DNA of 64,000 bases from Tetradesmus obliquus (Eukaryota; Chlorophyta; Chlorophyceae; Sphaeropleales; Scenedesmaceae), in contig CP126203.1 of assembly GCA_030272155.1 (NCBI GenBank), positions 3,224,001 through 3,288,000 on the forward strand, written 5' to 3'. Position 1 is the first letter of the stretch. Every line of letters begins with the position of its first letter. The notes under the pieces were generated by a model. It searched no databases and was not told where the DNA came from. It saw only the letters and a list, made by a program, of their open reading frames with translations. The position numbers were made by a program, and so were the translations under genes. Below, piece after piece: positions 1-64,000 of the stretch.

Positions 1-138
1 CCGCTCACACATAGCATGAGCTGCTGCAGCAGCAGCCTCCACACGCTGCATAGTCACCATCATCAACTTGTAACCCATCGCCGCATAGTGTGATTAGCGA
101 TGCGGCAATATGGGCAGGTTCCTGCTGCTCCTGAAGCA

Positions 139-167
139 CCTAACCTAAACCTAACCTAAACCTAAAA
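139..167. repeat. Short CCTAA/CCTAAA repeat, telomere-like
   Basis: Alternating CCTAA and CCTAAA units cover about 29 bases just past the donor of the NYN-gene exon. They resemble degenerate plant-type telomere repeats (CCCTAAA), but the stretch is short and imperfect and lies in an intron, so it is not evidence of a chromosome end. Confidence 0.35.
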
Positions 168-180
168 CAATGACGCTCAC

Positions 181-1102
181 TTGTTACACAGGGGGCACCT
201 GAGGACCTCCGGAGTCTGCACTGCATCCAGCACATCATCCCAGCCCCAGCCGTCACTGCTGATGGTGCTGCCATCGTCGTCGTTAAAGTCAGACGCAGCT
301 GCTGCAGAGCTGCCCGGCACGTGCTGTGTGAGGGTCCTGGTGCAGGCACATGCGTGCATCGCTTCTATGCTGCCATACTGCTGCAGTCGGCTCCGGAGGC
401 GCCTGCGGAAGCAGCGGGAAGGCAGATAGAAAATCACATCGGCGTGTTCAATCGGCTATGCCACATACACCTGGTCAAACAGCAGAAGGGCAGGCATGCT
501 GGTGCGGATGCTTTCACACATACGTGGAAATGCACAGCATCTGGTGACGCTGTCACGAGTTCACCGCAAACAGACACTTTGTGTGCTTGATCATGTACAG
601 CAAACATGCCTTGATTTGAAACGCACGTTCTAGTATAAGCAGCGGAAACGGCAGCTGGCATTTACTTGGCTGGCAAAAACAATGCTGCAGCTGCTCAGCT
701 CAGAAACATACATATGCAAAACAGGCACTGCACGCAACAGCTTAGTCAAACACCACACCCACCACATACATGCATACATCCTGTGCCACAGCCAGCAGCC
801 CTGGAGCATGTTTGACCGTTGCTGACTGCTGCAGGATACATGCCAAGCCACAACGCATGGGCCGCATGTGCGACACATGCAGGCAAGCATGCATGCAAGT
901 AGGCACTGCCTACTTCATCGCCACATTGCCATACAAGCCAAAGCAATAATGGCATCAGCCACGCGCCCCGGTGGAGCAGCAAAGAGAGGGAGTACTGCCC
1001 ACTCACGCAGCCACTGCTGGCAGCTCCAGCCACTCAGTAGGTGGCAAGTTGTCAAGATCCCAGAAGACATGCAGCTGCGCCTCAGCTGGCCAAGATACCA
1101 GC

Positions 1103-1138
<36 letters not shown>

Positions 1139-1319
1139 GGCTGCGGCTGTTGCTGCTGCTGCTGGTGAGCTGCAGCTGGCGTGGCAGCCTGCTGCCACTT
1201 TACTGCTGCGCCAGCATCTTGCCTGCTGGCTAGTGCCGCCGATGACACTGCAGCCTTGGGTGCCCCCGCTGCTGCTGCTGCAGCTGCTGCTGCTCCTGCA
1301 GCGCTTTGTTCCTCAATGT
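181..1319 (-). CDS. NYN-domain (putative endoribonuclease) / zinc-finger protein, partial
   Basis: Two exons are supported: 1319-1006 and 402-181. The first carries an Ala-rich and a Gln-rich stretch and then HVFWDLDNLPP, which matches the start of the NYN (PIN-like nuclease) fold seen in plant proteins annotated as 'putative endonuclease or glycosyl hydrolase' (typical VFWDLDNKPP). The splice GC|GTGAGT to CGCAG|GC keeps the frame and continues with RLRSRLQQYGSIEAMHACA, which corresponds to the next NYN strand/helix. The second exon ends in LRCPLCNK before a GTGAGC donor, and looks like the first half of a CxxC zinc finger, as those plant proteins have. The acidic Asp of DLDN would be an active-site residue by family knowledge. 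Exons upstream of 1319 (perhaps up to about 1930) and past the left edge could not be fixed. The polyQ/polyA tract is encoded by an in-frame (CTG)n run near 1104-1160. Confidence 0.6.
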
Positions 1320-1809
1320 CTGCGTGACAAATGTCAACATGCCGGAATTCACTCAGTGTTTGGACTGTAGGATGCCAAACAGAGCTGAATGGAGATAGGT
1401 GGCGATCACGTAACCAACCAACCGCCAACACAACTGCCAAAAAGCAGCGGCTGCTGCTGCCAGCGCACAGCGTGCACCTGTATTGGCAACTCGCGCCAGC
1501 TGCAATCCGGCAGGCTTGCACAGTGTGCAAATAGATTTGAGTTGGCAGGAATATCACCGGTACCATCTGCCTTACCTCGGAACAACTTGCGCCTTCTAGA
1601 CCTGTTGCATGCGCCTGCACTGTCTCCGCTGCTCCTGTCGGCTGCATCAGAGCTGGCATATCCAACTTCACTGTTGCGCACCACCCGCGTGCACAAGGCA
1701 GCCAGGTGCTGTGTGTGTCTGCAGAGAGCTGGATGCGCTACTAACACTCTCTGCAGCAGCATCATGTGGCAGCTGCTGTGCTTAATACTGCTACTGTTGC
1801 TGCTGCACC

Positions 1810-1844
<35 letters not shown>

Positions 1845-2581
1845 CGGTAGTGACGAACTGGCTGAATTGTACCGCTTTCCCCTGCCGGGATTGCAGACGT
1901 GAAACAATAGTGTGTTTTGTAATTGACTGTCAAGCCTAGTTGTCGAAGCAGGCGGCTAGTTCAGAGATCGTACATGTATGCCACGAAGACGCTGTGGCTG
2001 TGTCTGGCCCCCTTGCTGTACGTGTGGGGCTTGAAACAACAAAATCACAATACTGAGAGTCGTCTTTGGAAAGAGTCGTTCATGTGCAAAAAGCAGGTCC
2101 TTCAAGGACCGCAGATTGTTAGGTCGCAGGGTTCAAGCATTTAAATTGCTCAGCTCAGCTCACTTTGCTGAAGTGTGGCAGGTGGTAGCCTGGTAACCCG
2201 CTACGACTGCTTGCTGATGGAGTGACATCTAGCAGTGGTGATGTGTGTTGTACTTGTGGCAGGCGGTTGCCAAGCCGGGAAATGATGGCAGATGATGCTG
2301 TTACAGACAGACAGTGTGAAGTCAACAACTGCAGCCCATCTTAGTGATGCTCTTGCATCTGCATCCTTTTGCTTCGAGAGTTACCAGAATACAGTGGTGT
2401 GCAAAGAGATGCGCTGGCACTTCGTGAAACAGCAGACCATCCATCCTAAGCGCCATGAAACAGCAGATCTGCTGTGGTCTAGACCATCCATGCATGCAGT
2501 CCAATGCACCCATGCACCACGTCAACCCCTCAACCTGCCGATGCTATGCAGGACAACACACTATCAGTGTTTTGCCAAGAG

Positions 2582-2860
2582 CGTGTTGCAGCTCCAGTAT
2601 GCGAATCAGAACAGACCTTCACAAACAGAACAGAGCTGGCGAAAAGAAACTTTGAGCACAGCACTCAGAACAGGGCCAGGAGCGTGTTGCAGCTCCAGTA
2701 TGCAATCAAAAACAGGAAATTGAAAACAGCACTCAGAACAGACCTGGCCAGGAGCATGTTGCAGCTCCAGTATGCAAATCAGGACATAACTTTGTGAACA
2801 GTACTCGCAGAACAGACTTGCCAGGAGCATATTGTAGCTCCAGTACTGCAAGTACAACAC
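2582..2860. repeat. Degenerate tandem repeat downstream of the KCS gene
   Basis: Four imperfect copies share the core TGTTGCAGCTCCAGTATGC followed by AATCA-type sequence, starting near 2583, 2688, 2757 and 2826, with spacing of about 70 to 105 bases. They lie downstream of the KCS stop on the minus strand, before a possible TGTAA signal (plus-strand TTACA at 2301-2305), so they may be part of its 3' UTR. The core contains TTGCAG, a typical 3' splice sequence in this genome. No function can be assigned. Confidence 0.6.
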
Positions 2861-2913
2861 AGCACTAAGAAAACGCTCGCTTGTGCACAGACGACCACAA
2901 CAGAAAAGAATGC

Positions 2914-3709
2914 TTAGTGAGCTGCCACTGCTGCAGCAGCAGCATCGCTGCGTGCTGCTTCCGCATGCAGCTTGATAACCTCAGCTGCTGCTGCTGCTGC
3001 TGCTGGTGGTGTTGGTGTGCCTGTTGTCAGCGTCACGCGTGGGATGGCATTGCCAGCCTCAATCACCTGCTGCTGCTCTGCTGCTGTGCGCGTACTAGGC
3101 AGGTCATAAACCGACTTATAGTCATTGCTGATAGGGCGTGGCAGGTCAGTTTCAGTCACAGGCTTGCCCTCAAGGTGTGCCCAGCAGGGGTGGATGTCAC
3201 ACACATCACGCAGTGCCCGCCAGTATGCCACACCGCTCTTCATGCCGCCACCCACACCAATCTGCAGGATGGTCTCTCCCTTCTTGACGCCGCCGGTGGA
3301 CTCAATATAGGACCAGGTGTACCAGGTGCTGGCGCTGCTGGTGTTGCCAAAGTCGCGCAGGCTGGCAAAGCTGGGCATCATTGCCTGCGCAGGCAGGCGC
3401 AGGCCCTTCTGGATGCCTCGCAGGATGGCATAGCCGCCAGCATGCAGCAGGAAGTGGTCCGCGCAGCGTGTGTAGTCGGGCTGGTAAGGAGCAGGGGTGC
3501 TGCAGAGCTTGCCGTTTGAGGCCTGCGCTGCTGCTGCCTGGATGTAGTTGCACGCCGCCTCTGCGTACTGGCCCCAGGTCATGATGCTGGGTGTGATCTT
3601 GCGCACACCCTTCTCCAGCACGTTGGCTGCCTCGCTGGGCAGCGTCTTGGTGATGACCATGCCGTTGATGCCCTCCTCATCAGGCTCCCAGTTCAGCGCA
3701 CTGCAGGTG

Positions 3710-3763
<54 letters not shown>

Positions 3764-5102
3764 CTATACAGATAAGGAGCTGCAGGCACCAGAGTAGTTC
3801 ATACAACAGAAGATGACTAGTGGGCGCGCAACGCAAGATCATAGCAGTCAGGTCTGCAGCTGCAAGTTGTATCCAAGCAGCCATGCATTCTTGCACTGAG
3901 TGTGAAAACAAAGACAGCTGCTGCTGATTTGAGCAAAATTAAAAACTGCGCACTCACTTGAAGGCCCTGTCGCTGGCGCCAGTGTGCACGCGCACGCAGT
4001 GCTGCAGCTGGTACTTGCTGCGGGACCTCCAGGCCGGGTTGTTGGTCAGGATGCTGGCAGTGCCTCCCATGCGGAACAGCGCGTTGGTCACTAGACACTC
4101 CTTGCGCTGGCCGGGGTAGAAGGCTCCAGTGATGATCTCGCTGCTCACAAAGAGGCAGATCTTGCCCGGGTGCGCCTTGAGCATGTCCCGCACCAGGTTG
4201 AGCCCCACCACGCCGAATGCACAGCCCATGCCGCCCATGTGGTAGGCCTGCACGTCCTCTCGCATGCCAAACATGTTGATGACCATGGATGCAATTGAGG
4301 GTGTCGGGCAGTAGATGGAGGTGTTGGTGATGAGGATGTCGATGTCTGTTGGGGCAAGGCCGGTTTTGCGCAGCACCTCGCTGATGACCTGGCCATACAC
4401 CATCTTGGCCTCTGCCTGGGAGCTGTTGAGGTCGGTTTTGGGCTCTGCAGTGAGGGTGGGCTGCACTGCTGCCGGCACTGCGGTGCGGCTGGTGCTGATG
4501 CCAGAGGCCAGGAACATCTTGGACACAAAGTCGTGCTTCTCCTGCTTGCAGCACTGCAAGCACAGATACAGCAGCAACGGAGCAGCACGAGATGAGTTTG
4601 AGATGTTGATGTAAGGAACAGTCAGGAGCGCAGACTTGAACTGCTGTGCGGCTGCCATAGGCATGCACCTTTGCTTCACTGTCACAGGCTCAGTTTCTGC
4701 TGCGCTGCCTACCATGCCATTTGACAGTTGGACTGCCTGACTGCCATGCCAGCTAGGCCACACACCATTGCGGCTGAGACATGTGCAAGCATGCGTCTGC
4801 TACATCGTGACTACAGCAGTGAGCCAGCTCCTGCACCAGCCCAAGCGCTCACCTTCCAGTTCCAAGCTGCCTTTTGCGTCTCGTAAAAGTCCACCTTCAG
4901 CTCCTCAGGGGCATCTGCAGAAGCAGCAGCATATTCGCATTAGTTGAAAGAACGTAATTAAGCTGTATTTGGTCGAAACAATGCGGAGCATGATTCGCAT
5001 AGCGGAGAGCTGGTCGAAGAGGCTGCTTCCCGCCAACCAACTTGCAGACTTGCACTCACTGAACATGGAGTAGTCCACCAGGAAGACGGGCTGGCTCGCC
5101 AT
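2914..5102 (-). CDS. 3-ketoacyl-CoA synthase (very-long-chain fatty acid elongase, KCS/FAE1 type)
   Basis: By family, this enzyme condenses malonyl-CoA with long-chain acyl-CoA, the first and rate-limiting step of very-long-chain fatty acid elongation at the ER. Exons 5102-5060, 4914-4853, 4553-3958 and 3700-2914 join in phase to give 495 residues. The start PVFLVDYSMF matches the PVYLVDF block of plant KCS. The catalytic Cys is residue 146 in MGGMGCAFG, the catalytic His is 320 in LLHAGG and the Asn is 353 in FGNTSS. The His-Asn spacing of 33 equals that of Arabidopsis FAE1 (H391/N424). FRMGG and RSKYQL are also present. The usual N-terminal segment of about 80 residues with two membrane helices is missing from this model, so the enzyme is soluble, attached by other means, or has unrecognised upstream exons. 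The C-terminus has an Ala-rich tail. The last intron ends in a CTG run (CAG on the plus strand, 3711-3761). Confidence 0.9.
3711..3761 (-). repeat. (CTG)n microsatellite at an intron 3' end (KCS)
   Basis: A run of about 16 CAG triplets on the plus strand reads as CTG on the coding strand. It sits immediately before the CACCTGCAG acceptor of the last KCS exon and so forms its pyrimidine-rich tract. Confidence 0.85.
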
Positions 5103-5111
5103 TTTGTAGCT

Positions 5112-5121
5112 GTTTATATAG
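5112..5121 (-). promoter_or_regulatory. TATA-like sequence just upstream of the KCS start
   Basis: The minus strand reads CCTATATAAACAG about 10-20 bases before the ATG at 5102. That is closer than a TATA box normally lies to a start codon, so either the match is fortuitous, translation starts elsewhere, or CAG here is a 3' splice site of an upstream exon. Confidence 0.25.
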
Positions 5122-6046
5122 GTTAAAAGGTGTGGAATAAAGCGGTGGAGCCTTGTCGAACAGTGAAGGCAGTGACCGCCTTACTGCGACTACACGCTGG
5201 CGCCCAAATCTTTAAAGCAAATGACGACTGGTTTGCTGCTAAATGTTTTGGTGAGTACAAGCTTGGATTGATTCTCGTTTCTGTATGTTCGTTTATATCG
5301 GGTTGGCTGGCTATGCCGGCCCGGCAACCCGGCTCTATTGCCCTGAACCCGGACTGCCGGAAGTGGGCAGCAGCCAGTTGCACTGGGAAGGTAGAAGCTG
5401 CGTTTCCGGCTGGAAAGGGCAGCTATTTGTTGCAACTGCTGAATAATGCACATCGTCGAATCAGTGAATTTGGAAAAATTCTGGGTGAGTTGCCTTAGTC
5501 CAATTTCAAGTTGCCAATGTTGCCAACGAATGCAGTGGGCGGCAGGTCCCACCACTGCACAACATACAGAAAGTTGCCGGTTGCATTCATTACAAGCACA
5601 AGCACAATGCACAACAAGAAGCAACTAGCACTGCAAATATTAACAGGCGATAATGTTTCGATGTGTCTTGTTGTTACAACAGTGAACAGGTACATGCAGG
5701 ACTCCTGTTCTGCACAGCAACTGTTTTGACCAGCCCAGACTGCACCGTAGCAGCAAACGACAATGTGGTGTTCAGCCTCACCGCGCTGAGAGATTTTTTA
5801 AAAGCCCTCAAGCCTGCTGCAACATCAAAGAATCAAACATGCAGCTGCATGCTGTGGTAATTACATGAGGTGCAATGCGCTCCCAACAGCTCACTGTTGC
5901 GCCGACGAGCGCCAAGTGCAAGTGCCGCATGCAGCGCCACACTTCAGCGCTCACAAATCACAAACACCAGCTGTAGCTGCAGCACTGTCAGCCGTCCGGC
6001 AGCCTTCAGCACCACCAGCTGCCTCAGCAGGCGGCTATCAAACACA
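5122..6046. other. Intergenic region between KCS and BAHD-like genes
   Basis: No convincing gene is seen. The segment 5495-5625, read on the minus strand, resembles 28985-29085 on the plus strand and is therefore a dispersed repeat. A minus-strand TGTAA (plus TTACA at 5861-5865) lies about 180 bases after the BAHD-like stop at 6047 and is a plausible polyadenylation signal. Confidence 0.5.
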
Positions 6047-9000
6047 TCAAGCCCTTACTGCCCCACGCACGCGCCCAGCCAGCAGCCGCAGCCAGCGCAG
6101 CAGCAGCCACGGCAGGCAGCCCAGCAGCAGCCACAGCGTCATCGCAATGCTGTTGGGGTACAGCAGCCCTTCAAGTGTGGCAGGCCTTGTCAGCAGCTGC
6201 TGGAAGCCCAGCTGGCGCCAGGCCTTGTACAGCGCTGCTGTCCTGCAAGCAGCACATGGCGGACAGTTACAGCATGGCATGAGACTTGCTGCTGTGCTTG
6301 TCATGCTTTGGGATGCACCTGGTTACAAGCAGCTGCTGGAAGCCCAGCTGGCGCCAGGCCTTGTACAGCGCTGCTGTCCTGCAAGCAGCACATGGCGGAC
6401 AGTTACAGCATGGCATGAGACTTGCTGCTGTGCTTGTCATGCTTTGGGATGCACCTGGTTACAAGCAGCTGCTGGAAGCCCAGCTGGCGCCAGGCCTTGT
6501 ACAGCGCTGCTGTCCTGCAAGCAGCACATGGCGGACAGTTACAGCATGGCATGAGACTTGCTGCTGTGCTTGTCATGCTTTGGGATGCACCTGGTTACAA
6601 GCAGCTGCTGGAAGCCCAGCTGGCGCCAGGCCTTGTACAGCGCTGCTGTCCTGCAAGCAGCACATGGCGGACAGTTACAGCATGGCATGAGACTTGCTGC
6701 TGTGCTTGTCATGCTTTGGGATGCACCTGGTTACAAGCAGCTGCTGGAAGCCCAGCTGGCGCCAGGCCTTGTACAGCGCTGCTGTCCTGCAAGCAGCACA
6801 TGGCGGACAGTTACAGCATGGCATGAGACTTGCTGCTGTGCTTGTCATGCTTTGGGATGCACCTGGTTACAAGCAGCTGCTGGAAGCCCAGCTGGCGCCA
6901 GGCCTTGTACAGTGCTGCTGTCCTGCAAGCAGCACATGGCGGACAGTTACAGCATGGCATGAGACTTGCTGCTGTGCTTGTCATGCTTTGGGATGCACCT
7001 GGTTACAAGCAGCTGCTGGAAGCCCAGCTGGCGCCAGGCCTTGTACAGCGCTGCTGTCCTGCAAGCAGCACATGGCGGACAGTTACAGCATGGCATGAGA
7101 CTTGCTGCTGTGCTTGTCATGCTTTGGGATGCACCTGGTTACAAGCAGCTGCTGGAAGCCCAGCTGGCGCCAGGCCTTGTACAGCGCTGCTGTCCTGCAA
7201 GCAGCAAGCACAGAACATGCACAGCAGCAAACACTTAGCATTCAAGCCATGCAGTGCACAGATGTACTTGCTGCAGTTCGCGGGCCACCTTATAGTAAAT
7301 CCCATGACTTGTCTGGATGCCCTCATTCCCCAGCTGCTGCATACTCACTTGTGCTTTGGGAATGAGACCTCAATCTGCAGGTCATGCCCAGGTTGCCCGT
7401 CTGCGCGTGGCAGTGCTGTAGCCATGACGATGCGGTCCATGTAGGAAGACAGCATTCGCACTGAACTGGCGACAAACTGCGTGCCTGCAGCCCCAGCAGC
7501 ATCACACAAAGCAACCCAGTATATGCGTGCTTGAGGTGCAGCGCAGTGTGCAAAGCTTGAGGGGGAAAGTAATCTGTGCATTCTGCAAGCTGTGGTTCAA
7601 AACTGCACTCGCAGGAACCAAGATGAGCAGCACCAACCCTACATGTACCTGACCTGGCAATGCAGTCGTCCAATCCATCGGGATGCTGCTGTACATAGCA
7701 GCATTGGCAGCTCAGCTACACTGCAGGAGCCGCTAGCCCAAACAACATGCACCATTTACACAATCTTGAAGCAATCCACCACCACGGAATGTGTGTGTGG
7801 CGCACCTGGCAGTGTGGGCAGGTCAGCAGCGCTGCATGTGATGCTGTCCATGACCACGTCCCCTGCATCAGTCTGCAGCAGCCCCTGGCATAGCTGCACC
7901 TTGGATGTCCAGCCTGCACGCCGCGCCGCCTCAAACCACTCAAACTGCGGGCAGCCATACATGATTTGTTTTGATAACACTTGATAACTCTTCACGTGTG
8001 AGTGCTATACATACAGCTGCAGCTGCTGGGTGTAGTTGCTGCAAGGCAGTGCTAGTGCGCAATATATGCTTCAGGCGTAGCAGCTGGTCCTTGCAGGAGC
8101 TGCCAAAGTGCCCAGCAAGCATGCATACCTCAACCAGACAACAGAGCGCTTGCAGGAAACAGCACAAACCGCTTGCAGGCAACAGCACCATCCCACCTGC
8201 TTGTTGATGGTGCCCCGTGGGTTGCCGAGCTCTTCCTGCAAGCCAGTTCTTAGGTGGTGCATCAGCTCCGGGCTTGCAGCACACACGCCAGCATCAGCAG
8301 CTGCAGCAGCTGCACGCGCAGCAGCTGCAGCTAGCAGCGGCTCGGGGCACCACACACGAATGCCCGACACTGAGGCGTTGGTGGCGCTGTCTTCTGGTAT
8401 ATCCATGCCGCACCTATGCACTCAAGGAGGTGGTGCACACAGACACCATGTGCTGTCAATGTACTTTGGTTGTAATTTTGGTCTGCTGACTGTTAGTGAC
8501 TGCTTCGCAAAAGTTGCCGCAAAACAAGCTGGTGTCTCAGCTGAACCACTGGTGGCAGATACTAGCAGCTGCAAACTGCTGCAACTGCGCAGCTCGTGGC
8601 CCTGCACTGCTGTGACTGCAGGACTTGGCACAAACGCCCTGCTGCATCCTTGCTACAGACAAGCACTTTCACAGCCAGCTGCCTCACCTGCCGCCTCTCA
8701 AGTTGACCACTGTTGACAGATGCAACCCCCCAAGCTGCTGCGCCTTCTCAGGCGCTGCTGCATACATGGTCGCCAGCAGCACCGCTGCTGCCGCCCCATT
8801 GGCTGAGTACCACATGCCTTGTGGCAGCGGGCAGGCTGCTGCTGCTGCCGCCTTCCAGTGCTGCAGCTGCTGCCCAGGGATGCGCCACACGCTGAACTCG
8901 CTGTCTGAACTTTGCAGGAGGCCTTTCCAGCCCATGAGGCAGCTGTCTGCTGGGTCCAGGGGGTCCCACTGCATGCACAAACATGAGAGTTCTTCAGCAA

Positions 9001-10502
9001 AGTGGTAGCATCAATGTTATGAAGCAGCGCAGGTCGTGCAGGCATGCTACTGCGGCAGCAGGAATGACTGCCCAGGTGATTCTAAAAGGTGTGCATGTGC
9101 ATGCTTGTTGCCGCAGCGCCCACTTCTGTTACCGCTATGCTGTGGGTGTTGGCATGCACTTGTGTGCAGTACAACAAGAGCTTGGAGGTGTCGTGCCCCA
9201 TGTCCTGCAAGTACTGGTGCATGTAGGTGATGGTAACACTACGATGAAAGTCAAGTCCTAGGTAGAAATAGAAGATGCAGCTGTGTAGATGAGACTCACA
9301 GGGAAGGGGCACTTGTCACCAGCGTGCTCAGCAAGCCACTGCCTGCACTCCTGCTTGGACTGCGGCAGCTGCCACTGCATGCTTGAGTAGCAGCTCCGGT
9401 CAAACATGCTGCTGTCCGCTTGTGATGCAGCTGCTGCCGCTGCTGGTGTTGCTGATGCCAAGGCAGCTGCTGGTGCAGCCGCAGGCTTGGCTGATGTAGC
9501 GCTAGCTGCTGCTGCTGCTGCACCTGCAATGGCTGCTTGCTCCAGCCACAGGTGCAGAAACATGTGTGCTGACAGCTGGTCAAACACGCAGTGGTCAACG
9601 CTGAAGACCAGGATTGACTTGCCAGCATCTGGCCAGCTGGTGACCTGCAGTGCAGTGCAGCACCGGCGCAAGGCGGTTCATTCATGTGCTGGCAGCTGCA
9701 CCAAGTGAAGTAGCACGTCTGCAATCAACCAGGGTTGAAAACATTGACACAAAAAAGTCTAACTGACGGACCAGCTGTTGTGAAGCTAAGCCGGGTAGCA
9801 CATGCTGCTGTCTATCATCTTCTGTCCCTAGCTGGTGGCGTCCTGCAACAACTGCCACCTGCAGTTGCAGCTGCGACTCCAGCAGCTATTGGTCTGCTGC
9901 CCTTGTTCCTGCAAAGCATTGCTGTTTCTAGGCCCACCTTGGCTCCTGCAAGCCTGCCTCCAGACACATCTGGCAGTGCACCCTGCCACCACAGCTGCCA
10001 AGTGCTCCATATGCTGGGCACGCTGTTACCCTTGCGCTCAGCAGCAGTGAAGCTGAAGTTGCTGCTGTGTTTGCTGCTGGTGCTGCTGTCGTTGCTGTTG
10101 CTGCTGTTGCTGCCCCATCGCAGTAGTACGCTGCCGTCGGTCTTGTTTTGCTCAAGCCAGCCCTGCAGGACTGGGTGTTGGTCCAGTGCCCTGTTGTGTG
10201 TAATGGTGAATATGAATTCAGATCCGTTTCTGTAAGCACTGTCTTGAGCCATGGTGGTGGCACATCCCATTGCCGCAGCAGCTTGCTGTGCTGCATAGCT
10301 CGTTGGGTCTGCAGCTCGCTGCTCAGTTGCGAGCAGCACACCTGTTCAGCCCTGCTTGCAGAGCCTTCAATGGCAGCCGGCCATCGTACTCAATGTACTG
10401 AGTGACGTACAGGCCCCTGGCAGCAGCATCCAGCGCCATCAAGTGCACGCTGCAGGCATTCCGAACAGCCCTGCCAAGCAGGCGAGAGCCCTTCATTTCC
10501 AT
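6047..10502 (-). CDS. BAHD-like (HxxxD) acyltransferase with C-terminal hydrophobic tail
   Basis: Proposed exons: 10502-10342, 10190-9938, 9644-9300, 8968-8688, 8413-8197, 7944-7806, 7484-7349 and a terminal exon 6242-6047. They join in phase to 575 residues. Order of matches to BAHD acyl-CoA-dependent transferases: the N-terminal pattern ALDAAARGLYV..YDGRLPL, then QHPVLQGWL; the catalytic HCVFD (His156, Asp160); the middle SANGAAAAVLLATMY and STVVNLRG block; the PEDSATN loop (family P.nyfGN); and the C-terminal IVMATALPRADG block with strand LQIEVSFP. The family's DFGWG motif is not recognisable. An Ala-rich insert follows the HxxxD motif. The terminal exon ends in MTLWLLLGCLPWLLL, a probable membrane segment absent from most BAHDs. 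Substrate cannot be told. The intron before the last exon holds seven more copies of the exon start (see repeat at 6191-7206), so the mature C-terminus depends on which copies are spliced in. Confidence 0.65.
6191..7206 (-). repeat. 136-bp exon-intron tandem array (7.5 copies)
   Basis: Copies are almost identical; the only difference I saw is T at 6913. On the coding (minus) strand each 136-bp unit is a 60-base block bounded by TTGCAG and AG|GTGCAT plus a 76-base intron-like block. The exon-like blocks are 7194-7135, 7058-6999, 6922-6863, 6786-6727, 6650-6591, 6514-6455 and 6378-6319; the leftmost copy runs on into the terminal exon at 6242. In the frame set by exon 7484-7349 each block reads TAALYKAWRQLGFQQLLVTR. 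Sixty is a multiple of three, so any number of copies could be included in frame. The T at 6913 is synonymous (Ala) in that frame. The 136-bp period is not a multiple of three, so unspliced translation drifts through all frames. Confidence 0.9.
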
Positions 10503-11660
10503 ACTATATGAAGTCAAGTACGTCAGTATTGCAACATGCTTTGACTGCGACGGACGGAAGACGCCAGTACAAGGCGGGAACGGCGTGTCGTGTGCAGCTG
10601 CAAACGAAGGAGACTTTGATAACGAAGTGTTGATATGAATTCCCATTTTGAAACAATACAATGGCACTATTGTAACGAAGCTCAGCTGGGAAGTGATTGT
10701 TGGAGACGTATGGTGCATACAACCTCGTTGAGCTGTGCACAGCTCCCAGCCCTTCCTTTGTTTGTGCATGTGGCTGGCTAAGCTCATGATCAGCTTGGCG
10801 GCAGACCCCAGCCGCCCTGAGTGTGGTCGTTTTGAAGATTAAAATGCTGCTGCCTGTCAGAGTTGTGCTGGCAGGTCATTCAGTTGCTCACCTTCACGAC
10901 GTGAGCCCGCTGCTGCGCCTGTGTCCTGGAGGGACCTAGAGATGAGCATGCCCCTGCTGCCACTTTATAAACAGGAGGTTTGCACCTAGTCACCTCATGT
11001 CAACGACCGAAACATTCTTATCATGGGCCTGCAGGTTGAGGCGCAGCCATGGGTTGCTGCAGTCAGCAGTGCACCACGTGCACGCTGCTGCCACTGCAGC
11101 AGAACAGACCATAGCATAGCAGTTCACTAAACATTGAGGCACATGCCCTGAAGAGGGGTTTTGAAATAACAAGAACGACAAGGAGAGAGCCTGTGGTTTA
11201 AGCACTCCAGTAATACTTGCCAGCACAGCATGTCACATTCTGGCGGTTCTACTGAGCATCGCTGGCATGGGGTGCTATGGGGTGCCTGCTATCATCATGA
11301 TGCGAAGCCTACTGCAGGCTGCTTGTAATCAAGCCTTAGCTTGCTGCTGGGTAAGCAAGCTTTTACCTTCCGCTCCACTCTGCTAGTTGTGCTTGTCAGT
11401 GCCACTGCAATTGCTGCCCAAACACAACAGCCACAGCTCACACTTTGATACGCACTGCGTATGGCTGAGCTAGCAGAAGCCGGATCGCGAGACACTGCCG
11501 CGTTGCAGGCTGCTTTCACGCAAGCTGTGCACAAGTGGGTGCTACCTGCTGCTGCTGTCGTGGCACAGATACTCTCGACAATTGCAGCAGAATCGGTTAC
11601 ATGGTTGCTTAGTGGTATTTGCCTTGACGCAGGCACCACGACGAGCTATGCAGCCGCGGC
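10503..11660. promoter_or_regulatory. Divergent intergenic region (BAHD-like / HECT genes)
   Basis: About 1.16 kb separates the inferred start of the minus-strand BAHD-like gene from the start of the plus-strand HECT gene, so both promoters should lie here. I see no gene with family similarity and no clear TATA box. An open frame begins with ATG at 11461, but it has no recognisable similarity and ends before the HECT start. Confidence 0.4.
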
Positions 11661-13021
11661 ATGAATCCGAACGAGGCTTGTGCTCTTGCACTGAGGGCAG
11701 CAGCTGGCCAAGGTAAGGCCATATGTCCCTGCCTGATGCTAGGCGGCTGTCAGGGAACTGCTAGCAGGTATCATGCAGCTTTAGATGAACAAAAGGCTGT
11801 TGTCGCTTCACACTGGGTAGCAGGGCACGGCCTTGTGGTACATTGCTGCCACTGACCCTGCTGCCCTGTAACTGCTGTTTGTCGCGCTACTGTGGGCGCT
11901 GCAGTTTTACTACCTGTGCGGCTATCAGAGCTGTACGAAGCACTCAAGGAGGCAGAGAGCAGCGGAAACTACCAGAGCGTCTGCAGCATGGTGAGCAGCA
12001 GCATGCGCATGTTGCAGCAGCATGGCCAGGTGCAGGCACCTGACAGTGTGCATGGCAGCAACAGCAGCAGTCCTTGCATGCATCAGCGGCGCTTGATGCA
12101 TCAGACATGATGCATATCGAGGTCTTGAACACCGTTCCAGGGTATGTGTGAATGCAGGTGTGCGTATGCAATTACAGTTGCAGGTGCTGTTGGCAATGTC
12201 TCATGCTGCGGGGACAATGTACAACCTTGCTGGCCAGCACTCAAAGCATAGCACACATAGCAGCACTGACAGCAAGTCTGCGACTTTTTTGTTACATTAT
12301 GTAACCTGTCAACCATGGCAGTTTGGTTTAAAGGCCTAGCCACATCATTTGATTACTGCTCTGCATCGGGCATATGCCCTGCTGCTGTCCACCACTGTGC
12401 AGATCCGCACATTCTTCGCCAGCCCAGATGCACTGCAGGCAGCCTTCTGGCCACAGCAGCAGCAGCAGCAGCAGGATGCATCTGACCAAACAAACAGCAG
12501 CAGCAACGGCAGCTCCTTGCCGGAGCAACCGCAGCAGCCAACATCAAGCAGCAGCGCCACACCTCCAGCAGCAGCAGCAGCAGCAGCCAAGTTGCAGCAG
12601 CAGCCGCCGTGGCTGCAGATAGACCCAGCAGCAGTGCAGCAACTGCATGACCGGCTGGAGGCCTGCCACTCTGAGGCAGTCAGGGATGCACTGCTGGAGG
12701 GCGGGCAGCAGCTACTGCTGCACATCTCCGACTGCTTCCACCAGGGCAAAGACAACCCAGGCTTCTGCCGGCAGGTGCGTTATAATACGCATCAGTGTTG
12801 TGCATATTCTGCAGTGAATGTCTCTCTGGGCTATTAATGGCAGCAAGTCACATGCCAGTCCTGTTCAAAGGTGCCGCGTGTGCAGGTCGACAGCGGTAGC
12901 CAACCATGCCAACTTGACTTCTTCGCTTGCTTGCATAAAATATATCAGCTGCAGCTGCCATCCAGGCCACTGTAGCTGCGCTGCTTATGTCTGCCTTCCA
13001 GCTGTGCTGATGGCGTCAAAC

Positions 13022-13057
<36 letters not shown>

Positions 13058-13295
13058 CGGCTGCGGCTGCGGCTGCACATTCTGCCAAATTCAGGTGTGT
13101 GGGCTGCTGGCCAACCCCTGGCTGCAGCACATGGAGTGCCACCACCTGCTGGCAGCAGCAGCAGGCGTGCTGGTTGAGTTAGGGCAGGCCCAGTTTGGAG
13201 CAGCAGCGCCCTCAGGCATTGCCTGCGGCGTGCCTTACAGCCAGCAGCTGCAGCAGCTGCTGCAGACGTGGCAGGCGCCGGAGATGCGCAGGTGT

Positions 13296-13340
<45 letters not shown>

Positions 13341-14113
13341 CTGTGGATGCTAGCCATGCAGCTGTTGTAGGACTCTAGGATCCAGACAAGCAGCAGGTAG
13401 TACAGTGCTGAGGATGCCTGCAAAGACAGCTGTGAGCGCCTGCAGGAACAGCACCAGCATGTTCTTGCTGCTTGCACAAACAAGCTCCAGCGCTTGCAGC
13501 AGCAGCAGTGCCTGCAAGAACAGCATAGCGAGCCAAAGCTGTTGTGCAGGGTTTTAAAAAGCATGCTGTTTGTTGTGTCACACAAGTTTGGTAACCGCAT
13601 TTCTGCATGTTGCTGCTTTGTATGTAGGGTTGTTGCGCTGCTGCAGCAGTACATCACTCTCACGCTATACCAGCAGCAAGCCATAACACCAGGCATAGAG
13701 GCAGCCACTCGGCTGCTGGGCCTGCTTGAGAAGGCTTCAAGCCAGCAGCAGCTGCTGGATATGGCTGAGTTCTATAATGATGCAGTGAATGAACCGGATT
13801 TCAACATCAAAGAAGACTACAAGCGCTGGAATGCGGTGCGTACACGAGTGTTACACTACAGCTGCATGCAAGCAGCTTTTTTGATGGCCTTCGTGGAGGC
13901 ACATACGTGCGCCGTCACCAACAAGTGTGACGTGGCGCGGCTCACAGTAATGGCGCGGCTACAGAAGAATTGACATGCATCGGAAGCAAATTGTCAGCTG
14001 ATGTGGCTGCTGCAGTGCGTTTGTGTTGTTTCTGCCTCTGGTGACTGCTTCGCCAGGCAAACCACACATCTCAACTTCTCCTCATGACATCTTCATCACA
14101 TCTTTATGACAAG

Positions 14114-14153
<40 letters not shown>

Positions 14154-16173
14154 GCCAGGGCCTGGGCCACTTCAGCTTCTGCGGCCACAGCTGGATCTAC
14201 GACCCCGCCTCCAAGTCGCGCATCCTGCAGCTGGAGAACCAGATGCAGCAGCTGGCAGCCTTCGAGAACAGCATGATGCAGGTGCGGATGTAGTAATAAT
14301 GCCTCACAGGTTCCATGCTTGCTGTGTCAGCTTAACGCTGGCAGCTGGAGAACCAGATGCAGCAGCTGGCAGCGTTTGAGAACATCATGATGCAGGTGCG
14401 GCTGTCAAATTGTTATCTTTAAATATCATCAACTGTATTTCATGCATTTGTGGCTTTGCTGAGAAAAGTTTGCAGCTGGAAAACCAGACGCAGCAGCTGG
14501 CGGCCTTCGAGAACAGCATGATGCAGGTCAGGGTGTGATTGTAGTATCAGCCGGGCTGCCGCAAGGTGCTGCTCGTGCAACTGATTGGTGCTTAGGTAGA
14601 ACCACTGTGTACTCGCCTGTGCTCTCCCTGCTAAACAGCGTAGCCTCTATCGGTTGCTGCCGTGCTGAGTCTTGTCGTCCCACTTCTGTCTGCTGTGCGA
14701 CAAGATGAATGCCTGATCCTGCAGCGGGGCTCTCTTGCAATGGGGTGCGCAACAGTTTACCTGCCCCTGCTGTTGTGCTGCAGGCGCTGATGGGTGGTGC
14801 GCGTGAGAGCTGCCCCTTCCTGCTGCCTGCTTCTGCATGTTGGATGGGCACTTGATGTAGCACCCGTGCTGATATCAGCGGTGTTGCACTTGCTGTTGTT
14901 TTGCTCTACTGCTGCTGTACAGGTGCTGATGGGTGGTGCGCGTGAGAGCTGCCCCTTCCTGCTGCTGCCCGCTCTTGCATGTTGGATGGGTGCCTGATGT
15001 AGCACCCGTGCTGCTGTTATGCTTTGCTGTGCTGATTCTGCTCTGCAGGCTCTGAAGAGGGGTGTTTGTATACACTGCTCCGCAGTTGCCTGCGTGCTCT
15101 TGCTCTTGCAGCACCCATGCTGACATCGGCGGCGTTTCCCCTGCTGTTGTTCTGATCTACTGCTGCTGTACAGGCGCTGATGGGTGGTGCGCGTGAGAGC
15201 TGCCCCTTCCTGCTGCTGCGTGTGCGGCGCGGCAGCTACCTGCTGCGCGACACGCTGATGCAGATCAACAACGCCAAGAACAACGGCAGCCTCAAGAAGC
15301 CACTCAAGGTGCGTGGTTTCGTCAATACAACACGTGTTATAGTTTGCATGTGGGAGCGTTCAAGCAGGGTGTGTTCGGGAGCGAGGATTGCTTTCATTGG
15401 GAAGGGGCAGCACCAAGAGCAACGAGCCCTTAAGAGCTACTCAATGTGCTGGGTTTGATCAATTTACAGTTTGCATTGAACAAGTATGAGGGCAGGCTGC
15501 AGGGCAACTTTTTCAATACCATCCTGCACACCTTGCGCTCCTCTCAAACCCTTATCACGTGCCCCCGCAGGTCAAGTTCATCGGCGAGGAGGATGGCGGC
15601 AGTCATTTTTGCAACCATCTTGCCATCACATCCTGCACACAGCACGTCTCACCCCTGCTGCATGCAGACGTTGACCACGCGTTGACTTCACCACACGTTG
15701 AAATGACCGCAGGTCAAGTTTATCGGCGAGGAGGGCGTGGACGAGGGTGGGCTGCAGAAGGAGTTTTTCCAGCTGCTGGTGCGCGAGTGCTTCAACCCTG
15801 AGTTCGGCATGTTCGTGTACAGGTGGGCTGGGGAGAGGGTATAAAACCCTATAACCTTCGGGGTGGGGGTGGGGGAGGATGGAGGAGGGTGGAGGAGAGG
15901 TTTTGGGATCTCGTTTGGTGTTTGGCATGTTTGTTTACAGTTGGGTAGGCGTCCGCAAAACGTTATGCTTGCAAATCACTGAGTCGAGCACAGCAGGCCT
16001 TGGCGCCCTCATTGTCAGGTGTTACTCCAGGTGTTGCACGCTGGTAACTGCATAACCTCCACCTGCTAAAGCAGCGCTTGCCGGTGTGCGGCTGTTGTTT
16101 TCTGTGGCTCAAGTCATGTGCGCAAACGCATGACTTCTTGACATGACTGCACAGCCTGTCCTACCCACGCTGC

Positions 16174-16210
<37 letters not shown>

Positions 16211-19200
16211 GCGGCTGCTGCTGCTGCTGCTGCTGCTGCCGCGGCTGCTGCTGCTGCTGCTGCTGGGCCGCAGTGAGGAGACGCACCTGCACTGGTTCCA
16301 TGCCAGCAGCATGGACCTGGACACAGAGTTTGAGCTCATCGGCATACTCATAGGTGCGCAGCACGCTGGTTGCAAGCCCCCGTCGAACACAGCCATGCCC
16401 TTGTGCCGTAGTGCATTCCCTGCAGGCGTGCGCAGGTGTTGTGCTGTGATGCTGTGGTTGATGTAAGGCTCAGTTGGTAGTCTTTCAGCACCCACTGCTG
16501 CATCTGCCCTGTGTTCACATTTGCTTTGATCACGTGTGCAGCCCAAGAAAACGTAAATATGTGCTGTGATTACTCTTGCTTTTGTGTTATTATATTTTCA
16601 AATGCAGGCCTGGCTATCTACAACAGCCACATCCTGGAGTTCCAGTTCCCGCTGGTGCTCTACAAGAAGCTCATGGGCCAGCCTCTGTCACTTCCCGATG
16701 ACCTGGCGGAACTTCACCCCGAAATTCACGCCAGCCTGGGGAAGCTCGCGGCGATGAGCGATGATGAACTTGCAGGCATGGGACTTACCTTCCAGGTGGG
16801 TGACACAGACACCAAACTGCAAACATCTGGCTGTTGTTCACTCCCTGCTGCCAAGCTGCATGCTGCCTGGTATCTGCTTGCCGTCAGTCTCACACTGCGT
16901 GTGTGCGGCCAGCAGTTACTGTAGTGACTTGTACAACTATATCAACAGCTGCTACTGTCACCCGCGCTTTCCTTGCAAGTGTTGACAGAGCTCGGGCGAC
17001 GCGTGGCAAAGTCATCACAGAAACTCAAATCATCAACCTGACACCACCCTCGACAAAACACTACTGCTGCTCTTGTCATGCACCGGCGGTGAAGCACTCC
17101 TGCTGCTCTTGTCCTGCAGGTGGAGAAAGAGGTTGGCTTTGGCGCGCTTGTGCCAGTACGATTACAGAAACCCTGAAACACCACTACTACTTCTTTTGCC
17201 GTGCAGGTGGAGACAGAGGTCGGCTTTGGCGAGCGCGTGGCAGTCGACCTCGTGCCAAACGGCAGCAGCATGCCAGTGACAGCCGCCAACGTGCAGCGCT
17301 ACATCAGCGCGTATGCGGAGCACCTGCTGAAAGGGGCCATTGCACGCCAGTTTGGCGCCTTCCAGCGAGGCTTCCTGCGGCTGTGCAGCGGCAAGGCGCT
17401 GCACTTCTTCAGGTGGGCAGGTTGAGGGCCCCAGCTTGTGAAAATGGTGTTGCCAGTTCCTGCATCAGGTGTTTGGCGCCTTCCAGCGGGGCTTCCTGCG
17501 GCTGTGTGTATTCTTTCAGGTGGGCAGCAGTCAGCCACAGCGCACGCGGTGAAGGTCATTTTTGAAGGACTTGCCAGCGACAGTAGCATGTACTGTGTGC
17601 AGTACAGTGGGCAGGCTGCATACACAGAACCAGACACAAGCCCTAGCAGCCACCACACACAATTTACAGTGCCAGGATCAGCTTTTGCACATCAGAAGAG
17701 CGAGAAACGCCGAAAACAGAAAATTTGCCCATTGCATTGCATTTGTTACACAGAGGCGGTCTCCCCAACCCCGCAGGGGCTAGGTACTGCCAGTCAAGCC
17801 AACACTCCGCCAATTAAGCCCTCGTATCATAAGAACCAGTGGGTATTTGTCCAACCTCCAGGTCCCCACACCGCGGTAACATGCCACCGTAAACGCAAGC
17901 ATGCATGCAATACAAGCAGGCTAGGACATGGAATGCAGTAGCTGCCGGCATACAACGCTACGATCACCCGCATAAGCAAACTAAACATGAATACAGGTGT
18001 GCTTATGCCGCCTGACGCAAAAACAGGGTGATCCTCCTGAGTCAACCCACAGTTAGCTGCTGGTCGACAGGCTTGCAGAAGCCCCTGCAACAATCACCTG
18101 CACACCACCTGGCAACAAAACGCACATGCAACACGAAGATTGGCCAGGCCTAACTCAATAGACTCGACAACAACAAGTGACGCTCGGGGCCAAAAGGCCT
18201 GGACTGCTGCAACCCGCACACAGAACCCTCGTCCCATCACAACGTGCAGTGTCAAGGGTCCCTTGACACTACAACAACACCGCCCCCTAGCAGACAACGA
18301 CACCGGCCACTTTGAGGTCAATGTCCCACGACCACGGCTATTAACCCATGGTGCCCACAGGAGTTGGCTGGATACGCCTGCAATCAAAGCTGACAAAAGT
18401 CAACTCCACAACGCCACCTGCCCACCGCCTTCTACTGGTGCTGGCAGAAGGAGAAGAGGGGTTACAAGGTGTGCACAGGCAACTACGTTGCAACGAACAC
18501 CCACACACACTGGTGCTGGCGGAAGAAGAAGAGGGTTTACACGGTGTGCACAGGCAACTACGTTGCAACGAACACCCGAAAATCTGGAACGTCGCAGATG
18601 ACTTAGCAAAACAGGCTGTCACTCAAGGAGACTCACCCCAGAAAGCCTCTCTGTGTGTGTAACATATGGCCTTGCAGGCAAAGCTGTCAGTCACAGCACA
18701 CGCAGTGTTGATGCTAAACAAAGGCAGGACTAGTGTAAACAGTGTCAGTGACAGCAAGCTGCACTTTATGCAGTGCAGCGGGCGGGCTGAACCCACAGAA
18801 CAACACCCACCAGCAGCAACACAGCCTGGCAGGCGGTGGTCTGAGGCGACAAACTGGGGAGAGAGAGCAGAGGACAAGCCAGCTGCTGCAAGGGCCGCAC
18901 AACTACAGTTTGCAGCAGCGATACGACAACTCACAGCTCCTGCAAAGCAAGACGGCTAGCTCTGGCATGTCAGAGGCTCACAGAGAAAGCACGTACACAC
19001 AGTGAGAAGAAGGCCATCACCGCCGCACCACACACAAACCATTGCCACACAACACAGTATGCCAGGCAATAAAAGGCTGCTGTGTGAGCAGCCGATTTCG
19101 ATACCGTGACGGCACCCTAGCCGTAGCAGCAAAGTCCGCAAGTGCCTCCCAAAAAGCACCTACTGCTGCTCTCACAGCCACTTGCTCCACCAGCTGGGGT

Positions 19201-22200
19201 ATCCCAAGGTCACTTGACACAGCCCACGCTGCCCTGCGGCCTTTCTCAAAAGCATGCACTGCTGCAAGACAGACCATGTCCCACACCAACCGATGTACAG
19301 CGTTATGGAGGGGGCACGCCAACCATATAGCTTGGCACGGCAGTACAGCACCTGTCGGCAACAAGTTGAACGCCCTTAGTTGACTTTCCACCTCACGCCG
19401 CACCGCCACAGCAACATGACATGTCCAAAAATGATGCTCCACCCCAGGCCCTGCAGCAGAACATGCTGCACACGCAGCAGTAGTCTTCATACGTTGAGCA
19501 CTAGGGAATGCATCTAAAGCCAAGCGCCACGCCGCTTCCTTGTACATGTTAGCCACCCGCACCTGCCACCAACCAGACAACACCGACTGCACTGCAGGCA
19601 GGCTGACTGCCATCGGCAGGGCATCCAGGGCTCTAACCCGAGTAACAAAGGCAGCATGGCGGGGCGCAATGGCATCAAGCGCAGCAAGACGTTGTAGCTT
19701 CGTGGCATCAGCAACCTGCAGATCAGCCAAACGTATAAAACCGTCTGCCCCTGGCCGCTGCCGACCCAAATCAGCACACAACTGTTCGCGCGCAATCAAA
19801 ATGTCCACAGGAGAAACAGAGGATAATTGTGCAACGCTCGTACCGGCAGCTTGGGCAGCCGCCAGGTGCGCGCGTGCTGCAGTATGCCACACAGACGGCA
19901 CAAACGACAGCAGATGCTGCACATGCTGCCGAGCCTGCTGCCGATCACCATACTGCGGTCTACTGCGCAGCCACGGGCCCCATATCTCGCGCTCATAAGC
20001 GGAGCGCTGAGCAGAAAGCCCTGGCAAGGCACCGACACGTTCAAGTTCTGACAACAGCAACACTGCCTGACCCAAACACTGCAGCTTGGGGAGCTCCAGC
20101 AGGCCACACGGCGCCACCTGTTCCAAGCCCACCTCCACCTGACGCTGCTGATCAAACCATTGCCATGACTGTATCACTGTAAACAGAGGATTGGCCCACA
20201 GCGGAGCCTCCCAGCACAAACCATCCACGTCCAACGGCTGGTTTCCCACATGACGCAACGGTGGCAGGGCACGCAAAGCCATCGCCAAAACACGCAAAGG
20301 CGATGGCAAGCAGGCATCCGCAGGAGCTGCAGGGAAGATATGATGACGGGCACACAACGCAAGGCCCCAAGGGCTACTAGCAGCAGCGCGCGTGAAACAA
20401 TCCACAGCGCTAGCCCACTGTGCCCACAACTCCCGTCCTACTGTCACCCACGGTGCAGCACCGCCCTGCAGGAGGGGGATTGCTTCCTGGCGGCTTCCTA
20501 CTGGTGCTGGCGAGAGGCTTGTTACAGGAGAAGGAAGAGGAAGAGGGGTTACACGGTGTGCACAGGCAAATACGTTGCAACGAACACCCGAAAATCTGGA
20601 ACGTCGCAGATGACTCAGCAAAACAGGCTGTCACTCAAGGAGACTCACCCCAGAAAGTCTCTCTGTGTGTGTAACTTGACATATGGCCTTGCAGGCAAAG
20701 TCGTCAGTCACAGCACACGCAGTGTTGATGCTAAACAAAGGCAGGACTAGTGTAAACAGTTTCAGTGACAGCAAGCTGCACTTTATGCAGTGCAGCGGGC
20801 GGGTTAAACCCACAGAACAACACCCACCAGCAGCAACACAGCCTGGCAGGCGGTGGTCTGAGGCGACAAACTGGGGAGAGAGAGCAGAGGACAAGCCAGC
20901 TGCTGCAAGGGCCGCACGACTACAGTTTGCAGCAGCGATACGACAACTCACAGCTCCTGCAAAGCAAGACGGCTAGCTCTGGCATGTCAGAGGCTCACAG
21001 AGACACGTACACACAGTGAGAAGAAGGCCATCACCGCCGCACCACACACAAACCATTGCCACGCAACACAGTATGCCAGGCAATAAAAGGCTGTTGTGTG
21101 AGCAGCCGATTTCTATACCATGACGGCACCCTAGCCGTAGCAGCAAAGTCCGCCATCCGCCCATCCCAAAAAGCACCTACTGCTGCTCTCACAGCCACTT
21201 GCTCCACCAGCTGGGGTACCCCAAGGTCACTTGACACAGCCCACGCTGCCCTGCGACCTTTCTCAAAAGCATGCACTACAGGAAGGCAAGCTATCACCCG
21301 TGCTGGCAAAGAACAGGGGTTACACGGTGTGCACAGGCAACTACGTTGCAACGAACACCCGAAAATCTGGAACGTCGCAGATGACTCAGCAAAACAGGCT
21401 GTCACTCAAGGAGACTCACCCCAGAAAGTCTCTCTGTGTGTGTAACCTGACATATGGCCTTGCAGGCAAAGCCGTCAGTCACAGCGCAGTGTTGATGCTA
21501 AACAAAGGCAGGACTAGTGTAAACAGTGTCAGTGACAGCAGGCTGCACTTTATGCAGTGCAGCGGGCGGGCTGAACCCACAGAACAACACCCACCAGCAG
21601 CAACACAGCCTGGCAGGCGGTGGTCTGAGGCGACAAACTGGGGAGAGAGAGCAGAGGACAAGCCAGCTGCTGCAAGGGCCGCACAACTACAGTTTGCAGC
21701 AGCGATACGACAACTCACAGCTCCTGCAAAGCAAGACGGCTAGCTCTGGCATGTCAGAGGCTCACAGAGAAAGCACGTACACACAGTGAGAAGAAGGCCA
21801 TCACCGCCGCACCACACACAAACCATTGCCACGCAACACAGTATGCCAGGCAATAAAAGGCTGTTGTGTGAGCAGCCGATTTTTATACCGTGACGGCACC
21901 CTAGCCGTAGCAGCAAAGTCCGCAAGTGCATCCCAAAAAGCACCTACTGCTGCTCTCACAGCCACTTGCTCCACCAGCTGGGGTATCCCAAGGTCACTTG
22001 ACACAGCCCACGCTGCCCTGCGGCCTTTCTCAAGAAGAAGAGGGGTTACACGGCCTTTCTCAAAAGCACCCGTGCTGGCAAAGAACAGGGGTCACACGGT
22101 GTGCACAGGCAACTACGTTGCAACGAACACCCGATCCAAACACCCGTGCTGGCCAAAGAAGAGGGGTTACACGGTGTGCACACCCGTGCTGGGGAGAGAG

Positions 22201-25200
22201 GTCTGTTACAGGGGTGGGCAAGCTATCGCCCTAGAGCGAGTCACTTGCCCCTCTTTCAGCTCACATATCATGAGAACCCGATAGCAAGCCACAAGATGCA
22301 ACCAAAGTAAAACTCCAGAGGCATCTTGCAGCCCCTACCTCCCCATAAACCAACAAGCACATGCAGTGCAGCATGTGCGAAGTGCAGCACGAAAAGCAGC
22401 AGGGTGCTCAAAGCACAGGGCACAAAACGCACAAGGGAAGGCAGGCATGGTCCAAACAGCAAGCGGGATGCACAATGGTGCTGCTTACCATAGGTGTTTG
22501 GCATGATTGCACCAAGGCACTGCTGTACACACCAGACTGCAGCAAGCAGGAGCACGCGGGACCGACAGGAGACACTGCATGTGACATGCAAACTAAGGTG
22601 CTACTGCTTCTGCAATCCTCATGGCTGACAAGCACAGAAGCACGCAATGCGACACACAGAGCTGGAAAATCAAGCACAGTGACACACGACATGCAACATG
22701 GCCTTGCCAGAAAGTGGAAATTGGACAACTACTGACAGCACATCATGTAAAAGCAGGAAGGCAGCAGCAGTCAACCAGAGCGGGGCGCCAGTACAATGCG
22801 CAGCTGTGCTGGATCAGAACGCAAGAACGGGTGATCTCCAGGCACCGCAACACGCCAATGAGCCGGCGCAGCCTCCATTGCCACTAAATCAGCAAGCAAT
22901 TGCCAAAACCGCAAAACCGCCTGCTGCTTCGCCTCCTGTAACACCTGCGCTATTAGTTGCTGTCGCTGTTGTTGTTGTTGCAGCAGCTGCTGCTGCCTAC
23001 GCTGCTCAACCAGCTGGTTATGCTGTTGCTGCGCAGCAGTGAGAGCTGCAGGCTGAACCACATCTGTAATAGGTACCTGCCATTGCGGCGGCGGCGCAGA
23101 CGGCCGCGGCGCAGCAGGCGAGGGCGGCGGAATGTGCAGCGTGATTTTGAGAGAGGTCTGTTACAGGGGTGGGCAAGCTATCGCCCTAGAGCGAGTCACT
23201 TGCCCCTCTTTCAGCTCACATATCATGAGAACCCGATAGCAAGCCACAAGATGCAACCAAAGTAAAACTCCAGAGGCATCTTGCAGCCCCTACCTCCCCA
23301 TAAACCAACAAGTACATGCAGTGCAGCATGTGCGAAGTGCAGCACGAAAAGCAGCAGGGTGCTCAAAGCACAGGGCACAAAACGCACAAGGGAAGGCAGG
23401 CATGGTCCAAACAGCAAGCGGGATGCACAATGGTGCTGCTTACCATAGGTGTTTGGCATGATTGCACCAAGGCACTGCTGTACACACCAGACTGCAGCAA
23501 GCAGGAGCACGCGGGACCGACAAGAGACACTGCATGTGACATGCAAACTAAGGTGCTACTGCTTCTGCAATCCTCATGGCTGACAAGCACAGAAGCACGC
23601 AATGCGACACAAAGAGCTGGAAAATCAAGCACAGTGACACACGACATGCAACATGGCCTTGCCAGAAAGTGGAAATTGGACAACTACTGACAGCACATCC
23701 TGCAAAAGCAGGAAGGTCAACCAGAGCGGGGCGCCAGTACAATGCGCAGCTGTGCTGGATCAGAACGCAAGAACGGGTGATCTCCAGGCACCGCAACACG
23801 CCAATGAGCCGGCGCAGCCTCCATTGCCACTAAATCAGCAAGCAATTCCCAAAACCGCAAAACCGCCTGCTGCTGCGCCTCCTGTAACACCTGCGCCATT
23901 AGTTGCTGTCGCTGTTGTTGTTGTTGCAGCAGCTGCTGCTGCCTACGCTGCTCAACCAGCTGGTTATGCTGTTGCTGCGCAGCAGTGAGAGCTGCAGGCT
24001 GAAACACATCTGTAATAGGTACCTGCCATTGCGGCGGCGGCGCAGACGGCCGCGGCGCAGCAGGCGCGGGCGGCGGAATGTGCAGCGTGTTAGCCTGCCG
24101 TCGGCCAACATCCACGGCATTCAGAGCAGCTAAAGAAACAACCCCCCAAACACCCTGGTGGAGCCGCTTAGGGCCGGGAGGCCGCTGCATCAACCAGACA
24201 TGCCGCATAGCAAGCGGCGGGCGGCCTGCAGCCCGCGTACACCATGTTGCAGGCATCGCAGACAGCAGGCTGTCAATCACATTTTGAGGGGTCTGACAGA
24301 GGGGTCGAGAGAGGTCTGGTACAGGGGTCTGACATTTTTTGAAGAAGAGGGGTTACACGGTGTGCACAGGCAACTACGTTGCAACGAACACCCGAAAATC
24401 TGGACGTCGCAGATGACTCAGCAAAACAGGCTGTCACTCAAGGAGACTCACCCCAAAAAGTCTCGCTGTGTGTGGAACTTGACATATGGCCTTGCAGGCA
24501 AAGCCGTCAGTCACAGCACACGCAGTATTGATGCTAAACAAAGGCATGACTAGTGTAAACAGTGTCAGTGACAGCAAGCTGCACTTTATGCAGTGCAGCG
24601 GGCGGGCTGAACCCACAGAACATCACCCACCAAGCAGCAACACAGCCTGGCAGGCGGTGGTCTGAGGCGACAAACTGGGGAGAGAGAGCAGAGGACAAAC
24701 CAGCTGCTGCAAGGGCCGCACAACTACAGTTTGCAGCAGCGATACGGCAACTCACAGTCTGACATTTTTCTGAAGAAGAGGGGTTACACGGTGTGCACAG
24801 GCAACTACGTTGCAACGAACACCCGAAAATCTGGAACGTCGCAGATGACTGACATTTTTGAGAGAGGTCTGTTACAGGGGTGGGCAAGCTATCGCCCTAG
24901 AGCGAGCCACTTGCCCCTCTTTCAGCTCACATATCATGACATTTTTTTCGGAAGAAGAGGGGTTACACGGTGTGCACAGGCAACTACGTTGCAACGAACA
25001 CCCGAAAATCTGGAACGTCGCAGATGACTCAGCAAAACAGGCTGTCACTCAAGGAGACTCACCCCAAAAAGTCTCGATGTGTGTGTAACTTGACATATGG
25101 CCTTGCAGGCAAAGCCGTCAGTCACAGCACACGCAGTTTGATGCTAAACAAAGGCAGGACTAGTGTAAACAGTGTTAGTGACAGCAAGCTGCACTTTATG

Positions 25201-27756
25201 CAGTGCAGCGGGCGGGCTGAACCCACAGAACAACACCCACCAAGCAGCAACACAGCCTGGCAGGCGGTGGTCTGAGGCGACAAACTGGGGAGAGAGAGCA
25301 GAGGACAAACCAGCTGCTGCAAGGGCCGCACAACTACAGTTTGCAGCAGCGATACGGTAACTCACAGCTCCTGCAAAGCAAGACGGCTAGCTCTGGCATG
25401 TCAGAAGCTCACAGAGAGCGCACGTACACACAGTGAGAAGAAGGCCATCACCGCCGCACCACACACAAACCATTGCCACGCAACACAGTATGCCAGGCAA
25501 CAAAAGGCTGTTGTGTGAGCAGCCGATTTCTATACCGTGACGGCACCCTAGCCGTAGCAGCAAAGTCCGCAAGGGCATCCCAGAAAGCACCTACTGCTGC
25601 TCTCACAGCCACTTGCTCCACCAGCTGGGGTACCCCAAGGTCACTTGACACAGCCCACGCTGCCCTGCGGCCTTTTTCAAAAGCATGCACTGCTGCAAGA
25701 CAGACCATGTCCCACACCAACCGATGTACAGCGTTATGAGGGGGGCACGCCAACCATATAGCTCGGCACGGCAGGACAGCACCTGCCGGCAACAAGTTGA
25801 ACGCCCGTAGTTGACTTTCCACCTCACGCCGTACCGCCACAGCAACAGGACATGCCCAAAAATGATGCTCCACCCCAGGCCCTGCAGCAGAACATGCTGC
25901 ACACGCAGCAGTAGCCTGCATACGTTGAGCAGTAGGGAATGCATCCAAAGCCAAGCGCCACGCCGCTTCCTTGTACATGTTAGCCACCCGCACCTGCCAC
26001 CAACGAGACAACACCGACTGCACTGCAGGCAGGCTGACTGCCACCGGCAGGGCATCCAGGGCTCTAATCCGAGTAACAAAGGCAGCATGGCGGGGCGCAA
26101 TGGCATCAAGCGCAGCAAGACGTTGTAGCTTCGTGGCATCAGCAACCTGCAGATCAGCCAAACGTATAAAACCGCCTGCCCCTGGCCGCTGCCAACCCAA
26201 ATCAGCACACAACTGTTCGCGCGCAATCAAAATGTCCACAGGAGAAACAGAGGATAATTGTGCAACGCTCATACCAGCAGCTTGGGCAGCCGCCAGGTGC
26301 GCGCGTGCTGCAGTGTGCCACACAGACGGCACAAACGACAGCAGATGCTGCACATGCTGCCGAGCCTGCTGCCGATCACCATACTGTGGTCTACTGCGCA
26401 GCCACGGGCCCCATATCTCGCGCTCATAAGCGGAGCGCTGAACAGAAAGCCCTGGCAAGGCACAGACACGTTCAAGTTCTGACAACAGCAACACTGCCTG
26501 ACCCAAACACTGTAGCTTGGGGAGCTCCAGCAGGCCACATGGCATTTTTTTTAAGAGAAGAGGGGTTACACGGTGTGCACAGGCAACTACGTTGCAACGA
26601 ACACCCGAAAATCTGGAACGTCGCAGATGACTCAGCATGGCATTTTTTTGGGAGTACAGATTTTTCGTTCGGGGCCAGCCACCACGCGGTGTTGCGCCCA
26701 CCGCGGCAACAATCTCACCACCAGCTCTCCAACGAGTTGTCAGTCCTCCGTGGTGTAGGCGGTTAGCATACGAGGTTCTCACCCTCGCGACCCGGGTTCG
26801 AGTCCCGGCGGGGGAATCGTGAACTTTTTGAAGGTGCCTAAGTTGGACTTTGTTTTGTCATGCGTCGCTTGCATCCCTTTGCCTTTGGTGGCAGCAGATG
26901 CCAGCTTTTGTGTTGTTGTTTGGTCAACGTTCTTAGGTCGACATTCTTACCCCTGCCCCTGCCCCTGCCCCTGCCTGCAGGCCTGCTGAGCTGGAGCAGC
27001 TGGTTTGTGGCGGCCGGGTGGTGGACCTGTCAGCGCTGCAGGCAGCCACGCAGTACGATGATGGCTACAGCCAGCACAGCACGTCCATCCGCTGGTTCTG
27101 GGAGGTGAGGCACTTTGTGGACTTTTTGTTGTTTTTGAAGTTTAGCAGATGCACTGCTTGTTGGTGACAGCAGCACGATGACGGCTGCAGCCAGCACAGC
27201 ACGCCCATCCGCTGGTTCTGGGAGGTGAGGCACTCTTTAACGTGCCGTTACTTTGAGCTAAAGCACCGCAGGTTGCTGACAGCAATACAATGACGGCCAC
27301 AGCCAGCACAGCACACCCACAGTACATCCGTCCTTTTACACCCATCGGCTGGTTCAGGGAGTTGAAGGATTGGTGTTTTTTTGGCTGTAGCCAGCATATC
27401 AATTCATGATCCAGCACACACCGCTTTGCACACGCCTTCGGCTCAGTCCGTGTGCCTCTGCAGGTTCTTACTGCAGTGTTTGTCGTTTCTGCATGCAGGT
27501 GGTGCACTCACTTGATGACGCGCAGCAGAAGCGGCTGCTGTTCTTCATAACAGGCTCAGACAGGGTTCCCATCAAGGGCTTAGCCCACCTCAGCCCGCCT
27601 TTTGTGATCAGCCGCAACGGAAATGACAGCACGCGGCTGCCCACGGCCCACACCTGCTTCAACCACCTGCTGTTGCCGGCGTATAAGGACAAGGACACGA
27701 TGCGGCAGCGGCTGCTGCTGGCGATTGAAAATGCAGAAGGCTTTGGGCTGCTGTGA
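11661..27756 (+). CDS. HECT-type E3 ubiquitin ligase, HECTD2/UBE3A-like
   Basis: Proposed exons: 11661-11712, 11905-12029, 12403-12774, 13095-13291, 13628-13835, 14159-14281, 15174-15308, 15713-15822, 16274-16353, 16608-16795, 17207-17412, 26981-27104 and 27499-27756. All phases agree and give 725 residues (human HECTD2 is similar in size). Exon 3 carries a polyQ/Ser-rich segment. The HECT N-lobe is seen in [27 protein letters not shown] and [11 protein letters not shown]; the C-lobe in [19 protein letters not shown] and [14 protein letters not shown], with the thioester Cys at about residue 692 and the final EGFGLL typical of HECTs. The ligase accepts ubiquitin from an E2 on this Cys and passes it to substrates. 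The first three exons are less certain than the rest (12340 is an alternative start for exon 3). Intron 11 holds 9.6 kb of retroelement debris, yet the AG|G codon phase is intact on both sides. A TGTAA at 28181 may end the transcript. Confidence 0.85.
13297..13339 (+). repeat. (CTG)n run just inside a HECT intron
   Basis: About 14 CTG triplets begin a few bases after the donor AG|GTGTGG at 13291. This is one of few cases in the window where the run follows a donor rather than precedes an acceptor. Confidence 0.8.
14224..14526 (+). repeat. Three copies of a 51-base exon tail (HECT exon 6)
   Basis: The last 51 bases of exon 6 (14231-14281, [17 protein letters not shown]) recur at 14345-14395 and 14476-14526, each after GCAG and before GTGCGG or GTCAGG. 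All three are in the same phase, so inclusion would lengthen a helical segment by 17 residues per copy. Confidence 0.85.
14784..15230 (+). repeat. Three copies of the HECT exon 7 start
   Basis: The acceptor plus exon start GCGCTGATGGGTGGTGCG occurs at 14784, 14923 (as GTGCTG) and 15174. Only the copy at 15174 continues into [13 protein letters not shown] and is taken as the real exon; the others diverge after about 50 bases. Confidence 0.85.
15571..15950 (+). repeat. Partial duplicates at both ends of HECT exon 8
   Basis: The exon start CGCAG|GTCAAGTT appears first at 15571 and again at 15713, where the full exon follows. The exon end (FGMFVYR with its donor, to 15822) is echoed near 15919-15945 by a degenerate copy without a good donor. 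Confidence 0.7.
16171..16265 (+). repeat. Long (CTG)n run with CCGCGG interruptions before HECT exon 9
   Basis: About 95 bases of CTG repeats are broken twice by CCGCGG and end nine bases before the acceptor CCGCAG|TGAGG of exon 9. Confidence 0.85.
18446..18508 (-). mobile_element. Family A 3'-end fragment (A1a)
   Basis: Only the terminal part of family A is present, flanked on both sides by ACTGGTGCTGGC (18434-18445 and 18509-18520). These are read as target-site duplications of a severely truncated insertion. Confidence 0.65.
18521..20511 (-). mobile_element. Longest family A retroelement copy (A1b)
   Basis: About 2 kb: the 3' UTR-like part lies at 18521-19016 and coding sequence from 19017 rightward. 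The copy is bounded by CTGGTGCTGGC on both sides (18510-18520 and 20501-20511). No reverse transcriptase or endonuclease domain remains, so the copy is 5'-truncated and cannot be autonomous. Confidence 0.65.
19017..20510 (-). pseudogene. C-terminal part of a non-LTR-type retroelement protein
   Basis: A minus-strand frame stays open for about 500 codons and ends in NGLCVVRR-stop. It contains [16 protein letters not shown], then [14 protein letters not shown] and [13 protein letters not shown]. The spacing C-x2-C ... H-H-F-W-x-C resembles the zinc-binding region found after reverse transcriptase in plant and algal LINE-like elements (zf-RVT type). The first 35-40 codons of the apparent longer open frame (to 20621) belong to the neighbouring A copy read antisense, so the open frame is a chimera and its start is not a real initiation codon. 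The same protein is represented by shorter tails at 21031-21290 and 21801-22004 and by a longer copy at 25448-26537. Confidence 0.6.
20528..21288 (-). mobile_element. Family A copy A2 (5'-truncated)
   Basis: Contains the complete 3' UTR-like segment (about 20528-21030) and the last about 85 codons of the element protein, then stops abruptly. It is followed by a scrap of family C (GGCAAGCTATC) and the site CACCCGTGCTGGC-type sequence near 21297. Confidence 0.65.
21309..22031 (-). mobile_element. Family A copy A3 (5'-truncated)
   Basis: Same 3' end and coding tail as A2 (stop at 21801), with truncation at CGGCCTTTCTCA. A 20-base scrap of the extreme A 3' end follows at about 22033-22050 and is itself bounded by CGGCCTTTCTCAA on both sides. 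Confidence 0.65.
22192..23140 (-). mobile_element. Family C retroelement copy C1
   Basis: Near-identical to the left part of the next copy (23147 on) and to 30353-31290. It includes a 3' UTR-like segment and a minus-strand coding tail ending IVLAPRSG-stop at 22771, with a Gln-rich stretch. It is truncated at GTGCAGCGTG, where C2 begins after ATTTT. Confidence 0.65.
23147..24285 (-). mobile_element. Family C retroelement copy C2
   Basis: Extends about 190 bases further into coding sequence than C1. The minus-strand frame 23717-24280 carries [17 protein letters not shown], a Pro-rich linker, a Gln-rich region and the shared C-terminus IVLAPRSG. Truncated 5' at CTGTCAATCAC, followed by scraps of other C 3' ends. 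Confidence 0.65.
24328..24948 (-). mobile_element. Serial short insertions at one TGACATTTTT site (A4, A5, C5)
   Basis: Copies of TGACATTTTT or CTGACATTTTT occur at 24328-24340, 24758-24769, 24849-24859 and 24937-24948. Between them lie an A fragment of about 415 bases (24341-24757), an A fragment of about 80 bases (24770-24848) and a C fragment of about 77 bases (24860-24936). On the minus strand each fragment ends in a short A run merging with the duplicated target, as expected for oligo(A)-tailed target-primed insertions that re-used the same site. Confidence 0.7.
24949..26537 (-). mobile_element. Family A copy A6, with protein tail 25448-26537
   Basis: Second-longest A copy. Its minus-strand frame encodes about 360 codons colinear with 19017-20100, including [20 protein letters not shown] and [12 protein letters not shown], and ends in the same stop context at 25448. 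It starts at the TGACATTTTTTT site and ends at CATGGCATTTTTTT. Confidence 0.65.
26553..26635 (-). mobile_element. Tiny family A 3'-end insertion A7
   Basis: About 80 bases of the A 3' end are flanked by CATGGCATTTTTTT at 26538-26552 and 26636-26649. This is a clean target-site duplication of about 14 bases. Confidence 0.75.
26744..26816 (+). tRNA. tRNA-Glu (anticodon CTC)
   Basis: A full cloverleaf can be drawn. The acceptor stem TCCTCCG pairs with CGGGGGA (one T-G pair) before discriminator A, the D arm contains GGCGGTTAGC, the anticodon loop reads TTCTCAC with anticodon CTC, and the T arm is CCGGG-TTCGAGT-CCCGG. No intron and no encoded CCA. It lies inside HECT intron 11, on the same strand, right after the retroelement cluster. 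Confidence 0.95.
27055..27310 (+). repeat. Three copies of the HECT exon 12 tail
   Basis: The exon end with donor (RWFWE|GTGAGG, 27104) recurs at about 27171-27224 with an equally good donor and again, degenerate, near 27285-27310. The second copy also has CAG before its GACGGCTGCAGCC block. Confidence 0.8.
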
Positions 27757-28030
27757 GAGTTGGGAGCCTGGCTGTGATGGGTCTAGTTTGCCAGCTGCTG
27801 CTGATGTGAAGCGGTGCTGCTACTGCGGCTGCTGCTGGCAATAGAGATTGCAGAAGGCTTTGGGCTGCTGTGAGAATAGGGAGGGGGACCGGGTGGGATG
27901 GAATTTGCCAGCTGCTGCTGATGTGAAGCGGTGCGGTGCTGTTGCTGCGGCTGCTGCTGGCAATTGAGAATGCAGAAGGCGTTGGGCTGCTGTGAGAGTG
28001 GGGAGGGGACCGGGTGGGATGCAACATGCC
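27715..28030 (+). repeat. Tandem triplication of the HECT C-terminal coding end and stop
   Basis: The sequence coding [11 protein letters not shown]-stop plus about 80 bases of 3' UTR is repeated about every 120 bases (copies near 27717, 27837 and 27957). The second and third copies lie after the real stop at 27756 and are therefore 3' UTR. Confidence 0.85.
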
Positions 28031-28199
28031 AGCTGCTGCTAGCTGAGAAGCGCAGCAAGTGCTGCTGCTGCTGCTGTTGCTGCTGCTGGTACCGCTGCAA
28101 GTGGTTTAGCAGCATCTTGCACAGATTGGTGTGGTTCCTTTGAGGGTTTCTTAGCCAGCGCCGTAGTCTGATTGGCAGTTTGTAAGAAATTCTAGTGGG

Positions 28200-29170
28200 T
28201 TGGTAAGGTAGCGTGCGGTATGAGTTGCAATGTTGCCTGTTTTGTGCTTTGTCTTGTGCCGTTGGCACGTCCCGTTGGGAACGCAGTGGCAGGCGCGTGC
28301 AGCAAGGGATGGTGGGCGGGCGGTGCAAGCGGTGATGATGTGCAGGTAGTCAAGCGTTCTCTACAAATATTGCTGATGTTTTTGAGCTTTCAAAGCATTT
28401 TCAAGGCATGCTGCCAACAGTTGGCGCGCACGCCGCTGCATGTTCTGCTATAGACATGCAGCGTGCATACTTCCGCATTCAGCGCATTCAATCTGATGCA
28501 TGCTCGGGTGCACGTGGCAGTTGTTTATGCATCAAGCTGTCTGCTGCGGCTTTGGTGACAACCATGCCCATGGGCTGTACAAGCGGTACATCCACTTCAG
28601 ATGGATCTTGCATCGTGTGCAACTGCGGGGGGGCAACGGGCGTCATATCTTGCCACAACGCCACAGGCCGGGCCTGCTTGTGGTGTGCCAGATGCCGCAA
28701 CCGCCGATTCCACAGCTTGTACAGAGATATTGTGCAGCAACTAGCCGTTCTTCAGTCGGTTTGACAGCTCTGATGTGAAAGACGAAGTTTTCAAATGTGC
28801 ATCGCTTACATGGTGTTACGTGTCCTGCTGTGACGCGTGGTGCTGCCACATGCGGGGTTGACGTCATGTGGCTGCTGCCCCCATGAGCCTTGTCGGGCTC
28901 GTTAGTTGGTGGGCCTGTGGCCCTACACTGGTAATTGGGAATTGGCAGCATATGCGCGACGTGCTTCTGGATGTTGCTTCTTGCCATGTGAGTACGCATT
29001 ATGTTGCATGATGCTTGTGCTTGCAATGAATGCAATCGGCATCTTTCTTTATATGTTGATGCAGCTCTTGACAGGACCTATTACTAATAAAGACAAACAA
29101 AGAAAACTGTCTTGCCATAGTGACACCGTGGCTCGGCTGTGCGATGCCTCACAAGGGTGATGATGTATGC
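28200..29170. other. Region between the HECT gene and the second retroelement cluster
   Basis: The minus-strand frame 28488-28745 reads LYKLWNRRLRHLAHH, which looks like a decayed coding fragment, possibly of a retroelement; I cannot assign it. The segment 28985-29085 is a dispersed repeat shared, in opposite orientation, with 5495-5625. Nothing else is recognisable. Confidence 0.35.
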
Positions 29171-32100
29171 ACAACACGCTTACATGTAACTTGTGATCTG
29201 CAGATACCGGAACACGCCAACGAGCCGCCGCAGCCGCCATTGCCACAAAATCAGCAAGCAACTCCCAAAACCTCAACACCGCATGCTGCTTCGCCTCCTG
29301 CAACACCTGCGCTACCAGTTGCTGTCGCTGTTGTTGTTGCTGCAGCTGCTGCTGCTGCCGACGCTGCTCAACCAGCAGGTTATCCTGTATCTGCGTAGCA
29401 GTGAGAGCTGCAGGCTGAAACATACCAGTAATAGGTACCTGCCACTGTGGCGGTGGCACAGATGGCCGCGGCGCGGCAGGTGCGGGCGGTAGGATGCGCA
29501 ACTTATCAGCATGCCGTTTGCCAACATCCATGGCATTCAAAGCAGCTAAACAGACAACCGCCCAAACACACTGATGGAGCCGCTTAAGGCCAGGAGGCCG
29601 CTGCATCAACCAGACATGCCGCATAGCAAGCGGTGGGCGGCCATGCATTGCATTGCGTTTGTTACAGGAGGCGGCAGAGAAGAGAAGAGGGGTTACACGG
29701 TGTGCACAGGCAACTACGTTGCAACGAACACCCGAAAACCTGGAACGCCGCAGATGACTCAGCAAAACAGGCTGTCACTCAAGGAGACTCACCCCAAAAA
29801 GTCTCTGTGTGTGTAACTTGACATATGGCCTTGCAGGCAAAGCCGTCAGTCACAGCACACGCAGTGTTGATGCTAAACAAAGGCAGGACTAGTGTAAACA
29901 GTGTCAGTGACAGCAAGCTGCACTTTACGCAGTGCAGCGGGCGGGCTGAACCCACAGAACAACACCCACCAGCAGAAACACAGCCGGACAGGCGGTGGCT
30001 TGAGGCGACAAACTGGGAAGAAAGAGCAGAGAACAAGCCAGCTGCTGCAAGGGCCGCACAACTACATGTCGCAGCAGCGATACGGCAACTCACAGTTCCT
30101 GCAAAGCAAGACGGCTAGCTCTGGCGTGTCAGAAACTCACAGAGAAAGCAAGTACATGCAGTGAGAAGAAGGCCATCACCGCTCGCAGGAGGCGGCCCGA
30201 AGAAGAAGAAGAACCCCAGGGACGCAGCCCCCGGTTGGTATCCTGCTTTCCATGTTACTTCATGGAGTCAACCGACATACGTCAGCCGGAGGCAACTTGC
30301 CGATCCCCCGATGGTTACAGGACTCGTCTGCCGGCAACCCGGCAGCCAAAGAGAGAGGTCTGTTACAGGGGTGGGCAAGCTATCGCCCTAGAGCGAGTCA
30401 CTTGCCCCTCTTTCAGCTCACATATCATGAGAACCCGATAGCAAGCCACAAGATGCAACCAAAGTAAAACTCCAGAGGCATCTTGCAGCCCCTACCTCCC
30501 CATAAACCAACAAGTACATGCAGTGCAGCATGTGCGAAGTGCAGCACGAAAAGCAGCAGGGTGCTCAAAGCACAGGGCACAAAACGCACAAGGGAAGGCA
30601 GGCATGGTCCATACAGCAAGCGGGATGCACAATGGTGCTGCTTACCATAGGTGTTTGGCATGATTGCACCAAGGCACTGCTGTACACACCAGACTGCAGC
30701 AAGCAGGAGCACGCGGGACCGACAGGAGACACTGCATGTGACATGCAAACTAAGGTGCTACTGCTTCTGCAATCCTCATGGCTGGCAAGCACAGAAGCAC
30801 GCAATGCGACACACAGAGCTGGAAAATCAAGCACAGTGACACACGACATGCAACATGGCTTTGCCAGAAAGTGGAAATTGGACAACTACTGACAGCACAT
30901 CATGTAAAAGCAGGAAGGTCAACCAGAGCGGGGCGCCAGTACAATGCGCAGCTGTGCTGGATCAGAACGCAAGAACGGGTGATCTCCAGACACCGCAACA
31001 CGCCAATGAGCCGGCGCAGCCTCCATTGCCACAAAATCAGCAAGCAATTCCCAAAACCGCAAAACCGCCTGCTGCTTCGCCTCCTGTAACACCTGCGCCA
31101 TTAGTTGCTGTCGCTGTTGTTGTTGTTGCAGCAGCTGCTGCTGCCTACGCTGCTCAACCAGCTGGTTATGCTGTTGCTGCGCAGCAGTGAGAGCTGCAGG
31201 CTGAAACACATCTGTAATCGGTACCTGCCATTGCGGCGGCGGCGCAGACGGCCGCGGCGCAGCAGGCGCGGGCGGCGGAATGTGCAGCGTGTTAGCCTGC
31301 CGTCGGCCAACATCCATGGCATTCAGAGCAGCTAAACAAATAACCCCCCCAACACCCTAGTGGAGCCGCTTAGGGCCGGGAGGCCGCTGCATCAACCAGA
31401 CATGCCGCATAGCAAGCGGCGGGCGGCCTGCAGCCCGCGTACACCATGTTGCAGGCAACGCAGACAGCAGGCTGTCAATCACCGCCACCGCAACTGGGCA
31501 CTCCCAAAAATGGTGCACCAGACCAGGGCACGCAGCGCCACACATGCAGGTATCATGCTGCTGGTGCATGCGCTGCGACGTAGGCAAGCCATCCACGATC
31601 AGCCGCCAATACGTCTCCTTGTACGCATTATCCTAGCGCATCTTCCATAGTGCGCCCTGGGCGGCTGCCACACATTGCAAACCACGAGTCAACGCCGCGG
31701 GCGGGGCACCCGCACCGATTGCAACACTGACAAACCTAGTGCGCCGCTCCTGGCGCTCAGCACGCAGGGGACCAAGCTGCAATGAGGTAGCTTCACGAAC
31801 AGACAATTGCGCAACAGACACCGTCTTGCCGCGATGATTCCGCCAGCCTAGCCGCGCCACCAACATGGCCTCAACATGCTGCTCTGCTGCAGAAGGCATA
31901 CATGGCGGGTCTGGCACAGCCGCAGGCGGCCAGGGCCGGTCTGCTGCAGGATGCCGCACAACAGCCAAGGCAGCCCGATGCCACGGCACGGGCAGCAAGT
32001 TAACCAAGTCTGACAAATCTGCCGATTCGTTGTCTGCATTGCTGAAGTTGGAGCCGTACGGCAGCAATGGGTGTGGCAGCTGCTGCCGTGCAGCATGCTG

Positions 32101-32415
32101 GATCACATGCCAAGCGCGACAGAGATCGGCCACAGTGCGGATGCGCGGCCGACACTTGCCGCCAGAACATGCATGTGGCCCGCGCACAGAGGGCACGGGA
32201 TGCATTTGCAGCCCACCGGCCACAAACCCAACCATTGCTTGCAAAAAAGGGTTAGCAAAGACAGGAGAGAGAGGTCTGTTACAGGGGTGGGCAAGCTATC
32301 GCCCTAGAGCGAGTCACTTGCCCCTCTTTCAGCTCACATATCATGAGAACCCGATAGCAAGCCACAAGATGCAACCAAAGTAAAACTCCAGAGGCATCTT
32401 GCAGCCCCTACCTCC
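29170..32415 (-). mobile_element. Second retroelement cluster (families C and A)
   Basis: In order: a diverged C copy (about 29170-29640), an A 3'-end copy (about 29680-30185), a long C copy (30353-32255) and a 150-base C 3'-end fragment (32266-32415). All have their 3' ends on the left, as in the HECT-intron cluster. The cluster ends about 155 bases before a tRNA-Ser gene. Confidence 0.7.
30919..32244 (-). pseudogene. Family C retroelement protein, C-terminal part with in-frame stop
   Basis: The longest C coding segment: from 32244 leftward it reads VAQLSVREATSLQLGPLRAE and reaches a TAG at about 31635. In the same frame it continues NAYKETYWRLIVDGLP, MCGAACPGLVHHFWECPVAV, a Pro-rich linker, a Gln-rich stretch and the C-terminus IVLAPRSG. 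A second interruption separates 31357 from 31317. The block NxYKExxWRLxxDxxP ... HHFWxCPVAVAV is shared with the family A protein, so the two families are related. The breaks make this copy non-functional. Confidence 0.6.
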
Positions 32416-32571
32416 CCACAGGAGCCAAACTACACCAAGCTGCCCGCGCTGCTTCGAAAAATGCATGCAGGAGCATAATGATTGCTGCAGAACCAGCCAG
32501 CAGCATCTGCGGTGGGGTAGCCTCGCTCAGCGAGGACACATCAGCTTCCCTGGTTGCACAGGGTTGAGTCA

Positions 32572-32653
32572 GCAGCGATGGCCGAGTGGTTAAGGTGCCA
32601 GGCTGCTAACTTGGTGGGTTTATCCCGCGGGAGTTCGAACCTCCCTCGCTGCG
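32572..32653 (+). tRNA. tRNA-Ser (anticodon GCT)
   Basis: The acceptor GCAGCGA pairs with TCGCTGC before discriminator G. The D arm is GGCCGAGTGGTTAAGG-like, the anticodon loop carries CTGCTAA with anticodon GCT, a long class II variable arm (TGGGTTTATCCCGC) follows, and the T arm is GGGAG-TTCGAAC-CTCCC. The length of 82 bases fits serine tRNAs. It is intronless and on the plus strand. Confidence 0.95.
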
Positions 32654-33972
32654 AATGGGTTTTGCTGCTGCTTTGCACACCTGTTGCAGCTTGGCTGAGT
32701 GGCTGGCTGTTGTTGAGGTGCTCCTGCAAGCGGCGGCTGGCCCGCTGCATGCAGGCGGTGGCTGTTGCCTAGGATCTGTAAGACTAGCCGCCATGCTGCG
32801 CATGACAGCACAGATGTATAAATGTGCTGCTGTTGCACATGTGCGCCTTACACAAGAGGTTGAACAACTTGAAACTTGCATGCATGCAATTCAAGGCAGT
32901 AACTACATGTGATCTTTGTGGTGGTGTACCTGTAGTATGCCTGCTACTGTACGGCGCACTGCGCATGTCATGCTGAGTTGCTGCATGTGCGCGGTTAGAC
33001 TGCGCAATGATGCTGTGATCAAGAAACCATGGTGTCCATCATGCTGTTAGCAGTCCATGTTGGCGCCATGAGGTATCCGCGTGTCTGGTTGCTTGATCCA
33101 GTGGTTCTGTTGCAGCACTGGATGCGTGCATGTGTTGCAGCACAGGCAGCAGCCAAAACGGCTGCTGCTGTGACTGCATGCTGTGGATCTGGTGCAAGGA
33201 GATGCATAAATACATAACTTCTTCTTCGCTGCGTTGCAGCAGGCGTTGAAGTGCAGCAACCTAGCACATGCTGCTTGCTACTGTCCCAGTGTGACTGTCA
33301 CAACCAGTCCAACTGGTGCTGCTGCTGAGTGAGGTTGCTGGTGGCATCTGCTGTCAACAAGCAGCGATAGACAAGAAGTGTGCACACTACTTGGCAATGA
33401 GACTTACAGTGGCGCCATACGCCTCCAACACTGGCGGAAGGCCTGGAACAGGGCCAGCTCAGCTGAGCTTGCCTGCTGTTGAGTTGCCCCAAGCCCTCAG
33501 TGACTGTTCTGTCCTTGCGTTATGCTGCCCGGTCATGAACACTGATTGTAAAAATAACGACACAAACGCAAATCCGAACAGTTGTGCGGTCGTCGCTCAG
33601 GCGTTGCCATCTCAAGTCCTGTAGCAAGCGTTTCGTTGCCGTGGACTTCAAACACTCGCCCTAGCTGACACTGCGATGCCGTCAATGATGCATGTTCACG
33701 TGGGAACAAACAAGGGGAGATCAGGTGGCTCACGGGGGCCAAGTGCGTAAGCCCTAGCGTGACATGACCCCGCGTACTCCGAGGAGAGATGGGCCAGCAA
33801 GTCGTTGCACTGTATGAGCACTGTAAGGATAGGCTGCAGGTTTGTCTGCTTGCATGTGGTCGAGGCGCGTCTCTGCTCACCCGTGACTAGGTCACCTGGA
33901 CAGGCCCAGGATCCCGACCAGCTGCGCTGATACCAGCAAGAAACTGATACATCAACAGCCCAAATTGCAACC
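32654..33972. other. Intergenic region upstream of the DUF1538 gene
   Basis: Several short open frames exist on both strands, none with recognisable similarity or splice-phase support. The promoter of the DUF1538 gene should lie near the right end. Confidence 0.4.
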
Positions 33973-36150
33973 ATGGGGGCTCTTATGCCGAACGAGCAGG
34001 GGGCAAAAACAACCCTGGCTGCAAGGGCGAAGAAGAAGTGCGATGGATGGATGATTGCCAAGGGATGGACCTCAAAGACGCGTGGGTGAGCCATTCGTTG
34101 CTGTGTTTGAATCGTCACATGTTCGTGGCTGTCGTCGTGGCTGCAAGGGCTAACTCTCACCCTGACCCGCACTGCTGCTGCAGCCTGGTGTGGCACTACA
34201 GCAACTTGCTCAAGGAGCAATTGATGGCTATGCTGCCAATCACGATGCTACAGGTGGGTGCAAGCTGTGCTCTTGCAGCTGCAGGCCAGCCAGGCAGCAC
34301 CCAGGCAGCATGCTGGCATGTGCAAACCCTAACAGCATTCGATAATTTATTGCATTCGCTGAATGGCTGGCAGCCTGCGGTAAATTATGCTGGGTGTTCA
34401 GTGTAACTGTATGGCTCCAAGGCTTTTTGAGAGCTGGGTGGGAGCCATGAGCTGAACCCCTGAACTCAACGCTTTCACATAGTATCGAGTCCGCTGTTGC
34501 TGCTGCTGCTGCTGCCGCCATTGCGGCGTGCGCTGCACACTTGTAGGTGCTCGTGATGGCCATCTTTTTCCGCAAGAGCACCCCCACCCCAGGCCTTGAG
34601 GCAGCCGGGCTCATCTCTGCTGTGGTGGGCCTGGTGCTGCGAATTTAACGCCTGCTGCAACAATTCATCATACCTGCAGGTGCTCGTGGCCGTTTTTGGT
34701 GGAAATCGCACCCCTTACGCATACTCAGTGCTGCCGCCGCTGCTGCCATTATCGCTGGCGCTGCTGCTGCCGCTATGTAGGTGCTCGTGATGGCCATCTT
34801 CTTCCGCAAGAGCACCCCCACCCCAGGCCTTGAGGCAGCAGGCCTCATCTCTGCTGTGGTGGGTCTGGTGCTGTTCCTGGACGGCCTGAGGGTGGCAGTC
34901 ATGCCCATGGCCATGCTGGTTGGCACAAAGCTGCCTCAGAAGCTGAAGCTGCCCTGGGTGCTGCTGGTGGCCTTCTGCCTGGGCGTGCTCGTCACGTACG
35001 CAGGTGAGCAAAGTATAAAATGGCAGCGTTAAAAGCCCTAAAGCGTACGGAGTTGATTGAGAGGGGTGGGTGTTTGTGGGTGCTGCTGGTGGCCTTCTGC
35101 CTGGGCGTGCTTGTTGCGTACGCAGGTGGGCAGGGTTTTGAGGGAGTGCAGCAGGGTTTTGGGTTCCGCGGGATAACTAGGGATTGCAAAACCCCACCAG
35201 GTGAGACACTGAGAGGCAGCTGGGCTGGGTGCCTTGATGGTGGCGTCCTGCCTGGGCGTGCTAGTGACATATGCAGGTCGGCAGGGTTTTGGGTATCAGC
35301 TGGGAAGCCGCGGAGCCAAAACCCTGGTCAAAAACCCAGCAGGTGTCAGAAAGGGAGGCAGCTAGGCTGGGTGTTGCTGTGGTGGGCTTGGTGCTGTTCC
35401 TGGATGGCCTGAGGGTGGCAGTCATGCCCATGGCCATGCTGGTGGGCACAAAGCTGCCCCAGAAGCTGAAGCTGCCCTGGGTGCTGCTGGCGGTGTTCTG
35501 CCTGGGCGTGCTCGTCACGTATGCCGGTGAGCAGGGTTCTGGGGAGTCATCACAAGCCCTAATTCGCACCAAGTTGATTGAGAGGAATAGGTGTGAGATG
35601 GTGCTGCTGCTGGCGTTCTTCTTGGGTGTGCTCGTCACTTATGCCGGTGAGCAGGGTTTTGAAAAAGTGCAACAGGGTTTTGGGTTCCAAGGGATAGCTG
35701 GGGTTATCTGCACAAGACAGGCAGCTGCCCTGGGTGCTGCTGGTGGCTTTTGATCGGGCGTGCTCGTCACATACTCAGGTGTGCAGGGTTTTAAAAGTGC
35801 CAGTGGCTGTAAACCCCACCAGGTCACTGTATGAGAGGTGGTTGCGTGTGGGTGCTGCTGGTGGCCTTCTGCCTGGGCGTGCTTGTCACATACACAGGTG
35901 AGATGCAGGGTTACATGACTCTAGCTGCTGTGGCTTCTTGCTCAGCGTGTGGCACGCTGCTCACTGATTCATATTTCTTTGCTGCCTGCAGAGCCGGCGA
36001 TTGCTGCCATCAGGCCCCTTGCTGCACTGGTGGACCCCAACTCTGCCCCCTACCTGTACTACATGATGAACCAGCAGCAGGAGATCATGGTGTTTGCAAT
36101 CGGGGCAGGCGTGGGCGTGGCTGCAGTGATCGGCACACTCAAGGTGAGGC

Positions 36151-36183
<33 letters not shown>

Positions 36184-36259
36184 TGAAGATAAGGAGGTCA
36201 TGGTGTTGCAATTGGGGTGGGCGTGGGTGTGGCTGCAGTGATCGGCACACTGAAGGTAA

Positions 36260-36295
<36 letters not shown>

Positions 36296-36932
36296 GCGGT
36301 GGCGGCCGCGGCATCAGCAGCAGGGTCAGCACATGCGGCTGGTGCTGGCAAGATGATTGAATGGTAGTGGCAGCTAATGCTCACTGTAACTTGGTCAGGA
36401 TCCTTACTGCCTATGCTGTTCCCTGTGTTTGCCGTCCCTTTTGCGGTTTCTCTACGCCATCTCGCTCAAGACCCAATTGCCTGTTCCGTCCCCTGATTGT
36501 TTGTCATTTTGCAGTTCCTGTACTCCATCTCGCTGAAGATCCTAACTGCCTGTTCCGTCCCCTGAATGTTTGTCCTGTTGCAGTTCCTGTACTCCATCTC
36601 GCTGAAGATCCTAATCGCCGTGACGCTGGCACCCACAGTCGCTTGCGCCTGCTACATGCAGTGGTGAGTCATACTAATAGTCCACCAGCCAAAGCACAGT
36701 GTCTTAAGACACTTTGTTTGTCAGAACCGAAAGCAAAGGACAGGAAACATGTATTAGGCACTGGTGGGACCAGCTGTGGTGTACTGCCCACAACTGACAT
36801 TCATATTTGTGAGTTATCCTGTGATACCCACTGCTGTACTGCAATGCGCTGCTGCTAGTGGAGGGTGTGTAATCGTCATTGCAGTGGAGCGCTCACAAAT
36901 TACAGCCAGTTTGCTGGGCCACACTCATTTTT

Positions 36933-36974
<42 letters not shown>

Positions 36975-37793
36975 AGGGGCAACCGTCACCTGCAGCCACT
37001 AATGGGTGTGGCGTGGGACTGCGGGGCAGTCACCACTGGGCCTGTCACTGTGCCTGTGCTGCTGTCGCTGGGGGTGGGAGTGATGCAGGCCCAGAAGCAG
37101 AAGAAGATGGCCCTGGCTGTGCTGGAGAATGCGGCACTGAAGCAGGGCGCAGGTGCGGCGCTGGTTTGTCACAAACTTTAGTTTAGGATGTTGCTGTGCA
37201 AATGTGGTGTGCACCAGCTGCTAGAGGAATGGATGACGAGCAGCTGCCACTGCTGTGCTTGATTACGCATAAAGTGATGCGTTGTGCAGCTGTGTCAAGC
37301 GTGTGGTGACGCTCTCACTGCTGCTGCTGCTGCTGCTGCTGCAGGCAGCACGCTGGAGGGCTTTGGCATTGTGACGCTGGCCTCGCTGCTGCCTGTGCTG
37401 GCTGTGGAGCTCATGGCCATCATCACCAGCCTCATGTGAGCAACCACGATTAAAACCTAAACCCTTTGACAAAAACCTAAGGCTTAAACCCTAGTGCTTA
37501 AGCCCTCAGCCATGCATTGATTGCTTGCTGCCTGTGCTGGCAGTGTCACTCATGGCCATCATCACCAGCCTCATGTGAGTGTTGCAATGTTGTCATTATA
37601 TTTTCAAATTGAGGTTCCAGCTGAGGTTCATGCAGAGGTTATACTATAACCTGGGGTACCCCAGGCCCAGCCGTGGCATACGATTTGCACAGCCAAAAAA
37701 TGATGAACTGTTTGGCATATCTGGTGCGTACATAATCGGTGCTTACACAGCAGCACTGAGTGACCAAGTATTCTGCCCCTGCCTCTGGCATCT

Positions 37794-37833
<40 letters not shown>

Positions 37834-38656
37834 AGCCACCCGTACGAGTTTGTGCTTGAGCAGGCCAAGCTGGCTCACGCCAGGTCACAGGGGGTGGTGC
37901 TGCCACCGGTGGAGCAGTGAGTTCAATGAGCAGTCCTGTCACAAAAATGCTCCAGGCCCCTTGCTTCAGGCCTTTCATCAAGCAGCCGCTGCTTGCTGAG
38001 TGACAGCGTTTGGGATGTAGCCATTGCATGCTTACTGTTGTAGCGGCAGTTATCAGCAATCACGTGTGGGTCCAGTCACCACCTCAGCAATCTCCACTGC
38101 CAGCTCGACTGAGCCTGGCATCACTGTACCACACAACCAGGAGCATCAAGCATTACTGTACCACACAGCCAGGAGCATCAAGCATCACTGTACCACACAG
38201 CCAGGAGCATCAAGCATCACTGTACCACACAGCCAGGAGCATCAAGCATCACTGTACCACACAGCCAGGAGCATCAAGCATCACTGTACCACACAACCAG
38301 GAGCATCAAGCATTACTGTACCACACAGCCAGGAGCATCAAGCATCACTGTACCACACAGCCAGGAGCATCAAGCATCACTTTACCACACAACCAGGAGC
38401 ATCAAGCATCACTGTACCACACAGCCAGGAGCATCAAGCATCACTGTACCACACAGCCAGGAGCATCAAGCATCACTGTACCACACAGCCGGGAGGGAGC
38501 ATCAAGCATCACTCTACTACACAACCAAGAGCACCAAGCAGCTTTGTCCTGTATTGTCATCTATCACATGTTGGGTCGCCGGTCACAGAGGCTGTGTATA
38601 GCTGGCATGCCACTATCTGCTGCTGCTGCTGCCGCTGCTGCTGCTGCTGCCGCTGC

Positions 38657-38700
<44 letters not shown>

Positions 38701-41700
38701 CTAGGTCCCCGATCAAGGAGGTGGTGTATGGCGTGCGCGCCATCTGCCCGCTACTGATTGCGCTGGTGTTCCTGGTGGTGGTGGTGCTGCGGCAGGTGAG
38801 CACAATCTGAAGATGTGGAAGTTACACAGGTGGTGTGCTGCTGTCGTGTGCTGCTGATTGCCCTGATGTTGCTGCTGGTGGTGGTGCTGCGGCAGGTGAG
38901 GGATGATGTAAAGCATGACAGGGCAGTTGGCTCAGCCGCTCCTGTGGGGGGCGGGCCCGATGGCGACGTTGCTATGGCTTGAATGGTGACATTATGATGA
39001 CGGTGCAGTTTGGCTTTGCGGGCCCTGCTGGAGGTGCTGCTGCTGCCGTCGATGCATGTCAGCAATTGCGGTTGCTGTAGCAGCTGCAGTGCAAGTGATT
39101 GCCACTACTTTTGTCCAACTCACACTCACAAGCCCCGCATGTCACACTGACAAGCCCCAGCCGCCATTGATCACCACTACTTTTGTCACACTTACTATCT
39201 CACACTTACTTTCTCACACTCGCACTGTACTCAAAAGCCCCCTCTTGCTGCAACCACCCTGCCCTGCAGCCGCTGCCTTTTGATGGCTTCATGGTTGACG
39301 AAGAAGAGGATGACGAGCAATCTGAGGGTACAGAAGACCCTTCTGGCAAAGATCCCAGCGCAAGGGGCAGCAGCAGCGGCGCTGCTGTGCCAGGGGAGGG
39401 CTCCAACAGGGGCAAGCCTGTGGGCGCTGATGACAGCGCAAGGGGCGGCTGCGAGGGGCTGGATGTTGAGACAGGAAAGGTGAGCAGAGCCACGTGCTGT
39501 TTTCATATTGTGCGGTGGTATTCTTTGCAGTTCTCAGTATGGGCGGGCCTCTCCTGGTGCAGCTTTGCTTGAAGGTGCGCAGCTGCGCATTTATCTTCAT
39601 CTTTTTCTCTGCGGTGCCGGGGGAGGGCTCCAACAGGGGCAAGCCAGTGGGCGCTGATGACAGTGCAAGGGGCGGCTGTGAGGGGCTGGATGTGGAGACA
39701 GGAAAGGTGAGCAGAGTGATCATGATAAGGGTGATGATACGGAAGATAATGATGATACTGTCAGGGCTGCTGTGTTTGCCTGAACGTATGCCTTTTGCTG
39801 CTGGCGGCTCTTGCCCCTGCTGCTGCCATATGCTCCTGCCTGCCTTTCTGCAGCTTGATGCCAGCATCACCCGCCGCGCCCACAGTCACACCAAGCGCCA
39901 CCCGCCAGTCAGGCATGAGACATGTTTCTTTGAAACTGCGCTGTCTCGCTGCTTTTTCTGCCTGTGATTGCTATCTCTTAAAGTATGTACGCCTCTGACC
40001 TCGCCGCTGCTTCTGCCACATGCCACTGCCTGCCTTCCTGCCCGCAGCTTGACGCCAGCATCACCCGCCGCGCCGCCCGCAGCCACACCAAGCACCACCC
40101 GCCAGTGGGGCACGAGCCATCCTTAGCAGAAGCCGTCACCTGCAGTACCTTTCCAAGAATGCGCTGTCCTGCGGGACTAATAGTGCTCTGCTCACCTTGA
40201 CACATGCTGTCTGCTGAAGTGTGCTTGCATCTGCCATTGTCTTTGCTGCTGTTTCCCGCAGCTTGATGCCAGCATCACGCGTCGCGCCGCCCGCAGCCAC
40301 ACCAAGCACCACCCGCCAGTGGGGCACGAGCCGTCCTTAGCAGAAGCCGTCATTGCTGCTGCCGGCACCGAAGACGCCAACTTCTACGACGTCAACATCA
40401 TGCTGTCTGACTCAGCAAGCTATGCAGACACTGCTTCAGTGGGAGGAGACAGTGTGGCCAGCAACCGCATGGGGAAAGTGAAGAGCTGCTTTGGGAAATA
40501 TGGAGGGCTCATGCTGGCGATGCTGATGTGCCAGATCGGCATGATCCTGTTCAACCTCGGACTGACGTACGGCTTTGCAGGTGGGTGCGCTGATGGCAGC
40601 AGCAGCAGCAGCAGCAATGTTTTGTGAGAGTTGTGCTGCTGATGTGCCAAATCGGCATGATCCTGTTTAACCTTGGACTGACGTACGGCTTCGCAAGTGG
40701 AAGGGCTTTGCTGCTGGGGCCTGGGTTTGAGATGAAGCAAGGCCTGCACATATCTGCCGTTGTGATGCAGCGTTGATGGCAGCGATGAGATGTCAGCCAT
40801 GACTGCTGCTGCAGCTCAATGTGCCCTGCTCTTGCTGCTGCTCATGTAACCTTTTTGTCAGAAGATTCACACTCTGGTATTTACCACAGCCTCACGACGT
40901 GAACATTGCGGTGATCCCGATCACTGAGTTCAGACTGTGAAGCTGACAGGCAAATTGACTATGAAGTTGACCATGAACTTGTCTGTGGCTTCCTGCAGCC
41001 CTGGGAGACATGACAGGAGTGACGCTGCCCTCAGCCTTCCTGGCTGTGCCGTATGACCCAAAGAGCCCCTACTACAACTTTGCAGGTATGAGCTGTTACA
41101 ACACTGGCTGTTATAACAGTTGATGATGCTTACACCCACAGATATGCATGTACTGCAGCCTGCTGTGGTGATCGGGGCTTGTTATCATGCTTCCAGCTGC
41201 ATATGCATGCATACAGTGGGTGTAAGCATTGAGCCCCACAGTAGCACAGCAGGTGCTGTTGAATGCGGTTAACTGCATCTGAATCGTGCCCCTCGCGTGC
41301 ATGCCTGCAGGCGGCGTGACCATCGTGATGCTCACGCTCTTCCTGCTGGGTGTGCTGGCAACCAAGGTGAGTGCACCACATAGATTTGTGACTGTGGTTG
41401 CATACAAGTTGGATAGTGAATTATATTGTAAATTGCTGCGTGTATGTGTACCTGCACATTTCCATGCCGTGCCTGCGCTCAATATGCTGGGAGAGACTGT
41501 GGCCTGTGCTGCTTGTGACGCTGACGCTGCTGCTGCTGCTGGTGCTGCTGCTGCTGCTGTGTGTGTGTGTATGTGTACCTGCATACTGCCAGGCCGAGCC
41601 TGCGCTCAACGTGCTGGGAGAGACTGTGGAGACGCTGTCAAGCGGCAAGTTCACAAAGAAGATGCTCATCTACGCGGTGTGCATTGGCGTGGCAACCGGC

Positions 41701-43544
41701 ATGTGTGTAGGTGAGCTGCGTTGACAAGTCAGCTGCACCGACAACACCCAAGTGTCTGCAAATGTGCTGCACGCTTGTGCACACACATGAATGCAAATAT
41801 GGTAACATTCGCTGTTCAATATCTCCAGCTGCTGCTGTTGAGCTGCAGCCTATCCCTGCTGCTGCTGCTGCTGCTGTGTGTGGCTGTTGCAGTGCCACCA
41901 AGATGCTGTTCCAGCTGCCGCTGCTGTACATAAACCTTTTGAAGTGTCACATTACTACGCACTCTGCTTTTGCCACCGCTGCTGCTGTTGCTGCTGCTAC
42001 TGTGTTATCGTTGCAGGTGCCTGCAAGATTCTGTTCCAGCTGCCACTGATCTACTTCATCTTGGGCAAGTATGTCGTGGCGTGTGGCCTCACAGTCATTG
42101 CGCGAGAGTCCATCACAGCCGTCGCGTGGGACTCTGCAGGTGCGGCGTCTGTTTCTGCAGCCTTGTTGATTTGGAGACATTACAGGTTATGAATGTTGAG
42201 TTTTGATTGAGTTGCCACCTGCCATCCAGCAGTTGCCTGGGATTTCAGCAAGTGTGCGGCTGTACAGCATTGTTGATCTTGATCTGGAGGCTTTCCATGT
42301 TATGAAAGTGGCATGTCTTTTGGATTAGTAGCCTCGGACTCCTGCCATCCTGCAGTTGCCGGGGACTCAGTAGGTGTGGCAGCTGTGTCAACTGACATGC
42401 TTTGAAAAGTTCAAGGCAGCACAATTTTCTAAAAGCCACTGTGCCTGGCAGCCCGCAGCAGCTGCACAGCAGCTTGTTTGTGACCTCACAAAGATGCATG
42501 GTCACAGATCCTGGTGTTGCCTTTGGTTAGGCTCGTTTGCTGCTCAATTCCCTGCACAGCCTGCTCCCCAACACACTACCAACTGCTGCCACCTGCCACA
42601 ACTGTCACCACGGGCCCTGTGACTGTGCCTTTTGTGCTGCTCATTGACGTGCTGCTGCTCTCTCGGTCATATTTGTTTTCTGCCAAACTGCAATTTGCCG
42701 TATAGGGGTCACCACAGGCTCCATGCGTATGCCTTTTGTGCTGACTAATACCTTCTGCTACTCGCTAATGTATGTCGTTTTCTGCCAAACTGCGACCTGC
42801 AGTATAGGGGTCACCACAGGCCCTGTGACAGTGCCGTTTGTGCTGGTCATTGGCCTGCTTAATGTAACCAGACACACAACAACCATCTCCCTGACACACT
42901 TTCCCCTGCAATGTGATGCAGGTGTCACCACGGGCTCTGTGACGGTGCCGTTTGTGCTGGCCATTGACTCCCTGCTGCTGCTCTACATCATGCTTCCACT
43001 GTCATCATTGCCATGTAGGTGTCACCACGGGCCCTGTGACGGTGCCGTTTGTGCTGGCCATCGGCATTGGCTTCAGCAAGGCAGTGGATGCCAGTGAGGG
43101 CTTCGGCATGGTGAGGCGGCGCAGTACTTGTTATGTTATGTGTGTTGCTATGTTATGCGTACAATGTGCATTGTTATGCAGGTGTCACCACAGGCCCTGT
43201 GACTGTACCGTTTGTGCTGGCCATTGGCATCGGCTTCAGCAAGGCAGTGGATGCCAGCGAGGGCTTCGGCATGGTGAGCCTGCGCAGTGCTTGTGTGATC
43301 TTTGCTATGTTAAGTGTACAATGTGCAGCGCACATCATCATTGGCGTCGGCTTCAGCAAGGCGGTGGATGCCAGCGAGGGCTGCGACATGGTAAGGCTGC
43401 CGGTGATGCACACTGATGACATCAAAGTAGTGCTGCTGCCACCGCCGCCGCTGCTGCCAACTGCTGGACGTGTTACAGCACAGCTTTGTTTGGTATTTCT
43501 GATGCACATCGCGTTGCGGTGGTGTTTAAGTTAGCATGGTGTCA

Positions 43545-43579
<35 letters not shown>

Positions 43580-43640
43580 TCTGCCTGCAGCTGACTGTGA
43601 TGTATATGGCACCCATCAATTCAGTGCTCACCACAGCGCT

Positions 43641-43671
<31 letters not shown>

Positions 43672-44562
43672 CCTGATTGCAGCTGGCTGTGATGTCAGTG
43701 GCCCCCATCATCTCAGTGCTTACCACAGCACTCACTGTTGCTGCTGCTGCTGCTGCTGCTGCCCTTGGCTTGTAGCTAACTGTGATGTCAGTGGCCCCCA
43801 TCATCTCAGTGCTGACCATGAGCCTGATGAAGCAGCCCGCCAAAAAGGCGGCAGCGGAACTGGCACGCGTGTCAAAGATTGGCCTGGCCAAGGTCTCCAC
43901 TGCATTGGGTGCAGGGTAAGCCAGTACTATGCTCCAGTTTGCACTTTAGCTCACCTGTCATCCAGCCAGGCTGTGCCAGCTGTGCAGGCGCACTTTCTGT
44001 TGCTTGAGAGAGAGGTCAGTTACATGCTGTTATAAAGGGTGAGGTTGCATTTTACAACATGTAAGCAGGACTGAAACTGGCGCTGGCGCTGAAAGACTGT
44101 ATCCTATGCGGACGAAACGATTACTACACGCTTGGGTGAAGTACCCCGAGTGCATACAAGCATTTGTTATGTTGTGGTATGTGACTGCACCCTGCACTGT
44201 CACAGATGGCGTGCATGGTGCTTGATGGCCTGCTTTGTGTAGAGATGGAGCCCATTGTTAAGGTTCTTCGTTATGGGCTGGGCAGCATGCAGCATGTGCC
44301 CGCAACCAGCACATGCACAAAGAAATGCATTGCTGCAAACGTTTATGCCGGTTGTCTAGCTGCACGTTGCTTCCTGCACCACATGCAGCACTTCTTGCCA
44401 CCACTCCTCTTGCCTGCTGCTGTGCTTGCTGCCAGCAACACGGTGCTAACTGTGAGCTGTCTATGTGTCTGTGTGCGCAGGTCACGTGGGGGTGATGGCA
44501 GGGTCATCGACTTTGCAAGCCAAGGTCCTGCAGGGAAGGACACCTCCAACAGGGGCATGTGA
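33973..44562 (+). CDS. DUF1538 family multi-pass membrane protein (two DUF1538 units)
   Basis: Eighteen exons join in phase to 767 residues: 33973-34085, 34184-34253, 34781-35003, 35992-36143, 36584-36663, 36977-37152, 37345-37435, 37836-37916, 38705-38795, 39270-39479, 40262-40580, 40999-41085, 41311-41366, 41593-41710, 42017-42139, 43019-43110 (or 43182-43273), 43776-43915 and 44481-44562. Two homologous halves each show the DUF1538 order: a helix pair ending in an EPA motif (EPAIAAIRPLA; EPALNVLGE), a glycine-rich helix, and the signature VTTGPVTVP (near residues 231 and 665), followed in the first half by GFGIVTLASLLPVLAVELM. They are separated by an acidic, Ser/Gly-rich hydrophilic linker (exon 10). 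The family is known from bacteria and has no established function; a transport role is only inferred from topology. Many exon ends have local partial duplicates. Confidence 0.85.
34546..34850 (+). repeat. Three starts of DUF1538 exon 3
   Basis: GTAG|GTGCTCGTGATGG-type starts occur at 34547, 34681 (short, diverging after about 16 bases) and 34781 (full exon). The first copy runs about 100 bases in parallel with the real exon before hitting a stop at about 34646. Confidence 0.8.
35003..35900 (+). repeat. About six extra copies of the DUF1538 exon 3 tail
   Basis: The segment coding WVLLVAFCLGVLVTYA plus donor G|GTGAGC recurs at about 35078-35126, 35235-35276, 35383-35526 (long, from VGLVLFLDG on), 35600-35646, 35727-35779 and 35850-35898. 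Most keep a usable GT donor (GTGAGC, GTGGGC or GTCGGC) and similar following intron sequence containing GGGTTTTG. Confidence 0.85.
36204..36583 (+). repeat. Duplicated DUF1538 exon 4 tail and exon 5 starts
   Basis: The exon 4 end (GVAAVIGTLK and donor) is repeated at 36204-36255. The exon 5 start TTCCTGTACTCCATCTCGCT is preceded by a close copy at 36514 and a degenerate one near 36455. Confidence 0.75.
36938..36976 (+). repeat. (CTG)n run forming a 3' splice site (DUF1538 exon 6)
   Basis: TTTTTTT followed by about 12 CTG triplets runs directly into CTGCAG|GGGCAAC. The repeat is the pyrimidine tract of this acceptor. Confidence 0.9.
37799..37834 (+). repeat. (CTG)n run forming a 3' splice site (DUF1538 exon 8)
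   Basis: Twelve CTG triplets followed at once by CAG and the exon CCACCCGTACGAG. Another such run precedes exon 7 at 37318-37343. Confidence 0.9.
38121..38540. repeat. 32-bp minisatellite (about 13 copies)
   Basis: The unit TCACTGTACCACACAGCC-AGGAGCATCAAGCA repeats every 32 bases from 38121; the last two units carry an insertion and several changes. It lies in the intron before DUF1538 exon 9. Two reading frames stay open through it because the unit lacks stops there, which produces spurious long open frames. Confidence 0.95.
38620..38700 (+). repeat. (CTG)n/(CCGCTG)n run before DUF1538 exon 9
   Basis: About 80 bases of CTG repeats with CCG interruptions end in CTGCCACTAG, the acceptor of exon 9 (38705). 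Confidence 0.9.
39615..40261 (+). repeat. Duplicates flanking the intron between DUF1538 exons 10 and 11
   Basis: The last about 80 bases of exon 10 with donor recur at 39623-39707. The start of exon 11 (LDASITRR...) occurs at about 39853, 40049 and 40262, each after TGCAG or CGCAG. The second copy extends about 90 bases. Only 40262 continues into the membrane-domain coding part. Confidence 0.8.
42600..43390 (+). repeat. About seven copies of the DUF1538 signature exon
   Basis: Copies of the block coding GVTTGPVTVPFVLAI begin near 42602, 42710, 42810, 42922, 43019 and 43182; a tail-only copy is at 43340-43390. Two (43019-43110 and 43182-43273) are complete: 92 bases each, with TAG or CAG acceptor, GGCATG|GTGAG donor and the same phases. 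Confidence 0.85.
43591..43915 (+). repeat. Three starts of DUF1538 exon 17
   Basis: Blocks beginning CTGACTGTGATG, CTGGCTGTGATG and CTAACTGTGATG at 43591, 43682 and 43776 each follow a CTG run and an AG. The third continues for the whole exon. The first two stay colinear for about 50 bases (VMxxAPIxSVLTTA). Confidence 0.8.
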
Positions 44563-44616
44563 GTGCTGCCTATGTTCTGTAGCGAAACCTCCCAGATGTT
44601 ATATCTTCTAGACCTT

Positions 44617-44621
44617 TGTAA
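44617..44621 (+). terminator. Putative TGTAA polyadenylation signal of the DUF1538 gene
   Basis: TGTAA lies 55 bases after the stop at 44562. Green algae commonly use TGTAA as their polyadenylation signal. Confidence 0.5.
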
Positions 44622-45014
44622 CACGTGATTCCTGGCGCCATTCTAGATGGCATGATCTATTACCTCTTCAGCTGCTGGTTAATGGTATGCAGCTATCTGC
44701 TGCTGCTTGCATACATGTAAGTGACAGTGGCCAATCAGTGCATCAGCGGCTGCTTGTATGATACAGCCCGAGTTTGGCAGTGTGTCTAGTCATGCATCTG
44801 CTGCTTAGCCTGCTGCTGAGTCTACAGGGGCATGCAACAAGCAACTCTGCCATATTGCATGCATGTACAGGACCCGTGAGCAGCTTGATTAGCTGCATGG
44901 CATCAAGCCAGATTGCCTATTGCTCAGGCAGCAGCATCAGTATCTCATACCTGGTCATATCAAAAGTAAAAGCTTGCAAGTATGAAGGCTGAATGGCTTC
45001 TCAACCCGCAGTCA

Positions 45015-45049
<35 letters not shown>

Positions 45050-47051
45050 GCCGTATGCAGTCCAATGGAAAGAATTGGAGAGCACTCCGCGATTGAAGCT
45101 GGCACATCACAGCCTGCCGCCCCGGAGCCAGCCAAGCCCTAGCTGTGCCCTGCACAAGCACAGCATGCAGAAGCAGCCAAGCCAGTGAAACAGCAAGCGG
45201 CAATGTGCAGGTGCCTGAGGCAGCAGCACAGTCTGTGCTGAGCCTACATGTCATGCACTCAGCCAGGCAGCAGAGTATGTTATTGCCCTGTCAGCAGCTG
45301 GGTGATGCCATTGCAGCTTCATGCTGCACCAGCCAGACGGGGTGACAAACTTGCATGTACACCATCCCAAAGCTCCGGCAGTCGCGCTGTGGGCCCGATG
45401 CATTTGCTTGGCAGTCCGGTAGGGCGGGAGTCCGGCTCAACTGCTTGTATTGCATGCAATACTGATACAACACAGTACAGTACAATGCATTTCAGGGACT
45501 CAAACCAAACTAAATATCACTGCTAGAGAGTGAATGTGATTGTTGAGGTGGCTGTGTCTACATACCTCCTTCAGTTCTGTTCACCATGACTGAACCACAG
45601 TCCGAAGCAGGCTCTGCATTACAGCAGCAGGTCTTGGATCCAGCTCCGGAGCTGCTGCTGCTGCAACGCATGCAGTGCACTACTGTTTGGTTGCGCTTAC
45701 TGGGCTGTTCAAAGCGAACATGCTGCAGCGTAAAACATGTGGGTGGATTTGGGTAGTGCTGCATGCAGAACATGCTTCGCCATGTCCTGCAACATCTGCA
45801 TGTGGTGCTGTGTTGGCATAGGCACCGCACTGCAGTCAACAGACCTGAGTGGCGCATAGCAGCTGGCAACCAGTGTGCAAGCACGCATGCTGCAAAAGGC
45901 CGAAGATACTATTTGCATTATGTTACATTACATACTCCAAGGAGTGGGAACCCCAGTCAGGAGCCAACGAGGGGGTCATATGGGGAGGAGTCTACTGTTT
46001 TGCTGTGTTGCTGGAACAGCATTGTGCTGCAGCTATCGAGTGAGGCCTCTGCTGCGCCAGCTCTTTTGTACTCTGCGTTCTGTTGCACTGTGCTTGGCCA
46101 AGTGTGCATTCTGCAGCTCCTTACACCAAGATGCTCTGCCCATGTTGGGGTCAGCTCTTTTGTATTCTCATATGATCTGCCCGTGTTTTGTGTTGGGTGG
46201 TGAACCCCCATTGACAAACCCGTCTGCAAACCAATCAAAGCCTGCCGCAGGCGACCAGCAAGCATGATGGGCGCTGTCTGTGGATTGTAAGAGAGAAGGG
46301 GTGGCTCTTACATATTATGTACTCTGAGAGCCACTCAAACGTAGGCTTGGTAGGCATTGCAGCTCACTGCTGCTGCACCTGCACACGCATGAACCCACAC
46401 CACTACTGCTGGCACGTGCACACGCATGAACCCACACATGTGGAGGGAAGGTGCACTGCCAGCGTCGTATTGTATTGGAGGATATTTGGCACTTCAGGCA
46501 CTTGCTTCAGGCTGCAGGATTGCTGTTTCTGCTCTGGGCACCTTTGGTGCCTGTGTAGGCCGCTGCTGTGTGTGCACGACAAGAATGGTACTAAAATAGC
46601 GAGCGCCAGGGATACGGAAGTTGGGCGCCTGCTGTTGGGCTGCCGGTTTGTTATAGTAATAAGTGGTGATACAGCTGTTGCGGCTCATACCGTCGAAGTC
46701 GGTGCCAGGACCAATGTGTAACCACCTTTCTGTAGTACAACTGCTGATGGTATGCCGTTCGTGAGTTGATCACTGAATAGGTTCACAGTATGAACTCTAC
46801 GCCATCAAGGTGGCACCCATAATCTGGTGTTTACTTCTACAGCTGTACAGCTGCAGCAACGTCTTGTGCCACAGAAGGTTCTGCCACATAAGCACAGAGG
46901 GTTCTGGCATGCCTGCAGTACATGGACTGTGCAGTGCACTGCTTGCGTGCACCTAGTTTTCACCTGTGACACTCATCTAACTGGAGCCTCTGGTCAACTC
47001 TGAAGCATCGCCAAACAAGAGAGCTGCACGAGTGCCCATTATGAGCTGCTC
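44622..47051. other. 2.4-kb region without a recognised gene
   Basis: A CTG run lies at 45016-45050. The minus-strand frame around 46494-46730 (NSCITTYYYNKPAAQQQ, APNFRIPGARYFS) has codon use like the real exons and may be an orphan exon, but has no known relative I can name. The plus strand has TGTAA at 46719-46723. Otherwise nothing is recognisable. Confidence 0.3.
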
Positions 47052-48479
47052 TCAATCCTCTGCCGCCGCCTTCGCCGCCGCTGCTGTCGCTGTTTTCTCC
47101 TTGCGTGCTGCTGCCCGCGCCTCTGCCTGCCGCACCATGGCCACATCAGCAGGCTCAGCAGCAGCCAGCTGGCTCACCATGCGCTGCAGCGCCTGCAGCA
47201 CAGCATCATGCAAAAAGGCAGCAGCATAGCATATAAGGAGAAGGCAGCAGCAGCAGCAGCAGCAGCAGCACCATGGCCACATCAGCAGGCTCAGCAGCAG
47301 CCAGCTGACTCACCATGCACTGCAGCGCCTGCAGCATAGGCACAGCAGCGCAGCGCAGCACATGTGATTAATGTAAAATGACAAATTCTAGAGGAAGCCA
47401 GGATCCCGAAGGACGCTGGTCATGCACAGCTGCGCACATGTGTTAACTGTGCAGCGAGTGTGCTACTGCGCCAAGGTTAAGCGGTCAAGCAGTGAACACA
47501 TATGTTGTGTTCTTGATGTGTTGCGTTTGGAAATGAAGAATGATCAGAGCCCTACAAGCGTTGTGGCTGCTCTTAGTGCCGTGGCGCATCCGCCACTGCC
47601 AGCTGCTCCCAACACCACATGTAACTTGCTGTGCATGGCTACTGTCACGAGGTCAGCATGTTTTTAAACATTTGCGCACCTGCTCCCAGCGCCATTCTAC
47701 CTTGCTGTGCATGGCCACTGCTTACCAGCACAACAAACATCTACACACGCACCTGCTCCCAGCGCTGCGGCACATCCGCCACTGCCAGCTGTTCCACCCG
47801 CCAACTTCAACTTGCTGTACATGGCTACTATTTGATGACAGCATGCAGCTAGCATATTCACGCACCTGCTCCCAGTGCTGCGGCGCGTCCGCCACTGCCA
47901 GCTGCTCCCACACTAGCCGGATGTGCTTGCAGTCGCGGCGCCGCATCCTGGCAGGTTGGCAGAGATATTTGAGCAACAGACACGAAATGAGCCTGTTATT
48001 TGCATGAAGCGCATCAGGGAAGACGAGCCAGATGTGCTTGCAGTCGCATTTTGGCAGGTGACTTGAATTAAAGGTTGTGCTGTGAGCAGCTCACAAAGAC
48101 TGAGCAAGTTTGTTGAACTGGAAGTATACGCAGAAATTAGCGCCAATTTTGGCGGCACACACCAGCACACCACGGCGTGTAGTCTCTGCTGTCTTGATGA
48201 AATTTGCACAGTACTGCACTGCAAGGCCCGAAAATGCATTTGTGTGTATGATGCTTGCTTGCGGTGAATGAGGCATTTCAGACCAGTCCTGAGCATCCTT
48301 TGCCCAGTGATACAACCTAAACATAACGGTTTGCGCTGCGCGCCACACCACTCCACTCCTCTCACCTGTGGTCCATGCAGGGGCAGCTGCGCTTGTCATC
48401 GCTCAGCTTCACAACATAGTGATTTCCGGTGCTGCCAATCACAATGAACGTGGCGTGCGCGCCATCACCAGCATCGCCA

Positions 48480-48511
<32 letters not shown>

Positions 48512-48638
48512 AGCGGCGTCCTTCTTCTGCCCTGCTTTGCTACCCTTGCCAGCGCGATGCTTGGCCTGCTTGCCCTTCCCTTTCCCTTGCTGCTGCTCCT
48601 GTGCAGTGCCAGCTGCCTCTCCACCAGCTTGCTGCGCA

Positions 48639-48674
<36 letters not shown>

Positions 48675-50075
48675 GTCTTTCGCCGCTTAGCTGGTGACGC
48701 CTGCTCGTGTTCTTGCTGCTGCTGCTGCTGCTGCTCGCTGCTGCTGCTTGCTGGCTGGTAGTCCACAAGGCCTCCCAGCTCCAGCTGACGCAGCTTGTCC
48801 TTTTGCTGCAGCTTGTACGACTCAGCCTGCAACCACACAGCAATCACACGAAAACAAAACACAGTTGCACGTGCTCCTTGACACTGCAGTGCAGCGCAGC
48901 CAAAGCCAACAATGCGCGAGCCCATCCACCACATACTTGCACAGCGCGTGCTGCAAAGCTCAGCAGGAAGCTTTGTAACGATATGCTGCTGCAGTCCTGC
49001 AGCAGCAGCCCAAAGGGAACTGCATCTGCACAATGTAAAGATGGACAGTCCAGCATGGGAAATGCATAACTGCGCGCGTCTAAGCATTGCTGGACCAGGA
49101 GACCCCTCGCAACAGGTCCCCCAGCGCTCCTAGTGGGCAGAATGAAAAGCAGTGCAGCAGCAGGCATCGGCTGCTGTGCTGGCTGCGCCTGCTCACCTGT
49201 GCTGCAATCTCCTCTTCTGTTGGGGGCTCAGGGGGCCCCTTGCAGGACTGCAGGTGGCGTGCATGGCCGCTTGACAGCACCTTGCCACACCTGCAGCAGC
49301 AGAACAGGTGACATGCAGCAGACACCATACAGAAGATTGCAGCATGACAGCTCGCGTGACCTGTAGGTGGCGGGCATGGCCAGTTGACAGCACCTTGCCA
49401 CACCTGAGCAGCACAAGGGTTTACACAAAGCACGCCCTGGAAACAAAAGCCTTTGTCAGCTGCTGTGCCGCACAGCAGCGCTCTCTATCCGCCTGACAAG
49501 ATGTTGACACCCGTTATGAGCTACTTGTGCGTCTCGCCGCACCTGTGACTGTAGCGATGATTGCCCTGTCGCTCACACCAAACAAAAGCAAAGTCAGCTA
49601 ACAAGCTGCGAGGGCTGCTGGCATTGCAAAGACATGGTGCATGTGCACCAGCAGATGCCTCCTACAAACAGGCTCCAGAATTTTGACTCTGCTGCTGCTG
49701 CTGCTGCTGCTGTGCACGTCTGTGTCACCTGGGGCACTCGCCGCCAACAACGAACAGCGCAAGCTCCGAGTCCTGCTCCATTGGCCAAATTGCTGCTGCT
49801 GCTGCTGCTGCTGCTGATGCTCAGTCCTGATACATCACACCTGTCTCACCTGCGGCACTCACCGTCGATGACGAACAGCGCGAGCCGCCAAGCCAATGCA
49901 AGCCCTGCTCCAAATCGAGTGGCACTGCTGCTGCTGCTGCGCTGGCCTTGGTTTCCATATGTATGCTCTCACTTAGGGCACTCGCCGTTGATGATGAACA
50001 GTGCAAGCCCCGAGCCCTGCTCCACATCAGGCGGCACCTCGCCACCACCAGCTGCTACTGCTGCTGCCATGGCCG

Positions 50076-50121
<46 letters not shown>

Positions 50122-50350
50122 ATTGTTACTCTCACCTGGGGCACGCGCCGTCTACGATGAACAGTGCAAGCTCCGTTCCCTGCTCCACATCACACAGCAC
50201 TGCTGCTGCTGCTGCTGCTTGGTCCAGTTACATCACACCTGTCTCACCTGGGGCACTCGCCGTCGATGATGAACAGTGCAAGCCCCGAGCCCTGCTCCAC
50301 ATCAGGCGGCACCTCGCCACCACCAGCTGCTACTGCTGCTGCCATGGCCG

Positions 50351-50387
<37 letters not shown>

Positions 50388-51923
50388 ATTGTTACTCTCA
50401 CCTGGGGCACTCGCCGTCTACGATGAACAGTGCAAGCTCCGTTCCCTGCTCCACATCACACAGCACTGCTGCTGCTGCTGCTGCTGCTTGGTCCAGTTAC
50501 ATCACACCTGTCTCACCTGGGGCACTCGCCGTCGATGATGAATAGTGCAAGCTCCGAGCCCTGCTCCACATCAGGCGGCACTTTGCCGCCACCAGCTGCT
50601 GCAGCTGCTGCTGCTGCCACGGTTGCGCTGCTGCTGCTGCTGTTACTGTTTACCCTCACCTGGGGCACTCGCCGTTGATGAAGAACAGTGCGAGCTCCGA
50701 GCCCTGCTCCACATCAGGCGGCACCTCGCCACCACCAGCTGCTGCTGCTGCTGCCGCTGTTTATTTTTACTCTCACCTGGGGCACTCGCCGTCGATGATG
50801 AACAGGGCCAGCTCTCAGCTTGCTTTACATCAGGCGGCACCTCGCCACCACCAGCTGCTGCTGTTACCGCCGCCGCTGCTGTCGCAGCTGCTGTTGTATG
50901 CTCTCACCTAGGGCACTCGCCGTCGATGATGAACAGTGCAAGCTCCGAGCCCTGCTCCACATCCAACAGTACTGCTGCCACTGCTGCTGCTGCTGCTGCT
51001 GCTGGATACATAAGCTTGTCTCACCTGGGGCACTCGCCATCGATTATGAACAGCGCCAGCTCCGAGCCCTGCTCCACATCAGGCGGCACCTCGCCACGCG
51101 CCACCATGGCCTGGTCACGCAGCCGATTCGACTGCAGCCAGACACGAACCACAACCTGTGAGCACGCCACGCATTTGACTCACAGCAGGGTGGGTGGTTG
51201 ACTGCGCGCGGAACACAGAGGCTGAGGCCTGATATCTGTATGCTGCAGAAGACAAGAGTATGCATGCTTGCACGCGGCAGACAGCGCTCAGCTGAAGCAG
51301 CGGTTAATTATAACTGTGCACTGCACAGGACAAGAGTATGCTTGCACGCGGCAGACAGTGCCACAGACATGCAATGCTTACCTGCCGGCTGGGTGCTGCG
51401 GGCTCTGCTGCGGTCTTTGCTGCTGCATGCGGGGCCTTGCGCTTCTTGTGCTGCGCTTGTTTTGGCGCCAACTTGGCCAGGCCTGACACTGCCTCTGGGA
51501 TGCCAAGCGCAAGCAGGCGAGCCCTGTTGCGGGCAATACTGCATTGCAAAACACACACACGCATATAACCAGGCAGTGCATCATGGTGAAGCAGTCACAA
51601 GGAACATTGGAATGTAGGTCTATGATTATGATGGCAACAAACACGAAATGTTTGGTGCTGACTAGGCAGCAGCGCAGTGCAATGCAGGTGGCAGGTGGCA
51701 GGTGTGCAGAGGAATAGCTGATGTGCACGTGAGGTGTGGCATGCTCAGTCTGCAGCAGGCACGGCTTTGCATGCTAATTGGGGTATTATTCTGCGTCAAG
51801 TGGTTGCTGTATGCAAGGCAGCAGAGGGTTGCAGCAATGCACATGCAGCAGCAGCGCCGGTTCCCAGACCACTCACAGCTGCTGACGCTGCAGCTCAAAC
51901 TCGTTGAGCACCACCTCAGCCAT
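47052..51923 (-). CDS. C2HC and SWIM zinc-finger protein
   Basis: Seven exons (51923-51877, 51538-51382, 51155-51025, 49290-49197, 48826-48366, 47947-47866 and 47192-47052) join in phase to 370 residues. The N-terminus NEFELQRQQLIARNRARLL is a basic helix common in nuclear proteins. CPRCGKVLSSGHARHLQSC (Cys110, Cys113, His124, Cys128) forms a C-x2-C-x10-H-x3-C finger split over exons 3 and 4. A low-complexity Gln/Lys/Ala region with KRRK follows. Then comes a SWIM finger, CPC at 291-293 and CKH at 303-305, after the strand HYVVKLSDDKRS. SWIM domains bind DNA or protein partners and are found in ubiquitin ligases and transposase-related proteins; no RING is present here. The C-terminus is an Ala-rich helix. 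Function is unknown. Exon 3 and exon 6 ends are repeatedly duplicated in the introns. Confidence 0.75.
47571..47866 (-). repeat. Extra copies of the SWIM exon 6 tail
   Basis: Downstream of exon 6 the block coding WEQLAVADAPQHWEQ recurs at about 47755-47800 (good donor GTGCGT) and, degenerate, at 47571-47615, with another scrap near 47680-47695. A partial second start of exon 7 is present at about 47332-47280. Confidence 0.75.
48480..48735 (-). repeat. In-frame (CAG)n/(GCA)n tracts coding polyQ and polyA
   Basis: Runs at 48480-48515, 48641-48672 and 48715-48735 lie inside SWIM exon 5 and code polyAla or polyGln. Here the repeat is exonic and reads as CAG/GCA on the coding strand, the opposite of the intronic CTG runs. 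Confidence 0.85.
49720..51090 (-). repeat. About eleven copies of the SWIM exon 3 tail with donor
   Basis: The block coding VEQGSELALFIIDGECPR plus AG|GTGAGA recurs about every 110-165 bases from the true exon (51025) down to about 49723; donors lie near 50908, 50774, 50659, 50516, 50399, 50249, 50134, 49969, 49848 and 49729. Each copy is joined to a CTG (minus-strand CAG) run. Copies keep the frame but differ by a few substitutions. Confidence 0.9.
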
Positions 51924-52417
51924 CGTATTTATTGTAAATGCACTTGCAATGCAGATGCAGTGGCAACCAGCTGTACGCCAGACGGGATCGAGCCAGCTGC
52001 AAAGGTGCCTCGGACAGAACTATCGGCGGACGATTGGGGCAACGAATGGGTTGTAACACGAAACTTTCTCAGAAAAAGCATCACAGGCTCAGTGCACCTC
52101 TTACAGTGGGCAGCAGACCCTGACAATCTGTTTGAACACGTGAAGTCAAGCAGACAACTGACAGGACTGTCACGATTCAAAAGATCACAGCCATCAAGGT
52201 ACTTCTCGCGCTTCTTGAGAATCACAAGGAGCGAGTGATGAGCGAGATTGTGTGGTCACAACACAAGGCGCACTGGCAGCCAACGGTCTCTTAGGCCTGC
52301 AAATACACTTGTACTGCCCTGGTGCTCGCATTGTTGCTTGCACCACCGCAGTGTGAGCATGCATGCATCCAGCAACAACAACAGAAAACTAAGCTGCACG
52401 CCTGCTTTGTCAGAACG
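51924..52417. other. Region between the SWIM gene start and the CEP83-like gene end
   Basis: Should hold the SWIM-gene promoter and the 3' UTR of the CEP83-like gene. A plus-strand frame reaching 52238 and an overlapping minus-strand frame are open but resemble no family I know. Confidence 0.35.
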
Positions 52418-55192
52418 CTAGTCTGCTGCAGCAGCTGCCTCCTCCAGGTACTGCTTCTGCCGTTGCCGCACGCCTGCAAACGCTGCTGACAGGCTGGTCC
52501 TGACTGGCGACTGCAGCGCTGCCACGCCTGCTGCCTGCGCTCTGACAGGGCTCTTGTACAAAAAGCGTACAGGACTCCCTGCAGACAAATAAGGCGAACA
52601 AGCGAACTGAGGATGGGCTCTGTGCTGAACATATATGGTAGATGTGTGCAAGCATACTAGCGGACAGGCAGCAGCCTCCAGACGCAGCTATACTGCGGCG
52701 CCCTTGCCACACACAGCAACTCAAGCTCAACACATATTGCTTGCACAGTGCTCCACCATGGCACAGCCACTTCCTCACAAGCAGCCACGCATCCACATCA
52801 CCGTTGAACACCAGCAACGGGCCAGCCCACACACGCGCGCGCGCACCTGCTGACGCTGGCCGCTCCATGCTGACCCTGCAGCTGTTGATCGCTGCCAGCT
52901 CAGCCTCCCGCTCTGCCAAAGTAATCTTGAGGCCGGCCAGCTCAGCAGTCAGCAGCTCAGCAGCAGCCCGAGAGTCCTTCAGCTTGCCACGCAGTGTGCG
53001 GATCTGCCAGCAGCAGCATGCAGCATACAGATACATGCCAGCAGGCCGCAGAGCAAGCACAGTCAGCACAGCGGCAGGCAGGTGCCAGGGGGTCGGTTTG
53101 TGCACATGTGTGCGCAGCCAGCTTACACCCACGCACGTGTGTTGTTATGCATCATGCATGCCAGCATGCGGCCCGCAGCCACCTCCACAAGCAAAGCTCG
53201 CGATCGCTGGCTTGCAAGCAGTTGCATCGAATACGCAACAATTTTCAAACAGCACAGCACCTGCACACAAAAGACCCACCTGGTCCTTTGCAGCCTCCTG
53301 CAGCTTCTTCACTTTGGCTGCACTCCTGGCTGACAATGCCTCCCGCTCTGCTGCTGCAGATGCCTTGACAGCAGCTATCCGCTTGTCACACTCCCGCTGC
53401 AGCGGCCCATGCTGCTGCTGCAGGCGCTCCAGCTGCGAGGTGGCATCAGACAGGTGCTGCTGCAGCTGCTGGCACTGCTGCTCCAGCAGCGCACACCTGC
53501 AAGTGTAACACAGCATACATGGAGCGAATGAACACCAAGACCCTAGCTCAATCACAAGACACATGAAAGCCCATTTGTGCACTCGAACAAGCTCTAGTAG
53601 AGCATATACATCCCTTGTACTGCTGGGGCCAGTTGCAGCTCAGGCACTCATGCCTGCTCAAAACGTCTCACTGGGCACCTAAAGAGCTCTGGCATGCGGC
53701 TAGCTTGAGGCAACCCATGACGCAACCCACCTTGCTTCACTCTGCACCTTTGCGGACAGCCCAGGCTCAGCAGCAGCAGCCAGCTGCTGCACGCTGCCTC
53801 GCAGCGCCTCCTGTTGCCCGGTAGCATCTGCCAGCTGCTGCTGCAGCTGGCCCAGCTGCCGCTGGCTGTCCTGCAGCTGCGCTGACAGCTCCTGCGCCTC
53901 GCAGCGCGCAGCAGACACCTCTAAAAGGGCCTTGTTTTGGCCCTCCAGCAGCTGAGCGCGGAGATCTGCAGGGCACATGATATCACACAGCAAGGACGGC
54001 TAGTCAACTTGAAGGACTGCAACAGCTACAGACACCTCTAATCGGGCCTTGTTTTGGCCCTCCAGCAGCTGAGCGCGGAGATCTGCAGGGCACATACCAC
54101 TACACAGCAAGGACGGCTAGTCAATTCAAAGGACTGCAACAGCTACAGACACTTCTAAGCACGCCTTGTTTTGGCCCTCCAGCAGCTGAGCACGGAGATC
54201 TGCAGGCCACAGCAGCACGCACAGCACGGCACAGAGCAAGCATTCCCATGAAGTAATGCATGTATTCGCCACGAGCAGCTGCAGGTAGGGTCCCTGCAAA
54301 ACCGGAGTCATACTTGCTGTGCCAAGCCATCCAACTGCGCACAAATCACACACCACAACCCAAACTCAGCGGCAGGTGGTTGACAGCAGCCAAGCCAACA
54401 ACCAAACAACCGGCACACTGCCTGCACACCCTCTGCGCTCACTCCACAGCAACCTGTGCCAGCATCACCTGCAGCAGACGCCTCTGCTGCCTCCAGCTTG
54501 CTGCTGAGCTCTGCAATCCGAGCAGCAGCCTCGCGCTGCCGCGCTGCTGCTGCCTGCTGCGCAGCACCCAGCTCCTCTGCTGCTGCAGCCTCTGCTGACC
54601 GCAGCGCTTGCTGGCCCGACACTGTTAGCTGCGCCAGCTGCCGCTCTGTTTGCAGCACCTGCAGGAAGCACAACGCGCAGATGAGGCGTCACAGGACACA
54701 CATCATGGCTGCAGACCACACCCAATTCCTTACTGGCGGCCTTTCCTGCAAGCTGTCCTGCAAGCACTGAATGCCATACATTAATCTGTGGCTACAAGCT
54801 TCGAGCCTCCAAAGCATTACAAGGATGTAGCTACTGCAATGAAAGCGGGCGCGTTACAAGCATCTGCAGCTCCGCACCTGCTCCAGCAGCTCCTTGCTAT
54901 CACTGATATCAAAATAAGATTGCTGCAAGCATGTGCAGAGCACCCCCCCTCCCCCACACACCCACCTGCTCCAGCAGCTCCTTGTTGCGCTCATGCCACA
55001 GCTGTTCCGCTGCTGCCGCCTTGTCTGCCAGCAGCTGCCGCTCGCGCGCCGCCAGCGCTTGCGCATCCGCCAGCTGGCTGGCCAGGGATGCACTGGAGGC
55101 CTGCAGCAGCGCGCACATGAACAAGGGGCAGCATAGGCACGGATCTGGTGTTGACAGCGGCGCTGCAGGTGCTTCCTAAATAAAACGTAATT

Positions 55193-55233
<41 letters not shown>

Positions 55234-57948
55234 GCTTGCCTAGTCACTGTCTGCAGGCGCAAAAGTTCTTGATTACGGCACAACCTCACGTATGCACAGC
55301 ACCGCCTCCACACCTGCAGCGACATGAGCTGGCTGTGGCCGGCCTCCTGGGCTCTGCTGGACTCTGCCAGCTCATCAGCCAGGTGCCTGTTCTTGCGCGT
55401 GAGGCTCTCCACGAGGCCTGACAGCTCAGAGATCTCAGCCTGAGCAGCACAGGCGTCAGCGGCAGCGGAGAAGTGGCGACAGCGGCAGCACAGGTTATGA
55501 CATGAAAGCAACAGCAGCAGAAGCAGCAGCGGGAAGCAACAGCTGCTTGCATCCTCTTTCTCCCCTCTTGATGGTGCAGGCACGAGGAATCAAGCTGCAG
55601 AGCTCAAGAACCGCAGTGCAACAGACTCAGAACAGCAGCATGGCAGACACAGAGCTCGCTTGCCTGCTGCTGCTGGCTGCGCCGCTCCAGCCGCACTGCC
55701 AGCTGCTCCCGCTCCACCACTGCTGCTTCCTTGGCTTGCCGCAGCTCTGCTGCCTCATCCCTGGCAAAATGCAGCTGCAGCGCCGTCTCCTCACGCAGCT
55801 GCTGCGCCTGCCGCAGCTGCTGCTCCAGCTTCTGCGCCCTGTCTGCAAGCGCAACGCATACAGCACCATACATGCGTGCTTCAGAGGCAGAATGAGGAAG
55901 CACTGTGTGCATGAGTACTGCCAGCAACCTGACAGGTGTGCGGGTGCGGCCAGATGGAGCTGGTGGTTGCTGTGCTGCTGCATGCTGTGTCGCGGGACTT
56001 GCACGAGGTTGAAGCACATCCATCGCAGCTGCTGCCCGGCTCACCTTGGGCTGCCTCCAAAGCACGTGACTTGTCCGTCAGCGCCTGCTGCTGCACGTCG
56101 CACTGCCCTTGCAGCAGCTGCAGCTCATTCTGCTGCTGCAGATTCTGCAAGCCACAAAAGCAGATGCAGAGGTTTAAGTTGTGTGCCGCGTGACGCCACC
56201 CTGCAAAGTGTTCCCCGACACGATGTCGCGACAAGTGTTCCCTTCTAGTGCTGCTTTGCTGCTGCTGCAGGTTCTGATGCCCTGCAAGCTCAGGACTTCG
56301 CGGTACAACTGCTGCATGATCGCAGCTGCTCAGCTGTGCTGCTGTCACGGTAAAGGGCCTACCTGGCTGCGCACACTGTTCTGCAGCGCTTCATGCTCCC
56401 GCCGCAGCTGCACAAACTGCTTCTGTGCTGCCTCTGCTTCCTGAACAACAGCAACAGCGCAACAAGGCAGCTTGGTCAGAAATGGTGGAGTCTCTCCCTT
56501 TTGGAGGCAGATAAGCTGCGCTGACCTCCCGCAGAATGTAAGTGAACATGACAACAGCACAAACACGCATAGCGGAGGTGTGGCATCGCTGCCATCTGTT
56601 TCCTTTACCCCGCCACAGCTGCTGAGCACTGCTGTTTGAACGCACCTTGGCAATAGCCTCACACTTTGCCTTGTAAGGCGCCTCTACTTCTTCCAGCAGC
56701 TGCACCCTCAGCAGGTCCAGGTCCCTGCAGGAAGCAACACCCAACCCTGGTGACCCATCTATCTGAAAGAGGCACAACTTCGAGCATGTCAGCAGCATCC
56801 AAGGCAGGATGAGACATCACAGCACAATCAACCAGGCAGCTCCGTGCTAGCCAGCAAACTGTCTGCTGCTGTGAATGGCTCCGCTGTGCACAGAAGAGCA
56901 CCAGGGCCAGGTTTGCACATGGGGTTGCTTGCCCTCATACCTTGGTTCAAGGATCTGCGCTCTGGCCTGCTCAAACTGGCGCTGCTTCTCATCCAGCTCA
57001 GCCCGCCACGACTCGCACAGCTGCTGATACTGCTGCTCCACAGACACCTGCACCCAAATGATGGAGCAACAGCAACACAAAACAGTTTTAGAGGTTTCCA
57101 CTGCAATCTGGCGACTGCTGGTGTGCTGCAGAGCTCAGCCCTGGCGCAGGTGTCTGCTGCACACTGTTGCTATCCACCTCTGCTTGCTGTCTGCCTCGGC
57201 TGGCAGCAGCGGATTCCACGGCCATTGCTGTTGCTACTGCACATGCTGCGCAACCTGAGGGCAAGATGGAGGAGAAGCCACCTGAAACACTAGGCTCCGC
57301 TGCCGTGATAAGTCACAGCTGGTGCTTTGTGCATGTGTGGACTGTGAGTGCGGCAGGCAAAGCAGAGGGTGTTGCACTTTGGCAAGACAACAGCTACAGA
57401 CCGTTGGCGCATAGCGCACCCGCTCCTGCCGCAGCAATTCATAGCTGCCCTCAAGTTTCCTGTGGCTGGTCACCAGTGCAAGGTGGATGGCCTTCAACTG
57501 CATCAGCAGATGAGACAAGGAGCAATTGCAGTGGATTAAGCGCGTGACAGGAGCCGCGGCAGCAACTACTAAGTGGCACTGCGCCATGCTTGATAAGGCT
57601 CTTAGGACCAGCATGCATGCAGGGTCGCCAGGCCTACAGCTATGACGTTGTAAGAAGATGATGTCATCACTCACATTGTCAAAGTTCCTTGTCAGCTGCT
57701 GGTTCTCCTTTCTCAGATGCTTTAGCACAAGGACGGCCTTGTGCAGGTCCTGCATGCAGCAGCACCAGCGCTGAATGCTGAGTGTCCTGATTTGCTGTGA
57801 CAGCACGTCAGCCTAGTGTGTAAACAGCTTTGGCACTACATAAAGATAGTTTTGAGGCTGCAAGCACCTCAAGCTCGGCATCCTCTACGTTCTCCCCGTT
57901 GGTTGACGCAACATCAGTGTCCCCAGACAGGCTGGTAGTTGTGCTCAT
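52418..57948 (-). CDS. CEP83-like centriolar distal-appendage coiled-coil protein
   Basis: Fifteen exons join in phase to 665 residues: 57948-57868, 57749-57675, 57497-57420, 57047-56941, 56724-56646, 56440-56363, 56144-56045, 55842-55664, 55439-55314, 55100-54966, 54658-54469, 53965-53731, 53496-53280, 53003-52847 and 52578-52418. The N-terminal third matches animal CEP83 (CCDC41) block by block: LCESWRAELDEKQRQF, AQILEPRDLDLLRVQL, LEEVEAPYKAKCEA and FVQLRREHEAL correspond to human LLEELRGELVEKTKDL, LQILTPQKLELLRAQI, QELETPMRERF and YNKLRYEHTFL. The rest is almost continuous coiled coil. CEP83 anchors distal appendages and docks the mother centriole to the membrane for ciliogenesis, which suggests a flagellate stage. 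The intron after 55664 starts with GC (CAG|GCAAGC), a GC-AG intron. Exon 2 could instead start further upstream. Confidence 0.8.
53920..54210 (-). repeat. Three starts of CEP83-like exon 12
   Basis: The block CTGCAGATCTCCGCGCTCAG and the following LLEGQNKA code occur with acceptors near 53966, 54084 and 54205, each followed by about 50 colinear bases. Only the 53965 copy continues into the long exon. A smaller duplicate of the exon 10 tail (KELLEQ plus donor) lies at 54877-54905. Confidence 0.85.
55194..55231 (-). repeat. (CTG)n run in a CEP83-like intron
   Basis: About 12 CAG triplets on the plus strand, i.e. CTG on the coding strand, lie about 95 bases before the acceptor of the exon at 55100. 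Confidence 0.8.
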
Positions 57949-58307
57949 GGCTGGTTAACGAGCACAGTAGATGCACCATACCAGAACATTTGCACTGCCT
58001 TTGCTGCCGTTCGACATATCCAGGAGTGGGTTTGAACAGATGCCATAAACCTGGGATGACTTGTTGTTATGCCGTGTGTCAGCAATTGTACTGCTGCCTT
58101 CCCCTGTGGACACCACAGACAGCTGATTGACGTGTTCCTATTGCATTAGGCAAAGGCACGTTGCAGCCTCGAGATTGGAGTCACCACCATCAACATCCTA
58201 CACGGCATACACAGACGTGTCTCTGACAACAGGAAGCAGTAAGCGCCTCGATCGGGGTTGCATTGATGGTATCTTGTCTCTGAAATTGTCTTAGAGACGC
58301 ACCAGCT
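57949..58307. promoter_or_regulatory. Divergent promoter region, CEP83-like / CBS genes
   Basis: Only 359 bases separate the two ATG codons of these head-to-head genes, so a shared bidirectional promoter is likely. I see no clear TATA box. Confidence 0.45.
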
Positions 58308-61300
58308 ATGGCACCTGCGTGCACCCCAGAGACCATAGAGCGAATCGCTACGCTGTTGAAGGACACCAACCTGCACGACCTGCTCAGCCCTCAAAATGTG
58401 ATTATCCTGAAGGACTCTGCAACGGTGGAGCAGTCGCTGAAGGTGCGGCTCATGACCCCTGGCCACTGCCACCAGCTGTCCACACCAGCCGTGCCTACGC
58501 ACATGCAACACGATCTGGCGTTCCCTCTGCTGTCATGTATGCTTGAGTGCTTCACATTACCCACTACTATCTTGCTACCACGTACAACACAGCCCAGCAG
58601 CTGCATGCAAAAGTTTGCTGTTGATTGTTTACACTGCTGTCAATGCTGCAGACGCTGGCATCAAAGCGCATCCTATCATCACCGGTGGTGGCAGCTCCGG
58701 ATGCAGATGCTAAGGTAGGACATTGTTCATGCATAGCACACCAATCCTGCAAGCTGTGCAATACATGCGTGCTTGCCACCTGTACTGCTTCACCATGTCT
58801 CGTCTGTATGTTGCGCTGCATCTCGGTGCAGCCTGCCATGTTATCACACGCTGCACTCACAAACAGCTTCACTGGCACGCCTGGCATCATCATACAGCAT
58901 CAATTTGATCCTCCATCAAAGCCTCTCCAGTAAGACATATCCTGTGCTTCTCTCTTATCGAAACCAAACTGGTTTCACACGCAGCCCCCTGGCTGCGGCT
59001 GCCTCGCCCCGCTGTTCGCACAGGCGCCGCCGGGCGCACACTGGCCGCAGGAGAAAGGGCTTGCAGGAAACCACCAGATCCTGGGCTTCCTCGACGTGCG
59101 CGACGTGCTGAGCAGCTTCCTGGCAGGTGAGCGGCCAGCAGCAGCAGCAGCAGCAGGGCCTTGCAGGCAACCGCCAGATTCTGGGCTTCCTGGACGTGCG
59201 CGATGTGCTCAGCAGCTTCCTGGCAGGTGCAAGCCAGCAGCAGCAGCAGCGCTTTGTTAGGCTAGCGCAGGCAGCTGCGGCATCAGCTTGGGCAGAAGGG
59301 AGGCAAAGCAGAAGCCAGCCAGTGGTGTATATGGTCAAATTCTGCAGTTGCAGTAGCAGCAGCAGCAACAGCCTAGCCGGGCGTGGGCAGCTGGGCGGAC
59401 TCGGGTGGAGGAACGTAGTAATGGGAGCTAGCTGGAGGTGCAGCAGCAGGGTAGTACGGCCTCGTGGTGCCCACATGTGTTGTGGCGTCAGATATGTGTG
59501 CACTGTATGGCACACTTGCCAGCACTGTGCACTGCCCTCTGGGTCTGCCCACCATAGTGACCTGTGTGTGGTGTGGAGCAGGCATGGGCGCTGTTGCTGC
59601 AAGCTCCCAGGGGCTGCTTGCGTCGTGCTGCTGCTGTGCTTTCGTGCTGCTGCTGTGAGTTCATCATGCAGTATGCAGTATAAACCAAGCATCACAACTG
59701 CTGCTGCTGCTGCTGCTCTGCTGCAGAGCTTGAAGGCCACGGCAACCTGCCCAAGATGAAGATGCTGCAGAAGATGCGGCTGCTGGAGGAGCAGGGCTCC
59801 AGCTTCGCCACCACAGCCATCAAGGACCTTAAGGTCTTCGGTGAGTGCTTGCATGTTGGTTTTGTTATGTTTTACATGCAGATAAAGGAGGGTGTGCAGT
59901 ATGTTGACGGTGCATTGTAGCGCTCAGCAGTTGGTGGCTGTCTGTGTGAACCACGCAGGGCAACCGCCAAAGATAAGTGGCAACCATCTTGTGTCTTTGC
60001 TCTCTTTTCGCCAGCAGGCCACATGACATGCACTGCGCCTGTGATCAGCAGCAGATCAGGGAGGCATGCACTGCTTGATGAGCCCCCTGTGCACAGCATC
60101 ATCAAAGCAGCCCGCTGCACCTGAAGTGTGCCACTGTCTTTTTCCTGCTGGACTCTTCTGCCTGTCGGCTCGTGTCGCACTTTTGTAACAATGTTTCTCA
60201 TGCATGACATTCTACTCTCTGCTGCTGCAGGCGGCGATGGCGACTTCCTGCATACCAGCGAGGCAGCGCAGACCAGCGTGCTGGACGTGATCGTGAACGG
60301 GCTGCTGAACCCCAAAGAGAGGTGTGCAGCCGACACCCTGCAACTGTGGGTGCAACGGCAAGGACAGGCATGCAGCAGCACACACGCATCAGCAGCCAGC
60401 AGCAGCTGTTGCGGCACTGCGCAGGCAGCATCATCAGCAGCAGGCATGGCAGTGAGCAGCGGGCAGTAGCAGCAGCAGCTGGCTAGCATTGATACCTTCA
60501 AGAGCATCAGTAGCAGGGCTAGTTGCTATGTTCGATGGTTCTGTATGGCGGTGTGGCAGCATTGGTGTTGTGTGCATGTGTTGAAACAACCCCCCGTGCA
60601 CATCGGCTGACTCTCTGTTGCAGTGCATGCGCTGCACATGTCGACTCCTCCTGCTTGATGTGCATGCTGATCATGTGCCTGCAACTTTGTGCATTTCGCT
60701 GCTGGTTGCACTGGCTCTGGCTGACTTGCAGCTTACCTTGTGCCGCCTGACGTGCACCCCCTTGCTGCTGCTGCTGCTGTCACTGTTTCTGTACTGCTTG
60801 TTCTGCCCTGCAGAGGCGCGCACCAGGGCAAGCACATAGTCACAGGCACGGTGCACCGGGTGGCTATTTATGACAACCACTTCCGCATCAGCAACATCAT
60901 CAGCCAGACAGACATCATCAAGTGCGTGTTTGTAAGGGTTGCTGGTGTATCGACTGGTTATATTCCCTGCTTTGTGACAGTTCTGAATGGTTTGGTTTAG
61001 TATTTAGTACTGTTAAATACTGTTAAACACAGACAATTGTCGAGTAGACAGTCCTCATGTCTTCAATCACACTATGCTCAGCTTCTTTGCTGGTGGTTGG
61101 CGACCTGCCCTGGCGACCACCTTGTCACTGAGGGTTGTTATTTCAGTGAGTCCTCCCTGCTGTTGTCAACCCTGCTGCTGCACAGGTTCATCTTCATGAA
61201 CAAGGGCGAGCTGGGCGACCTGGCCACAAAAACAACTCCAGATATTTCACTGATGTATGTGTCATCCCACACCCGACACACTTGCCACATGAACCCACGG

Positions 61301-62703
61301 ATGCAACCCCTCTATCTTGCCGCATGCAGGTTCATCTTCATGAACAAGGGCGAGCTGGGCGACCTGGCCACCAAGACAGCAGCAGAGCTGGGCTGGGCCA
61401 GTCGGAAGTTTCCCTGTTACTGATTTTTATTCCCTTCATCAAAACCCTCCCTGCTGTTGCCACCCCTGCCGCTGCTGCTGCCTCCTAGGTTCATCTTCAT
61501 GAACAAGGGCGAGCTGGGCAACCTGGCCACATTGTTGTCTTTGATACTGATGAACTGCTGCTGAGGAAATTCCCCTCATTGAACCCTTCTTGCTGCTTTA
61601 CAGGTTCATCTTCATGAACAAGGGAGACCTGGGTGACCTGGCCACATCAACACTTCACAAATTCCACCAATGATTGCGCCGGCACGCACCCGACATACTT
61701 GCCGCATGCAGGTTCATTTTTATGAACAAGGGCGAGCTGGGCGACCTGGCGACCAAGACAGCTGCAGAGCTGGGCTGGGCCAGCCGGCCTGTTGTCACGC
61801 TGGGCCCCGATGTGAGCGCCATCGAGGCGATGCTGCTGATGAACCAGAAGCAGATCAGCGCGCTGGCGGTGGTGGATGGGGTGGGCAAGATCATTGGCAA
61901 CTTCAGCGTCAGCGAGATGAGGTGAGGATGCTGTTTGTGTCGAGGAGTTAGTTGAGGGGAGGGCTGGCATGTGGAGCAGGGAGGCAGCTGTTCCTAGGCA
62001 TGGTATGCTTGCAGGGTCAGGAAGATCATCAGGTGGGGCAGAATCAGGCTGCGAAACCAGGGTGCATGTGAGGCAGGGTTGCTTTTGTGTGCCAGATCAG
62101 CGCGCTGGCGGTGGTGGACGGCGTGGGCAAGATCATCGGCAACTTCAGCGTCAGCGAGATGAGGTGAGATGAATTGTTGTGCACAAGGTCCAGCGTCTGT
62201 TCGAATTGAGCTGAGTTTCAAGGCATGTGTTGTTGGTGGGCAGGATCATCTGGTGCGCTGGCGCTGCCTGTGGGCAAGGTCTCCAGGTTGAAGTACCTTG
62301 CTGTTGCTGACAGGCCTTGCTGTTGCTGACAGGCACTTGGCGGCTGCTGCTGCTGCTGCTGCTGCAGGACCATCATGGCTGAGCACTTTGGCGCGCTGGC
62401 GCTGCCTGTGGGCGAGTTCCTTGCGCTGGAGCACGGCACCGAGTTCCAGGGCTACAGCCACATCCACGAGCAGGAGGTGGTGCAGAGCAAGGGGCACAAG
62501 TGAGCCGGTCAAACCTGGTCAAACTTGGTCAAAGATGTGTGTCAGCTGTCACAGATGTGGTCAAAGTGCCATGCCAGGGCGGGTTGCGTTGCTGCTGGAT
62601 TGCGCTGTGAGGTTCTGCAGTGCAATGCACTCATGCGGCGTGTTTGCTGCTTTCGCACAAGCTGTGATGCACAGCAAGTCCAACATGCTGAACTATTATC
62701 TTC

Positions 62704-62760
<57 letters not shown>

Positions 62761-63758
62761 GCAGGTTCATCACAGACCGCATCGCACGCGCGAGGCCACG
62801 CACCCCTGGGGAGGAAGTGGGCCAGAACCTCATCCTGGTGACACCACAGGTGGGTGGCTGGCGGGGTGGCGCCTGGCGCCTGAGCCTGCATAGCCGAGCC
62901 TGCATAGCTATGGACTGCTAACCAGCTGTGTGTGATGCAAGGCCATGAATGGAAGCGTGAGGTGGACCTATCTGCAGCTGTTGCGGCCAGGTATCTGCAT
63001 CGTAGATCACTTCGATTCTGGTGAGGACAAACGTATTTTCTACATGCAATGCTCAGCACGTGCTCAGACATGCTCTCTGTGTTGCTGCTGACCTGCAGGC
63101 CACCATGATTGAGATTCTGGACAAGATTGTCAGCCACCGCATCCACAGGTGAGCCTGCCGGCATTTCAGTGGCATCACATGCACTGAATCCAAATTTCTG
63201 CTTTCCCACAAACTGCTGCAGCGTGCAGAACTCGACTGCTTAGATGTGATTCGAATACTTTGCTGCTGTTTCGCCAGATGCATGCAAGGAGCAGCCGCTG
63301 CTTGCAAATCTGGATTGGGTGATGCCAAGTTGCTGCAGCAGCAGGTGCAGCAGCAGCAAGATTTCTGCAGTGTGCGGCGGTTTTATGCTCCGTTTGCCTG
63401 TCACTACTTGCGCCCCCCGGCCATTTGGCATTATTGTAATGAAACAGTGTGCGGCCGCAACTCCCAGCTCAGCACTTCTTCTTCAACATGCACCACCAGC
63501 CAGCAAACTACTGCGCCGACGTCGCAACATGTTGTGCCATGTTATGTTTGCAGGGTGTATGTGATTGACGAGCTGGAGCGGCCGGTGGGCGTGGTCACAT
63601 GCACTGACGTGGTGCGCCTCATCATCAGCTTGGTGCAGCCCGCAGCGCTGCCAGCCAGCCGGCCAGGCTCAGCCAAGCAGCTGCAGCAGCTGGAGCAGCA
63701 GGAAGCAGAGCAGCAGCAGCACGACCAGCAGAAAGATGCGGACGCGATGCAGCAATAG
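58308..63758 (+). CDS. Four-CBS-domain protein, AMPK-gamma/SNF4-like
   Basis: Eleven exons join in phase to 422 residues: 58308-58442, 58652-58714, 59051-59126 (or 59157-59226), 59727-59840, 60231-60321, 60814-60921, 61712-61921, 62368-62499, 62765-62849, 63099-63148 and 63554-63758. CBS1 spans VIILKDSATVEQSLK to ILGFLDVRDVLSSFL, CBS2 ends HRVAIYD..RISNIISQTDII, CBS3 is PVVTLGPDVSAIEAMLL to IIGNFSVSEMR and CBS4 is LILVTPQATMIEILD to RVYVIDE..VGVVTCTDVVRLI. Paired CBS domains form Bateman modules that bind adenine nucleotides. Four repeats with the HRV(A/Y) pattern resemble AMPK-gamma subunits and plant SNF1-related regulators, so a role in energy sensing is inferred, not shown. The C-terminus is a Gln-rich tail. 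Starts and ends of exons 3 and 7 are locally duplicated. Confidence 0.8.
59051..59226 (+). repeat. Duplicate pair of CBS-gene exon 3
   Basis: Two tandem copies code GNHQILGFLDVRDVLSSFLA and GNRQILGFLDVRDVLSSFLA. Each has its own AG acceptor and GT donor, entering in phase 0 and leaving in phase 1. Differences are mostly synonymous. Confidence 0.85.
61186..61760 (+). repeat. Five starts of CBS-gene exon 7
   Basis: AG|GTTCATCTTCATGAACAAGG occurs at 61186, 61330, 61489, 61603 and 61712. The second copy is colinear for about 80 bases (to GWASR). Only the last continues into CBS3. After the exon, its tail (QISALAVVDG to EMR) is copied at 62096-62163 with a good donor. Confidence 0.9.
62703..62760 (+). 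repeat. (CTG)n run forming a 3' splice site (CBS exon 9)
   Basis: About 19 CTG triplets with one CTA end in CTGTGCAG|GTTCATC. Confidence 0.9.
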
Positions 63759-64000
63759 CAGCGCTGGCGGAGGAACTGCGGGCAGGGGAGGAACGGGGTG
63801 CGTAGCGGCGGCTGCAGTGGCAGCCGGTGCTGCTGCTGAGTGAACTCAACAGGGCAGGGTTAGTAACATGCCAGGTCAGCAGGCCAGGGTTTGGGTTTAG
63901 TACTATTGGCCTGGATGACTGGTGTGTTTGGGTGTTCAAGGTCGCCAGCGCTTTTGCATTCGGCCATCTGAGCAAGTTGGCTCGCCATGTGTGCGGCATT
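63759..64000. other. Downstream flank of the CBS gene
   Basis: Presumed 3' UTR and intergenic sequence up to the window end. Nothing recognisable is seen, and no TGTAA was found. Confidence 0.35.

Follow-up and report, generated by a model that had tools for sequence, protein, structure and literature searches.

Truncated copies of exon ends, with their splice sites, in introns of Tetradesmus obliquus genes

Introns in the 64-kb stretch of contig C13 analysed here (the window) contain truncated copies of the ends of neighbouring exons together with the adjoining splice site. We found such copies in the three window genes whose exons are anchored by proteins (a HECT gene, a DUF1538 gene and a CBS-domain gene; 43 copies) and in an independent DUF1538 paralog (28 copies). 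Of the 116 splice ends of these four genes, 32 have at least one copy of 30 nt or more in the neighbouring intron (HECT 4/26, DUF1538 13/36, CBS 3/20, paralog 12/34); the 31-nt copy of DUF1538 exon 5, removed by de-duplication, is not among the 13. The preliminary description of this DNA is borne out as to the density of the copies, their tandem or near-tandem local placement, the kept splice signal and the missing other exon end. The best explanation, which we hold tentatively (probability about 0.45), is that short local duplications are tolerated across splice junctions and leave exon ends in introns.

Exons of the HECT, DUF1538 and CBS genes come from spliced alignment of the annotated proteins P0109, P0229 (a T. 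obliquus protein from another assembly) and P0001. The paralog (C13:1291654-1304967) was modelled by the same spliced alignment, with 18 exons used. All counts of codons, flanks and splice ends are based on these protein-anchored models and not on exons predicted by HMM. A final one-base piece was removed from the HECT alignment, placing the stop end of exon 14 at 27756; this exon was excluded from the splice-end count and from the gapped flank comparison, and copies shorter than 30 nt were excluded from both and from the mismatch-clustering test. For genes without a protein anchor, exons were taken from the stricter version of a self-trained HMM, the first training being unusable as an exon model through drift to tiny exons and over-prediction. 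The HMM donors read CAG/GTGAG and the acceptors end in TGCAG; in the acceptor profile of the over-predicting run, CTG runs tend to end predicted introns. Slippage seeded by such runs was a candidate mechanism in the preliminary description. Among the gene names first proposed, HECT, DUF1538 and KCS stood by Pfam, but the predicted pieces of the BAHD-like and SWIM-like genes have no Pfam match. That of the CEP83-like gene has a Pfam coiled-coil match only, below cut-off, and we use these last three names as putative ones.

The copies share a simple geometry. Those of 3' exon ends lie downstream of their exon and those of 5' ends upstream, because whichever copy remains continuous with the remainder of its exon is the one that functions; the exception is a single complete exon copy with both splice sites (DUF1538 exon 16; 1 of the 43 window copies). 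Pieces reaching no exon end also occur (two in HECT, two in CBS, five in the paralog), some being truncated members of the same families, and for HECT exon 9 only a 28-nt match was found. The four protein-anchored genes have one to six copies per exon end. We did not find in them the head-to-tail, near-identical units of a minisatellite, flanks being homologous in 35 of 106 pairs; the BAHD-like array does have that form. Every 136-nt unit of this array contains an exon start (...TTGCAG/GACAGC...) plus intron and is readable as a 60-nt in-frame mini-exon, and the array is young, to judge from its 99% matches. The largest family, put at about 11 copies in the preliminary description, was recovered in the SWIM-like gene as the exon end itself, nine copies found by pattern and one found by eye, with an altered splice site.

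Table 1. Protein-anchored genes and copies of exon pieces in the window (positions are those of the window; syn and nonsyn, synonymous and nonsynonymous differences)
Feature	Position	Strand	Remarks
136-nt array x 7.5, BAHD-like gene: intron end, acceptor and ~51 nt of exon start	6192..7206	-	99% matches; HMM exon only
HECT gene, exons 1-12; exons 13-14	11461..17412; 26981-27756	+	Spliced alignment of P0109 (OEZ86_009249), 14 exons; Pfam HECT
HECT exon 7 3' end copy, 55 nt, with donor GTGCGG	14341..14395	+	2 syn, 1 nonsyn
HECT exon 7 3' end, second copy, with donor GTCAGG	14471..14526	+	Possible 51-nt in-frame mini-exon 14476-14526
HECT exon 8 5' end, two copies with acceptors	14784-14836, 14925-14968 (span 14784..14968)	+	
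HECT exon 12 5' end copy	17120..17157	+	2 syn, 4 nonsyn; decayed
HECT exon 13 3' region, two copies	27170-27224, 27282-27314 (span 27170..27314)	+	First reaches exon end, second does not
117-nt unit x 3.1, HECT exon 14 stop-codon end and 3' flank	27708..28082	+	Away from splice site
DUF1538 gene, 19 exons	33973..45139	+	Spliced alignment of P0229 (OEZ85_000714); Pfam
DUF1538 exon 3 5' part, 93-nt copy	34547..34639	+	4 syn, 0 nonsyn
DUF1538 exon 3 3' end, six copies	35077..35897	+	Inside higher-order repeat of 523 nt
DUF1538 exon 4 3' end copy	36192..36255	+	
DUF1538 exon 5 5' start copy, 31 nt	36515..36545	+	
DUF1538 exon 7 3' end copy with gtgag	37526..37574	+	
DUF1538 exon 9 3' end copy	38850..38895	+	
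DUF1538 exon 10 3' end copy, 98 nt plus 10 nt intron	39609..39706	+	6 syn, 0 nonsyn; non-homologous flank
DUF1538 exon 11 5' end, two copies	39854-39919, 40048-40138 (span 39854..40138)	+	Second: 4 syn, 0 nonsyn
DUF1538 exon 11 3' end copy	40637..40695	+	4 syn, 0 nonsyn; change at final exon base
DUF1538 exon 14 5' end copy	41466..41502	+	Acceptor lost
DUF1538 exon 15 5' end copy	41892..41929	+	Acceptor lost
DUF1538 exon 16 5' end, four partial copies	42603..42966	+	
DUF1538 exon 16, complete 92-nt copy located upstream of exon, with both splice sites	43019..43110	+	6 syn, 0 nonsyn
DUF1538 exon 16 3' end copy	43339..43390	+	1 syn, 3 nonsyn
DUF1538 exon 17 5' end, two copies	43591..43725	+	
SWIM-like exon and ~10 downstream copies of its 3' end, separated by CAG runs	49729..51131	-	Exon 51025-51131 by HMM
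117-nt unit x 2.6, coiled-coil (CEP83-like) gene	53912..54229	-	Exon 53731-53965 by HMM only
CBS-domain gene, 11 exons	58308..63755	+	Spliced alignment of P0001 (OEZ86_009253)
CBS exon 3 3' end copy	59144..59226	+	Possible 60-nt in-frame mini-exon 59167-59226
CBS exon 7 5' end, four copies	Starts 61186, 61330, 61489, 61604 (span 61186..61645)	+	
CBS exon 7 3' end copy with gtgag	62093..62163	+	3 syn, 0 nonsyn

Occurrence elsewhere in the genome (which comprises 104.66 Mb in 17 contigs) was confirmed, local repeats being present in 12 of 14 sampled loci. This sample, for which HMM exons were used, excludes L010, L012, L024, L025, L027 and L028; it contains 91 repeat pairs in 140 kb, or 0.65 pairs per kb. 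In the scan for occurrence across the genome, removal of overlapping pairs and of long self-overlapping arrays reduced 365 repeat pairs to 185, and L010 and L012 were excluded from the spacing counts and from the counts by age, raw and corrected. Repeats confined to introns or to intergenic DNA also occur. We asked how often repeats would involve exons if shifted along the sequence. Of the 42 repeat families in the four protein-anchored genes (for HECT, exons 1-12), 37 share at least 20 nt with an exon; shifting gave 25.1 ± 3.0, and none of 1000 shifts reached the observed count. In the 14 loci, 63 of the 91 pairs touch exons, against 46.8 ± 4.8 (1 of 1000 shifts). The repeats are thus commoner at exons than elsewhere, as the preliminary description would have it, with an excess that is modest (1.35- to 1.5-fold).

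The exon excess is similar in every identity class, and only the 85-93% class is clearly significant: 8 of 12 pairs lie at exons at identities of at least 93% (5.7 when shifted; 126 of 1000 shifts), 29 of 40 at 85-93% (19.8; 2 of 1000) and 26 of 39 below 85% (21.1; 69 of 1000). An exon bias growing with age, for which the raw counts were 9:8 against 105:27, was rejected once the mobile-element-rich stretches of the window (18000-26600 and 28100-33900, excluded from the spacing test as well) had been removed, which left 9 exon-involving to 4 intron-only pairs at identities of at least 95% and 104 to 27 at lower identity. The offset between repeats peaks at 80-160 nt, with 58 of 118 exon-related pairs and 18 of 40 non-exon pairs in that range and medians of 152 and 152.5 nt. 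A constraint from splicing would be felt by exon-related pairs alone. Since the offset is alike with or without exons, unit size is not set by splicing, and the duplication process itself is the likelier source of the spacing. The same non-exon pairs rule out a minimum intron length as the source of the spacing.

The copies had been described as starting or stopping exactly at a splice site. This holds for part of them, but by gapped local alignment with simple repeats masked, 22 of 56 distinct copies (22 of 57 comparisons) also have intron sequence homologous to the flank of the exon itself, some of the homologous stretches being only 10-30 nt; masking of CTG runs and simple repeats lowers the detection of such homology. 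In the other 34 of 56 no flank homology past the splice site was detectable by this method. The exon parts of these 34 copies have a divergence of 0.091 (116 synonymous and 59 nonsynonymous differences), and their flank was either never copied or has since been replaced. Counted by exon end, 14 of 32 lack any flank homology. In an ungapped comparison of 40 rows, identity is about 91% in the exon part; over the 10 nt that adjoin the splice site on the intron side it drops to 67%, and over the following 50 nt to 33%. Copies with a homologous flank diverge by 0.082 in the exon part and 0.141 in the flank, and the ratio of 0.58 is near the 0.65 that we would expect if the copy is neutral and its exon constrained.

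Flank replacement through insertion is possible for the copy of DUF1538 exon 10, in whose spacer lies a short dispersed element (approximately 39536-39597) that matches at least 39 further places in the genome. The exon pieces themselves behave otherwise: in seven DNA searches bearing on an introner or mobile-element origin, exon-copy stretches matched only their own locus among the matches listed (two of these searches scored 40 of 105 and 40 of 323 candidates), and the dispersed matches fell on other parts of the introns. We therefore reject a dispersed mobile origin of the copies, as far as the matches listed go.

Our preferred explanation would work as follows. Local duplications, mostly 80-160 nt apart, would recur genome-wide in introns, intergenic DNA and exons, as they do in the sample. 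Where the duplicated stretch straddles a junction, one copy would stay with the exon and the other would become a truncated end with a spare splice site, as the geometry of the copies shows. The event would be tolerated because the original junction is still usable; duplications inside a coding exon would mostly be lost. Longer survival, and easier detection, of pairs in which one partner is an exon held by selection could then produce the exon excess. Further copies would arise as tandem units, and copies may swap sequence with functional exon haplotypes, which would leave mainly synonymous differences in the longer ones. Most copies would be by-products, a few of them in-frame mini-exons by chance. 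Frequent local duplication tolerated at junctions accounts for the spread, the spacing, the geometry and the neutrality of the short copies. Taken alone, local duplication does not account for an exon excess that is present whatever the age of the pairs, for the flanks that are missing, or for the synonymous excess of long copies described below. A simple tandem duplication predicts a homologous flank, so that the 34 copies lacking one count against this explanation; and with an enrichment alike in all identity classes, and corrected age counts of 9:4 and 104:27, the age of the pairs does not bear out the role given to survival.

At codon positions 1, 2 and 3, copies differ from their exons by 40, 33 and 127 mismatches in the window and 37, 29 and 97 in the paralog. 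As a null we simulated neutral copies, with the exon accepting only synonymous changes and the copy accepting all. In 69 of the 71 copies (two without mismatches were excluded), 219 of 363 differences are synonymous, against 162 ± 9 simulated, a comparison in which the copies are not independent, there being several per exon. With one copy per exon end, the excess is found in copies of at least 55 nt (97 of 145 synonymous, against 63.8 ± 5.4; 0 of 300 simulations), and shorter copies look neutral (35 of 75 against 34.0; 131 of 300). A model-free phase test, covering 64 of the 118 exon-related and 28 of the 40 other pairs (at least 3 mismatches, at least 80% identity, at most 250 nt), found mismatches of exon-related pairs concentrated in one frame (302 of 547, against 272 ± 7; 0 of 2000) and no period-3 signal in the non-exon pairs (90 of 183, against 96.2).

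Changes were polarised for exons with two or more copies. Exon branches carry 11 synonymous changes and 1 nonsynonymous change; copy branches carry 49 and 59, against a null of about 30% synonymous, with a synonymous share of 34/72 for copies of at least 55 nt and 15/36 for shorter ones. By our arithmetic the nonsynonymous rate on copy branches is roughly half of neutral, and the excess is partial. For part of their history, then, the copies appear to have evolved as if their protein mattered. Candidate causes of the synonymous excess in long copies are use in some messages and descent from exon haplotypes via unequal exchange. We saw nothing to suggest partial gene-conversion tracts, mismatches being unclustered in the 62 copies with at least three of them (mean z 0.04), which weighs against the preferred explanation. 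At 6 of 127 codons that differ in amino acid, the copy has the residue of another T. obliquus protein in place of that of its exon (a single codon, found in three copies, makes up three of the six), so that some copies predate changes in the exon.

A possible objection to our interpretation is that the copies are used, whether as mini-exons, as alternative ends of exons or as alternative first exons, and are kept by purifying selection on the protein. This would explain the synonymous excess in long copies and on copy branches, and families that are synonymous throughout, such as the 5' copies of paralog exon 16 (4:0, 3:0, 3:0 and 3:0). Some proteins can be read in the same way: P0002 (T. obliquus, another record) has a 16-residue exon-8 piece twice in frame, and P0232, annotated for the paralog, has its start within a truncated copy, whereas P0230, a protein of another T. 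obliquus assembly, has the full exon there. Clusters of T. obliquus proteins with several members on one contig (nine for P0109, eight for P0004, five for P0229) may likewise be isoforms. However, both P0002 and P0232 may be gene-prediction errors, P0005 and P0110 (from relatives, and by name seemingly transcript assemblies) have single copies, and each exon piece is used once in all three window proteins. In-frame inclusion is suggested only by P0002 and the possible isoforms.

The copies' own features also weigh against general use. Measured to the opposite splice site that would complete a mini-exon, their length is divisible by 3 in 10 of 26 3'-type and 14 of 33 5'-type cases (24 of 59, near one third), and several contain stop codons or have lost a splice site. 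With the frame near chance, general translation of the copies is unlikely; we reject them as in-frame mini-exons in general, and the isoform-making role suggested for them finds no support as a general one. The splice dinucleotide is retained in 24 of 26 copies for GT and 29 of 33 for AG, which we estimate to be about what neutral decay allows, and these sites look unprotected. Among 5'-type copies, the best donor scores no lower than the 10th percentile of real ones for 3 of 20 copies in the window, but for 8 of 13 in the paralog. A few individual mini-exons look usable, namely those in Table 1 within copies of HECT exon 7 and CBS exon 3, and the BAHD-like array. On balance we find it doubtful, if possible, that use maintains the copies. 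We regard as unlikely, too, a reading in which copies and exon form one co-evolving set via unequal exchange, with copies being renewed from the functional exon and fed back into it time after time; the intron would then contain a standing reserve of synonymously recoded spares, and those long enough to recombine would be kept protein-compatible by the exchange.

Pure neutral decay, that is, random tandem duplication seen through detection bias and nothing more, would suit the short copies, the exon/flank divergence ratio and the non-exon pairs, which lack a period-3 signal. It would require that the synonymous excess of long copies arise by chance, which no simulation achieved, and the copy branches strain it too; nor does it predict that homology is lost at the splice site in many copies, or that exon bias does not rise with age. 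We consider it quite improbable.

The fall in flank identity past the splice site, and the exon ends without flank homology, are what one would expect if a splicing- or transcription-coupled process copied exon ends and splice consensus into introns, and the most similar pairs are already exon-biased (8 of 12, not significant). We give this still less credence, as 22 of 56 copies have a homologous intron flank and the repeat distance is the same away from exons; moreover, one of the non-homologous spacers has the dispersed element noted above, and later insertion may explain that case. Finally, we can practically dismiss an assembly artefact, for which nothing speaks apart from the near-identical 136-nt array: of the 40 exon-end rows, 27 match their exon at 85-95% identity, a divergence beyond what assembly stutter can produce, and P0002, from another record, has an analogous repeated piece.

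We return to local duplication tolerated at junctions and its known parallels. The statement that no such density had been described stood, in that none was found in the literature within reach of the search, most subscription papers lying outside it. The nearest is a single case in potato, where, in the passages of PMC4974935 concerned, one boundary-crossing tandem duplication in an RdRp gene yielded a new intron. In potato the duplicated stretch runs from the 3' end of an intron into the 5' part of the exon that follows, as it may in the alga, where 22 of 56 copies have a homologous intron flank; in both, the exon piece comes to lie in an intron and the splice signals are inherited. Unlike that one case with its new intron, the alga has tens of copies per 64 kb, of donor as well as acceptor ends, and most of them lack a second splice site. 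The Rogers model, as related in part in the same paper (PMC4974935), shares with our copies that a tandem duplication takes place close to splice signals and the protein stays as it was, but it duplicates an exon-internal, AGGT-containing segment, whereas the copies here adjoin an intron that was already there, with the splice site of that intron. The tandem duplication of exons that leads to mutually exclusive exons (PMC9013439) is likewise a local exonic duplication within a gene, and the complete copy of DUF1538 exon 16 resembles it; nearly all our copies, in contrast, are partial, with one exon end only. Tandem duplications can also arise in plants after adjacent nicks, according to 2016 work cited in PMC8153287; that work concerns an induced repair outcome, and a link to the alga is hypothetical. 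For Scenedesmus acutus, intron retention is reported, and exon copies are not mentioned, in the relevant passages of PMC12899622.

By extrapolation, 0.65 pairs per kb corresponds to tens of thousands of local repeat pairs genome-wide. The alga would thereby offer many natural trials of duplicated splice junctions, bearing on the choice between copies, the rate of new introns and exons, and the decay of spare sites. A dated, replicated series of them would make the boundary-crossing route of intron gain testable, for which potato is the one printed case in the passages of PMC4974935. Copies with intact splice sites can also mislead gene prediction, as the start of P0232 illustrates, and probably spliced read alignment.

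HECT intron 12 contains tandem and dispersed repeats, together with a predicted frame that gives a weak match (E 0.00055, under the curated cut-off) to zf-RVT, the zinc-binding domain of reverse transcriptases; a retroelement has probably inserted here.

Two stretches in the introns of the DUF1538 gene recur elsewhere in the genome. The one in intron 9 has at least 40 other genomic matches, at 87-94% identity and on both strands, which identifies it as a short dispersed element. For the one in intron 10 there are at least 39 other genomic matches; among the matches listed, six fall at 240-305 kb of contig C8 of the same genome, and four of the five gaps between these six are exactly 10,568 nt, so that this part of C8 seems to hold a 10.6-kb tandem array.

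Repeats and tRNA genes in the window
Feature	Window position	Length	Location	Source
ACCTAACCTAA-type short repeat	138-165
HECT intron 12	17413-26980	~9.6 kb
tRNA-Glu (ctc) gene	26744-26816		within HECT intron 12
tRNA-Ser (gct) gene	32572-32653
Short dispersed element	~38932-39000	69 nt	DUF1538 intron 9	genome DNA search
Repeated stretch	~39536-39597	~55 nt	DUF1538 intron 10	genome DNA search

CTG runs (TGCTGCTGCAG) directly before the acceptor are frequent genome-wide, as judged from the window and samples, at the ends of predicted introns, an observation drawn from the acceptor profile of the first round of the gene finder, in which exons were over-predicted. The ACCTAACCTAA-type repeat looks telomere-like, despite the position of the window 3.2 Mb into contig C13.
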